The translations under genes were made by a program, and so were the position numbers. Positions 1 through 64,000 of a stretch of DNA of 64,000 nt are shown here, piece by piece. The notes beneath the pieces were generated by a model. That model was not told the origin of the DNA. It saw nothing but the letters and a program-made list of their open reading frames with translations, and searched no databases. This DNA is from Tetradesmus obliquus. Taxonomy: Eukaryota; Chlorophyta; Chlorophyceae; Sphaeropleales; Scenedesmaceae. Each line of letters starts with the position of its first letter. The stretch's first letter is position 1. The stretch covers positions 1,414,501 to 1,478,500 of the forward strand of contig CP126205.1 in assembly GCA_030272155.1 (NCBI GenBank), in the 5' to 3' direction.

Positions 1-1777
1 CTACATTCCCATCAAAGCAGTCAAAAAAGTATCAGCTGCACCTTGGCTGCACAGCATATACAGGCTACATGCCCAGCGGCAACCACTCAGCCCCGCAGGC
101 CAAACGACAGCGCTTGAAATGTGACCAGCCACGCAATAAAGACCACAAGCAGCTGTCCCCTGAAGAGCCGCAACAAAGTACCATGCATGGCACAGAAACG
201 TCTGTGTCATCCACCATTGTGCACGCATCCATGTACACCTACATGCACCAGGCTCCAGCATCATGCTGCATGCTGCATGATGCAGCACACAGCAGACAGC
301 TTGCCAGCACAACCTGCTGCAACTCTGCCCTATGGGCTTACTTGCAGGACGGCAGTCCTACGACGGACTGTAGCCACATAACGCACATGGTACAAATGTG
401 CTCAACGTACACGGCGCCTGCTCCATAAAAGATGCGACTAAAGGAGCAGGGCACACCAAGGGATGGACAGGCATGTACTGAAAAGCTATAAGCAGGACCC
501 ACATCGTTCGTAGCAGCTGGAGTGGTACATGTGCCCTCGCAGCAGCGTCATAGCTTACACACGACACACGCACCAACAGCAGCTGTCAGCAGAGAGACAT
601 GCTTTGCTTAAGGCCACCATACCTATCCTCGATACATTCAGCTCCGTCAAGTGAGCAGCGCTTCACTAAAGGCGGCAGCAGCTGCCAACAGCAGCCGCGC
701 ACAAGCTGCCAGTGCTGCCACCAGGCGAGCAAACCACCATGCTAATGGTGATGCATGCTGCAAGCACAGCCCAGCAGCAGCAGCAGCAGCAAAAGCCCGC
801 TGCTCTTGTGCGGCTCCCAGGGCTGCAGCGCGGCAGCATGAAGAGGCACGCCACGCAGCTGTGCATGTCACACAGCCCCCATGTCTCAAGGGGCGTCACG
901 TCAACTCCAACGGTCAACAAAATACAGGGTCAGGGGCACAGCCCCTAGCCTCGCACACATGCATGCAGGCCTGCAGTCCACATCCCCTCCCCACCCACAT
1001 GCATGCACGCATGGTTAGCATGTTGCAGCAGCAGCAAACCCTACAAACGTATCGACAGCTGCACGGCAGCACGCAGCAGGGCACTGCTAAGCTGGCTGGG
1101 AAGGCTCTTGTCACTTCTAACAAGGTAACAAGGTTTGAACCTCCCGCACAGCTGCATCCGTCAGGAAGCGAACCGAGCGCTTCAATGATACCGCTGCACA
1201 GCACGCTTTGCACATGCACCCACCGCAAAATGTACACAACCAAGACCCCGCCAAGCACATTCTCATTCCTGGAACGCCACCATTCAGAAGCGGCCACTGC
1301 GGCAGCAGCTAAGCAGCGTCAACAAAGGCTCAGCAGCACTGCTTCTGCTGCTGCCTTTGAGCCCAAGCACCACTGTAGCACCACTGCAGCACTGCTGCCG
1401 CGCGCGAGCAGGGTAGCATTGTTATCAAACTATCTCAAAACAGAAACTCCAAGCGCGCTCCCCTCCATGCAGTGTCATCCTGCTTTTGCAGCTGGCAACG
1501 GACATGCACAGCCCACACACCAGCCTGTCATATAGTAAGGCAGCAGACGCAGCAGCACAAGCCGCAGCCGATGCCGTGCCCTGCAGCCAGCCCTGCTCGA
1601 AACACAGCTGCCAGCGCAGCTGCCAGTCAAAGCGGTCAAACACTTCCATCCTTGCACCCTACAGCCCCAGCCCATCACTGGAAAACCAGAACATCACCCA
1701 TCCACAACCGCCACATCTGCCGCATTCACACCAGCACGGCACACCAGCAAACCTATGGGTCAAGGGTCAAACTTCGC
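1..1777. other. Intergenic / 3' flank, no supported gene
   Basis: No convincing gene is seen. Long open frames here (for example 651-1535 on +) are low-complexity Ala/Gln/His/Cys strings produced by CAG-rich DNA, with no recognisable domain and no clear splice pattern. The right part is the 3' flank of the minus-strand gene that stops at 1778 and probably holds its 3' UTR. A gene whose body lies left of the window cannot be excluded. Confidence 0.5.
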
Positions 1778-4700
1778 CTACGGGTCAATTGCTGCAGAGT
1801 GCTGTGAGGACATGAGCATGTCGGTGCTCATCGCGCTGCTCCAGCTGCTGCGGCTCAGCGCGCCACTCAGCGCCCCACTCAGCGCAGACCCCAGACCCCC
1901 AGCAGCAGCACCGCCCTGCGTCCCGCTGGCACTTGCGGCTCTACCACCACCCACCCGGCTGCTGCTGCCACCTGCTCCGCTACGCCAGCACGTGCTGCTC
2001 GTCGTACTGAGTGCCGCATGCGGCGCTGCATTCGGCCCGCGTGCAATCGACCCAGAGCCGATGCTGCTGCCAGGGCCGTGCCTGAAAGTGCACACGCTGT
2101 CGTGGCAGCAGCTGCTGGTGGGTGTTGAGGCGCCGCCATCTTCCACATCCCCGCTGCCCCTGTTGCCCAGCAGTAGCGAGCCCGAGTGTGCCGCCCCAAC
2201 GCCAACTGCTGATGCTGCGCCGGACGTTAAATGTACAGAGCCTGCTATGCTGAAGCCGCGCGCGCCGCCGCCGCTGCTGCGGCGCCCCGGTGCTGCTGCT
2301 ACTGCCATGCTGCCAGGGCCCGGCAGGCCCAGCACGACGGCATCATCCTGCTGCTGCTGCTGGCCCTGCAGCACAAACTGCTGCGCGTCTGCAACCCCAA
2401 TCGGCATGCTGGCGTGCTGCGGCAGGCTGGAGACAAGACCCAGGCTGGATGTGAGCGCCAGGCTCGCCCCGGTGTCAATCAGATCCACCTCGCCTGACAG
2501 ACCGCCAGATAACAAACCCCCGCTGAGCCCCCCGCTTAAACCGCCGCCTGAGATCCTGTGGTGGCGGCTGGCAGCGCCTAATGCACCTGCATTGCCAGCA
2601 CCCACTGCGGCACCCCACACCGCTCCTGGGCCAGCTGGGTTATAGCCCATGCTTGGCACGCCGTAGAGCCCCTGCTGAGCGCGCTGCTGCTGCTGCTGCA
2701 GGGGGTTTGGCACATTGCGCACCACGTCCGTCTGCAGGTCGATCAGGTCGCTGGTGGTGGCAGCGTTGTTGCCTGCTGCTGCGGCTGCGCCTGCCTGATA
2801 GCTGGGCATGCCAACACTGCCGAGAGGAGGCAGCGGTGGCAGCTGCGGCGCACTGAACCTGCCAGGCCGGCCCACCTGCTGCTGCTGCTGCTGCTGTGGC
2901 TGCTGCGGGTACTGGTACCACCTAGCATCACTTGCGCCATCTGCTGCCATCGCAGAGAGCTGCATGCTGCGCGCGCCCGCCACGTCATTTGCAGCGACAG
3001 CAGCATCCAAGCTGCCTGCTGCCATTGCCGCCTTTGCCAGCGCCACGCCATTCTCAAATTGCTGCGGCGCAGACCGCATGTAATCCGTGAAGCTGTCTCG
3101 CATCAAGTCCGGCTTGTACTGACCCGGCTCAGCACGCTTCACCTTCTTTTTGACGGCCGCCTTGTTTGCTTTGCCGCCCTTTCCGTCCTTGGCCTTCCGG
3201 CCGGCGCCGCCGCCGCCGCCGCGGCCGCCGCCACCGGCGGCATTGCCGCTGCTGCGCGCTTCCTCGGCCGCGCGGCGCGCCACCGCGCTGCGCCGCCGCC
3301 ACAGCATGACCCCGCCAAACAGTGCCAGGCCGAGCACGGCCGCCACCACCAGCGCCGGCACCCACACCTTGGCGATGCTGCCTGCGCCGCCGCCGCTCGT
3401 GCTGGTGTCAAGCGTGATGAGCATGGTCTGGGCGGTGCAGGCGGCTGCATCCGCAATGCCGCCGCACGTGCCGATCATGCTGCCGAGGCTAGTGTATGCT
3501 GCGCCGCTGCCGCTGCTGAGCACCTGCACCCAATCCATAGAGCACACCCCTCCGCCGCCTGGCGAGCTTGCACCTGCAGCCGCAGCCGTGCTGCCGCTGA
3601 CTGTGTGGACCAAGTTGCGCTCCGAAGAGCGCTCCCAGCGGCAGGCGCTGTAGCTACTGCATGCGCCTGCGACCTTGAATGACTCACACGCCGGCAGCTG
3701 CAGGAACTTCTCACACACCGCACTAACTGCCAGCCCAGACTTGCTGCTGTTGCTCATGCTGCTGAGCAGCAGGCTTGAGTCGGCTGCCTGGCAGGACAGC
3801 TGCAGCTCAGACGCTGCCGTGCCTTCCAGCAGTAGCTCTGCACTGGCTGCTGCCGCGCTGCCGGCGCTGCTGCCGCTGCCGCCTGCCGCACTGCCTGGAG
3901 CCAAGGTTCCTGCAAGCGCCAGCTGGCAGCCCGGGGCCGCATTGCAGGTGTCAGGATCTCTCGCAGCACACGCCCACTGCCTGCCAATGCTGCTTGCCAA
4001 ATTACTGCTGATGCCATCGCCTGCACCCGCAGCGAGCGCTGCCATGCGCTGCGTCTCTCCTGCAAGCAAGCTGCAAGCCGCCGGGCCGCTTGCAGGAACG
4101 CCCGCAGCCGCAGCCGCCGCAGCATTCAGGGGCGTCAGGCCTGCAGGGCTGCCGTAGCACTGCCGGATCAAATTGGCCAGCCAGCTGGACTGCTTCAGCG
4201 ACTCAGACAACCGCTGCGAGCGCTGCTGCACGTCGCTGCTGCTGCTGCCACTGCTGCTGAGCAGGAAGCCGCCGGACGCTGCCACGAGCTCCTGCAGCCG
4301 CAGCCGCAGCGCTTGCAGCGCCGCATCACTGCTGCTGCTGCTGGGTGAGGTCTGCACAAGCTGCTGCAGGGATGACAGCAGCGCGACCTGCTGCTCCCGC
4401 AGCGGCTGCCAGCGAGCTGCCTGCTGACTGGGATCGGCCAGCGCTAGCGCCCGCGCAGCGTCCGAGGCAGATGCCCGCGCAAGCTCCACGCGTGTGCCCC
4501 AAAAGTCCGCCACATGCGCCTTGGCCAGGCCATCTATTGCATTGCCCAACAGCTCAGCAGCGCTCAGCTGCTTGCCTGGCGCTGCCGCTGATGCTGCGCT
4601 GCTCGCCCAGCCGGCTGCGACAGCCATCATGCCCTGCAGCTGCTGCCAGGCGGGCGCGTCTGCCGCAACTGCCGGCGCAGGCAGCGTGGCAGCCGCCAGA

Positions 4701-7700
4701 CCAGCATATGCATCCATGAGCGCCACACTCGCTGCTGTAGTAGCCGGCACGCCCGGCAGGTGTGCTGGAGCACCTTCAAACTGCACATGGAACAGCCAGT
4801 AGAGGCAGCGCCGCATCATCTCTTCGCCATACGCCACAACGGCCTCAAACACCTGCTGCTGCTGCGCTGGGGTCGTGCCTGGCGCGCTTGCGAGCGCGAG
4901 TGCGTCGGCGGCAAACCACTGCATGTCTGCGATGATGGCGGCAGCTTGCAGCATCACGTCGCGGTTGTAGGCTGGGCTGGCGTTGTACTTGGCCAGCAGC
5001 AGCTTCTGCTGCTCGGGGAAGGCCTGCAGGGCAAGAGTCAAAGTCGACATTCAAAGGTCAGGTCGAGAGTCAAAGGCAAGTCAAACACAGTTTTGACCAA
5101 GTTGAAGAACAGGCAGACAGGCAAGCAGCAGGGGCACACCACAGCAGCGGCTGCCACTAAGCACAATCACCATCGGCACCACGTAAGCATGCGCCGCCCT
5201 GCATGCCGCTGTCTCAAGCACCAATAAACGGCAGCAGCAAAACCTGACCTTACACACAAGCTGCTGTCAATCCAACACATGGCGATACACACGCCCCTCA
5301 CCTGCTGGCTCAGCACCTTGAGGCCGCTCAGCCCCGCGGTCGCCCTTGCATCAGCCCCCGCCTGCAGGTACGACCTGAAGGTGTCAGCCTGCGCGGAGAA
5401 GCTCCGTATCAGCGCCACGATGGCGTACTCGGTGGACTCCTTGTTGGGCTTGGAGGTGGGCGCGGCCTCGTTTGCGGACAGCGTGTTGACGTCGGCCTTG
5501 AAGCACTCCATGACCTGAACACCCCAGTCAATCAGCGACTGCGGGAGAGAAAAACAGGACAGCGGCAGGCACGGCACGCGGCAGATGAGCGCAAAGAAGC
5601 AGATCATGCAGGACAGCCTCTCCACATGCAAATAGGAGCTGCACCTAGCACCCCAACACTTGGCAAGTTGCAGCAGGTTGCTGGGCAGGGGCCAAGCACA
5701 CACGGAACCTCCAGACTCAACGAACACGTGCTGCAATGCATTGCTCGAGGGCTCCAGCACCTATCTATCTGCTGTGCTGCTAGAACTATCCGCAACACTC
5801 TTTCAGCACATCTTCAACCCTAGCCAGCCAGCCGTCTCACCGTGGGCTGGATGACCTTGAGCCATGTAGCCAGAGTCAAGCTCTTGCTGTTGTAGTCAAC
5901 ATCAGCCCACTTGCGCGTGGTGTCAGCCTTGACTGCAGCCACGCCAGCACACTTCCAAAAGCTGGCTGGCGCGTTGCCGCCCGTCATCGTCACATCGCTG
6001 CTGCTGCCGCTGCCGCTGCCGCTGCTGTTGCCGAAGACCTTGTCGGGATCAAGCGGCGCCTGCTCAAACTCCCAGCCGCCGCTGCTGCCGCCGCTGCTGC
6101 CGCTGCTGCTGCCGTCAGTGGCAGCACCGCCAGTGCCAGTACCGGTACCAGACTCAAAGTTGTACCCTGGGTTCATGCCGCCGCTGCTGCCACTGCTGCT
6201 GCTCGTTGCCCCGGGGATGTTCCTCCCATACTCAACTGTGCTCCCCGCTGGCGGCGCTGCTGCTCCATCACCCAGGATAACGCCATTCATGCCTACACTG
6301 GGAGCCGGTGCAGCGCTGCTGCTTGCAGGAGCACTGGGTGCTGCTGAGCCATACGAGCCAGACTCAAAGTTGTAACCGTCCGGCATGGTCGCCACTGCTG
6401 CATTCATGCTGCTGCTGCTCGCATCGTCAAGCACGGGGTTGCTCAGCACCAGCGCCTGCTGCAGCGCGCGCCGCCGCCTGCCAGTGGTCGTGCTTGCAGG
6501 AGCCGCCGCCGGCAACTTGGCCGCACTGCTGCTGCTGCTTGCAGGAGCGGGAGCTGGAGCTCCTGCCTTAGGGGTGGCAATGGCTGCGGCCGTCCCGCTG
6601 CTAGTGAGGTTGGCGCCTGGCCTCAGCGCCTCGATGCGCGGCTGCACAAGCCCCAGCTGCACCTCAACCAGCTGCATCACATCCGGCGCCGTGTTGTTCA
6701 GATTCGACAGCCAGCAGCCCAGCAGCGACTGGCAGACCTTGCCGGCGCCGCGGAAGCCTGCCAGCAGCTGCTGCTGCCGCGCCTGGCATGCAGCTGCAGT
6801 GCTGCCGCTGCTGCACTGGCAGCTGTGGCGCGCCTCCATGCAGGTTTGGAGCTTGCTGAGAATGTCGCGGCTTGCTGGCCGAATACACTGCTGCTGCATG
6901 CTGAGCATCGCTGAGTCGGCGAGAAAGCAGCCCTGCTGGCCGTTTGCAAAAGAGGGGTCCCACAGGCAGTAGCTGACGCCCTCGCAGGCACCTGCCCCAG
7001 CAGCAGCAGCAGGCGTTAAGAAGATGTGAGCGGTGTTGTGGATGGATGTGTGTATGCTTGCGCCGTGTTATTGCACTGCTGACACTGGCCTTGCCGAGAA
7101 GGCATTATGCACCGGCAGTTGTCTCAAAGAGGTGCAATGCTTGCCAGCTGCGGCAGAGACGACCTCTGTGTGATCGCAATAAGGTATAGCCGCAGCATAG
7201 TTACACCCAAACACGTGCGCAAGCTGCAACAGCTGCAGTAGTTGGAATGCCTGCAAAGCCTGCTGCTGAAGCTGCCTCCACTTGTCTGCACTCACCCTTC
7301 TCCACGACACTGGCACATGTCAGCGAATTGGTGACATAGCGCGCCACTACATCATTCATCGTCCTGTTCAAACTGTATGTCACATACGATGGGTGCAGCG
7401 CACACCCCTCGCCTGCAGCAGCAGCAACAGGAGCAGCAGTGGGGAAGTCAAGAAGAGGTGACGGTTGCTGACGCAGGGTTGCTGGAGCCACGGGCTGTGC
7501 AACAAAGCACTGCAGCATGCTAGCAGACAGGTGAAGCCACTGCCAAGAATGCTGCAGCAAGCCACCCTGCTCAGCCTGTCCAAGGAGGCATCACCTGCAA
7601 TCCATTCGCACTGCGAGATTTGCTGCGTAGCCCCAAGAAGCGAGCGTCTGTGCCTGCAAGACAAGCAATCAAATAGAAAGCGGTGAGATCGTGCTGCGGG

Positions 7701-7969
7701 AAATGCACGATTGTGCTGCGAGGCCTCAGTCGGGGGAAGGTGCTGCTAGGCGATGGCCTGAAAGAGCATCACCGGCTGCCTCACCTCAGCTGCGCATCCT
7801 GGGAGAGCTCCACCTGTCGAGCATAGCTGGTGCCAGCGAGCTGCAAGGACAACGCTTGGCGAGTGAGCAGCAAGCCCCTCGCAGGTGACTCAAGCTTGCT
7901 GCTGCTTGCACCACAGCTCACCAGCACCAGCAGCACCAGGGCAGCCAGACTGCTTCTGCTTCTGGCCAT
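1778..7969 (-). CDS. Large secreted/single-pass membrane protein, unknown function
   Basis: Six exons, from the 5' end: 7785-7969, 7595-7653, 7296-7412, 5841-6991, 5302-5538, 1778-5023. Together they give 1,665 codons with phase kept at every junction. The N-terminus (MARSRSS followed by Leu/Val-rich residues) is a good signal peptide. A start five codons earlier at 7984 is possible. The ectodomain (about 1,130 residues) has scattered Cys (CEGVSYC, CNAAPGC, CEKFLQLPAC) and Ser/Gly/Ala/Pro-rich stretches with a repeated YNFESG motif. One hydrophobic span (VWVPALVVAAVLGLALFGGV, plus-strand about 3303-3384, residues about 1130-1155) is followed by WRRR, a typical stop-transfer signal. About 500 low-complexity residues follow, with Lys-rich and Gln-rich tracts. 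A plasma-membrane or cell-wall-associated protein with a cytoplasmic tail is inferred. I recognise no family. Confidence 0.75.
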
Positions 7970-10366
7970 TTGCCCTTGCAGCACTGCTACGTCCTGCTCC
8001 GGCTCAGCATATCGCTAATGGCTCCAGCGGAAGCGCAGAGCCAATCTTGCCCCTGACTTGACGATGATGTTTATAGTCTCAGTATATCTATAAAATGAGC
8101 TGTGATGGTGGCTATCGCTTCCTGAAATGCGGTGCCAGCCGCTCGGTGTCAGTGAGCAAGGGTTTCTGCTCGGTCGAACAAATAAAACAGCAAACAGCTT
8201 GAAATAATATGCAGCAAGCGTGTGAAGGCTGGCTCGCTGCTCAACGGACAAGGACGCGAACTCGCTGTGCACACCCCCTGATGAAGTAAGACAGAGGATA
8301 TAGATACACAAGTCTCCTATCAACAAGATTCGTCGCTTGTTCAGGGTCGCAGCACTTGCCTGGCAGGCCTGCTAGTCAGGTGACACCACTGCGCCCTGCA
8401 CCCTGCCAACGAACCCCCTCAATTGCCAGATCGCAGACGGCTATCCTAATGTAATCCTTGATTTTTTTATCACAAGTTTTGAGCGCTGTTGAAAGGCAGC
8501 GATTGCTCCAGACAAATTCAGGGACATACACTGTGCCGCGTTGGTTGAAGCTGTTCTGGCGCTGTTGTGAGATATTGCAGGTGACTAATGCAGTATGAAT
8601 TACCCCCACCAGCAGTTCAGCTGTAGTTAAAAGCTACGCGGAAGTAGGCACATGCAGCCAGGTGTGCAAGTGCAATCGTCAGGCTGGCTGGAACTCCTGC
8701 TCGCTGTTGGCTGCGCAGCGCACCTGTGTAGGCCAGGGGCTTGCAGAGCTAGCAAAACTGTTCAGCTGCCCCATTCAATGGCACTAATTAGCCTGCATCT
8801 CGAACAATACGCGTCTACCTGCTGCTAGCATGCGAACATTGGATACTACCAGTTTACATTGGACTGTACAGTGCACATGTGCAGCATGCCTGACAGAGTC
8901 ATGTCATTATGGCTATAGCTAGCCCCCATCATGCCTGGCTGTTTGTGAAGGTATGAGCGTGACTGAGCCAATGCAGCATCCTGCGCAGTACATCGTGCCT
9001 GCATCGTGAACTTTGTAACCACATGGCCGCCAGGTGCACATGGGTTCGACTATTTCCGTCTGCTTCACATGCTAAAAAAATTCTGAGAACTCCACATTAG
9101 CATGCTAAGCCGCTTACCATCAAAGCGGCTTTCAGCCAGCACTGCTGGCACATGTGCACAGCACAAACCAGTGGCACCAGTCCAAACCGACCGCCACCAC
9201 ATTACACACAGCAGAAAACTCTCCCGTTACAGCATGCGGCATGCAGCGATTCATCACCGATCCTGGTGACTTCAGTACGTGAAACGCTGTCTACACACTG
9301 TATGAACTTGTGGAATGGCAGCGCCAGCAGCACCATGCTGCGCTTGTGGCAACCTAGTAAGCGTGGAAGCAAGCTAAGGCAAAACTTGCTACTGTTGCCA
9401 TACATAAATGTTTCATCTGCCATAGCCCGTCATGGGCTGCTTGGCCACCTTGCTGATCGCATCACCACTGATATAACCTGGCTGCTTTCAATCATGGTGG
9501 CAGCGGACTGTGAACCGCCTGAGACCCTGCCGGGCCTGCAGCCGTTCTCATACCACCCTGCTCAGTTTGGTGCCTCAGCAGTTCACCAACGCAGCTGTCC
9601 TCACCAGTTCAAAGGTGCGATGTTTTGCGCAACTGTTCCAAAGTTACGCCTGGCCCAACCACCGGAGCACACCACCTGCACGTTGATCTCCACAAGATCA
9701 TTCGCTGAACAGCAGCTCTGTCCCACCCTGTGCTTCTGTCTGTGACTTCCCCCACAATCCACAAAGTAGTATCACATGGTACACTCCAAACATGCACAAC
9801 GTGCATCTCACACAAAATCAGGTTTTACATGCTTGCCAAAAGTATGCTTTCGATCAAGAGGGTTGCCTGATAGGTGTTACCTCAGGTAACTCCGTTGCAG
9901 CGCACAACAGCAGAACACTGCCCTGTTATCACCAAGTGCAAAGCAGCTGAGGCACAGCACTAAACGCTCAACACCTTATCTTGACTTCACACTGTGCCCT
10001 GATATATAGGCACCAACCCTGTGTACACCTGTCCGTGCTGCTGTCGGTACAATAAAACAGGCAGCCTCTCAAAGCATTATGTTGATCTCCCGAAACACGG
10101 TTATCAGTGCCATGTGTGTGTGTGCAAACATCTCTCAGAAGGCTTCTTAGCAGCAAAGCCATGCACAGTCTGCGCATTCATGTCGCGGCATTCACATGGC
10201 GTCTCCCCATGCAGCATGACAATGAAGTTCATTGTAGTACAAACCACACTTGATGCATTTGGGCACGCATTGTATTGCTGGCAAAGCTCTGCCGAATTTG
10301 TCCCATACACCAATACGGACCTCATCACATCCTTGAACCCTGCTCCCTGCAAACTGCATACCAGTA
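7970..10366. other. Intergenic region, about 2.4 kb
   Basis: This lies between the start of the surface-protein gene (right end 7969) and the stop of the NDB gene (10367). Base composition is closer to even than in the genes and there are no long CAG runs. The frame 9152-9745 (+) codes 197 residues without a recognisable domain or downstream splice pattern. A TTACA at 9825-9829 (TGTAA on the minus strand) could serve NDB 3' processing but is about 540 bp from the stop. No tRNA or other RNA gene was recognised. Confidence 0.4.
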
Positions 10367-10576
10367 TCAGATGTGGCTGATGTTGCGCCCGAAGAGCTTT
10401 GTGCGCAGCCAGTTGAGTGCCACCATGGCCTGGTTGCGCAGGCTGATCTGCGCAAAGGTTTCATACGAGTGCCACAGCAGCCCTGCCTCATAGCCCACCA
10501 GCGGGCCCACCAGGGGCAGATCAGCGCCGGCCTTGTCACCACCAACATACAGCAGGCTGCCCTTGTGGAAGTACCT

Positions 10577-10621
<45 letters not shown>

Positions 10622-10930
10622 GCGGCGGCGGCGGCGGCAGCAGTACTGCTGGCGTGATTCGGGGCGAAATGTGACGTACAGCAGGCAGCCTGCACGACAT
10701 TGATTGGGGAGATGATGGGGAGTTACAGCAGGCAGCTGCAGCCTGCACGGTACACCGGCTGTGGTACACGGTCGCACACAACAACCATTCACACCAATGC
10801 GAGGGACTTTGTTTGTGCACTCACTTGAATGGCCCCTTGTTGGTTGGCAGCTCCAGCCGCTGCTGCAGCGTGCTGTACCTGCCTGACACCAGCAGGTCAG
10901 CAATGTACTCGCCCTGCTGCTTCGCAACCT

Positions 10931-10965
<35 letters not shown>

Positions 10966-13152
10966 TGTACCAGTTGAAAAATTGTAGCAACTCCGGAATG
11001 CTACACTACCGCAGCCTGCGGCTCGATAACAGTGAAGTAACAGCCATGAGACACACCACATGCTGTAGTACAGCAGCCTTACCTGTGCTGTTGCCGGCAG
11101 CGCTCGAAGACCCCTGTCGACATGGTCCAGCACAGCCCTAAACTCCTCTCGTGTAAGCTTGTCCTGCCACTGCAGCAGCTGCCCGCCTGGCTGGCTGCTG
11201 CCGGGCGGGTGGGTGAGGCCAAACACTATGCCAGACACAACAGCTGCAAACCTGCATTCATAGGGACAGAGGTTCACCAAGTTGTCGTGTCAGTGCTGTT
11301 GTATGATTGTCTGTGCATAATCAGTGGCATACACAGCATTATTATCTATCATTGGTCAAGGCAGTGAGGACTTGAAGGCTGCTATGAATTGCATAACAGC
11401 CAAAGAGGACACAGAATCTCATGACAGCACATCACATCAGGGTATATTACAGCACGATGAGTCAGGGTGCCGCAAGGCCCCACCTGTTGCTGTGCGCCTG
11501 CAGGTAGTGCAAATGCTCATCGAGGCTGCTGTCCTGCCTGGCTGCAGCCTGCAGCAGCTCTTGCAGCTGCCGCAGCGACACGCGGCCATCCTACAACACG
11601 GGAGGCACAGCGCAGTTTGCTGCGTTGTACAGTAGCTAACACTTTTGAAGGTGGCAGGTCCACGCTGTAGAGAACAATTGGACACGGCTGCAACTAGCCG
11701 TTTACGAGAGGCGTTCGGCTACGTTTTATCCGTGTGCTGTGTTACATGCATAAGCATGCATGGCCGACTGGAAACGGCACTGCCAGTGTGGCAACTTGAC
11801 ACAGGTGGCGTCAGACGCAAATGAAACTTCTTACGCACGCACATTGTTCCTCATATGCCTGGTATAACAGCTCAATGGTCAGCAGCATAAACATAATGTA
11901 ACATAACACGTACCTTGTCCTCATCAGCCTGGTCAAACAGCTCATTAGTCAACTCCAGGGCGCTGGGGTAGTGGATGGTGGCGGCGTCACCACACGCAAA
12001 GATGCTGCCGTCGCTGCCCTTCACGCGCAAGTGGTCATCCGTGAACACACACCTGCACATTGCAGCAGCAGCAGCAGCAGCAGCAAGTTGCCCGCATTTG
12101 CTTGTGCACCCCTGCATTTGCTAGCGAGTGCTGTTGGCATATGTTAGAACACTATGCAACACAACACCATGCAAACTTTGAACCGTCTCCAACCCACCTT
12201 GAGTGCAGCCGCTGTTGCGGAAACAGCCCCTGTACCTGCTGCACCAGTGGGCTCTTGGCAATGCCAGCTGTTATATGACTATGTTACATAACACCATTTG
12301 AAACAAAAAAACCTTACCCACCTCGAGTGCAGCTGCTGCTGAGGAAAGAGCTCCTGCAGCTGCTGCACCAACGGGCCCTTGGCAATGCCAGTGGCCCACA
12401 CACACGTCCCAAAAGGCAGCCTCTTTTCCTCCCCATCCGGCCCTGCCAGTATGATCGCGCCCTCCTCCACTTTGACAACCTTGCTGTTGAGCACCAGTTC
12501 AGTTCCGCTCCGGCTGAGTTGCTTTGCAACAAACTCGCCGATCTTGCGGTCGTAGGAGTGCAGGATGTGGTCGGTGAGCTCTACCACGCGCACTTTCACA
12601 TCGGGCATCAAGCTAGGGTATAGGCCCTGCAAAATAAACGCCGACGGCAAAACCACAACATGGCAGTCAGTGTGTGTAATCAGGCTGCGCAAAGACGGAG
12701 TGCAGGATGTGGTCGTTGAGCTGCACAACGCGCACTGTCACATCGGGCATCAGGGCGGGGTGCAGGCTCTGCACCAAAATACAGGTCAGGCAGCCAGGCA
12801 GGTATTGAGAGTTATGCAAAATCAAAAGAAACCATCTTGCAATCGTACGTGTGCAGGATAAGGTCGGTGAGCTCCACCACGGGCACTGTCACATCAGGCA
12901 TCAGGGCGGGGTACAAGGCCTGCAGACAAAACCACAACCACAAAACCACAACATGCCGTCAGTGCGTCACCCTGCTGTTAGAAAAGAGTGCAGGATGTGG
13001 TCGGTGAGATCCTGCTGCTGCTGCTGCCGCCCACCTTGAGATCTTCATGGATGACGTCATGCAGCTCAGCCGCCACCTCAATGCCTGTGGGGCCGCCGCC
13101 CACCACCACAAATGACAGCAGCCGCTCTCGCTCAGCCTGGCTCACCTGGGGC

Positions 13153-13195
<43 letters not shown>

Positions 13196-13759
13196 ACAGC
13201 AGCATCAGGCCTGAGACAGCATTCACGGCATCCACAAAGAGCACGCCATGCAGCAGGCAGCATGATCACAGCAACCAGGCATCTAAGGGGACCCCCTGCC
13301 AAGCTGCCTTACTCATGGGCATCAAGTAATACGAAAATTTATCACAGCATCCGTTTACCGACACTGCAACATAAGTCAACTCAGGTCACTGCAGGTCAAC
13401 TCACGTAAGGAAGTGCTGCGCGCTCAAAGCAGTCGCTGAGCTGGCCCCTCAACTTGTGAGCGTCCTCAATCGTCTTGAACATCAGGCAGTGCTGCTCCAC
13501 GCCCTTCACACCAAAAGTGTTGTTCACGCTGCCCACCTGCACAGCGGCAGCAGCAGATAAAGCAGCATGCTGGGGTGATGCAGAAAGGAGTGCTGCAAGC
13601 GCTCCACAAGTTGCTGCTTCTGCTTTTGCTGCTGCTGCCACCGACACACTGAAACCACCTCCAGCAGGCCGTACTTGACTTTGGCTGTCTTGAACATGCT
13701 GCCGCTACTGGTGCTGCTGCGATTGGTGCCGCTGCTACAATTAAAGACGGCCTTCCACC

Positions 13760-13831
<72 letters not shown>

Positions 13832-15774
13832 AGCGCTACTCACCCCCACCACCAGCAGGTCATATTTTATCTGGAACGTCTTGGGGCTGCTGCTGCTGCC
13901 GTTGCTGGGGAAAGCGGCAATGAGCTCCTTGGTATCAGGGTTGATAGCCTGGCAGCTGGCCTCATAGTACTCGCCCTGCAGGAAAACATGTTATAAAAGA
14001 GTTCTTAAAATATGGTTACATGTTACTTGGTTTGACTTGTTACTAATACTGTGTGTTGCAAGGCGTGTGTTTGACCTGGGAAGGTGGCAGTCAGCTCCTT
14101 GGTGTCAGGGTTTTCAGCCTGGCAGCTGGCCTCATAGTACTCACCCTGCAAGGAGATTTATCACATCAGTTGTGTTCAAGATTGTTACAGCAAAGTTAAC
14201 GTGTTTGTTGTTGCCTGTGATATGTTTGTATTCAATGTTTCAACAAAGCAGCGCACCTTGCCCTTCACGAGCAGCCGCACAGGCTCGCAGATGCTGCACA
14301 CATGTTTATCCAACATTCCTTGTCTGTTGTATGTGTTGTGGTTCAGGACAAGGCCAGGCCCTATCACACACAGCAGCTGCAAACCTTATGAATACTATAT
14401 GCATGCAAATGTCAAAGGCATACCTTGCCCTTTACCAGCAGCCGCACAGGCTCGCAGATGCTGCCCTCCTCAACTGTGCCCACAGCCACTGCAGGCAGCA
14501 GCGGCGTGTACTGCAGCAGCAGCAGCGGCACCAGCAACGGCGGCGGCCGCGGCAGCGGCAGCGGCAGCAGCAGCGCCGGCGGCGGCGGCGGCAGCGGCAG
14601 CGGCAGCGGCAGCAGCAGCGCCGGCGGCGGCGGCGGCAGCGGCAGCGGCAGCAGCAGTAGCAGCAGCAGCGGCAGGAGACGCACACTGGATGTGATTGCT
14701 GCTTGCCATGTAGCCTTGGGTGTTGCAACATTCTGAAATGCCTGAAGGCACATGCATCTTGCTGAATTGACCCAGCACAGGCGCGCCAACCGCAAACATG
14801 TTATGGTGGAGCTGCAGTTTAGTAGGCTGCTGTTGACAGCAGGTTTGCTTTCTGCATTGCCTGTTTTGTTGTAACAGCTGCCGATGAACCTGGGCAAGCG
14901 CAAGAGAAACACCTCCCAATGCAGCTCACCAGGAAGTAGTTGCGGGGTGACACCACCACCACATCGTACTTCTCCCTGCACATCAGACAGCACACAGTTG
15001 GTGATTGCATTGTATTAGCATGGCGACCGCGCAATGCGCAGCCAGCCCTTGCACCTGACCCAAGAAACCGTACAGGTGAACACATGCTTCAATGATGCTA
15101 TGGTGCCGGGCAGCCGTGCCTACATGAGCAGCCCACCACTCGGAGTGCCAGGAGACTTTGGCGGGGGTCTTCTGGCTCAGCCTTGCTTGAAGGTGCGCAG
15201 CTGTGCATGACCAGCGTGCTTCGGCATCCTGGCTTTGTCTATATTCGTCATTTTACATGCTTCAAACACGTCAACAATGGGGAACCAATCAACTGCATAG
15301 AATCCGTTCAAAGCCATTGCACACTGCATGAGTAATAAAGCGGTACACTCACTGTATATCCTTAGGCAGTGCCTTCACCATGCTGCCCCAGCCAGAGCCC
15401 AGCACCACCACCACGGCTCCATGCCAAAGCAACACCCCGACATGCATGGAACTCCTCTGCATGCAACCCAGGGAAATCCAGAAGCAAATCACACGTGTAC
15501 AAATGCATGTGCTTCACACATGTCAGTAACACAACTGATAAACTGCATGAAATAATCACAAGGCGCTCACTGGATGTCCCTGGGCAGTGCTTTGACCAGG
15601 CTCATGCTGCCCCAACCCGAGCCCAGCACCACAACACGCGGCCTGTCCAGCGCAACAGTGCCGTCCAGCTGCCGCCGCACATTGTCATCTAGGGGACCGG
15701 CGGCAGATGATGCACGCGTGTCAGCTGGCTTGGTGACGGCTTCTGTGAGCTGCTTTCACAGCAGGCAGGATCGT

Positions 15775-15816
<42 letters not shown>

Positions 15817-15958
15817 TGGACCAGTAGCCGTGAGATTGCAGTCAGATTGCCGCAGTGTTCAGTGCAACTGTCACCGCACAGTGTCAAGTTGCCCTTGATT
15901 ACGGCCTTGATTACGGCCTCTGTGGAACTGGTCAGCTGCTGCCACAGCAGACAGGCCC

Positions 15959-15990
<32 letters not shown>

Positions 15991-16747
15991 TGGATGGCAA
16001 TGCAGTAGCAGTGAAGTTACAGGTGGATTGCTGCAGTGTGCAGCACGATGGGCGTGCCCAATGCCATTGTGCCGTGTAGCTGCCACTGCACGTCTGTGGG
16101 ACAGCGGGCAGGAGTGGGCGCGTGTTAGCTGCCTGAGTGTCGGTTCCTGTGGGGGTAGTGAGCTGCTGCGATGTGGCGAAACACGCCTTGGCATGCATAT
16201 GCCTAGGACATCAGCAGGAGCAGAGGGACACCTGGGAGTTTTGACTGTGAAGTGAAGCTGCAGGTTTGCTGGAGGACCAGCTCAGATTTGCGTCCGTTAC
16301 AGACGTTCCAGTGCTTGTATGCGGTCACACCGTGCATTTTGAGGTGCTACAGGGCCATATGCACTCTTGCTGCACTGTTCACGTGGGCAGCTCCAGGTGC
16401 ATGATTCAAGTGTAAGTGCATCCAGCACCGCACATTTATATTGTTTCAGGATGGTTTGAGTGCAATGATCTGAGCTGCAGCGGAGCAGCTGGAGAAGCGT
16501 CCTCGTTGTGGCGTTCCGGAAAAAAATTGAGCGGCAAGTAAATGGTTGCGTTGTTCCACCCACGTACGCAACTAGACAAAAGCCGACTTACCGCAGTCCC
16601 TGATGCTGTCTTTGCATGAAGTGCTGGGTGCCTTGCAGCTCGGACAGGCCTGCATATGTATCCAGGTGCTGTTGCTGCTGCCCTTCGCCTGGTAACAGCT
16701 TCATTCGAAGCTAAGCCAGACGCAATATATTTTGACGAAAGCATCAT
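10367..16747 (-). CDS. Type II NAD(P)H:ubiquinone oxidoreductase, NDB-like, mitochondrial
   Basis: It oxidises NAD(P)H and reduces ubiquinone without pumping protons, at the mitochondrial inner membrane. Thirteen exons: 16592-16747, 15571-15749, 14930-14975, 14424-14510, 13843-13977, 13405-13538, 13034-13148, 12322-12626, 11914-12052, 11484-11590, 11083-11251, 10825-10928, 10367-10574. They sum to exactly 628 codons. Exon 1 encodes an Arg/Ala/Ser-rich presequence with almost no acidic residues and ends in a GTAAGT donor. The FAD motif is [11 protein letters not shown] (about residue 95), then SPRNYFLYTPLLP. The nucleotide site is VVVGGGPTG (about 261), followed by VRVVELTD. An EF-hand-like loop [12 protein letters not shown] (about 430) and the ending LFGRNISHI match plant external NDB enzymes. 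The Glu in VRVVELTD suggests NADH preference. EF-loop position 12 is Gln rather than Glu, so calcium binding may be weak. Exon 2's acceptor is the least certain junction. Confidence 0.9.
10575..10637. repeat. (CAG)n/(CGG)n microsatellite at an NDB 3' splice site
   Basis: About 14 CAG units run directly into about 6 CGG units. The tract begins immediately next to the last NDB exon. On the coding strand the intron therefore ends in (CTG)n-CAG, and the repeat itself supplies the pyrimidine-rich tract and the acceptor AG. Confidence 0.9.
10929..10962. repeat. (CAG)n microsatellite at an NDB 3' splice site
   Basis: About 11 CAG units abut the penultimate NDB exon (10825-10928). On the coding strand this is (CTG)n-CAG ending the intron. 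Confidence 0.85.
11846..11881 (-). repeat. Degenerate copy of the 3' edge of NDB exon 11914-12052
   Basis: The block (TTCCTCATATGCCTGGT and on) matches 11917-11951 (GTCCTCATCAGCCTGGT and on), the part of the exon coding the LFDQADED segment. It lies about 70 bp further into the intron. Divergence is high and the donor is not clearly kept. Confidence 0.6.
12193..12268 (-). repeat. Copy of the 3' edge of NDB exon 12322-12626 with its donor
   Basis: It reproduces about 75 bp of the 3' end of the adjacent exon: CCCACCTTGAGTGCAG, then CTGCACCAGTGGGCTC and CTTGGCAATGCCAG. The coding-strand donor CAAG/GTGGG is kept. It sits in the intron, about 130 bp downstream of the true exon end. Confidence 0.75.
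12699..13010 (-). repeat. Three copies of the 5' edge of NDB exon 12322-12626
   Basis: The exon's 5' edge (about 12555-12626, coding [16 protein letters not shown]) recurs at about 12699-12773, 12851-12925 and, truncated, 12988-13008. Each shares GTGCAGGAT, the variant GGTCGGTGAGCT and CACATCGGGCATCAGGG or close forms. The first two end in a CTGCA acceptor like the true exon. They form an array at roughly 130-150 bp spacing. Confidence 0.8.
13762..13831. repeat. (CTG)~23 microsatellite in an NDB intron
   Basis: About 23 uninterrupted CTG units on the plus strand, so CAG in the transcript. The tract starts about 12 bp downstream of the donor of exon 13843-13977. It is the longest pure triplet tract in the window. 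Confidence 0.95.
14076..14153 (-). repeat. Copy of the 5' edge of NDB exon 13843-13977
   Basis: It repeats the segment coding [38 protein letters not shown] is common to the copy and to 13948-13967. It ends with the same ACTCnCCCTGCA acceptor edge. It lies about 170 bp upstream (coding sense) in the intron. Confidence 0.8.
14252..14296 (-). repeat. Copy of the 3' edge of NDB exon 14424-14510
   Basis: The 40 bp CACCTTGCCCTT...AGCAGCCGCACAGGCTCG...CAGATGCTGC matches 14422-14463 with very few changes. It keeps the donor (coding sense AAG/GTGCG) and codes [12 protein letters not shown] in the same frame. Confidence 0.85.
14511..14680. repeat. CAG/CGG minisatellite block
   Basis: It consists of interleaved AGC, GGC and CGG triplets with a longer unit (AGCAGCAGCGCCGGCGGCGG followed by AGCGGC repeats) present at least twice. 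It directly abuts NDB exon 14424-14510. On the coding strand it ends in CTGCTGCAG, forming the 3' splice site. Confidence 0.85.
15352..15415 (-). repeat. Copy of the 3' edge of NDB exon 15571-15749
   Basis: It repeats the FAD-motif end of the exon: CCTTAGGCAGTGCCTTCACC, CATGCTGCCCCAGCC and GAGCCCAGCACCACCACC. It still reads [21 protein letters not shown] apart from a two-residue deletion. It lies about 220 bp downstream of the true exon. Confidence 0.85.
15850..16175 (-). repeat. Two diverged copies of the 5' part of NDB exon 15571-15749
   Basis: Blocks around 15855-15960 and 16060-16175 resemble 15640-15760: an AACTGTCACCGCACAGTGTC-like motif followed by CTGTGnnnCTGGTCAGCTGCTGCCAC and CAGCAG runs. 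Divergence is greater than in the other copies and the boundaries are approximate. Confidence 0.55.
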
Positions 16748-17742
16748 TTGATCCAGGCATGTGCAAGAGGGTTATAGCTTCAATCACAGCTCTTAGTCCA
16801 GGATGACTACGGCAACGTGTACACGGGAACGGGACTACAAAACATGCAGTGCGGCGCCGATTTCATTGCATGAATGCAGGCAATCGCATATTGCAGCATC
16901 AAAGGCCTTCAGCACGCGCTGCTGCATCGTCTGGCACTATACACCAGTGATGACACGTGTCTAGTGAGCTGCCAGTGGCATGACGACTGACAAGCGTGGA
17001 GGCAGGTTTTTTGCCGTAAACCGCAACACAGCACCGTTCAGGTGCCAAACATGTGCCAGAACATCAATGCTGAAAGTAATCTGGTTGGTGTGTCACACCC
17101 ATGTCCACACCACGCTGCATGCTGCATCCACGCCCTTCCAAGGGCAGCAACTTCAACTGCTGCACCCCCGGTTCAACTCCTAGAACCCCCTGCCTCTGCC
17201 TGGGGCCGTACACTGCTGCACAGACGATACAGAACCACAACTATCTAGCTTATAATCAGACAAGAATGCCTGTTGGTACTAGCCCAGGCCCTGGCGCTCA
17301 CAGCAGCTGGATCAGCGCGCATGCAGCCACAACGCAGCAGCACAGCTAAACGTTGCCAGGAGTGCACGCTACACTCAATCGTCCAGTTCCACATTTCGTA
17401 TGCTTGCTCCAAACAACGCACTCATTTGATTGGCAAAATTGCATAAACTGCATGAACAGCTTGCCACGCTGGGCCTGCTGTAGCTGTCGCTGGCACCCCC
17501 CTTGCGCTCAAAGCGCTAGCAGTCCACATGCAGCGCAGTCCGTGTGCTGTTGACAGACAGATTGCAGTATGACATGTGCTATGTACAGCTGGATCAGCTG
17601 GCAGCCGATACACAGCAGTGCAACAGGCACAGCAACACTCAGCAACGAGCTGTGTGTCCAGTGCACCACCAAACAAGCATGCTTGTGGCAGGCAAGGACA
17701 CATTCACTCAATGACTCAGTTGAAAGCACAGCTGGCCCTGCC
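16748..17742. other. Intergenic: NDB upstream region and scramblase 3' flank
   Basis: The interval spans from the NDB start codon to the stop of the scramblase-like gene, so it should hold the NDB promoter. I see no gene in it. The only structured element is a degenerate copy of the last scramblase exon at 17473-17540, listed separately. Confidence 0.5.
17473..17540 (-). repeat. Degenerate copy of the scramblase terminal exon
   Basis: About 68 bp (AGCTGTCGCTGGCACC, CTTGCGCTCAAAGCG, AGTCCACATGCAGCGCAG) match 17743-17805, the coding end of the neighbouring gene. It lies about 260 bp beyond the gene's stop codon. The stop codon position is changed in the copy. Confidence 0.7.
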
Positions 17743-19886
17743 CTAACTGTCGCTGGCGCCGCCCTTGCGCTCGAAGAGCTGGTAGTCCACGTGCAGCAGC
17801 GCAGCCATCAGCAGCGCACGCTGCGCTGCGCTGGCCTCCTTCGGGAACTCCAGCACATAGTTGCTGCAAGGGAGAGGAACCAACAACCAGGCAGCAGCAG
17901 CGGCAGCAGCAGCAGCAGCAGCAGTGTAGGCAACACGGTCAGCGGTATGCAAACCCAGGCTAGCTGCATTGCTGCACATGCATCACAGTGCGTGTGGCCT
18001 CCTTGGGGACCTCCAGCACGTAGGTGCTGCAGCATGCGTGGTGCGACAACCAGGCGCCAGCAGCAGCAGCAGCAGCAGCCACCCAGCTGGTTGCCTGCAG
18101 TGTTGAAACTTGATCCAATTCGGCTAGCCGCACCTGAACATGGAGCTCATGCGGCAGAAGGCGCTGCAGTCCGAGCTAGGCGCATACAGCTTCCTGATGG
18201 TTGCTACGGCCTGGCCCTGCACAGTGGCAACACCAAGGGTTGCTTGGCTAAGCGGGCGAGGCAGTCAGCCACCGTCACAGCCGGCCGTCGTCATGGCATG
18301 CAGAGCAGCAGCTACTTGCAAGAACGGAACGTGTTGCAGGGGATGCACCACACTTTGGCATGGCGTGTTGCAGGGGATGCAGCACACTTTGGCATGGCGT
18401 GTTGGCACGTCTTGCACAAGGTTCAGTTTGTTTCTGCAGCTCTGCTCAGCTTTACACGCAGAGCGGGTCACTGCAGCAGCAACCACGTGGCATGCACCAC
18501 AAAAAAACGCAGATAATGGCCTATAAGGTGCTGCTAAGTCACCTGCTGGTCCAGAACATCAATCATCAGCTCCTCATTGCAGCACACAGAACTTGGTGAC
18601 TATGGCAGAACAGCATGAGGCTGCGCAACACATACACACAGCGCAAAAGGCCCCAAAGAGCGCCGTTGGTCACCTGCTGGTCCAGCACATCAATCATTAG
18701 CTCCTCATTGCAGCAGGTTGCACCGCAGCAGTTGTTGCGGCGGCCGCCGCAGCAGCACAGCCACGTCTTAAGGCTGAACCTGTGCTGCAGCTCGCGGCCA
18801 GGCGACTGCTGCTGCTCGTACACCCGTGTGTGATACACGCAGCGGCAGAAGTTGTCGACACACCTGCAGCACCAGCAGTGCAGGTGACAGTGTGAGAAGG
18901 TGACACATTTATTTCTGAGTGGCGCTGGTACAATAGCAGTTACAAAGTAAGCGCCAACAGGCGCTGTGAACAACATTCACAAACCACCATAATCTAACAA
19001 ACGCCACAAAACATCAGGCCAAGGCCTTACCCAAAGTCTTCCACAGCTTTACCAAGCACCGCATCCTGCTGCATTACTGTCGTCTCGAGGGGACAGCCGC
19101 AGCAGCCGCCCAGCCGGAATGGCCGCTGCGCAGTGAGCCGCTCGGCTCCGCGCTCTGCACAACAAAATTGCAACATCTAACATCAGTTGTACACCCAGCT
19201 GCTGCATCCCACAATAATCAACACAGCAGTGGAATGCAGACCAGAACCATGGCTGATGTAGCCTTATGTGAGAGGGCGCCTGTTGACACCATGACAATTG
19301 TTTCAAAGCGCGCACTTGTGCAGTACAGCTGCAGCGGCCGCAGCTGCATCCAGCCCAGGTCAGCATCATGTCTGGTGTGACAGGTGTGCAAGCAGCTCGT
19401 GCAGACAGTGAGTCGTTGCGCAAGATGTCTACCAGTGAAGTGCAGCTGCAGCGGTTGTTGCGCAAGATGTCTACCAGTGAAGTGCAGCTGCAGCGGCCTC
19501 AAATGTAGCCGGCCCAGGCAGGTCAGCCTTCATGGCTGATGTGACATGCCATGTTCGGTACATAAAGCTGTAGACACAAAAAATTGTCTACCTGTGAAGT
19601 GCAGCTGCAGCGGCCGCAGGTGCAGCCATCCCAGGCATGTGAGTGCGATGCGGCCCCACAGCGAGGAGGCCTCCTCCACACGCATCAGCTCAGGCAGCGC
19701 ATCCAGCTGCGCTGCTGTGGGCATCCACGAGCCTGCAGGAAGAAAGCGTGGGCATGTCGTTGCAGAGAAAGCATGATGACACCAACAGCAGCAGCAGCAG
19801 CTGCAGCAAAGCATCAGCTCAGGCAGCGCATCCAGTAACGCTGCTGTAGGCATCCACGAGCCTGCATGTTTGTTCGTTGGCAGGGG

Positions 19887-19931
<45 letters not shown>

Positions 19932-20705
19932 CATAACGCAGGATGAGCACTTCATGGTTGTAGGCCAGGCAGCAGCAGTCCGCTATGCATACTTAGGGTC
20001 AGGCAATGGGAGCAGCCTGGTTCCTGCAAGCCAGCGGCTGCAAGGAGCTTGCATGGGGGTGCAGGCATGGGCATGGAAGCATTAGGGTGCTGTCTAGATC
20101 CATCAACAAGTCCTGCAAGTGGCCAGGGCATTGCAAAACGGGTGCAGCAAGAGCACGCAGCAGCAGTGGTGGCGATAGCTGCAGACACTGCAAAATCAGG
20201 TGTGCATGTACACTGGAAGCGAGCTGTGATTAAGCTGACAGCCATGGGTGTGAGTGCTCCGCAGCGGCCGTTGCATCATGCAACTTGCATGTGGTGCAGC
20301 TGCCTATGGCCTGCCCACCTGCTGCCTGTACATCGTCAGGTAGTGCTGCCATTTTGTACTTGTTGACAGACTCGTATGGCACGGCAAAGGCTTGCGCAAT
20401 GACCTCAGCCCACTGCGACTGCTGGCGGATCACCACTGCTGGCAACGCCTCTAGGTCAGTTGTCATTGACTGCAGCAGCGGGAAGTCAAACAAGATGCGA
20501 TCCCATAGCAGCTTGCCTGCAGGATTGCCATTCTGTAGTGTTTAATGTGTGGCAGATTCACATCGCGGGGTCGGTGTTTGACTTTGGCGTGCAAGATGGA
20601 CAGCGAAACAGCAACTGCTCAACAGCGCTGGCAGTATGCTGCTCTGCACCTCACCTGCAGCAGCGGTGCCTCCATAGCGCTGCTGCCCATACTTCCCAGC
20701 TCCAT
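17743..20705 (-). CDS. Phospholipid scramblase-like protein
   Basis: Seven exons: 20655-20705, 20319-20511, 19592-19732, 19031-19154, 18674-18863, 18134-18216, 17743-17863. They sum to 301 codons with phase kept. The order of features fits the scramblase/LURP-one beta-barrel family: GSWMPTAAQLDALPEL, then ERLTAQRPFRLGGCCGCPLE, a Cys-rich block (CVDNFCRCVYH, WLCCCGGRRNNCCGATCC), and a C-terminal NYVLEFPKEASAAQRALLMA with LLHVDYQLFE. Scramblases move phospholipids between bilayer leaflets or bind membranes, and the Cys clusters are likely acylation sites. The C-terminal helix is less hydrophobic than in animal PLSCRs. The start (MELGSMGSSAMEAPLLQ) is the first Met in phase but is tentative. Joining it to exon 2 needs an AAG acceptor. 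Four introns carry exon-edge copies. Confidence 0.72.
17998..18032 (-). repeat. Copy of the 5' edge of the scramblase last exon
   Basis: GCCTCCTTGGGGACCTCCAG and CACGTAGGTGCTGCAGCA match 17834-17870 at the acceptor edge of exon 17743-17863. The CTGCA acceptor signature is kept, 164 bp into the intron. Confidence 0.75.
18538..18583 (-). repeat. Copy of the 3' edge of scramblase exon 18674-18863
   Basis: Forty-five bases starting TCACCTGCTGGTCCAGAACA are nearly identical (about two mismatches) to 18670-18715. The copy keeps the donor CAG/GTGAC and codes the same CNEELMIDVLDQQ. Confidence 0.9.
19330..19500 (-). repeat. Three copies of the 3' edge of scramblase exon 19592-19732
   Basis: The sequence GAAGTGCAGCTGCAGCGG of the true exon end (19596-19615) recurs at about 19436-19455 and 19476-19495, each preceded by a perfect repeat of CAAGATGTCTACCAGTGAAG. 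A more diverged form lies at about 19322-19365. The two close copies are a 40 bp direct tandem repeat. Confidence 0.8.
19811..19864 (-). repeat. Copy of the 5' edge of scramblase exon 19592-19732
   Basis: GCATCAGCTCAGGCAGCGCA, TCCAGTAACGCTGCTGTAGG and CATCCACGAGCCTGCA match 19682-19737 with few changes, including the acceptor. Confidence 0.85.
19888..19930. repeat. (CAG)~13 microsatellite
   Basis: An uninterrupted CAG tract on the plus strand inside the scramblase intron upstream of exon 19592-19732. Confidence 0.9.
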
Positions 20706-21428
20706 GGACGCAAGATGTGCTACGTTTTGCTATATAGGGTGCTAGAGGCATGAATTAGCGGACAATCAAGCAACGAGTTGCGGAAGGTGGCAAAGTTGTG
20801 ATGACTGCTTGCAGTTCGTTGCTGGCATTACCTGTGCGTAGCAACAAGCTTACTGAAACAATCCATTACCAGCGTATGACTGCTGGGGACGAATCCACCG
20901 TACTGCATCGCAACCGACTTTGCCAGTTTCGGACAAGGGTTTGCGAGGGTCCAAAGTCATGTTTCAGCGTCACACAGCGCCAGGTCTTGTTGTTCGCTGC
21001 GGTCAATCGTAGCGTTAGAAGATCAGTCTGTGAGTTTCGGGCTGCCACAGCTGCTGCATGGGGTTGTTCCACAACCAGACGAACAATGCCTCTGGCAAAA
21101 GTGTTTGCCTGCAGGACATATGCGGACATGCGCTGCGCAACACAGCCTTCTGTGGCTCGTTTCCTCCTCAGATCTGCTCCTCGTAGTCAGCATATCCATC
21201 CATAAGGCAGCGACTGCTGCTTACAAGCAGGCTTGCAAGCAATACATAAGCGGCCGTCAGTTACAAGTGCAAAGCCCTGCAACCCTCAACCCCGCACGCC
21301 GCCACCACCAGCTGCTGCCAGCAGTGCAGCTGATGCTCTCAGCTGCCCCTGCCCTGACACAACCTGGCGACGATGCAACTGCAGCTGGGCTGCAAGTCGC
21401 CTGCTGACACAGCAGCGCCAGTAACAGC
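20706..21428. other. Intergenic: scramblase upstream region and eS10 3' flank
   Basis: No gene is supported. Overlapping frames on both strands (20798-21205 +, 20866-21129 -) have no recognisable domain. The right part is the probable 3' UTR of the eS10 gene and contains its likely poly(A) signal. Confidence 0.45.
21261..21265 (-). terminator. Candidate TGTAA poly(A) signal for the eS10 gene
   Basis: TTACA on the plus strand reads TGTAA in the transcript, the usual green-algal polyadenylation signal, 164 bp past the stop codon. A second TTACA lies near 21221. Confidence 0.4.
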
Positions 21429-23864
21429 TTACTGAGCACCGCCGCGGCCGAAGCCACCGCCACCGCCGAACTGGGGCTGGTATGCGCCAGGGGCAGAGGC
21501 CTGCAGGAACAAGAAAGCAGCAGTAACAGCAGATGTCACAAGGCAGCATGAGATGCTTGAACACTAGCCAGCAACAATAGTGTTGCACAGCAGCAACTCC
21601 TGCGCCATGCTGTGCACTCTCCTGCTAGGCAGAGCATTGTGTAGCAGCTGCTACTCCATCACTGTACAGCATGAGACTGCCTGCCTCGCATCCACTATGG
21701 TCAAACATTGGTCAAACACTGGTCAAACATGCCACGTCAGCCGGCTCACCTTGTCGCCACCGCGGTCGCCACCACGGCCGAAGCCGCCACCCTCACGGGG
21801 GCCGCTCCTGTAGCCCTCCCTGCAGCAGCAGCCAGGGCATACAGATGCACAGCTGTCAGTTGCAACCCTGTCAACAGGCCAAAGCAATTGCATCTCCAGG
21901 CCCAGCTGCTGTAAGTAGTAGCACCTACGGGCCCCGCCGACGAATCAACGTGCAGCACAGGAAGCTGGCCCAAACAAAAATAAACATCATATGACGATCA
22001 TCTGCCCAGCCCACCTGTAGCCGCCCTCCCTTGGTGGGCCGCGTGGGGGCCTGTCACCGCCCATAGGCATTAAAAGCACTGACATTCACGCAACAACTTG
22101 CAGAACAGAAAACAGGTTTTAGGTTTCAGGCTTGAATAATTTAGCGCACCTGTAGCCTCCCTCCCTGGGTGGGCCGCGCGGGGGCCTGTCACCGCCCATG
22201 GGTGGGCGGCGGCCCTCGCCAGCGGGGCGCGCGCTCTTCTTCAGAGTGGCGGGCACCACGTCAGCAGGCAGGTTGAGGTACTCGCGCAGGTACTCGATGC
22301 CCTTGTTGGTCAGGAACCTGAAGCATTACCGTTGAAATTGACAGGTCGGCAGCCGCAGCAGCAGCAGCAGGAGGAATTGCATAGATTAGCGGGCAGGTTG
22401 AGGTACTCGCGCAAGTACTCAATGCCCTTGTTGGTCAGGAACCTAAACAAGAAGCAGCAGCAGCGGGAGGATCAATCGAAGCGATGGTAGCGGACTAGAA
22501 CAGCTGGGGACAACAGGAGGCAGCCGTGCTTGACACAGGCACCATTTGCAGGAGACAATAGCGCATGCCTAGGCAGTTGCATCACGCGCGCATGCATATG
22601 AGCGTGCGACCAAGCTGCAGAAGCACAGGCATGCGCCTGCGGCTGGGAAGGACGAGATTATGCTCAAACAATGATAGCAGTCACTCCACTGCAGCACTGC
22701 GGCTGGTCTGTTGCGTGCTGCCTCAGCGCTGCACTGCAATGCTGCAGACTGTCAACACATGCAGCTGGTTCAAAAATAGTCTGCGTCACGACATCTGCAG
22801 ACCAGCATATGCCACGACACAGCTTGTGTGCTCTGGTGCCAACAATCACCCAAACGAATGTCTGGGTGCCGCTGCTTGCTGCAAGCTGCTGCGCAGCTGC
22901 CGCTGCTGGCACAGGTTGCCTGTAGCAGCTGCAGACCAAACGCGGCGCCATTGCTATGAGCCGTGGCCCCTGCCTCCCCCAAAAGTGCTGCTGCTGCTGC
23001 TGCTGCATGCTGGCCTCCAGCGGTACGCGCCATGCGCTGACTGCTCCCTGGCTGCTTTTCAGCAGCTGCTTGCCTCTTGCGCTGCTCTCACAAGTGGTGT
23101 GTCCTCCAGGCGAAGCACTGAGTGCGCTACACCATGCTGCTGCTTGCTGCTGGCCTCACCAGCAGTGCCTCCAGGCAGAGCGCCCATTGAGCTACACCCT
23201 GCTGTGGACACCTTGCCACTGCTGCTGCTGCTGCCCTGACAGAAGCAGTGCTCCTACAGCTGCAGCAGCTGGCCTCACCAGTGGTAGTGCCTCTAGGCGA
23301 AGCGTTCGTTGAGCAGCTCCTTGCTCACACGCATGCACTCACATGCTGTCATCAAGGACTGTAAGCAAGAGCTCCACCTCCTCCTGCTGCTGCTGCTGCT
23401 GTTGCTGCTGGGCTCACCAGTACTGGTGCCTCCAGGCAAAGCGGCCATTGCGCTAGCCACTACTGTGCAACACCATGCCGCCACTGCTGCTGCTGTTGTC
23501 GGACTGTGACAGTAGCAGTGCTCACCAGTAGTAGTGCCTCCAGGCGAAGCGCTCGGTGACGAGCTCCTTGCTCTTGAAGCTCTGCATGAGCTTGATCACG
23601 TGCAGGTTGGGCACCTCCACCTCGGGGTGCTGCTCCAGGTTGAAGTCCTTCTCAGCCTGCAGCACGCCCTCTGCAGCACGCAACATGGAACAGCAGCATA
23701 TGTATGAAATATTAATGTGCGTTGGTTGATGATTTTGTTGTGCGTGAGGTGAGACAGGTGGGAGCGCAGCGAAGCGAAGGGCTGCTTGCTGTGGTGTTGC
23801 TGCTGCACTCACCCTTGAAGAGGTACTTGTACACCTCCCTACGGTTCTTCTTTGGGATGAGCAT
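21429..23864 (-). CDS. RPS10: 40S ribosomal protein eS10
   Basis: A component of the small cytosolic ribosomal subunit, placed in the head region. Five exons: 23813-23864, 23526-23670, 22150-22317, 21750-21819, 21429-21500. They total 169 codons with intact phase, giving 168 residues, normal for the family. It begins [19 protein letters not shown] and contains [25 protein letters not shown], then [20 protein letters not shown] and VPATLKK. The tail is Arg/Gly/Pro-rich ([14 protein letters not shown]) and ends GGFGRGGAQ, as in other eS10 proteins. Intron 2 (about 1.2 kb, 22318-23525) holds four decayed copies of the exon 2 end and one copy of the exon 3 start. Intron 3 holds a copy of the exon 3 end. 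The gene is divergent from the translocator gene at 24307. Confidence 0.95.
22012..22071 (-). repeat. Copy of the 3' edge of eS10 exon 3 with donor
   Basis: CCCACCTGTAGCCGCCCTCC, then GGTGGGCCGCG and GGGGGCCTGTCACCGCCCAT, match 22144-22200 with few changes. It codes [17 protein letters not shown]-like sequence and keeps a GTGGG donor. Confidence 0.9.
22388..22446 (-). repeat. Copy of the 5' edge of eS10 exon 3 with acceptor
   Basis: GGCAGGTTGAGGTACTCGCG and CCCTTGTTGGTCAGGAACCT match 22266-22319 with about two changes. The copy keeps an acceptor (coding sense TTTAG/GTTCCTG) and the reading frame [17 protein letters not shown]. Confidence 0.9.
23086..23452 (-). repeat. Array of four decayed copies of the eS10 exon 2 end
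   Basis: Copies at about 23086-23128, 23154-23192, 23272-23330 and 23411-23452 all share a CTCACnAG...GTGnCTC(C/T)AGGC core with the true exon end (23521-23560: CTCACCAGTAGTAGTGCCTC, CAGGCGAAGCG). Each keeps a GTGAG donor on the coding strand. CTG runs lie between copies. The third copy is longest and extends through GAGCAGCTCCTTGCTC. Confidence 0.85.
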
Positions 23865-24306
23865 CTTGAATGATGCGGGTAGGAGTTCTGAAAACGCGTC
23901 GGCTCGAGGCCAACTCGACTCCCCTTGTGTCTGCGAGCAGCCATGGTGGGCTCAGCTGCTGATGAAAGTTTCGCCGGCTTGACATGCGCGCTGATTTAGC
24001 CCATGCTGAAGCTTACCTGATGACAGACGTTAGCTGCAGAAAGAGGACGGGGCCGTGCACGCTGCAGGTGATATGAGGGAACTGGTGGGCTGGGACCCTG
24101 GTTTTAGCGGGTTCGCACTTCAAGTGTGAATGTCACAGCTGCCAACTAGTGTCCGCGATAGTTCTACGCCAGCTTGGATATGTTTCTTTCAGGGCTGGTG
24201 CGGTGATGTGGTGCAGCTCAACGTGTACGCTGAGTTCAGGTCCGGACTAGAGTCAGCGGGCGAAGCTAGCGGGATGGGGGCAGAGGTAGACCACCAAAGC
24301 AAAGCC
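23865..24306. promoter_or_regulatory. Shared divergent promoter region, eS10 / translocator
   Basis: The 442 bp between two opposed start codons must contain both core promoters and both 5' leaders. No TATA box stands out. The translocator leader is open in frame back to 24130, so a longer N-terminus is formally possible, but family members start close to the first membrane span. The boundaries are only the two start codons. Confidence 0.5.
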
Positions 24307-27300
24307 ATGGAGACTAGAAAGTATTTGGCAGCCTACGGGTGAGCCGGGGTTTCAAACCGCACAAGTGTGCCGGGATGTGCCAGCATGCTGCTGTTGATGT
24401 CGACCACTGTGCTGCTGCCCGCAGGTACATGGCACTATGGATCTTTCTGAGTGCCTTCGTCATCATGTAAGTGCCGTTATTACATTCCAGCAATGAACGT
24501 GACTCCCTGCAGACGTGTGCGCAGCATTAGCGCAGTTGCAGTGCTGTCAGCTCAGTTGAGTCAAAAAGTTGCAACACACTCTGGAATCAGGCCTGCCAAA
24601 ATGGCATCAGCTGACATACTGTAGCTGTGGAAGCAGCATGTTACTGCCACAAAGCCAGTCAGCAGCGACTGCTGGCACGTGCTGGAGCTGTTCAACTGAC
24701 AGCCATGGCCTAGCAGTTTGCTTGCCCCCACCTTTGCAAACCATGCCAGTGACTCCACAGCCAAATGGGATTGTGACAGCACAAGATAGAACAGTACAGG
24801 ATATGCCGCAGCAGCAGCAACTACCCCGCTTACTGCGTGGCTGAGCATCATCAACTTGCAGGATTTGCAAATTGCCCCTTTTTCCCTTGCATGCAGGCTG
24901 AACAAGTATATCCTGGATCCGAAGCTAGGCGGCTTCCCCTTCCCACTGACTCTGACAGCAGCACACATGCTGTTCTGCGCGGTGGTGTCGTGGCTGCTGG
25001 TCAAAGTCAAACTCATTGACGCACCGGCAATGCCCAGTGAGGTGTACTTCAGGTGCGGCCTGCTGCTGTCACTTACATGATATGTGTGAGGCCTGTGCTT
25101 TGTATCCAAGCAGCAACAGCGTGCAGCAGCGCGCAGCAGCGGCAGGCCTTAAGAACATGTGCTTGCATGAAACTCGTGCATACAGTTGAAGGCCCCCTTC
25201 GTCAGAGCCAGCGAGGAACCCGGCACCATTCATAAGAGCAGCTGCTTGCGCTGCAGATGTGCTTCGACTGCCTGTGGCAACAGACCGTGCCATTACATTG
25301 CGTGATAGGAGGGCTACTGATCAGCAAGGTTGGTGTTGATGCCTGCTGCTGATGCTGCTGTATGCAGATGTGTGCTGCCCATTGGTGCGCTGTTTGCAGT
25401 GGTGCTGTGGACGGGCAACGCGGCTTACTTGTACCTCAGCGTCTCATTTGTACAGATGATGAAGGTGCGGGAGGGTCGAGGGCTGCAGGTTGCACAGCAG
25501 GCATGCAGTGGACGTTGCTGTGCTTGAGCTTACTTGTACCTCAGCGTCTCGTTTGTACAGATGATGAAGGGGCAAGGCGAGGGAAGGAGGCAGGGAGGGT
25601 GCACAGCAGGCATGCAGTGGACGTTGCTGTGCTTGTTGAGCTCGCATACTATCAATAGTTCAACGCAGCTCACTGGCGTGATGAGGTGCATGACTGGTCG
25701 CAGTTGGAATCAGTTGGGCATGCGCAAAGTGTTGCTGGCGGCGAAACAGCACCATCACAGAGGATGCAATCCGCCTTCGTTTGCGACACATCTGTTTATG
25801 AACACATCTGGCGCTTGACGCGTGTGTGTGATCATTCCAACTACAAGTGCAATTGGTGGCTGCTGCAGGCGATGATGCCGCTCCTGGTTTACACAGTAGG
25901 AGCGGTGTTTGGCACGGAGAAGTGGTGTGTGCGCACAGGCATCGACTTTGCAACATCCACTTGCTGACACAACTGTGACTGCTGTGGATGTTGCAGGCGA
26001 TGATGCCGCTCCTAGTGTATACAGTAGGCACAGCATTTGGCACGGAGAAGTGGTGTGTGCGCACAGGCATCAACCTTGCAGTGGTGGTGGCTGGAGTGGC
26101 CATCGCCAGCTATGGTGAGTTGTTTTGTAATGGTTTCTGCCTATCAAATCCAAGCAGAGATAAGAAGTAACACATATGCTTTGGCTAACGCAGCGTGACA
26201 AGTGCTTGTAGCTAGCTGCCGGACCAGCAGGGATAGCACCGCAGCGTGCAGGAATGCGGCAAAGCTTGCTTGCAGGAAAGGCTGCAGCAGCAGAAACCAG
26301 CTGCAACTGCACCCAGAGTTTCATGAAGCTCTGGCCTGCAGGCATGCCTAGCTTGTTTGCTGCTGCAGCTGTGTCCAACATGCCGTTCATCTGCTATTGA
26401 AGATGATGATAATGATGATATGATGCTGCTTGCTGTCTGCAGGCGAGGTTGTGTTTGTGCTGGTGGGGGCGGCCTTCCAGGCCGTCAGCATGCTATCAGA
26501 AGCAACGCGGCTGACACTGGTGCAGGTGGGATGGGCTTGCAGGAACTGCCTTGTCCTGCAAGTTGTTTGTTCTTGCAATCAAACGTGACATGATCATCCT
26601 CAAACCAGCTATCAACAGTCCTTGCTGGCTGCCCTGAGTAACTGTGTCAGTGCATGCCCGTTTATTGCAACATGCGGTCTGAGATAGCAGAAACAAGCCT
26701 CTTTCCCTGCTGCTGCCGTTGCTGCTGTTGTGTGCTCCTGTCCTGCAGTTGCTCCTGCAAGGGCGCGGCATCAAGCTCAATCCCATCACAACCCTATACC
26801 ACGTGGCACCTGTGTGCCTCATGTTTTTGGTGCTGCCATTTGCATGGTTAGAAGCAGAGCGCTTGATGAGCCAAGAGTGGAAAGTGGGGCCTGGCCTGCT
26901 GCTGCTGAGTGCAGCCGCAGCCTTTGCGCTCAACTGCTCGATATTCCTGCTGATAGGCAAGACCAGCGCGTTGACGCTGAACATCGCGGGGGTGGCAAAG
27001 GACGTGATGCTGATCTACCTGTCAATGACGCTCTACGGGTGCACTGCTGGAATTCTGGCCGACTGTCACAGCTCTTAGCTAGGCTAGTTTGTGTGGCAGA
27101 AAGTGCAGCACACATTGGCTGTACTGCAGTACTGCTTTTCAGCGCAAGGAGATTTGCGGCTGTCTGGTGTTGGAAAGCTGCGTACCTCGTAGGCAGGCAG
27201 CTGCTGTGCTGGTGCTGCATGCATTGCCTCTCCATCTGATGCCAGCAGCAGCGTGTTCATGCGCATTGTCACAGTGCATCACATGCACTCACGTGTGCGC

Positions 27301-27610
27301 TGCTGGTGCTGCTGCTGGTGGTGCTGCTTGCAGGTCAGTTGTCACCGAGCTTCAGGTGCTGGGCTATGCAACAGCCCTCAGCGGTGCATTCTACTACAAC
27401 TACAGGAAAATGCAGGGGGCAAAGGCGGCGGCAGACGCAGCAGCAGCCAAAGCAGCAGCCAGCTCGGATGGTGGAGCGCAGCAGCCGGCAGTGAAGCCGC
27501 AAATACTAGGCGCGAGCAGCAGTAGCAGCAGCTTGCAGCAGCAGCTGCGAGGGGACCCGGAGCAGCAGCAGCTGCTACCGCAACATTCACAGACTCAGAG
27601 GCAAGTGTAG
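24307..27610 (+). CDS. Sugar-phosphate/nucleotide-sugar translocator (TPT/DMT family)
   Basis: A multi-span membrane antiporter of the plant KT/TPT group, probably of plastid, Golgi or ER membranes. The substrate cannot be read from sequence. Eight exons: 24307-24338, 24425-24466, 24897-25052, 25368-25464, 25997-26114, 26443-26525, 26749-27038, 27334-27610. They total 365 codons with phase kept. Family signatures in order: [109 protein letters not shown] and [17 protein letters not shown]. Ten spans are expected. The C-terminal 70 residues are an Ala/Gln/Ser-rich tail. No N-terminal transit peptide is evident with this start. Exon 2 is only 42 nt. Introns 4 and 5 region carries extra copies of exon 4's end and exon 5's start. 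Confidence 0.92.
25528..25638 (+). repeat. Tandem copy of translocator exon 4 end plus intron head
   Basis: The unit at about 25423-25527 (exon end coding [14 protein letters not shown] plus about 60 bp of intron, ending in CAGTGGACGTTGCTGTGCTT) is repeated directly at 25528-25638. In the copy the donor AAG/GTGCGG has become AAGGGGCAAG, so it has lost GT. Confidence 0.9.
25868..25957 (+). repeat. Tandem copy of the translocator exon 5 start
   Basis: About 90 bp (GCGATGATGCCGCTCCTGGT and on) repeats 25997-26085 with only a few substitutions. It keeps the TGCAG/GCG acceptor and the frame [20 protein letters not shown]. The period is 129 bp. The copy lacks the second half of the exon and its donor. 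Confidence 0.92.
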
Positions 27611-27654
27611 TACGTTGGTTTTACACTGTGTGGTAAATGTTGGTGCACCAAGTT

Positions 27655-27659
27655 TGTAA
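27655..27659 (+). terminator. Candidate TGTAA poly(A) signal for the translocator gene
   Basis: TGTAA lies 45 bp downstream of the stop codon, the expected position for the green-algal polyadenylation signal. Confidence 0.55.
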
Positions 27660-27760
27660 CATCCCTAACTGCTTATGCAATCAAACCATAGCAACAACAC
27701 CGTCAGCGCTGCACCCCACTCGCCACTCGGTTGGCTACAGCTGCCCAGGTTAGCCTGACT

Positions 27761-27840
27761 CAGCCTGAGGCTGTGCTCATCACAACTTCAAGTTGAAGTC
27801 CAGCCTGAGGCTGTGCTCATCACAACTTCAAGTTGAAGTC
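27761..27840. repeat. Perfect 40 bp tandem duplication
   Basis: The unit beginning CAGCCTGAGGCTGTGCTCAT and ending AACTTCAAGTTGAAGTC occurs twice head to tail without a mismatch. It lies in the gap between the convergent translocator and BTB genes. Each unit contains a small inverted repeat, CTTCA-AGT-TGAAG. Confidence 0.97.
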
Positions 27841-28106
27841 CAGCTTGCTGTGATGATGACCAGCTGTGAATGCTTGTCTCCATGCCTTCCAAGCCGGCAT
27901 GCTGCACTTGTCTCCATGGCACCATGTACATAAGACGATTTTAAGCATGGTAAAAGCATAGCTGCGCACCTTCAAGCAATGCTGATCCAGAAGCCCCCCG
28001 CCCTAGGGCTCCTGGCGCTCTGAGTGGGCTGAGCATGCAGGCACAGCAGTCATCGCTGCTCGGAGCATGATGCCCAACCGATGCCCAACCACGGTAGGGG
28101 GTGTGC

Positions 28107-28111
28107 TTACA
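28107..28111 (-). terminator. Candidate TGTAA poly(A) signal for the BTB gene
   Basis: TTACA on the plus strand (TGTAA in the transcript) lies about 30 bp past the stop codon at 28142. Confidence 0.5.
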
Positions 28112-28141
28112 AAGTTAAGCTTCACTGTCTTTTTATTGTCA

Positions 28142-29158
28142 TCAAATCAAGTTGAATGTTGTGTTCTGCTGGCACGTCTGGCAGCGCAGCATTGCTCCAG
28201 GGACAGCTGCCCCTGCAGGTGTGCCAAAAGCTGCTACCGGGGTCATTCCGGGGCTGACGGCACGCATCAGCCTGGCGCCTCTGCATGTGCTACAGTACAC
28301 CATGCCCGGCTGCATGGCAGCGCTTCTGTGCTGCGCTAGCGCCGCTAGCAGGTGGCAGCAAGTAGCAGGCGACAGGCCTGCCAGTACCTCTTTCTTGCAG
28401 CTGCCCATCACAGCAGCAGCCGCTGCGCTGCTGAAGCAGCTGCTGATGCAGGCCTGCGCTAGCTCTGCCAGGCCTGCTTTGTCTGCCAGAGTGATCCACT
28501 TCCATGCAAAGTGCTGGCTTGCAGGGTCGCCGTTGAGCTGCTGCTTGTTGGCTTGCAGGAAGATTCCGACCCTAGACAGCAGGGCTGGCATGTCATACTT
28601 GTTGCACACAGTCAGCAGCACCTGCGGCGGCGAGGAACGGCAATATAGCATAGCAAGATTGTTTTGTTGATATGTCTTGAATCTTAGTACGGCCTTTGCA
28701 ACATTCATGGTGATGCATCATCATCATGCAGGCGTTCAGCATTGTTTTAGCACAGGCAAACTTGCATGAACCTCTGTTGCAGTACAGCAACCATGTGCCT
28801 GGCCTCACCTGCAGGTTGTCCCATGACACAACTGGCTGGGGTACCACAGGGTACAAAAAGGCCATAACAGTTAGCCAGTCTTCCTTGCTGGTGCCTTCTA
28901 TGGGGATGCTGATGTCAGCTGCATCGCTGCAACTGCCGCTGCTGCTGTTGCCACAGCTGTCTAGCAGGCTGCCTAGCACGCCGGACCACTGCCTCAGTAT
29001 CAAGGAATGGGCAGGCACAGAGTAATCTCGCTGAACACCAGCGTCACATCACTTCTAGCAGCGAGCAGTGCCTCTAGCGTGGAGCTTTCAGACTTGGTGG
29101 CCATTGCGTCAGGCTGCGCTTCAGCGACTATGTCGATCGGTGTGAACGACAAACGCAT
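28142..29158 (-). pseudogene. BTB/POZ-domain gene with a one-base frameshift
   Basis: Two exons, 28809-29158 and 28142-28621. BTB domains form homo- or heterodimers and often recruit cullin-3 ubiquitin ligases. The first exon reads ALLAARSDVTLVFSEITL in one frame, then needs a shift to continue VPAHSLILRQWSGVLGSLLD, the classic BTB core. The break is at about 29017-29021, where a single base appears to be missing. With one base allowed the model is exactly 277 codons. After the intron comes VLLTVCNKYDMPALLSRVGI and an alpha-helical BACK-like part. As written, the first frame stops at TGA eight codons past DVTLVFSE. It may be a recent pseudogene or a sequencing/assembly error. The rest of the reading frame is intact, which favours an error or a very young mutation. 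Confidence 0.65.
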
Positions 29159-30599
29159 GCAGTGCGTGCTTGAGTTACTGATGAAGCAAGAAGTACAAGG
29201 CTTGCTGCAAGCAGGTAATACCGCCACGCCCGGTCCCGGAACAACCGGCTGTGCCTGTTACAGTCAGGCTGTAGCATCAGCCCGGAAAGCTATGGCCGCT
29301 ATTTGTGCTGTATTACAAGCTTGTGCTACGCATTGCACTAATGCCTACCCACTTCCTGTGGCACTCATCATCCTCAGCTGCGAGGTATGCTGTTGGGGCG
29401 GTACTAAGCAGATGCAACTAACACTGGCAGTGACATGCGTGTCATCGTCATCATGCTACCCATCAAGCCATAGTGACATCCAAGACTGGCAGTGACATGC
29501 GTGTCATCGTTTCAAACATGTGGCATCACCATAAGTTGCAAGCCAACGGCGCAGGACAGTTGGCTATGTGTGAGAAGAGGAAAGTTACATGTCAGGAGGG
29601 TTTGCTTCCTGTGCGTCAGCTGGCAACTGTACACCGGCAAACTCTTCCGCAACGGGTCATCAAGTGCAGCACGTGCTGTCCACCCCAGCAACATGTTGTC
29701 ACGTGCATATACTTTGCGGTCACCAGGCTGCGGTGGATCGGCAGCAGATGCGCTGCACAGGCTGTGATTGCTCCCTGGATCACTGGAGCAGTGACTGTTG
29801 AAATTGTACTGTGCAGCAGCACAGTGCACTGCAAGGGCACCGGCGGTTCAATTGACAAATGCCCACCAGAGAGAGAGGGGTTACACTGGTGTACTCACGC
29901 GGCATACGCCACCACTTTCTAGCATTGAGACACAAGGATTGATGTACATGTGCATGACCTACGCCCGCTTTTCAAAGCATCTTTGTTGAGGTTCCAACTG
30001 CTTGCAGGACAGGCAGTGCATCAAAAGTGACTGTAGGGCAATGATTCCTGAACTCTGCCCTCACCACCACCTTCTTACCATGCATCACATCAACACACTC
30101 TCATTTTGTGGGCTTGCAGCACTGCGTGACGCCAGGTGCCCCAGTGTGCTGATGCGCTGCTGCACCAATTACAGCAGTAGCACACAATGGAGCATTGTGA
30201 CTGCTTCCGCTCCAGTGGGGCGTGAACTGACGACAATGCTGAAATCACTAGAATGGCAAGAATGTTGACACTACAAAGATGATGCTTACGAATGCCATGT
30301 TCATGCAGTCTACTGATGCAACCAATACCAATCAATCGGCCACCACTACAGGCCGTTACCATGTGTGATAATGGCAATTTATTTCTGTCTTTTTAATCCA
30401 CCTCATTTTACACTTGCAAGTCCTGCAAAGGAGGTGTTGCAACAGCTGCACCACCGGCAATTGCCCAGGCACTGTCTTAGCCGCACCCCTGCTATCGTGT
30501 CAAATACATGAATCGCCATTGGTGTCCAAGCCAAGTGCATGGTTTTCCCTGAAGATTCCTTGAAACCTGGAGCCACACACAAGTGCCCCTGGCACAGTC
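29159..30599. other. Intergenic region, about 1.4 kb
   Basis: It lies upstream of the BTB gene and downstream of the ankyrin-like gene. Short frames on both strands show no recognisable domain. A 25 bp perfect direct repeat (CTGGCAGTGACATGCGTGTC plus five more bases) occurs at 29424-29448 and 29486-29510. No RNA gene was recognised. Confidence 0.45.
30408..30412 (-). terminator. Candidate TGTAA poly(A) signal for the ankyrin-like gene
   Basis: TTACA on the plus strand (TGTAA in the transcript), 188 bp past the stop codon at 30600. Confidence 0.45.
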
Positions 30600-33500
30600 T
30601 CAGGCCTTGCGGCGCCTGCAGGCCTTCTTGTACCGCCTGCCTGCCTTGCTGCCTGGCTTCTCAGCTGCTGCAGCTGCCCCTGAATTGCCGCCAGTGCCTG
30701 CAGCTGCGCCCAGTGCCCCTGCTGCTGCTACTGCATTTTTTGCAACAGGAGGTTGCTGGGCAGCTACTGCAGCAGCTGCCACCAGCAATGCCTGCATGTC
30801 GCTGCTGCTCAAGCCTGCTGGCGATTTGCCAATGCCAGTGGTGCTGCACATCTGAGCTGCAAGCGCGCCGTCGCGCTGCTGGATTGGAAGCTTCATTAAA
30901 GCCACTGCGAAGCCCTGCAGTGACCCTGATCTGCCATCCAGCCATGCTGCAGCCTGCTGCAGCCCCTGCTGATGCTCCTCACTGAGCCCTGCTATCTTCA
31001 CCAGCTCTGCCCAGGACGTAAAGTCCATGCTGCTGCACATGCACTGCCAATCGCTGTTTCGCACACGCGCATTGCTGAGTGTGTGGTGCAGCAACTCCCC
31101 AAGCATCGCTGCATCCATGGCTGCAGCAGCAGGGCAGTGCCTCAGCAGCTTCTCCACACCAACAGCATCATGATGACTCAGCACTACCTCCAGCAAAGGC
31201 TTCAGCTCTGCTGCTAAGCTGATGCCGGCTGCTGCCTTGCTGCAGCACAGCTGCTGCACTGCAATGAAGTCCGGCTGCGTCCCTGTAGCAACATCCAAAG
31301 CTGCTTCGACTGCACGCTTGGCAGCTGCCTGCAGCAGCTGCTGCACGCCATCAGCGCCAATGCTTGCTGCTGCATCCCACTGACACAGCACAGGCAGGCC
31401 GCCACTGCTTGCTGCTGCGCCACTTGACAGGCTGAGCTTCCCCAGTGGGCGTGTCAAGCCATCACCCATATCTGCGCCGTCTAAGGCAGAATGGCCATCA
31501 GCTGCAGCTGCACCACCGCTTGTGGCCGCTGCGCTGCCGCTGCTGCTTGCTGCAGCAGGCCCTGACGCTGCTGCTGCTTCTGTGGATGCAGCTGGTGTGC
31601 TGTTGTTGCGGAACACAAACTGCTGCTGCCTGGGTACTGCGCTGCTGCAACTGCTTGCTAGCGTGCTTGCTGCTCCTGCAGCAGCAGCAGCAGTCACTGC
31701 GGCTCTAGACAGGTTTGCCAGGCTTGCAGGGCCGTCTGCCCTCTGCACTGCCACCATCATCAGCTGCACCAGCCTCTCCTTGCTAAGCTGTGCAGCTGCC
31801 GGCAGCAGCAGCAGTGCCTCCAGGTTGCTGCGCTGATCTGTCACTACTGCAAAGTGCAGCAGCAGCCACGCCACCTCCACATCTACTGCTGCAGCACATG
31901 GGTGCACGCAGAATGGCCGGCAGTTAGCGCCCTGCTGCAGCGCGAGCTGCAGCAGACCCACCAGCTTATTTTCTGGGCTGACACTGCCCCAAGCCCTGTG
32001 CCAGTTCAGCACCTCGTAGACAATGCCATGCCTGAACCACCGTGCTGCCGTCCGCAGCAGCTGCCCCAGCTCTTTTGCCCCTATTTTAGCTGCTGCTGGC
32101 TCCGCGAACAGGCACATGAAGCTAGCAGGGGAGTGCTGCAGCGCTGCCTGCAGCAGCGGCATCAGCGCGTGCCACTTGACACCAACCACCGATCTGTCTG
32201 CCAGGTATGTCACCATGCTGGGGCGATCTGCTTGCACTGCTGCGAGCAGCAGCCCATGCAGCAGCCAATAGCCTTCTCCTATCTGTGATGCTATGGGCGG
32301 TGCTGCTGCTTTGGAATCGAGCAAGACGCTCACACAGCTTTCATGCCCTGCCTTGACAGCTGGCATCATGGCAGCTTCCAGAGCAGCTGCCGTCACTTCA
32401 TGGAACGCAGGGCACCTGGCCAGCAGGCGCAGGCTGAACACATCTCCTGCCGCTGCTGCTACTTGCAGCAGCTCGGCCAGCCTTGCAGGCTCTATGGCTG
32501 TGATAGCTGAGACGCTGTTCCACAGCAGGGCCACGCTGCGCTTGTCGCCAGCCTTCAAAGCTGTCGCTAGCAGCCCTGCCGCTGCGTCTGGGGGCAGTTC
32601 CTCAAACACAGTCAGTGTGCTGAGGTGCCACAGCCGCAGCTCAGGCAGGTATGGATCTGGCTCTCTTGCTGCAAGCGGCACACCGGCATCAAGCTCCATT
32701 GCCCGCAGCAGCACCGGCAGCAGCTGCACTACTGCCAGGTTGTCATAGATCTCTAAATATCCTACCATCTCAGGCAGCACATCTGGCTTGTTTGGGCTGT
32801 GGCGCTCTACTGCTGTCTGCAGTAGTGCTAGGGCCTCATCCATGGGTAGGTCAGCAGGCAGGTCAGCTGCTTGGTCTGCATCTGCTTGTGGCAGGTGCAG
32901 CGCAAGTCCTACTGCTGCCGTTGCGGCAGCTGGGCTGCTGCTGTTGAAGGCGAGGTGCAGCAGGTCGTGCAGATCTTGACCCTGCAGTCGATAATAACAC
33001 ACAGCAGAGCAAACGAGATGCGTACAATGGAGAAGGTGTGAGGCTGCAGCCGGTACAGAAGTGCATCGTGAGCCATACATTACTGTGGCTGTCTGCAGGG
33101 GAGTTCCTCTACATGACCGATGCACATCTGCGCTGCAAATGTGGAGCAGCAAGATGCAGCAAAGGTAGAGTCTGACCATACAGGCTGCAGCGCTGCCATG
33201 CACACTGTGCAATGGTAAACATGCAAACTTTGGCACCTGTCATGGCTAGGCGGGTTTGGTCCCTCAGCAAGCTGTTATGATGTGGAGCTACCATGAATAT
33301 ACAGAGCGAATTACATACAAATGGTTTCCATCTCACCTGAATGACAGCACCTTCTGGTGTGATCCCCTCACACACAGCCCTGGCAACAGCTGGAACATCA
33401 CTTGCGCCGCCAGCAAGATGCTGCTGTGCTTCTATCCACACCTCCACGCCTGCAGGAAACATGGCAACACACGCGGCACAGTCTGATGAGCTGGGCATGC

Positions 33501-34275
33501 AGTAAATACACATTGATTCCAATATGGTGCTTGCAGGAAAGGCTAGCTGTAGCAGATCTGCACGTTTATGCTACACCAGCTGCAGCTGCCAGAAAGTCGA
33601 TGCTGACTCAAAACAGCTGTTCCTGCAAGCATTCCCGCAAGTGTTCCTGCAAGCGCCCAACACAGCAGCACTGCAAGCAGCGCAGCCGGCCATGTCCAGG
33701 AAATAAAAAGGGGTGCCTCACCTTCCACACGAGCCCGCGCTGCTGCACCGATAGCTGCGTAGGGCATGCGCACGCCGCTGCTGCTGAGCACCTGTGCCAG
33801 CCTGAGGGGCATGCGTGGGATGGCCAGCAGTCCTGCAGGAACGCTGGGGTGCTGCGCAAGCCCTGCTTCAGGCAGCTTCAGCAGCAGCCAGGTCACCATG
33901 GCAACAGCCCTTTCCTGCAGCTGAGGTGTCTGGGCCTGTGCTGCTTCTGCAGCAGCTGCCAGCAGCCAGTCAGGGGAGGGCTGTGTGCGCAGCAGCTGCA
34001 TCCAGGCAGAGCGCAGCAGCTTGCTGCTGGCGCACATGCGGCAGGCGTCCAGCAAGCTCCAAGCACCGGCTGCAAACAGCATAGATGCAGGTGAGCAACG
34101 AATCATGCAGTTGTGGACAGCCATCCTAACGCTGAGTGGCCACCAGCACCCATGTGGAGCTGACGCTGCCTCTGCTGAACAGTCAGGCATGACAATCACC
34201 TGCAAAGCCGACTTCTAACAGTTCATATATAGTATCTCGGTTTGTGCCTAAGGCACCATTCACAGACGCGTCCAT
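30600..34275 (-). CDS. Ankyrin-like helical-repeat protein, function unknown
   Basis: Four exons, 34200-34275, 33722-34069, 33337-33449 and 30600-32981, total 973 codons with intact phase. The start MDASVNGALGTNRDTIYELL is the first in-phase Met. The protein is almost all helical, Leu/Ala-rich, with repeating units of the form L-x-x-LL-x-x-A-x-x-x-x-x-x-S-x-x-x-LL, for example LLQVAAAAGDVFSLRLLARC, AVKAGHESCVSVLLDS and AVQADRPSMVTYLADR. These resemble degenerate ankyrin repeats. A Ser/Ala/Gln-rich linker (around 31500-31700) divides the repeat region from a second helical part. The C-terminus is basic (RRYKKACRRRKA), possibly for nuclear localisation or RNA binding. No enzymatic motif is seen. 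A scaffold role is the most that can be inferred. The introns lack the exon-edge copies seen in neighbouring genes. Confidence 0.8.
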
Positions 34276-35312
34276 GGTCGCTCCCAGACGAGTTGTTTGG
34301 GCTGTCCAATGTGCTGCTGTCCCTCCACTTTGCCTTTGCAGGAGAGTCAAACGATGGAAGAAATAGCGATCAATACCTATCAAAAACCTTTCGGTGTACT
34401 CTAGCCGCTGACGTCTTCTCCAGCGTTTGTAAGAGAGAGTGACAACGTTCAAACCCTGTTACGAGGCTGATGTGATCAGGCGCAGACTACAGCACATTTA
34501 CTCAATAAAATATTCTTTTATGATCGTACTTATGCAGTTGCGTGAGTGATAGACGTGCACGCGCAATTGGCAGCAATGATGGCAGTTTTGGGACGACCAG
34601 GCACATATTGAAACTGCAGCAGCACAGGCGAGAGCACGCTCTGCTGCAATGTTTTTACCAGATTCATTCATACAAGCTTTACCCGGACGATTAGAGGAAC
34701 GAAAATCGTCGGAGACTGTGGCCTTACATCGCGCCAAATAACACTGTTACACCTGGGTCTTCCGCCTCGAACTGCGCGGGTATCTTTGCCGCTGTGACAA
34801 CAAACGTGTGCCCAAAGGGTTTTGCGTCAAGATGAAAATTTGTATGAACTTTGAGCGCTCGAGGAGCCCGCATTGCAGAGCGTCGAGGGGTCGTAACAGT
34901 CCTTGAATACGTTGAAGCAGCCCGTCAGGGATGCCTGATAATGTTTAGAACAAGAAGCTGCAACAATTGGGCAAATCAAGACCCCTAGTCCCTCTTATTC
35001 GCCAGGTTCAATGGCCGAAGGTGTTTGAGGACACGGGTTTTGACTTTGCCAGAGGTAGCGTGCAGTTGTTTCACCGTAAAAACTCATTAAGAAGTCAGAC
35101 ATACGTTCTACAGAGTTAAGGTTGCGCCTCGATGCACATCACTGCCTGGTACACGCAGCTGTCCGGATTCTTTCGTGTGTTGGTTTTTGCGAGTGTGCAT
35201 TGCACGTGCATGCCTTGCATACGTTGTCTTGAAAGCTTTGATTTTCTTCCATAGTATTGTACCAGATTATGGTATTAAACACCTGGACTTTGACGAAGCT
35301 CTTTAATATCTT

Positions 35313-35348
35313 GCTAGCTGCAAGAACCAAATTTGGTTCTTGGCTAGC
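35313..35348. repeat. Inverted repeat with a perfect 22 bp core palindrome
   Basis: The core at 35321-35342 (arms CAAGAACCAAA / TTTGGTTCTTG) is a perfect palindrome with no loop. Flanking GCTAGC blocks at 35313-35318 and 35343-35348 extend the symmetry, offset by a two-base insertion on the left arm. Confidence 0.95.
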
Positions 35349-35446
35349 CATGTCAAGCCATGCCCTCGCACACAAACAAGGAAACGATCGTCCGGGATAC
35401 GGAGTCACCGACTCCCTAATTTAGCATAACAATACAAAGGGAAGTG

Positions 35447-35471
35447 TTACAATCAAGTAGGTGCGTTTACA
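35447..35471 (-). terminator. Candidate TGTAA poly(A) signals for the dynein gene
   Basis: Two TTACA motifs (35447-35451 and 35467-35471) read TGTAA in the transcript. They lie about 400-425 bp past the dynein stop codon at 35874-35876. Confidence 0.4.
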
Positions 35472-35873
35472 GGCCAGAATACGTTGGCACTGACACCAGC
35501 CAAAATGTTGCTATGGCCCCATCAACGTCATAAAAGCTTGAAGAGGGACAGGCCTGTGGCAACAAGCAATGGAGGCAGCCAACCATTACTTGCAATTGGC
35601 GGCTGCCGCTGCAGCCCGCCTTGCCCTGGCTCACGATGCTGTTGGAGCTTGCCCCTCAAGAAAGCCTTGCATGAACAGCACGGTGTATGCAATATGCAGC
35701 GCTGAAACGTGCACACAAGTTGCGCAGCACAGTCAGCCCATCTGCTTGGCTGCAACACAAGATGCATGTGTCATGAAAAGCCAAGGCATGCCTGGGCCTA
35801 ACTGCGCAGCCCCCACACAAATGCACCTGCCTACTAAACCAGAGACAAGCTACTAGCTGGGCAAACACCACGC

Positions 35874-38715
35874 TTAGTCGATGCTGCACAGCAGCGCTGC
35901 ACCACGCAGGATCCACTTCGACTTGTCATCCTCCGTGCGCAGCGCGAAGGAGGTGATGTAGTTGAAGCCCTTGCGGCTCTTCACGCGGTAGCAGGGCGCC
36001 TCGTAGATGCCGCCGCGCTTCTTGTCCTGCAGGCACGACACAACCGCAGCACAGCTCAACACACAGCTGGCAATGTCCTTTGGATAGTACATGCATGGCT
36101 GCACAAGTTGCAAACATGTACACAGCCCGAGGCAGCCTTGGCACTGCTGCTGACCACACAAAACCACCTCCACCTGCTCCTCCACAACGCAAGAGCCAGC
36201 TTCAGCCCTGCTTGCATGTTGAAAGAACAAAACTCTCCCTTTACAACGCACCTTGGCCAGCACGCCGCTGACGTACAGCACGGGCAGCGGGTGGTACAGC
36301 TTCTTGGGCTCCGGCTCCACCAGCTTGTTCTCGCGCCCGCTCCACGCGCAGCCGTCCAGGAAGAGGCCGTAGATGTACACGCCCTCAGCGGGGCTCTCCT
36401 TCAGCGACTCAAACTCCTGCAAGCACAGCAGCCACGCAGATATTGCATGGGATCAGCGGCATGAACGCAGGACCTGACCGCACACAGTCGGCCGCATGCT
36501 GAGCAACTCAGCGCACTACATATGGATTGCTGCCACAGGGACGCAGGATGCACCGTGTGTTGCATGCCAGCTGCATCCTGCAAGGCCGCATGTGTCAACC
36601 CTGCCAGCGCAGCTCACCTTGGGCGGGTGCGTCACTTCGCTGGTCATGACCACGTCATCCAGCGCCCACTTGTCGGCAGCGTGCTTGCGGTTCACCTCCT
36701 GCTTCATGGCGGTCAAGAAGCCCTGCAGCATGTGTACGCAGCCAGCAGCAGGCGTGCTCAGAGCCAATCTTCTTAGTACGCCAGCATTGTCTGCAGTTGC
36801 CAGCTCTATATGTTGTTACAGGCAGTGCGTACACAAACATTTCACACAACAGCAGTGCCTTGGATGTGTGCAAAACACAATCTGCTGCGCCGATCCAAGA
36901 GTTTAAGCCGCACCTGAGGGTTGAAGAAGCCTGTCAGCCAGTAGGCACGCGGCCGGCCCATGGTCAGCCAGCGCGCCAGCTGGTCCTGCCGCTGCAGCAG
37001 CCCGCTGAACCAGTTACCCAGCGTGGCAGCCTGCGCAGCAGACAAAACACACACAGCATTAGCCAATGATAGCATGAGCACGGGTCCAGTTCTATTTGGC
37101 TGCAAGCATAACAAGCATCTTTACGCCACCTCTTCCTGAACCATCAAAGTTCCTGCTAGGAAATGCGTTGACACAGGCCTGCAGCCAAATAGCCCCTGAC
37201 GCACCTCCCAGCTCTTCTTGAGCCACTCCACAGGGATGCGCGCCATGAACAGCGCGTCCAGGCTCTCAATCAGCGTGCCGCTCAGCGCGATCGTGCCCGC
37301 AATCGCCAGCCGCAGGTTTTGCAGCGTGGTGGTGGTGAGCTTGATCACGATGTTGAGCCGGTCGATCTCCTGGCGCAGGTGCACCGTCAGCGGCTGCGTG
37401 GGGCCGCCGGCCAGGCGCCGCAGCCGCTCACGCACCTCCTCCTTGTCAAACAGCGCGGGCGTCTGCAGGTGGTGGGCAGGGATTATGGGAGCAAGGATAG
37501 CAGCAGACAGTCACCTTGTTGTGTCCCACACTGCCAGCTGTGGTGGGTATCTAGCTAATTGACAACACCAAGTAGCAGCGATGTGTGCCATGTTGTGGCC
37601 TGCTGTAATTCACATCTGGCAGTCCGAGCTGCAGCGTCACCGCCCACATCACACAGCGGAGGTATGAGTGCCCAGCAAGGCAGAACACGTCTGACACGAC
37701 ATACAACTAGTATCTCATACACACGCACCTTTGAGAGCAGGTCTTCGCAGATCCTGTCAACCGTCTCCTCCCTGCTGAGCCCGCTGCTGCCGCCAGCTCC
37801 TTTAGGCATCGTATCCAGGATGGTGGCCATGCCCTCCTGCACCTGCAGCGTCCTGAAGGTCACGTCTGCATTAGGGTGCAGCCCGTATATCTCTGGGCTC
37901 TCCAGGCCCGGCAGGCATTCTACTGCTGCCCTGAAGGCGTCAACCTCGGTGGAGTCTGGCACTCTGTAGCTGAAGCCGCTGCGGTCGTCACGGTACAGCT
38001 CCATGCCCGGCTGCACAGCAGCAGCAGCAGCAGCAGCAGGTGCAGCAAACACAGGTGAAAATCAGGTTGGTTAGTGGGATGGGGCGTGCGTAGTGACATT
38101 CAGCAGCAATTGCAATGACAGTAACGGGCACACAGCTGTCACCCATGCAACCTTAGTGCACTCAGCCACTGATACGCATAGTCGGACACATGCAACAGCC
38201 GCCACTGCCCCAGCAATAAAGCCAGCAGCCTAGCCGCACCTGCAGCACGCCCTGGTGGAAGTACTTCTCCGCATACGTGTTCATGAGCAGCTGGTCAAAG
38301 TCGTCGGTGATGCGGCCGCCGTACTGGATGCAGCTGATCATGTAGCGCACAGTCTCCCAGGTGGGCTGCGGCGCTTTCTTTGCATCCATCTCAAGCAGGT
38401 GGTTCTGAGCAGCGGCAGCAGCAGCAGCAGGGGCGGCAGATTGAGACAGGCGCAGCGCGAGGATATAGGAAGCAAGGATAGCAGCGCTGTTGCAACATAC
38501 AGGCAGCAAGGGCGTTGTTTGAAACTATACAAGCACTGTGTCAATAGCAACAGCAGCAGCAACAGTTGCGCACCTGCAGGAACTGCGTGCATGCGCTGAG
38601 GTCGCTTGCATTGAACTCGTACGGCACGTTCCAGCCAATGGGGCCAAACTTGCGCCGCTCCTGCACCACGCTGTGCAGGAAGCACATCACGAACAGCAGC
38701 TGGCGCCATTCTTGC
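35874..38715 (-). other. Dynein C-terminal domain exons and stop
   Basis: Exons 38574-38715, 38241-38405, 37730-38011, 37203-37462, 36914-37030, 36618-36722, 36252-36416, 35874-36026. Landmarks are [56 protein letters not shown] and [20 protein letters not shown]. The protein ends [16 protein letters not shown] before TAA at 35874-35876. Confidence 0.92.
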
Positions 38716-41700
38716 CTGCAGGACAACGGGACACAACACCAGCAGCAGCACCAGCAAGCAGTCAGCACTGTCAAAGAAGCAGGCTGGATGTGGCTTCATG
38801 GCATAACAGGCACGTGTTATAAGCCAAGCAAACATGCACTATAGAATAAGGCAACATAGCTGCGCCTGGCATGTACGCAAACCACAAAGCACATCGCAGC
38901 GCACCTGCTGACTGCGTCCAGCATGTCCTGGTTGACCCACTGGTAGCTGGCGCGCAGGCCCGCCTTCATGCCCACCGGCGCCTCGTTGGTGATCTTGATG
39001 CCCATCTGCAGCAGCCCGATGGGGAACTGCGGGTGCGGCTCCGCAGTGACCCACAGCCTGCAGGCAAGCCAAGACAGCCAAGACACACACTTCAGTGCCA
39101 TTCTCACAACGCACGCTGTGTGTCAAGATGCTGGACGTCAAGTCAAGCATGCATAAGCATGTCCCAAAAGCTGGCCCGTGCAGCGCAACTGCCCTGTCTA
39201 CGCAAGATATCTCAAAGCACAACACCCTGCAGCCACAGTTCAAGCTAGCAAGCGAGCAGAGCAGCAAAACCCGCACCTGAAGTCCTCGTGCAGGTCCTCC
39301 GCCTTGCTCAAGTACTGCTCCACCTCTGTCAAATACGCCAGCCCCAGGTGTGTGTTCTGCAGCAGCACCCACTGGCCCTCTGCTGCCGCCGTGGCCATGT
39401 ACTTGCGCGCGATGATCTCCTGGCCCTGGCCCATGCTCACGCCCAGCGTCTTGATCTTTTTGCGCTTGGCCAGGTCCTCAATCAGCTTGGTGGGGTCAGA
39501 GCCTGCAGTGTGAAGATGCAGCAGCAGAAGCGTCAGATGCAGCAGCAGCAGCAAGCAGCAGCAGGAGTATAAGCCAGCAAGCGCAAGCAGGTCGGTTGCC
39601 CTATCCCGTATGTGCTTGCTTGTCAGATGCAGCTGCAAGCAAAACACTGCCTCCACGCCGGCGCACCTGCCGACAGCAGGCAGATCAGTGGGCACTTCTT
39701 GTGGCTCTCCGCCCAGGCCCGCTCCATGCTGAGCGGCACGCTCTCCACAAAGCGCTGCCCCAGTGCGTCCCCGATGTAGTCGGCAGCCGCCACCAGCGTG
39801 CGGTCTTCGCGGAAGGTCTTGACCACGCACATGCGCTCAAACTTGCTCAAACGGTCCTCATAGTCCGGCACCTGGAGGACGAGGTGCGTGTTGGGTGAAG
39901 CAGCCACGTGCACAACGATCACATGGATGAAGCAGTATGGTGCGCTCTTTTGTGGTAGATTGCACATGTCTCCTCAGCCTCACAATGCTTGGCATCTGAA
40001 TGTGGGCCTCCAGGCAGCACAACAGCATGATCTGCCTCTCCTGCAAGAAAGCAAGCTGCTGGGATCTGTCGACACTCCGCGCCCACCTTGGCCATCTCTG
40101 GCGCCTCCTGGTCATACCACTGCCGCCACAGCCCGTCATTCCTGAACACGCTGTCAGGGATGTCCCTGAAGGCGTCCATGTTGGACAGCGCCACGATGTT
40201 GAGCCACACGGCGTCAGGGATCCACTCCTTGGGCTTCTTGCGCACCTGTGCCGATAGCAGGAAAGCAAAACCTAAATAATGCAGCAAGCAGTTGTTGGCG
40301 CGGTACACACTGCGCTCTTCTGTCATGCAAGCTCCTCATATTGAGAAGCACCAGCAGCATCCGGACTGCAGTTTACGCTGTCAGTGCATCTGCAATACAT
40401 CACTTGCGCTGCATGCGCCAACACTCACCGAGGTGATGTCCAGCGCTCCGCCGCCCTTGAGCAGGATGTCCACGTCCTGCGGCTTCACCTTGCCGGCGCT
40501 GACCAGGATCTTGTTGGTCAGCATGAGCGCAAACAGCAGCTTGTGCCGCTCAAACAGGCCGCGCTGCAGGACACAAAAGCACAGCAGTGCGGCAGCAATG
40601 CAGTCACCACTTAGCTCAAATGTCAGATGAATCGTGAACTTGGCTGTTGCACGTGATGGTTTATGGCAATTTGCTGGGCCAGGCTGACTGTAGCTGGTTT
40701 GCAGAACCTCAGTGTAATCACCAGCTGCTGCGGTCCATGGGCCAGCCCAGATCAGGCAGCGCACCTGGATGTACAGGTAGATGTCGTACGTCATCTGCTC
40801 GATGATGTTGGCGATGCGCTTGCTGGGCAGGCTCGCCTTCTCGCTGTTGTCGATGCTGTGCTCGTACAGCTCGTTGAACTGCGCCAGGCTGGTCTGATAC
40901 ATGCAGTTGACCACTGCAAACTCAGCAATCAGGAAGTAGATGAGTGTGGCGCGGTGTGCAACCGGCCTGTACTCCTCGCAGGCCTCATTGATCTTCTTGT
41001 TGGTCTCGGATGCGTTGGCCAGCTTGTCTGAGACGTCCTGTGCAGTCTGCTTGGTGACTGCCAGCACATCAATCAGCTCAGTGTCGTCCAGCAGGTTGCC
41101 CTGGGAGTTGGACAGCCTGGCAGGAACAAAGCAGGCGCGCAGGCACAGGACATGGCATGTGTTAGCTGGACGTGCCATGATAGTAGCAGCAAGGATGGAG
41201 GCAGTCACACGGTAGCAGAGTAGTCACATCAACCGCAGCATATAGTTTGCGCTCCCCGACACGGATGGAAAATATAACATCCCGCATGTTATAACGCTGC
41301 CAGCAACTGGGCCCACCTGAACAGCAGGTCGTCCTCCAGCTGCTTGATCTTCTTCTTGTAGCTCTGCACCTCCTCCAGCAGCTGCTGGCGCTGCTCCTCC
41401 AGCTCGTGCTTCTCCTTGAGGATCAGCTTGCCCAGCAGCTGGTCTTCAAGGCCTGCAGCAGCAACAGCAGCAGCACACTTTGGTTTAGCCATGTTGCTGC
41501 CAAGCTGATTGTATGGAGTCTCATGTTCTGTCGATGCATTTGCTCCAAGCGCGAGCTAATCCATGAGTCAGCTGACGTATCTTGCCCAGGAGATTTTAAA
41601 GGTAGGTTTCAGAAGTATCAAGTGACGCACCTGCCATGGTGACGGTGAAGTCCACCACGGTGACCTTGGCGCACAGCTCGGGCGTGAAGTGCGGGTTGGG

Positions 41701-42465
41701 CAGGCGCGTGGTGCAGAACAGCTTGAAGCTGTCCGTGAAGTCCACCTGCGCACACACAACGCAAAGCAGAGCAGCGGACAGTTGGAATGCGCCCCAAGGC
41801 TGAAGACGAGCCTCTAGAAAGCCAAGAAACACAGAAGAGATTGCTGTCATGCTACCCAGCTGTGTAATTCTGTGACCGGGCTTCGTGCACAGATATTGGC
41901 TGCAACAGAGGAAGCATGCTACACTATCATAATCAAATCATTAATCAAGCCATAGTGATTACGTCATCGTGCCCACGCGCATCACACTGTGTCATTGAAC
42001 CAAGCAGCATGCGCGTACCTCCTTGTCTGCCAGCTGCAGCACCCAACTCTTGCCCTTCTTCACCAGCCGCCGCTCCAGCACAGGGTCCAGCACGGGGTCC
42101 AGCTCCTCCTCAATATTCTCCACCAGCAGTGGCTGCAGAATTGAAAAGTGGTTCAGCAAAATGGTAAGTTGGATCTGTGTATGGTGCCCTGATGTGTAGT
42201 GTGCAACACATGAACGAACGAGTCAAGCAGCAGCAGCCTGCCTTGGTATGCACGACAATCCTGATGAGCGATGCACAGGCATGCTGACTGACTGGCACAG
42301 CGTGTTGTTCATCACGTGCGCACCTTGCCGAAGGCCAGGCAGTCCTCCAGGTGGTTCCTGAACATCTTGTCGTTGAGCTGCGTGACCTTGAGCTGGTTAG
42401 CCTCCTCGCGGTTCATGATCCACAGCCGGCCCTGGCCCTGCGGGTCCACCAGCACAGGGTACCTG

Positions 42466-42503
<38 letters not shown>

Positions 42504-45500
42504 TAGCAGCACGGCTTATTTAGTCGTGCAACAAGCAAGACTGTTGACACAAACAGCAAGCCTATGCATAACCAATGTCATGCCTTAGACACAGAGGTTT
42601 CCTGGGGTTGAACCTCAGAGTCACAGCCCGAGCTGAGCTGCTTGCAGCTTCCTATTTTACCAGGTGTTTGTGGTGGCATATGCCGCATGAACACACCATG
42701 TAACCCCTCTACCTATCTACAGCAAGCCTAGGCCTTCAAAACACATTAGCCACCACATGCTGAGCTTGGCAGTGCTGCTTGGCGAAACAGAGTGAAGCCT
42801 GTGTATGTACGCACCTCGATGCGCGCGTGACCATGATGCCGTTCTGCACGCTGAGCTCGTCGGTGGGCAGGCCCTGCAGCACCCACTCGCCGACCTCGCT
42901 GTCATCCACCAGGAACTTGGCAACCTGCAGCAGCAGCAGCATCAGCATCAGCCCCAGCCCCATGTCACTGAACATGCAGGTGTGATTCCATCTTGCTCTA
43001 TTCGTTCCTTCTCAGTGGCACAGTGCTGGCGCAGCAAGCATGCAGGCAGCAGGCTGCCATGTGCGACCTCCAGCCGGCGCAGCTAGATGTGCGCTCCTGA
43101 GCAGTTGGCGCCCAGCCTGTAACTGCACTGGACACGAGCTGTAGCACCCAGCCGCACCTCAATGTTCTGCGTCACGGGGATGTTGAGCGTGATGCAGTCC
43201 TGGTAGAAGTCGCGGCTCATGAGCAGCTCCCGGAACTCCTTGTTGAAGGGGCCCAGGTAGCTCACAAAGGCGCTGGCCACTGCGCAGTCGCCCGTGAGCC
43301 GCTTGATCTGCGCGTCAAACTCCTTGCTCTGCAGCGTCCAGCGCGACTCCTCGCCTGCAAGGTGTTGCAGGATGCACAGCGGACAGCAGTGAGTAAGCCG
43401 TATGACCATGAATGAAATTGGTTCTGCTGTACATGGCTAGTGCAGCAGATGCAGACCAGACAGCACACAGACGTCTGCAGATGTAGTATCACTGCCCGTC
43501 TCTCTTGCAGTTTGTGCTGCCCTGCGTACCTGCTAGCGCATGCAGCAGGGCGGCCGCGCTGTCCATCTTCTTCTGGCATGCAGCGGCATCATCCTCCAGC
43601 AGCTGCTTCTGCTGCATGGCCACATCAAACTGCGCCTGCATCTCATCCAGGCGCGCCTGCACCTTGGCCATGCGCTCCTCAGCTGCATTCTTCTCCTTGG
43701 TGGCAACCTGTGAGCATAACAACCACACAGAACGCAACGCATGAAGCACTGTAGGGTGCAGCTACTACCTCTTACAAATCCAGAGGTCGCATCATGCTGG
43801 CAGACAGGTGTTGTGAGGCTGAGCAGCACCTGTCAAGAGTGGCAAGCCCTACCACCTGGCCAGCTGTTTTCAAGCAACACCGCTGGCCACTGCAGCAGCT
43901 GGGCAGCCACCGCACCTTGAGCTCGGACTCTGCTGCCCTGAGTGCCGCAATCTTGGGCTCCACCACCTTGGCCACCTCGTGGTACTTGCACATGGCGGCA
44001 GCCCAGTTACAGAGACCTACACAGCAGCCACACAAAAACAGCCGCTTGTAAAACATGTGCCATGGCTGCGACCTGCACACTGATTGTTATGTGCCATGTG
44101 TTCTGCAGGGAAGTTGATCCAGCAAGCCACATCTGGTGCGCAGTCTGCCATCGGAATCAACAACAAAAAAACGCTCTTCAACAGGCTAGCACACCTGCAA
44201 CGTTGCCGGAGGCCTTGCGCGCCGCCTCGTAGTTGAAGTCAGGCGCTGCAAAGTACGGCTGCAGCAGCTCCACCGTCTCATCGTTGATTTGCTCCTTGGG
44301 GAAGTTGAGCAGGCTTGTGAGGAAGCCCATGTCTCCCATCATCTTCACGCTGGTGTCGTAGCTGCCAGCCAGCACCATGACGCCCTTGTTCTCCTGCCAG
44401 GCGACCTGCAGGTTGTTTGAGCGTGAGTCAGCCGCAGCGGCGCAGGGTGGTGCAGTGCGAGATTCAAGTGTGCAACAGCCACGATAACCCAGCGCGGTGC
44501 AGGACTGTGAGAAGCAAACCTGCGAGACACCAGGGTTGCAGTCAGTTGCTGACTGCACTCAATGGTGAAGGCGGCGGTAGCTGGCAAACTGGAGAAACAC
44601 ATGAACAGCTGTCTCTGTTCTGCAGCCCAGCAGCCGGTCAGCCAACCATCCAACACACCGCAATGGTTCTCACCTTGTCAATCGGCCAGTACCTCAGCAG
44701 CAGCACGGCATCGAAGATGCGCTTCACGATATCAGGTGGGCTCTTGAGTGCCTTCAAGCTCACAATATCTTTCTGAGTGATGCTGTTCAGTGCAGCCAGG
44801 GCCTCATCCAGAGCTGGCTTTGCAGCGCTGAGGTCACTCTCTGCGTCGTCCTTGACAGCACCAATCTCCGCTGCCTTCTTTGACACGGCATCAACAACAA
44901 CTGCCACCTTTTGCTTCTCTGCGAGTCAGCACGCAACACAGAGCAGCCAGCAGTGAGCGGGAACAGCCATATGTACCTCATCTGTCACAAGCAGCATTAC
45001 AGCAATATACAGCATTTACATTATAACAGCTGCAGCAGCTCCCGCAGCTCTTCGTGCTACATGCAGCCTGCCTCACATACCTTTCTCTGCAACGGCTGTC
45101 GACTCGCTGATGCTCTTGAGGAGTGCCTCAGCTTCCTTGCTGGCTGATGCCAGCTCCTGGTTCTTGATAGCCAGCTCTGCCTTCATCTTTTTCACATCCT
45201 CCTTGGCCTCAACCATCTTTTGCAGGCCAGCCTGCACGTCGGCACAAAAGCAGCCACCACGCCGCAGTGCAAGTTAAAACACAAGCAAACAAAGCGATGG
45301 CGCATCGCAAGCAGCATCACAGCAGCGCAGCTGGCATACTCATACACCGCATGCGGAGTATGACTACACATAACAAGGCTGGAGCAGCGGCACCCGAAAA
45401 CAGCAGCACCTATATAGAGCTTGCCACAATCCACTGCAGCAGCAGCTCTTCCCACCTGTATGGATACTGCCAGCTCCTGCGTGTAACCCCACTTTTCGCT

Positions 45501-48500
45501 GTACAGCTCCTTATAGCCCTGGATAAAGCTCAAATAGCTGCGCGGTGTGACATACACGTGCCTCCTGAACTTCTCAAAGTACTCTTTGCAGGCTGCTGTC
45601 ACGTACACATGCACGTGGCCCATCATCAACTTCAGCTTGGACTTGACGTCTTCGCCGCAGGCCATCGGGAACTCATCAATGAACTTGCCAGACACTGCAA
45701 ATGTGAGAATGGGCACAGCCGGGGCAGGAATGCACATGGTAAGTGACACAGCAGAACCGCAACCGACAATAGCTCTGCTGCAGGCCCAGTACATGATCAC
45801 TGCACCCCATCACAGTCCTTGTGTTGACTGCACATTCTGCAGCCAGGTAAACACTCCACACTCGCACCTGAAGTAAGCGCTTCTTCTGGCCACGGCAGGA
45901 ACCAATCAATCGTGCAGCCGTTAATAAGGCCAGGGAACTGCATCGCGCGCCGCGCAAACTTGTCGCCGACGGGGCTGAAGCACAGCATGACGTGCAGGTT
46001 GTCGCGCACGCGGTTGAGGAAGAACGAGTACAGGTTGTCCCAGGTGTCTGGCACGCCCGGCTGTGCTGCCTTCATGACGGGCCGGATGTCGTTGATGATC
46101 ATATCCAGCTCCTCCTTAGGCAGCAAGCCTGAGCAAAAAAGAAATACAGCAGATGGTGCGGCACATGCACGTTTAAGTAACACCAGAGCCGACTGATACC
46201 AGTGCATGTGAAGCACAGGAATACTACTTAACACACATGCCAGAGACACTAAAAAGTGCAGCCAGGTACGCCAGCAACCCACGCATACACAGATGATGCA
46301 GAGCTTTCTTGAAATGCCAAAGCGATGCGCACCTGCCACCTCTCCTGTCATCAGGATCTGGTTGATGTACTCCAGGAAAGCCTCATCCTTCACCTCAGCA
46401 TCAGTGAAGATGAAGCACACCGGCTGGCCCTTGAAGCCCGCAATCTTGTACAAGGCCTTGATGTCCTCAAACAGGTTGGTGACACTGTACGTCTGCACAC
46501 GTACACACATACAGCAGCAGCAGCAGCAGCAGCAGTGCAGTTGTTGCTACACTGTTGTGCTAGTTTTCTACTACACTGCTATGTTGATATCTGTACTGCT
46601 TTTATACAGCTGCCTCATTGGCTGGCCACACATACACAGCAATGCCGTGACGGCGTAACTGTTAGGTGCAGGGCCAGAAGCAGCAAGACAACCAAGAGCT
46701 GCACTGCTCGGACACTTGCCTTTGTGACAGTGATCTGGAAGGTGTAGGCGCCGTTGATGTAAGCGGCAAGGCGCGCCAAGCTCTGCTTGCCACTGCCACC
46801 CACGCCAACCAGCAGTGCACTGCCGCGCGCCATAGCCATCAGGCGGCTGATGCGCATCAGGTGCAGCAGCGCATCTGTGAACAGCACCAGGTTCAGCTTC
46901 ATGACCTGCAGCAGGCAGCAGCAAACACGCCAGTGTTGTAAAACTATAAAGGACCAGACATATCAGGCATTGCTCTCCTGTGACAAGCGCAACACGCCTA
47001 CACAACTTGCAGCTACACTGGCACAAGACAACTGCAGCGCATGCAAACTGCACGCACTGGGATGCATGCCCAGCATCCAAACAGCGCTGCCACACCTTGC
47101 TCTCCTCATTGAAGCGGCGCTGCAGGGCCTCCACGCGCGACCGGATCTCCGGCAGTCCCCCGGGCACCGCCTCGTAGTTGGAGGGGTGGGCCTCAATGAC
47201 CTCGCCGGTCTCCGCATCCACCACGGGCTCACGCAGGAAGTCCACAAAGTACAGCGGCTCGTCAACCTGCCAGCAGCAGCAGCAGCATTGACACCAACCA
47301 CGCATTGATCGTGTGTTGCGGTGCAAACGTTGATCCAAGTATATAAAACAAAAGCAAATGCAGCAAGCATGGGGTCTGCTGTTTTGTGCAGCCGCGCACC
47401 TGCTTGCAGAGTTCTGGCGGGAACTCCTGCCTGCACAGGTCGCTGATGGCCTTGTCCACCCAGCCCTTGTCCTCGTGGCTGACCAGCTTGTCGGCAAACA
47501 CGCGGCGGCACTCGTGCACCCACAGGCCCAGCAGGTAGCCCTCTGGGGTGGTGACGCCACCAACATACGACTTTCGTGGGTCAGCACCGCCTGGCGTGGC
47601 AAACCTGCAGCATGCGTCCCATATACAACACCACACATTGGTGAGCAGCTAGTTGTGCAGGGCATGTGCACCAGAAGGCCCAACAGGTAGCCCTCGGGGC
47701 TGCTCACACCCCCAGCGTAGGACTTTGGTGGGTCGGCACCGCCCGGCGTGGCAAACCTGCAGCAAAAACAACAGGAACATACACATTGGGTAGCAGCTAG
47801 CTGTGCAGGGCATGCGCACCAGAAGGCCTAGCAGGTGGCCCTCGGGACTGCTCACGCCCCCAGAGTAAGACTTCGGCGGCTGGGCACTGCCCTGCGTGGC
47901 AAACCTGTATCATATTAAACATTAGCCAAGTTCCTATGGCTTAAACGGTAACATGATGATGATGATTAGCCAAGTTGGAAGCAACCAAGAAGCGATGATG
48001 GGTCTGCACACAGCCGGTGCGTTGCCTGGCAGCATTGCATGAAGACATTTTGGCCGCGCCCACCTGTCCCTTGTGGCCAGCATGACTCCCTGGAACACCT
48101 TGCTGAGCTCCCTCATGTTGAACAGGTAGTGGAACTTGGCAGGCGTGGGCAGCATCTTGGCCTGGGTCTTGTTCCACAGCATGACCGTCATGGGCACCAG
48201 CCGGTCAGCAACCTAGGTGGGGTGGTGTGGCGCAAGGTTGCAGCAAGAGCAGGCAGCAGCAGGCAGCAACATAGAATGTTTGTGTTGCTTTGACCCAGCC
48301 ACAGCACGGCTGTTGGCAGCCTAAGCGGCATTGTCGACAGCATACAGGCGATGCAACCGCAGAGCACCTAGAAGCAACCTGGCAATGCACCGCAGGACAC
48401 CTAAAAGCAACCCAGCACGTGCCCAGGGGTCCATGCAGTGGCCCTGCACATACAGACATACTGTCAGCATGTCAGCCGCACAAACACATACACACAAGCC

Positions 48501-51500
48501 CACCTTGACCGCAGCAGGCGAGAAGTGGTCGGCGCTGAAGCGGCCCTCCACCAGCTTGCCGAAGATGCCGTTGATGGCGGCCACGCTCGGCAGCGGCACG
48601 TTGAACAGCGCAAACTGGCGCTTGAGCCGGTTGGGGACGTCGTTCTTGCCGCCACCTGCAGGCGTCATAAAACAGCATGCTCTTGGGATATGCTCTTACG
48701 CAGCTTTAATTCTGGCCAAACTTGACAGTGGTGCAGGTCCCCGCTGATCTGGCCAGCTCCTCAATTCCACAGTGAGGATTGCGAGGCCGCTGTCCAGACA
48801 CTGAGCACGCAGATGCCCTGCACGCTGCCGCACCTGGCACATTCATGGCAGCCACATAGCACGTGTCCACCACAAACTTCATGTCGCCGATGGGCTTCTC
48901 CAAGCTGTACATGCCGCCCTGCTCCAGCAGCTGCCGCACAATCTCGTTGGTGACCTGATCGCCCCACTCGTTCACAGCCGGCATGGAGATGTCGTCGATG
49001 AAGACGCACATGGACTTGCCCCCTGGCGGCCCAAACGTCCTGCAGGCAGTAACCGTATTGCGCATAAAGCAGATAGTTAGCAGATGACATGTGCATTCAT
49101 GTGCAGCACAGCAAGCTGTGCAGTGCGTCAATCACTGCAACATATGCAAAGCGGCAGCATTTAGCCAGTGTGCAGTCAACGAAAGCATTCATTTGCAGCT
49201 GGATTACATCTCCCTGCCCACCTGCCCTGCCGCTTCTCCACTGATCCCTCAATGGAGGTCTGGAAGATGCCTGGGGTCGTGAGGCTGCTGAACGTGATGG
49301 TCTTGCTCAGCATTGCCTGCAATGTCATAGCAGAAGCAACACACAGGTTGAGGGGATGAACAAATTCTAAGAGGAAGCCTATTGCAATCCTCCGCTGGCT
49401 GCGTCAGCAGCAATTCGTTATTACATCTGCACAGGAGGGTGTAGTTGCAGCCACAATTTATGCTGCTACTTCACAATCCCCACCTCGCTGTTGAACTTGC
49501 TCATGAACTGGTTGATGACGGTGGTCTTGGCGGTGCCTGGCCCGCCCACCAGCAGGCTGGCGCCCTTGATGGAGTGCACCAGCACCAGCAGTCGCTCATA
49601 CCTGCGGCACAACATCACACACAGCAGCCGCACACAGTAACGCTACTTACAGTACTACATACCACAGGGTGAACTAGTCTGTAGGACAGCACAAATGCCC
49701 AAGAAGCCAACCAATGATAGGTGCTGAGTGACGAGTGCATGCGTCATGTGCCCTTTGGTGGCTGTGAGTAGTTCAAGCGCACCTGACGGAGTCCAGTGTC
49801 GGGATCACCAGCTGCGAGAACTTGGGCTTCTCCTCGCTGCGCGGGTAGGTCCACTCAGGCACACAGCTGGCCCAGTGCCGCCAGCTGCAGGAGGCCTCGT
49901 CCACCAGGTACTCAAAGATGGTGTCAGTGGCGTTCTCCCTGTTTATGCAGCAGCACAGCGGCGGCGCAAAGAGTGTGTTAGATGCAGGGATGCATCAAGT
50001 GACTAGCCAACAGCGTAAGTGTATCACCTGCATGAAAGCTGGTAGCGCAGCTGGAGCTTCACTGCTGCTGCAGCTGTGAACGAAGCTCCACTTACTTTGG
50101 AGGCATGTTGCCGGCGAACGAGCGCAGCTCCGCATCGAACAGCGGCCGCTCCTTCTCGCTCAGCAGGCCTCCCAAGCTCCAGGCCACAGAGTACAGGAAC
50201 AGCCGCTCCAGCTTGGCCTCTGTCAGCTGCTCGTGGCTGTCATCATACCTGCAGCACAGCAGCAAGCTTGCTGACTTAAGTCAAGCACAATTGGCATGTG
50301 CGTGTGTAGTGCTGCAAGCCTATGTCATGGAGGGATGAGGGTGCAAAAACCACCTTCGCCGCCATTCACAGAGCGCTCATATGCAAGAAAGGCAGCTCAC
50401 TTTTTGAGGACTGCGTTCAGCAGCGTCAGCAGCGTGCTGATGGTGCAGGCTGTCTCGTTGTACATGACCGTGTGCAGGCTGACGCGGATGAAGTCCAGCA
50501 TGCGCGTGATGTACTTGTCGAAGCAGGGCTGCAGGCCTGCCGCCTGCTGCGGGTCGCACTTGGCCAGCCAGGACTTCACCACAGGCTCCCAGCCCAGCTC
50601 GGTGTCAGACACGTAGATGATGCCTGAGCAGCAGCAGCAGCAGAGCAGCATGTACAGTCAATGCAAAAGCAGACACCGGCTGCTGCCGTCATAGAATCCT
50701 GCAACACCTTCAGCTCTGGACCAGCAGCTGGCAGTGATAGCAGCAGGTACTGGACAACATGTTTGTCTGAAACTAACTGGCACGCACCTGCGCGTGAGAC
50801 GGTTGCTGGGCTGGCGTTGTTGAGGTTCTCCGGCTCAAACATGGCCTTCATGGCGGAGCTCATCAGGATGCGGTCACCATTGGCCAGCGTCAGCACCTGG
50901 AGGCAGCAGCAGGCAGCAGCATGAAGCCATCAGCTTTCGGTGAAGTGCGTGTGTGTAACAACCCACAAGGGGCAGGTGAATCACAGGCTGTAGGATCCAC
51001 AGCGTGTGGTGTGATACAATACAACATCCTGAACCTGAGAGCAGCAGCTCCTGCCCCACACACCTTGTTGTCGTCCAGCACTGTGTTCAGGTTCTCGATC
51101 CAGATGGCATCCACAGGCCCGTCCAGCACGATCCAGGTGTTCTGGTTCTTGTTCTTTGCCGCCCTACAGCACCAAATGCACACAACACCCTTTCAAATAC
51201 CAGCACTGCTGCCACCACAAACTTGGCAATGCAGGATACCAGCAGATGAATTGATCAAGGGTGCGGCTAGGTTGACAAATGCTGCACAGCCAGCACAACT
51301 GCATGTACCAGCCTGGCAGATCTTAGCCCACCTGCGCCACAGCACTGCAAAGATGCCGTCCGTCCAGTCGCCCGTGGTGGCGTCCATGCGCCCAAACATC
51401 TGCGGGGCGGTGATGGCCTTGGGGTTCATGCGCCAGATGACGTGCTTGGTGCCCAGCTCAGTCAGCGCACCAGCCAGAACCTCCATAATGGCTGTCTTGC

Positions 51501-53619
51501 CGCCACCGCTGGGGCCAACCAGCATGATGCCGTGGCGCACCTGTTACATAACACATGTTGCATAAAGCAAAGCGCATCGGCAAGTCGCTACTAGTTTCTA
51601 GTGCATGCACATCACCTGCACACTGAACAAGTTCAAGGATGCTGCTTGTGTAACTGCATAGTGAGTCATGCTGCAGCTCCTGCCTGCACTTGTTCTACTC
51701 TACACCCACAAGCTGCATTGCTCACCAGGTAAGTCTCATACAGCTGGATGCACTTGTTGAGCCAGTTCTGGTGCAGCTGCAGCCCGCGGTCTGTGGCAAC
51801 CTTCTCCAGCGCCCGCGACACGTCAGGGAACTGCGCACGGTCTGCCTTGAGGCCTGCAAACACAACACAAACACCATCGTTGTGAGGCATATCATTTGCA
51901 GCGGCAGCACACGAAGGAGACAGAGCTGAATGCAACAGCATGCGCAGGCATACGGGGGCTTATGCTGCACACATAGCTAGGTCCTGTTCTATATGACAGC
52001 TTACCAGGGAACAAATCGTCAATCAGGCTCAGGAAGAGCGGCACATCCTCGGCAATGTACTTGCTCATGTTCATGTCGCGCAGCGTGCGCATCATGAGGT
52101 ACACCTGCAGCAGCACAGCACAGCACAGCAGCAGATTCAACATGGTTGGCCACTATGCCACACCGCGAGAGGGACACTCTTACAGATGTCTGTAGTGCGC
52201 GTGCAGGACAGCGGCTTGCACCCACCTCGCTCTTGTCGGGGTTTGCGCGCTTGGAGGCGCCCGCAGTGCGCAGCACGCTGAGGATGTTGCGCAGACCGAA
52301 GTCGTAGTGCGCCTGCTTGGACAGCTGCTGCTCGCACAGCCCGTACAGCACGAAGAACTTCTTGGACAGGATGTCGTTCTCCTGGTAGCCGCAGGCCGCC
52401 AGCTTCACCTGCAGCCAGCAAATTGTCACATGCACAGGGCAGCGGCTGTAAGGTCAGCTGCTGCCACATAACTGCTGCACCACCACCATTGCCTCTTGGT
52501 AGCTGCAGGCAGCTAGCTTAATTTGCAGCCAGCACATTGGCGCCACAGACGAGGCAGCAGCTCGGCGGTCACATGCGGACCTGGCATGCATCGTGGTGAC
52601 CCAACGCAACTGCGTTGTGTTTGGTGTCCATCTGCTGCATGCTGCTCTTGCTAAGTGTGCATGCACCTCCACACAACACTTCACCCACAAGTGTGGCACC
52701 CCACCTTGATGATGATCTGCCGGTTGGGCACCATCATCGTGACACCCCTAAACACCGCCTTGAGGTTCTCCGGCAGCTCCTGCCGCCCGGCATAGCCGGG
52801 GTTCATGGTGATGAAGAAGCCCACGCGAGGGTCCAGGCTCACTGTGCTGCCGTCAGTGAACACAAAGGACTTCTTGCGCTCGCGGATGGCACTGAGCACG
52901 CAGTAGATCTGCACAGCACGCACGGCACGCAAGCAGCAGGGGCGGAGTTCGCAACAGGTAGTTTAGACGTTCAACCAGGTTTTTGTTCATCACAATCTGA
53001 CCATCACCATGACTGCATGAAGCACGCCCAGTGCAGGACGGTGAGCCATTCCTAGCTCCAAGCACAGCACACTGCCCAGCCGATGCCCACCTGCTGTGCG
53101 CAGACCGACAGCACGTCCAGGTTGATGCGGTTGAACTCGTCAAAGCAGCCCCACAGGCCGCTCTGTGCGAGGCCCTTGTAGATCTTGCCCATGCCCTTGT
53201 AGTCCATCTGGTCGCTGCAGTTGAACACCACCACGTACCTGCACGCAGAGATACAGCAGCAGTACAGCGCAGCAACACTAGCGTTGCAGCACTTGCAAGT
53301 GGAAGAACAGCCATTGCATGTTGGCGCCACAGTCAGAGTCAATGAGCACCTGCACTTGAAGGAGAAACCAAGCCCTGCAGCCGTGCTTGCAGCACCTGCT
53401 GCAGCACACATCGCATAGTGCCTTGCTCGAAAACGCCAGACGAAGCAAACAGGCATTGGTGACACCTGCAGGCATACTACAAGCAGCCTGCAGCTCGCAG
53501 CTGTAGAGTCCTAGGCAGTGCTCACTTTCCGAGCGTGTTGCCCAGGTCCTTGGTGGTCTCTGTCTTGCCAGTACCAGCAGGGCCAGCAGGTGCACCACCC
53601 AGGAACATGCCCAGCGCCT

Positions 53620-53655
<36 letters not shown>

Positions 53656-56600
53656 GCACCTTACAATAATTCAGTACATTTGTCACCCAACAAGCAGATT
53701 GGTGAAAACAGCCTGCACCAGCCAATGGCTGCCTTGCAGCTGCAGCCATACAGACAGGCGCGCAGATGGGTTCACTAGGCGGTACTGTTGGATCTTTGCA
53801 CACTGCCCACAGTGACAGCGCGGTGTAGAACACGTTTGTCAGCGACATGATGATCAGCCGCTCCTTCAGCTGTACTGCAAACGGCATCTGCACCTTGTGC
53901 GCTGTGGTTCCATGCAGCTGCACCTAAGCACATGATTGCTCAGACATGATGCTGCAACGCCTGCCCACCTGTGACAGCGTGATGTAGCACACGTCCGTAA
54001 GCGGCGTGATGACCAGCCGCTCCCTAAACCCCATAATTCCACAAACTGCAGCATGTGCACCTTGCATGCTGTGGCTCCATGCAGCTGCATCTACACACAT
54101 GTGTGCTTGGATGGAATGCTGCTACGCATGCCCACCTGTGACAGCGTGATGTAGCACACGTCTGTCAGCGGCGTGATGACCAGGCGCTCCTTGACGCCCA
54201 GGTACTCGTAGCTGTACTCAGAGTCCACGTCGCAGATGGAGATGATGGTGGTGTCCTTGTCGTCGCGCCAGTAGAAGCGCACCTGCTTGAGCCACTCAAA
54301 GTCCGTGGGATCGCGCACCTGCAGGGGGCAGCGCATTGTGCAGGCCATTGTCAGGCTGTTGTGCACTACCGTGGTGACACGCTCCACGCATGTACTGCAG
54401 TGGATACAAACAGACTAGCTGCATGGATGAAACTGTGCAGGGGCTCCAATGCAGCACCGCACGTACCTTCTTGCGGATCAGGTCCTCCGTGGACTCCTTT
54501 TGGTGCATGTGCACAGTGATGCATGTCTCCAGGTTGGTACGCTGGATGCGCGTGAGGTCTGTGCGCAGCGTGAACATGACCATGTCGCGCAGAAGCGCGT
54601 CCGTCTTCTTCATGTTGCGGCCCATCACAGTCTTGTCAGTCTTGGCATTTGTCAGCGCCGTCTGCACAGCAACAGCAAGAAGTGGTAAGAACCGCTGCAT
54701 CGCAACTCCAGACACATAGAGTGGCACGGTGAACACTGCAACAACTAGCAGCACATGTGCATCAGATGGCCTGCTGCACAGCTCCAGCTTTGAGATTGTA
54801 GCAGGCACCCTTGCATATACATACAACAGCAGCAGCTGACCTGCGTGTCGGCTGTCCACTGGTACTGGATGCCCAGCAGCGCAATCTGTGCTGGGTGGCC
54901 GAAGATGAAGTCCTCCAGCCCCATCTCATACACGTTGCGCACTGCACGCCTGATGACCTGCACAGCAACGCACAATGCTACAAAGCTGAGACAGAGAAAA
55001 GGTTGAGGGTGCCAGTCATTTGTGAGCAGTGCGGAAGTCTGCAACACATGCACCAGGCTGAGACTGTAGTGCTGGCTTGCCAATGACGTAAAAAAACCCG
55101 CACCTGCTTCACGGTGTCCTGCATGCCGTCAACCAGGCGCTGCAGCCAGACTTCGATGTTGCCCTTGGCGTCCACCGGCTTCTCAAACTCCACCTGTACC
55201 AGCACATACATTTGCAGCTCAGCATGCTGCTGCAAGGACTTTCACGCATGTGCTGTTGCCGTCAGCAAGGCGGACTGGCATGTCAACACACAAAGGTGTA
55301 CAGCCCAACAGGATGCGTGGCGTGCAGGTGTGGTGTGAGCAAGGTGGCAAGGTGCCAGACCACATTTGTGGTGGTTGCAGTGCAGATCGCGGCATTGGTT
55401 CCCTGCCCACCTTTTCGCCCTGCTGGCTGAACATTTCCAGCATGCGCGTCTTGTCTGCCTTGTCAAAGGTGACGTTGCTGAGGCTGTCAAACAGGCCGGA
55501 CTGGAAGTGCGGCACCACGCTGGGTGGATCGCTGCCCAGGGACAGGATCTCCAGCAGGGTAGGGTCGGACACAAAGTAGAACCTGGCAAACAGCAGGAGA
55601 GATGGCAGTTGATTGTCCAGTACACCAAGTGAAGCGAAGCTGACGCAGTGTTGCCCAGCCATGTTGCTGCTTGACTCAAACTGCAAGCCCTGAGTCGCAA
55701 ACAAGGCAAGCTCAGCTGGCGCACCTAGGGAACTCCGCACGCTTTGTCTCCAGGTACGCGCTGAGGCTCTTCTGGCAGAGCTCTAACTGCTCGAGCAGGT
55801 GTGGCAGCATGTTCTTCATCAGCTCACTGCCGGCACACGTGGCCACCACATTGGGGTTCTCAATGGCAGACGTGACAATCTGCAGAGAACAGAAAGCAAG
55901 AAAGCAACAGGCACGGGCAAGCAGGATCTGTTTCAGCAGCAGTGGTGAAGTCGTAGACAGTTGATGTTGCACAGACAAGATGCAGCTCAGACAAGCATGG
56001 CACTCACTTGGCGGTGCACACCATGTACTGCAGCAGCTGATGCAGCCTTCAACCATCCTGCAGACCAAAACAAGTCCAACCACTTCTAACCGCACCTTCA
56101 TGTAGTTCTTGTCTATGTTCTGGAAGCGCTTGGCCTCCAGTGGCAGCTGCTTGACGATGTCACCGCCTGAGAAGACAGCCTCCATGTACATCCACATGTT
56201 CTGCACCATCAGCCACTGCTCGATGATCTCCGACACTGTGCTCAGCTTCATGATCCAGCCCTGCACCTGCTCCCTGAAGGGCGTGCTGTACCTGCAGCCA
56301 TGAAGTCACGATGCGGTGATCCGGCAGCCAACACAGCAGATTGAGTCAGGGATAATTTTGCATTGTGCACAGCTGCTGCTTGATGTTTGCATTTGCGCTA
56401 CAAGAAGCACCAAGCAAATCATGCCAAACACTGCCAGCTACTGCAGGAAACTGCTGTGCATAGCCTGTTTGTGCCAAAAACCGCACCTGTTGGTGGCCAT
56501 GCTTCCCAGCTGCATCTGGCTGTCCTCCTGCTTCTCGATCAATTCAGCAGTGTCGCTGGGCTTCAGGATGACAGGCCCGCGTGTCTTGTAGTCAGCAAAG

Positions 56601-57652
56601 ACCTGCACAGCAGCAGACACACACAACAGCCATGGAATACACACTGCATCCAGCAGCTGGATATACTAGCGTTCTTGTTTGACGACACACACACACACAC
56701 AGTGTTTAGGGCCATGTTCAGCAGTCACAACAACTTGCTGTGGGTAGCGTAGCGGATGCAATACTGATACCGCAAGCACTGCAACTTTCAGACGCACCAG
56801 GTTCAGAGCCACCCAGTCGCTCTCAATGCCTGCCAGCTTTGTCTCGATCTGCTCCTCCTTGACAGCAGCTGTGGTGATCTCCTCCAGCTCCTCGCGGTGC
56901 TGCAGGATGTGGCAGTCCAGCAGATGCTGCAGCTTGAAGACATCATCAGCCAGCTGCAGCTCCTTGCCTGCGCACCAAAACATGATAGGGCAGCATCACC
57001 GACACCACAGTCAGTGTCACAAAAGCACTAGACCATGTGTTCAACCTGTTGTGGCTCATACCATTATATATGGTGCCAGGACCCACATGCACCTATCCGC
57101 TCTCACTAGGTATGTGCTAGGAGCAGCACACTATGCACATGCAGCACCTCTCAGCAAACAGATGTGGCTATTCAAGAAGTGCTGCGTTGCCGGTGCACGG
57201 ACCTGTGATCTGCATCAGCGCCCGCCAGTGCCTGTCCCGCATGGCCTTGTGCGCCAGCGCTTGGAACAGCGGCAGCATCTCAAGGAAGTTGTCAATGGTG
57301 TCCCTGCACCGCAAAACACCACAACATTCAGTCAGTGAGATTTCCATCCTCACCTCACTCACAGCAAGAGTTGCAGTCTGTCGTGCGTGGTAGGCTGTGC
57401 GAGGGTTGCTGGCGCAGACTGACACACTGGCTGCCCCCGCCGTGTTGCTGGCCCCACCTGCAGTCCACGTAGGCCTGCCAGTCCCTCAGTGCCTTTGGCA
57501 GCTTCTTGCACTGCGCCTGGTACTGCAGCACCTGCTCTCCCCACTCATCAACCTTCTCCACGACATCCACCCAGAAGTAGTCGCCGTAGCCCTTGATGGT
57601 GCTGATGACGGTCACATACAGGCTGCAGATGCGTATGGCAACAGCAGGAGCC

Positions 57653-57691
<39 letters not shown>

Positions 57692-60600
57692 AGCAGGATA
57701 TGGTGTCAATGCATGACAACCTGAACTGGCATCACACCGCCATGCCGCAGACGCTGTGCACATCATCATTGACCATGTCGCGCTGCAACAAAGCTGCTGG
57801 GCTGAGGACGCAACAGCAGCAGCTGCGCTCTGCACACAGCATGTTGTGGACCTGGCAATTTGAGTATGCGGCTGTGCCCACCTGTACAGCCTGTCCAGCA
57901 TGGACACCTCCTTCTCTGTCTGCTCCAGCTCAGGGTAGGAGGTGACTGCCAGCCCAAACAGCTCTTCGCCACTGCTGTAGTTCTCCCACTTGCGCTTGCG
58001 CACCTGCACGTTCACACATACACAGCAGCCAGGAGGTTAGCCAGCATCATTACAGTACTCTACAGTCTCACCAGTGTAGGCCTCACCTGACAAGCTTCGG
58101 CTGCAGTGCAGATAAACATTTGTTGCTGCAGCTGCAGCAGCCTCTGCAATTCTGCAACACAGCATTGCACAACTCTGATAGCCCACCATACCACAGAGCT
58201 GGCCAATGAGCCTCAACTGGCTGCAGTGCACAACAGCAAATGTTCCAGCTTTGCAGGCTTCGAATCCCACCTCAAACATCTGCTGGAACTTCTTGAGCCT
58301 GTCCACTGCCTCCATGGGGTCCAGGCCAGGCACCATGGGCCCGTTGGCCTCCCAGTCGCGCCTGAAGGCCTGGGCGTCCGCCACAAACGCGTGCACCTCC
58401 TTGATGAGGTCGCGCTTGAAGCCAACCTGCAGTTGGTGCAGGTGGTGGCAATGTTTTTTGCTTAATAATCAGGCAGAGCACAGCGGTGTTGGGTAAGGCA
58501 GTGTAAGGGTATATCCATCAGAGTCAATGCAGCTGGCAGGCGGAGCAAGCAGCTGCCATACCGCTAGGCGTATCTTCATGCCATTACAGCTGCAGCATAA
58601 GCCCTGCCATGCAGGCTTATGGTGACTTCCATTTCTCGATGGCAGCTGCTGCCAACACATGCAGTTGGCTGTTGCCCGCACCTGCTGCCGTGCCAGGTTG
58701 TCGCTGGTGTCTGTTGCCAGCTTGCGCAGCTTCCTCCAGCCGTACCGCAGGTCTGACACCATGCCTGTCTCCTCCTTGGGCACCCGCACCTGCAGCAGCA
58801 GCCACACAAGCACTCAGTAACAAGACTACAACATGCATGTAGGTGTGTGCTGTAATTCACTCGAGAGTGCTTGCAGACCAAGGTGTACTTGTCGGCAAAA
58901 GTGCTGCAGCCCAGCAGATGCAAGTATTCCCAACATGACATGCAAGCTGTCCCACTACTCACAGCACCCACCTCGTAGCGCAGCAGCAGGCTATACATGT
59001 CCTCAATTGGGGCAATCATGGAGTCAATGTCAGCCTCCTTCTCGCGGACCTGCAGCATACATATTCACATCATAAGGGTTTAATACTACGCTGCTTAGCA
59101 TGGTCTATGCCGTATGTATCCCTGCCCCACATTAATTGAGCTGAAGCAAGATTTGCTGCTGTAAACAAACGAAGCAACATGCTGTGCTGGTTGCCCTGCC
59201 AACCACGCACCTCATTCAGCACATTGACCAGGTAACGCACATCCTCCAGGTCCTCAACCTTGCGGTTGAGCTTGAGTGTGGTATCCCTAGCAGTGCAGAT
59301 GCAAGCAATCGGCAGTGGTGAGCTGCAGCCGGCGTCGAGTGGCAGCGCCGGTGCTGGCAGCAAGGACAACTGCGGAGCAATTGAAGGCACAGCAGGAGCA
59401 GAACCAGGCAAAAAGCACACGGCAAGAGCACGAGAACGGTCTAATCACTGCCAGCAGAACAGCACAGCGTGGTAGCAGATGGCAGCAGCTGGGCTTGCCT
59501 GATGTATGAATCGAAGGCCTTCAGGTCCTCTGCGCTCTGCGCATGCAGGTTCTTGGCAAACTGCGCCTTCCAGCTGGCTGCCTCGCTCTTCAGCGAGGTC
59601 TTCAGTGGCGTGGTCTCAAGTGACAGCGAGCCTGCAGGCAACACACATTGCAGCTGTTGGCATCACTTGCGCCTGCAGCCCTGTTGCACAAGCTGCACAA
59701 AGCACTTGAAGCCAAGTGTGCTGTTAAAGTCACAAGCGGGGTGCATGCAGGCGAAACTGGCAGCAAGATTGGCCAAAGTCAGTGTACCGATCAGCATCTA
59801 GCGCACCAATGTTGTACAGCGTTGGAATAGATGCAATCTCTGTCTCCACCGCCATGTACTTCTTCAGCTCTGCCTCAAAGGCCTCCAGTGTAGGGCTGGT
59901 GGCCATGAACGCCTCATAAGTGGCCTGCACAGGACATGGCAGAGTGAGTGCCAACTTGGCTTGGTAAGTGCTAGCTCAGGTCAGCATAGTACTGTGCAGC
60001 TCACAGGGCATGCAGTTGTACCTGCTGCTGCATGCTCGTGCACCTATATGCAGGCAGTCACAGGTAAGTTTGACAGCACAAATGATATGGCTTTACAGCA
60101 TGCCAGCATCGCCGTACCTGGAGGCTTTGCTTCCACAGGAAGGCATACTTGTCAAAGTGGCTCAGGTACTCTGCCACCTGCTGCTTCACACCCTCCACGC
60201 TGCCTGCCAGCAGCAGCACGCTCTTGACAACCTCCTTGTCGCGCGCAATGAGGTCATAGTAGGTGGAAGGCCCGCCAATCATGCCCCAGCAGCGCAGCTG
60301 ACGGCTTGCCTGCATACAGGTGAGCATACAAGAGGTTCCAAGCCACGTGAGCGACTATAACCAAAGCGATCATATCTAGCACAAACAGCAGGAACAAGCT
60401 AGTTATCTGCATATGCTTCCGTTCGCCACATGACAAGCAGAACTAGCGCCGTCTCTGGACGAGTGCTTGCTGGCGTTTGGATGTGCGCACCTGCAGGATG
60501 GCCTTGGCTGTTGAGTTGACTGCATCCTGGATGCCATCCAGCGTGGGGTTCAGCGTGATGTTTGGCAGCTGCATATAGATACATACGCACAAATCAGTGT

Positions 60601-63600
60601 CAGGTGTGAGGTGGGTGGTGATACATGTCCATTGCACGGTGATGAACTTGCTTGGCACAAATGTGTATCAGTGCTGCCACTGATTAGCAGAGCGATGCGT
60701 GGCCAGCGCTGCACCACAACAAGCCAGTAGTTAGTGGCCGAATACCTCAAAAAGACAAAAGCACAAGGTGAGGGGCCAGCACCAGCTGTAGACCCACCTT
60801 GAGCTCCACATCAACATCAAAGAAAGGCCGCTCCATGTAGAAAATGCCAGTTGCTGTCTTGCTGCCCAGGCGCCGCTTCATAGCAGCAAAGCTGCGCTGT
60901 GTGGCCAGCAGGATGGACTGCAGGCAGGGGCAGGCAAGGTTTGGTGGGGCCGAATTGTGGATGATTTGCCACAGGGGTGCGAACACATTCCATGCGGATG
61001 ACAGCAGAAGCGTATGAATAAAGGCGGCGTTCCGGCAAGTCGTTGGTGACCACCACATGTGCATAGATTATGCTGCCGCAGCACAACCTCCACCACCAGC
61101 AGCAGCAGCAGCACACCAACAGACACTCCGCGCGGGCACGTGATCTGCAGGGTCCTGGCTGCCTCACCTTGTACATCAGGCTGCTGTAGTAGCTGCGGAA
61201 CAGGTCCACCTCCCGTGCATCAACAGTCACATCAGGGTTCTCCCGAGGGGCGTTCTGCAAGCATGCAGGCAAAGCTCCAGCAGTTGACAACCAACACAAC
61301 AGTGCGTCGAGTGCCACCATGGTGGCGCTACGCACGATGGCAGCAAGCATGCCCTGCAGCATGCTTGAACTTGCGGCTGAATGTTGAAGGTGCAATGCTC
61401 TCCTGTTGCTGTTGCGCTGTTGGCAGATCACTCATTGCGCTACACCTGCTGCCCCTCTGTTCTCACCTCCACCAGCGAGATGACATCCTCAATGGCACAA
61501 GCCACCTCCTCGTTGCGCACAGCCAGCTGCTGCGCCTGTGCCTTTTGGAACTTGTCCTGCGCCGTGATGAACTCTTCGTACGTGAAAGACCTGCAGCAGC
61601 AGCCACGGCAGTGTGAGATGCAGCCAGCCATGCACCGCCGGCAACTGAATCACTCTTCATACACTAGAGCCATAGGTGCAGCAAGATCTGCTTAGGATAA
61701 GAGGTACCACTCCATGCACGCTTTGTGAAAGGCTGCTGTACCATGCCGCATGCCTTGCTACACTACATCAGCGCAGCAGCACACCTGTCTGCGGGCAGCT
61801 CCACCAGCAGTGTGCGCTGGATGGCCTGCAGGTTGGCCTCCACCCTGTTGTCCATGATGTCCATCACCTTGCGCACCAGCTCCTCCAGCCGCGCCAGGCC
61901 CTGCAGCGCAAGCGCACACATGTGTACACAAGCACACAGCATTTTTGAAGACCTCCAGCAATGCATACATGCGCGCTTCACTCCTTACAGACGAACAGCA
62001 TGCATCACACAAGCAGCGTCGTGAATCTACTTTCCTCATGTCACTGTCTTTCAAGCTCGTCTGGTGAAATCTTGTTGTCACAGAAGCACACCTGCTTGAA
62101 CCTGTGCAGGTAGCCGTCGATGTTCATGGATGCCCAGGTGAGGATGAACATGCCTGGCGCCACCTTTTTCTCCATGTCCTCCAGGTGCGGCTTCAGCAGC
62201 GGCTTGAACACCGGCTGCACGCGCGCCATCACGGACTCGTACTCGTGCACCTGTGGAGGCATCAGATGTGTTGGTGCATGTCACACGGCTGGATGCAAGC
62301 ATATGCTACCAAGCTTCATTCCTTCTGCTGTTTCAATTGCAATCCAACTCAAGCAGCTGTACAGCAGCAGCAGTCTGCCACAACAAACACTTCCTTAGAC
62401 AACCTACTCACCGCAACTGACAGCTGCGAGAAGTAGTAGTTGAACTTCTCCTCCTGCAGCAGCAGCGTGCGCGCTGCTTCTGGCACATGCACGCCAATGA
62501 GCTGCAAGTACTTGGCCTCCCTGCGGGGTAACACCCAACACAATAAGTATCATTACCATACTTATGTGACCAGACGGAATGATTTTGCCACAACTCAAGC
62601 AAGATTACCATGGCCTGTGATCCCTGTGATCTTGACATGTCTGCAGGGCCGGGCGCTGGATGTCCTGAGCTCACCTGATCAGCTGCATGAGCTCCTTGTC
62701 CAGGTTGACCAGCAGCTGCCCAGAGTCCGGGTGCCGCACCAGCAGCGGCGCGCTCAGGCCGCTGCGCTGCTGCTCGATGCCCTTCAGCCAGGCCTGGTGC
62801 CACAGCGTCTCAAACTCCACCAGCGCCTTGGCCACCTGCATGCACAAGTGTATGCATGGAACATGTTCAAAAACAGCTCAAGAGGCAAATTCATGCAGGT
62901 GGAATCAAAAATTGTAGCTGCGCACAGCTCGACACGACTACAGCAGGCAACCGCAGTGGCTGGTGCTGGTGTCGTCCGTTGCTGAGAGTTGCTGTTGCTC
63001 ACCCTGTTGTACAACTTGATGACCTTCTTGCTCTCCTTCTGCGCCATGAGTGCCTTGTTCTGCGCAAAGTGCTGCATGGGCTCCTCAATGCGGCGCAGCA
63101 GCTGCCGTGACCACATGATGTTGCCTGCGATCGGCGGCATGTTGCGCGCTACCGGCGGCTTGTGCTTGAAGGACTCATACTGCGCCTGCACAGCCTCCAG
63201 GTCCTTCACGTAGTAGTGGAAGATCACCTGTGGCCGGCAAACAATACAACAGCACTCAGCAGTGAGGTGAGTAGCCTAAGACGCACGCTCTGCTGCCCAG
63301 AGACGGCTGTGATGAAGCGCATACCTCCAGGAATGCAGCATTGGTAGCAGGGATTGCCACATGCTGACTCCTGCTACTGCATGCGCAGCATGCCACCACG
63401 CGCAGTTGGCGAGTGCTGCCAGCCAGCACCCACCTGGTACTTTGCATCCAGCTCCTCCTTCAGCTTGTCCCGCTGCAGGATGGCGTTGAACTGCGCCAGC
63501 AGGCTCAGCGCATGCTCCGTGCTGGTGATGTTCTCAAACGATGTGTTAATAAACGCCTGCGGCACAGGACACAACACAACGATGCCAGCAGTGGCTGTGT

Positions 63601-64000
63601 GTTTTATGTCTGCAAATATGCCGTTTCCAAGCAAATGCCCATCGGCAGGACATAGACTGGCTGCATCCCTAACCAGCTTGCCGGCAGCACCCTGAACAGA
63701 GGGAGCACCCTGAACAAAGGCTGTACACACAGCAGATCACATCGCTATGTCTCCCTCCTGCAAGCAAAACTCCTCACCAGCAGGCTGATCTCCAGGTCGT
63801 GGATGTTCACGTTGAACTCCAGGTAGTCGCGGTCAAGCTGGTTGCGGCTGTAGTCCAGCAGGTCGTACGGCTTGCGCTTGACATCATCGATGATGGTGTA
63901 CAGCGACTTGAGCACGGTCTCGAGGCCTAACAAAGCAGCAGACATAGAAGCGTTGAAGAAGCACGTGAGCTGGCGATGTGGTGGTGGGCGCGGTCGGGAT
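35874..64000 (-). CDS. ODA2: Outer-arm axonemal dynein heavy chain, gamma type (partial)
   Basis: The motor subunit of the ciliary outer dynein arm: it hydrolyses ATP to slide axonemal doublets. About 78 exons (roughly 12.2 kb coding, about 4,060 residues) were found between 35874 and 63929. The 5' end lies beyond the window. Chlamydomonas gamma is about 4,485 residues, so about 400 N-terminal residues are missing. Domains run tail, linker, AAA1-4, stalk with microtubule-binding domain, AAA5-6, C-terminus; separate entries give exons. The class call rests on AAA1 ([20 protein letters not shown]) and on AAA2 ([37 protein letters not shown]), which match the DNAH5/DNAH8/gamma group rather than beta. 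The alpha chain is the alternative; its diagnostic N-terminus is not visible. All four classical P-loops are intact, so the gene looks functional. Two introns are GC-AG and three introns hold exon-edge copies. Confidence 0.92.
38904..40563 (-). other. Dynein AAA6 exons
   Basis: Exons 40430-40563, 40086-40244, 39667-39871, 39278-39502, 38904-39058. Landmarks are [71 protein letters not shown] and [19 protein letters not shown]6 is structural and lacks nucleotide-binding motifs. Confidence 0.9.
40765..43353 (-). other. Dynein AAA5 and buttress exons
   Basis: Exons 43157-43353, 42813-42924, 42324-42462, 42019-42132, 41631-41746, 41317-41450, 40765-41116. Typical AAA5 landmarks are [53 protein letters not shown] and [15 protein letters not shown]. 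The buttress/coiled region is [22 protein letters not shown]5 lacks a usable P-loop, as expected for axonemal dyneins. Confidence 0.88.
43530..45233 (-). other. Dynein stalk and microtubule-binding domain exons
   Basis: Exons 45082-45233 and the 5' part of 44673-44923 encode coiled coil 1 ([20 protein letters not shown] onward). 44673-44923, 44194-44406 and 43916-44014 encode the microtubule-binding tip, with [20 protein letters not shown] marking its end. 43530-43708 encodes coiled coil 2 ([20 protein letters not shown]). The Lys/Glu/Ala-rich heptad pattern is clear. Confidence 0.88.
45457..47605 (-). other. Dynein AAA4 exons
   Basis: Exons 47400-47605, 47096-47266, 46720-46904, 46332-46493, 45869-46130, 45457-45695. 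Walker A is [34 protein letters not shown] and [20 protein letters not shown] follow. The exon at 46720 ends in a GC donor (AAG/GCAAGT). Two extra copies of the start of exon 47400-47605 lie in the intron at 47640-47909. Confidence 0.92.
47640..47909 (-). repeat. Two copies of the 5' edge of dynein exon 47400-47605
   Basis: The exon start ([31 protein letters not shown]) recurs at about 47650-47757 ([30 protein letters not shown]) and 47810-47907 ([29 protein letters not shown]). Both remain open in frame. The nearer copy keeps a CTGCAG acceptor, the farther has CTGTAT. The period is about 150 bp, and the intronic sequence between copies (GCAGCTAG-TGTGCAGGGCAT) is repeated too. Confidence 0.93.
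48064..50248 (-). other. Dynein AAA3 exons
   Basis: Exons 50095-50248, 49783-49938, 49484-49599, 49222-49315, 48835-49038, 48505-48656, 48064-48212. Walker A is [16 protein letters not shown]. Walker B is [20 protein letters not shown], followed by [23 protein letters not shown]3 is the regulatory nucleotide site of dynein. Confidence 0.92.
50399..52106 (-). other. Dynein AAA2 exons
   Basis: Exons 52006-52106, 51725-51853, 51332-51540, 51063-51163, 50788-50897, 50399-50622. Walker A is [12 protein letters not shown]. The Walker B region is [18 protein letters not shown]. The run [12 protein letters not shown] and [18 protein letters not shown] follows. In this class AAA2 binds ATP but is not expected to hydrolyse it. 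Confidence 0.93.
52485..52535 (-). repeat. Copy of the 5' edge of dynein exon 52227-52409
   Basis: TCTTGGTAGCTGCAGGCAGC and TAGCTTAATTTGCAGCCAGC match 52378-52422 (CTCCTGGTAGCCGCAGGCCG, CCAGCTTCACCTGCAGCCAG). It still reads [10 protein letters not shown] and keeps a TGCAAATTA-type acceptor edge. Confidence 0.8.
53803..54030 (-). repeat. Two copies of the 3' edge of dynein exon 54133-54319
   Basis: The exon end ([19 protein letters not shown]) recurs at about 53964-54030 ([18 protein letters not shown]) and 53803-53870 ([17 protein letters not shown]). The nearer copy keeps the CAG/GTGGGC donor. In the farther copy it reads CTGTGGGC, changing the exon edge. The intronic CATGCAGCTGCA motif is repeated as well, giving a unit of about 165 bp. 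Confidence 0.93.
54467..58790 (-). other. Dynein linker exons
   Basis: Exons: 58681-58790, 58271-58428, 57882-58003, 57460-57622, 57204-57304, 56799-56968, 56488-56603, 56097-56292, 55727-55879, 55412-55582, 55104-55194, 54841-54957, 54467-54662. They cover the DHC_N2 linker, the lever that swings across the AAA ring. Typical segments are [46 protein letters not shown] and [20 protein letters not shown]. Confidence 0.88.
57655..57692. repeat. (CAG)n microsatellite in a dynein intron
   Basis: About a dozen CAG units lie in the intron upstream of dynein exon 57460-57622. Similar shorter tracts abut acceptors at 38012, 42463, 47267, 50623 and 53619. Confidence 0.85.
58973..63929 (-). other. Dynein tail exons
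   Basis: Exons, approximate edges: 63778-63929, 63434-63558, 63002-63230, 62676-62836, 62412-62521, 62091-62250, 61786-61901, 61467-61590, 61168-61255, 60798-60918, 60491-60569, 60118-60310, 59807-59924, 59499-59631, 59211-59288, 58973-59050. They encode the helical-bundle tail (DHC_N1 type), which dimerises with other heavy chains and binds intermediate chains. Recognisable pieces are [40 protein letters not shown] and [16 protein letters not shown]. The exon at 59499 ends in a GC donor. Confidence 0.85.

Follow-up and report, generated by a model that had tools for sequence, protein, structure and literature searches.

Tandem copies of exon edges inside introns

The window (the whole stretch of 64,000 nucleotides) contains genes for a type II NADH dehydrogenase-like protein (NDB), a scramblase, the ribosomal protein eS10, a translocator-like protein, and a dynein. 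Comparisons to Pfam or PDB support the NDB (Pyr_redox_2), scramblase, and eS10 products, and they identify the dynein as the outer-arm gamma dynein. A translocator piece had no match in Pfam, and its name rests on our reading of the translation, so we call it translocator-like. By combining an automatic scan with hand reading, we found 17 loci at which 2-5 copies of an exon edge lie inside the adjoining intron:

12192..12391, minus strand: NDB donor edge; 2 copies, period 124, 86% over 76 nt, with a GAG|GTGGGT-like donor at the end of each copy (the HMM placed the donor elsewhere, and we assigned it by reading the ORF)
12541..12955, minus strand: NDB acceptor edge; 3 copies, periods 142 and 151; used for polarised changes
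13908..14150, minus strand: NDB acceptor edge; 2 copies, period 170, 88% over 73 nt from tgcag|
14255..14464, minus strand: NDB donor edge; 2 copies, period 167, 95% over 43 nt up to |gt; 2 synonymous and 0 nonsynonymous differences
15348..15635, minus strand: donor edge; 2 copies, period about 218; 78.6% over 70 nt in a gapped search, with a score of 69 at donor 15570
17468..17797, minus strand: scramblase-like donor edge (Pfam Scramblase); 2 copies, period 263; the decoy no longer has its GT
18538..18715, minus strand: scramblase-like donor edge; 2 copies, period 131, 96% over 47 nt
19314..19643, minus strand: donor edge; 4 copies, shifts 117, 159, and 276
19682..19866, minus strand: acceptor edge; 2 copies, period 129, 93% over 56 nt from tgcag|
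22008..22202, minus strand: eS10 donor edge or extra exon; 2 copies, period 135, 92% over 60 nt; 4 synonymous and 0 nonsynonymous differences
22263..22447, minus strand: eS10 acceptor edge; 2 copies, period 125, 93% over 60 nt; 3 synonymous and 0 nonsynonymous differences
23076..23575, minus strand: eS10 donor edge; 4-5 diverged copies (families D14 and D16); the S10_plectin exon is at 23526-23670
25423..25635, plus strand: translocator-like donor edge; 2 copies, period 105; one 14-residue peptide is readable in both
25856..26080, plus strand: translocator-like acceptor edge; 2 copies, period 128, 88% over 97 nt; one 11-residue peptide is readable in both
47514..47907, minus strand: gamma dynein acceptor edge (AAA4 region); 3 copies, periods 152 and 148; similarity of the intron flank spans 111 nt
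52379..52539, minus strand: gamma dynein acceptor edge; 2 copies, period 114; the decoy no longer has its AG
53803..54192, minus strand: gamma dynein donor edge (AAA1 region); 3 copies, shifts 167 and 326; 37 decoy residues are absent from 7kzm_C

The eS10 pair at 22008 and 22143, which falls in a repetitive tail rich in arginine and glycine, could be a genuine additional exon.

Comparing the window to itself (E < 1e-3) gave 29 direct pairs less than 3 kb apart and, across the whole window, no inverted pairs; in near comparisons, local similarity was always direct. An independent ungapped diagonal scan found 28 near segments, while the same kind of scan at offsets of 6.0-6.6 kb found none. The near segments group into 20 arrays. 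In the automatic pass, 13 of the 20 arrays overlapped an exon of a gene model by at least 15 nt, and hand reading added three more edge arrays (12192-12391, 25423-25635, and 25856-26080). Of the other four, three are short repeats (18330, 27761, and 29420) and one (25487) is the latter half of the 25423 array. The locus at 15348-15635 is one beyond these 20 and was detected only by the gapped search. The first-pass annotation had reported about 18 such loci, involving both donor and acceptor edges, with units of 60-260 bp. This description holds up: both types of edges are among the 17 loci, the controls were empty, and across all regions, the median period between nearest copies is 132 bp (5-95% range 42-266, n = 119). 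Unit lengths are mostly 115-160 bp.

At a score of 60 or more, an exon edge matched its own intron side at 14 of 84 junctions in the other genes of the window and at 7 of 154 in the window's dynein (one locus may count at two junctions, since certain decoys are among the exons that the gene finder proposes). Matches to other introns numbered 0 of 1,325 and 0 of 2,450, and there were no matches to the reverse complement in either group.

The tandem copies of exon edges are real. It is extremely improbable that they are artefacts of assembly. The assembly does contain a large duplication, real or artefactual (a pair of dynein genes, 96,210 bp apart on C1, have identical profile scores), but copies within an array are mostly 5-20% divergent and contain intron sequence, and arrays recur in many unlinked genes.

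Introners also add intron sequence in algae. Introner copies are common to many loci, whereas the edge copies are specific to their locus, as the annotation had proposed: within the window, there were no far-offset matches that would suggest introner-like copies at unrelated loci, and a search that scored the best candidates only found the 441-bp dynein array at one genomic place. A search of viral contigs with gamma dynein found no relative.

One constrained copy and apparently decaying decoys

We examined 23 arrays from 12 housekeeping genes. Exactly one copy lay on the true exon in 19 arrays, none did in 4, and two did in 0, which agrees with the earlier proposal that the copy contiguous with the exon is the functional one. 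Constraint is polarised in the same direction. Among polarised changes, the ratio of synonymous to nonsynonymous was 38:58 in decoys and 26:8 in the contiguous copy. (A point against this pattern is the 8 nonsynonymous changes on the copy taken as true: 3 from NDB, 4 from the AAA4 region of dynein, and 1 from a proteasome gene.)

Could the decoys be alternative exon edges that are selected for isoforms or regulated splicing? Pairs of copies, when pooled, have a ratio of 118.5:85.5, and even the decoy-only changes show a synonymous excess over the neutral share of 0.279 (p = 0.009). Also, many decoys keep their GT or AG, as the annotation had noted, although the GT is lost at 17468..17797 and the AG at 52379..52539. 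But 60% of decoy-only changes are nonsynonymous, so the constraint on decoys that the pooled pairs suggested was not fully borne out. Shifts divisible by three are not preferred (shifts modulo 3 were 17, 14, and 17 of 48), and most copies are partial, with just one splice site. Furthermore, neither of the two orthologues aligned, those of gamma dynein (7kzm_C) and CCT-alpha, contains anything corresponding to the intronic copies. This absence also supports the annotation's view that the copies lengthened the introns. We consider functional alternative edges to be very unlikely. Judging from the substitutions, the decoys appear to decay near-neutrally while the contiguous copy is constrained.

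Arrays in other genes

Similar arrays are present outside the window, in genes for the proteasome, CCT, D1 protease (193/193 identity to PDB 1fc7), and tRNA synthetases. The D1 protease match identifies the genome as Tetradesmus obliquus or something very close to it. A single stretch of CCT-alpha has five arrays of 3-4 copies each, and one CCT-alpha intron has four donor-edge copies opposite three acceptor-edge copies. At least one array, on C8, is young and homogeneous, with a period of 139.

The distribution is uneven. Copies were found at no fewer than 13 of 72 junctions in housekeeping genes and at 0 of 849 in seven other dynein genes. Nor was there any duplication in a 9-exon radial-spoke gene. 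The ratio of gene span to coding length was 3.8 for 26 genes and 2.1 for 14 dynein, radial-spoke, and tektin genes (p = 5e-5; this compares span ratios only, and the overlapping profile matches also include matches that run into introns). The annotation's description of a process ongoing at many positions is true for many genes, but not evenly so.

These contrasts, along with an excess of edge arrays over their geometric share (below), speak for the idea that duplication is directed at exon-intron junctions in transcribed genes, in which case edges would be copied for being edges. At splice sites, for example, the polymerase or the spliceosome might pause, R-loops might form, or transcription might come into conflict with replication. 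On the other hand, gamma dynein and a C8 dynein carry arrays, and four of ten proteasome genes carry none (counts per gene were 0, 0, 0, 0, 1, 2, 2, 3, 3, and 4). These counts are mildly overdispersed (variance/mean of about 1.5, by hand arithmetic), and we dropped the idea that they are strongly bimodal. Third-position G+C, which is a weak proxy for expression, did not separate genes with arrays from genes without them, and we set this proxy aside. Geometry also accounts for most of the bias towards edges, and we view targeting of junctions as unlikely. It is similarly doubtful that junctions of vegetatively transcribed genes are duplication hotspots, tied to transcription or splicing, that largely spare vegetatively silent genes and are a main engine of intron lengthening. 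If they are, then a hotspot process builds introns from serial copies of their own borders, and genes that are silent in the flagella-less vegetative cell are largely spared.

Probable head-to-tail duplication and the lengthening of introns

We favor ordinary head-to-tail duplication, combined with the geometry of junctions, as the explanation for the arrays (probability of roughly 0.7). In many genes, units of about 130 bp would frequently undergo head-to-tail duplication, probably by microhomology-mediated slippage. Because introns would be only about 200 bp before duplication, most duplications that leave the mRNA unchanged would straddle one exon-intron junction. The duplicated edge and its splice site would enter the intron, while duplications within exons would be weeded out. 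Function would stay with the copy that is still attached to the remainder of its exon. For this, the spliceosome would have to choose the outermost donor and acceptor, and the remaining copies would decay almost neutrally. More slippage, or unequal exchange, would then extend the arrays.

In simulations without targeting, 63-66% of tolerated duplications carried an edge. Among the arrays from the 12 housekeeping genes, 21 of 23 carried an edge (p = 0.003 or 0.020, for expected shares of 0.64 or 0.71). A gapped count gave 18 of 20 (p = 0.010 or 0.043 for the same shares). This is a mild excess over geometry. Of the annotation's interpretation, locus-specific tandem duplication and intron lengthening stand. 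Targeting of exon edges as such is not supported. Head-to-tail duplication predicts similarity in the intron flank as well, and this was seen in 27 of 37 testable pairs, with GT or AG included in the copies. In the other 10 pairs, the flank was not similar, even for one 43-nt exon part without any difference. In the C8 array, the first copy begins abruptly at its own acceptor. In near-complete two-copy cases, microhomology at the ends was 8, 5, 0, 7, 7, 1, and 4 bp. Head-to-tail duplication does not explain why 0 of 849 junctions in the seven dyneins have copies.

Known systems share some of these features. In intron birth by tandem duplication (reviewed in PMC3443670; for potato, see PMC4974935), the copies are also head to tail, include the splice signals, and leave a readable mRNA, and the potato duplication crosses an intron-exon boundary. 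However, the new intron there arises in a former exon, whereas in this alga, existing introns are lengthened in many genes and the extra splice sites are kept inside as decoys. Under the Rogers model, each array would be a new intron that was born by duplication of an exonic AGGT segment. Junctions here are AGGT-like (CAG|GT is at 169 of 433 dynein acceptors and 222 of 433 dynein donors). But this model predicts copies in both flanking exons, and none of the 23 arrays has two true-exon copies; instead, arrays extend one intron plus its own flank. We give it hardly any credence. Internal gene duplications, as described in papers that cite Gao & Lynch 2009, also copy segments with their splice sites, but the alga's are sub-exon edges in serial, protein-neutral arrays of units of about 130 bp. 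In Drosophila, coding sequence is tandemly duplicated at a proto-splice site and the intron's position is shifted or new (PMC2891723); in the alga, the position is kept and copies accumulate within the intron. The arrays resemble intragenic minisatellites (head to tail, with units over 10 bp, here 40-280 bp), except that each unit carries an exon edge and a splice site and one member is a working exon. Tandem duplication that leads to mutually exclusive exons copies the whole exon with both splice sites, while the aligned copies here are edges with one splice site (L036 may be an exception). Among the open-licence papers that our searches listed, we came across no description of recurrent exon-edge arrays within introns. 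These arrays represent a known kind of mutation in a new and unusually dense form.

Chlamydomonas and its relatives have strikingly long introns, for reasons that PMC8226300 calls unknown, and the mean intron of T. obliquus is 462 bp versus 230-302 bp in three other Sphaeropleales (PMC5966456). The duplications that form edge arrays are a candidate explanation for the length of this alga's introns. Here, mutations are caught in the process of adding intron length, and the increments can be counted, placed in order of age, and polarised by comparison with an exon under constraint. The CCT-alpha intron also poses a puzzle: the correct intron is the longest, and intron definition would not be expected to pick the longest. 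Exon definition in a compact genome becomes open to direct test.

Duplicated exon edges in the window

We confirmed that introns of the window contain copies of the neighboring exon edges. The first-pass annotation counted about 18 such loci; with alignments and gene models, we found 17 loci with exon-edge copies that include the splice site, and both strands are represented. Gene models were from a simple HMM gene finder, trained on 56 Pfam-matched dynein exon pieces, which converged on the donor CAG|GTGAG, the acceptor TGCAG|GT, and a median intron of 197 bp. The models were checked on the window's dynein, in which a stretch of 809 residues matches outer-arm gamma dynein of Chlamydomonas (7kzm_C) over 809 residues. 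Because the gene finder fuses neighboring genes and proposes some decoys (copies that are not joined to the rest of the exon) as exons, we set decoys aside by hand, and took the copy that is contiguous with the exon body as the true one.

When the window was compared to itself with blastn, 29 direct pairs and 0 inverted pairs were under 3 kb apart, and an ungapped diagonal scan found 28 near segments, versus 0 at an offset of 6.0-6.6 kb. We also compared each exon edge, with 15 nt of intron, to the 700 nt on its own intron side. A score of 60 or above was reached by 14/84 junctions in the window's other genes, 7/154 in the window's dynein, and 49/129 at ten arbitrary places in the genome (with unchecked gene models), but by 0/849 in seven other dynein genes. 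Against other introns, the corresponding results were 0/1325, 0/2450, a rate of 0.0032 (n = 2214), and a rate of 0.0011 (n = 16463); with reverse complements, there was one hit at the ten places and 0 in each other set.

Two long open frames in the window lack a Pfam match:
1778-5050, minus strand, 1090 codons
30600-33239, minus strand, 879 codons

The window also has a dispersed repeat (15113-15206 and 27956-28047; an inverted pair of 95 bp, 82% identity, 12.8 kb apart) and numerous extended runs of GCA/CAG trinucleotides, most of them outside the dynein (10577-10643, 13761-13831, 15775-15815, 19888-19931, and others). Masked simple repeats make up as much as 8% of proteasome genes, versus 0.3-1.6% of the seven dynein regions. 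The window occupies C15:1414501-1478500 of a genome whose D1 protease, in joined pieces, is identical to PDB 1fc7, from Scenedesmus (Tetradesmus) obliquus, at 193/193 residues. The assembly has 104.66 Mb in 17 contigs with a GC content of 0.57, in agreement with the published values for T. obliquus UTEX393, 108 Mbp and 57% (PMC5966456).

Tandem duplication and geometry

The period between nearest copies has a median of 132 bp (quartiles 114-162, n = 119). The intron flank was similar where head-to-tail duplication predicts it in 27 of 37 testable pairs, and dissimilar in the other 10, one of which has a 43-nt exon part with zero differences. In a dynein gene on contig C8, the first copy of the array starts abruptly at its acceptor. 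Seven duplications that we treated as two-copy cases have ends with 8, 5, 0, 7, 7, 1, and 4 bp in common, at most a hint of microhomology. (These are 7 of 11 near-complete duplications; the other four had more copies or simple-repeat ends.)

We simulated uniform tandem duplications of 135 ± 35 bp in genes with 150-bp exons and 200-bp introns, and accepted only events that preserve the mRNA. Of the simulated events, 63-66% carried an exon edge of 20 nt or more; with 400-bp introns, the share was 42%. Among observed arrays, 21/23 carry an edge (18/20 with gapped detection), which exceeds a share of 0.64 (P = 0.003 and 0.010, binomial tests). Shares of 0.71 and 0.78, which are our rough corrections for the poorer detectability of intron-only pairs, give P = 0.020 and 0.043 or P = 0.09 and 0.15, respectively; longer starting introns would shift the share the opposite way. 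Tandem duplication is supported. The concentration of the arrays on exon edges is mostly due to geometry, perhaps with a moderate bias toward junctions.

Arrays in other genes and the functional copy

The ten arbitrary 6-kb places, which we picked without a random generator (one includes 1500 masked bases), contain 18 duplicated loci in 60 kb, with none at 4 of the 10. The seven other dynein genes have 7 duplicated loci per 190 kb. In twelve non-flagellar genes (28.2 kb: ten proteasome genes, the D1 protease, and part of CCT-alpha), we found 23 arrays, whose extra copies are of the edge type in 39 cases and of another type in 2. Exactly one true-exon copy is present in 19 of the 23 arrays. The other four, with none, are in stretches L038 (one) and L048 (three, including cct5, whose exon is probably beyond the stretch). 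CCT-alpha has five edge arrays of 4, 4, 3, 4, and 4 copies, at 4 of 7 exon edges and before one exon outside the fetched stretch; in the stretch examined, its first two exons have no arrays. The C8 dynein array (C8:5441150-5442900) has eight acceptor-edge copies, most at exactly 139 bp spacing and about 95% alike; it is young and well suited to a polymorphism test. CCT and tRNA-synthetase genes have successive matches to one profile stretch (from profile matches only, with the letters unread):

Examples of successive same-profile matches in CCT and tRNA-synthetase genes
C16:4172823, 4172969, 4173109
C13:3960174, 3960378, 3960592

At about bases 230-740 of C17:678001-684000, tandem units of about 197 bp are 99.5% alike, and an exon is predicted in each; they form either an array of very recent origin or a gene for a repeat protein. 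Two dynein heavy-chain genes with identical profile scores (C1:5557676 and C1:5653886, 96,210 bp apart) reflect either a large tandem duplication that took place very recently or an artefact of the assembly.

The contiguous copy had been proposed to be the one needed for the protein, and alignments bear this out. With decoys retained, a piece of gamma dynein aligns to 1749-1809 and then 1808-1887 of 7kzm_C, with 37 decoy residues that have no counterpart; CCT-alpha behaves the same way (66-122 and then 122-178 of its orthologue). Across 12 arrays of at least three copies each (all four cct5 copies were scored as decoys), changes unique to the contiguous copy were 26 synonymous and 8 nonsynonymous, and those unique to one decoy were 38 and 58. 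The neutral synonymous share is 0.279, so decoys have a synonymous excess (P = 0.009). We think that decoys captured at different times recorded the exon's synonymous changes; weak constraint on decoys is another possibility. An unpolarised count across 41 non-independent pairs gave 118.5:85.5 synonymous:nonsynonymous, above the share of 0.43 that we expect for neutral decoys.

Uneven spread and intron length

Arrays are present at 13 or more of the 72 internal junctions of the twelve non-flagellar genes (excluding outer edges of terminal exons) versus 0/849 in the seven dyneins, albeit with different detectors; the detector used for the twelve genes finds one edge-type extra copy in the 190 kb of the seven dyneins. 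A radial-spoke gene, for which 9 exons are predicted, is free of duplications. The median ratio of span to coding length is 2.1 for 14 dynein, radial-spoke, and tektin genes versus 3.8 for 26 CCT, proteasome, and synthetase genes (P = 5e-5). Vegetative expression is expected to differ between these groups. There are arrays in gamma dynein and the C8 dynein and none in four proteasome genes, so any expression rule is loose. This uneven spread, which geometry leaves unexplained, is the most interesting part of our results.

Tandem genomic duplication is an established source of new introns (PMC3443670; PMC4974935; PMC2891723). Here, instead, existing introns are lengthened and decoy edges are left behind, densely and repeatedly; our searches of open-licence papers turned up no description of recurrent exon-edge arrays inside introns. 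The reason for the long introns of Chlamydomonas and its kin has been called unknown (PMC8226300), and the mean intron is 462 bp in T. obliquus versus 230-302 bp in three related genomes (PMC5966456). At about 130 bp per copy, 34 extra copies in the twelve genes would make up on the order of a quarter of the 16.0 kb of intron (a rough product, as some copies lie outside the counted introns). CAG|GT is present at 169/433 acceptors of predicted introns in the seven dynein genes, and therefore an acceptor copy can double as a donor motif. Such a copy would in principle permit recursive splicing.
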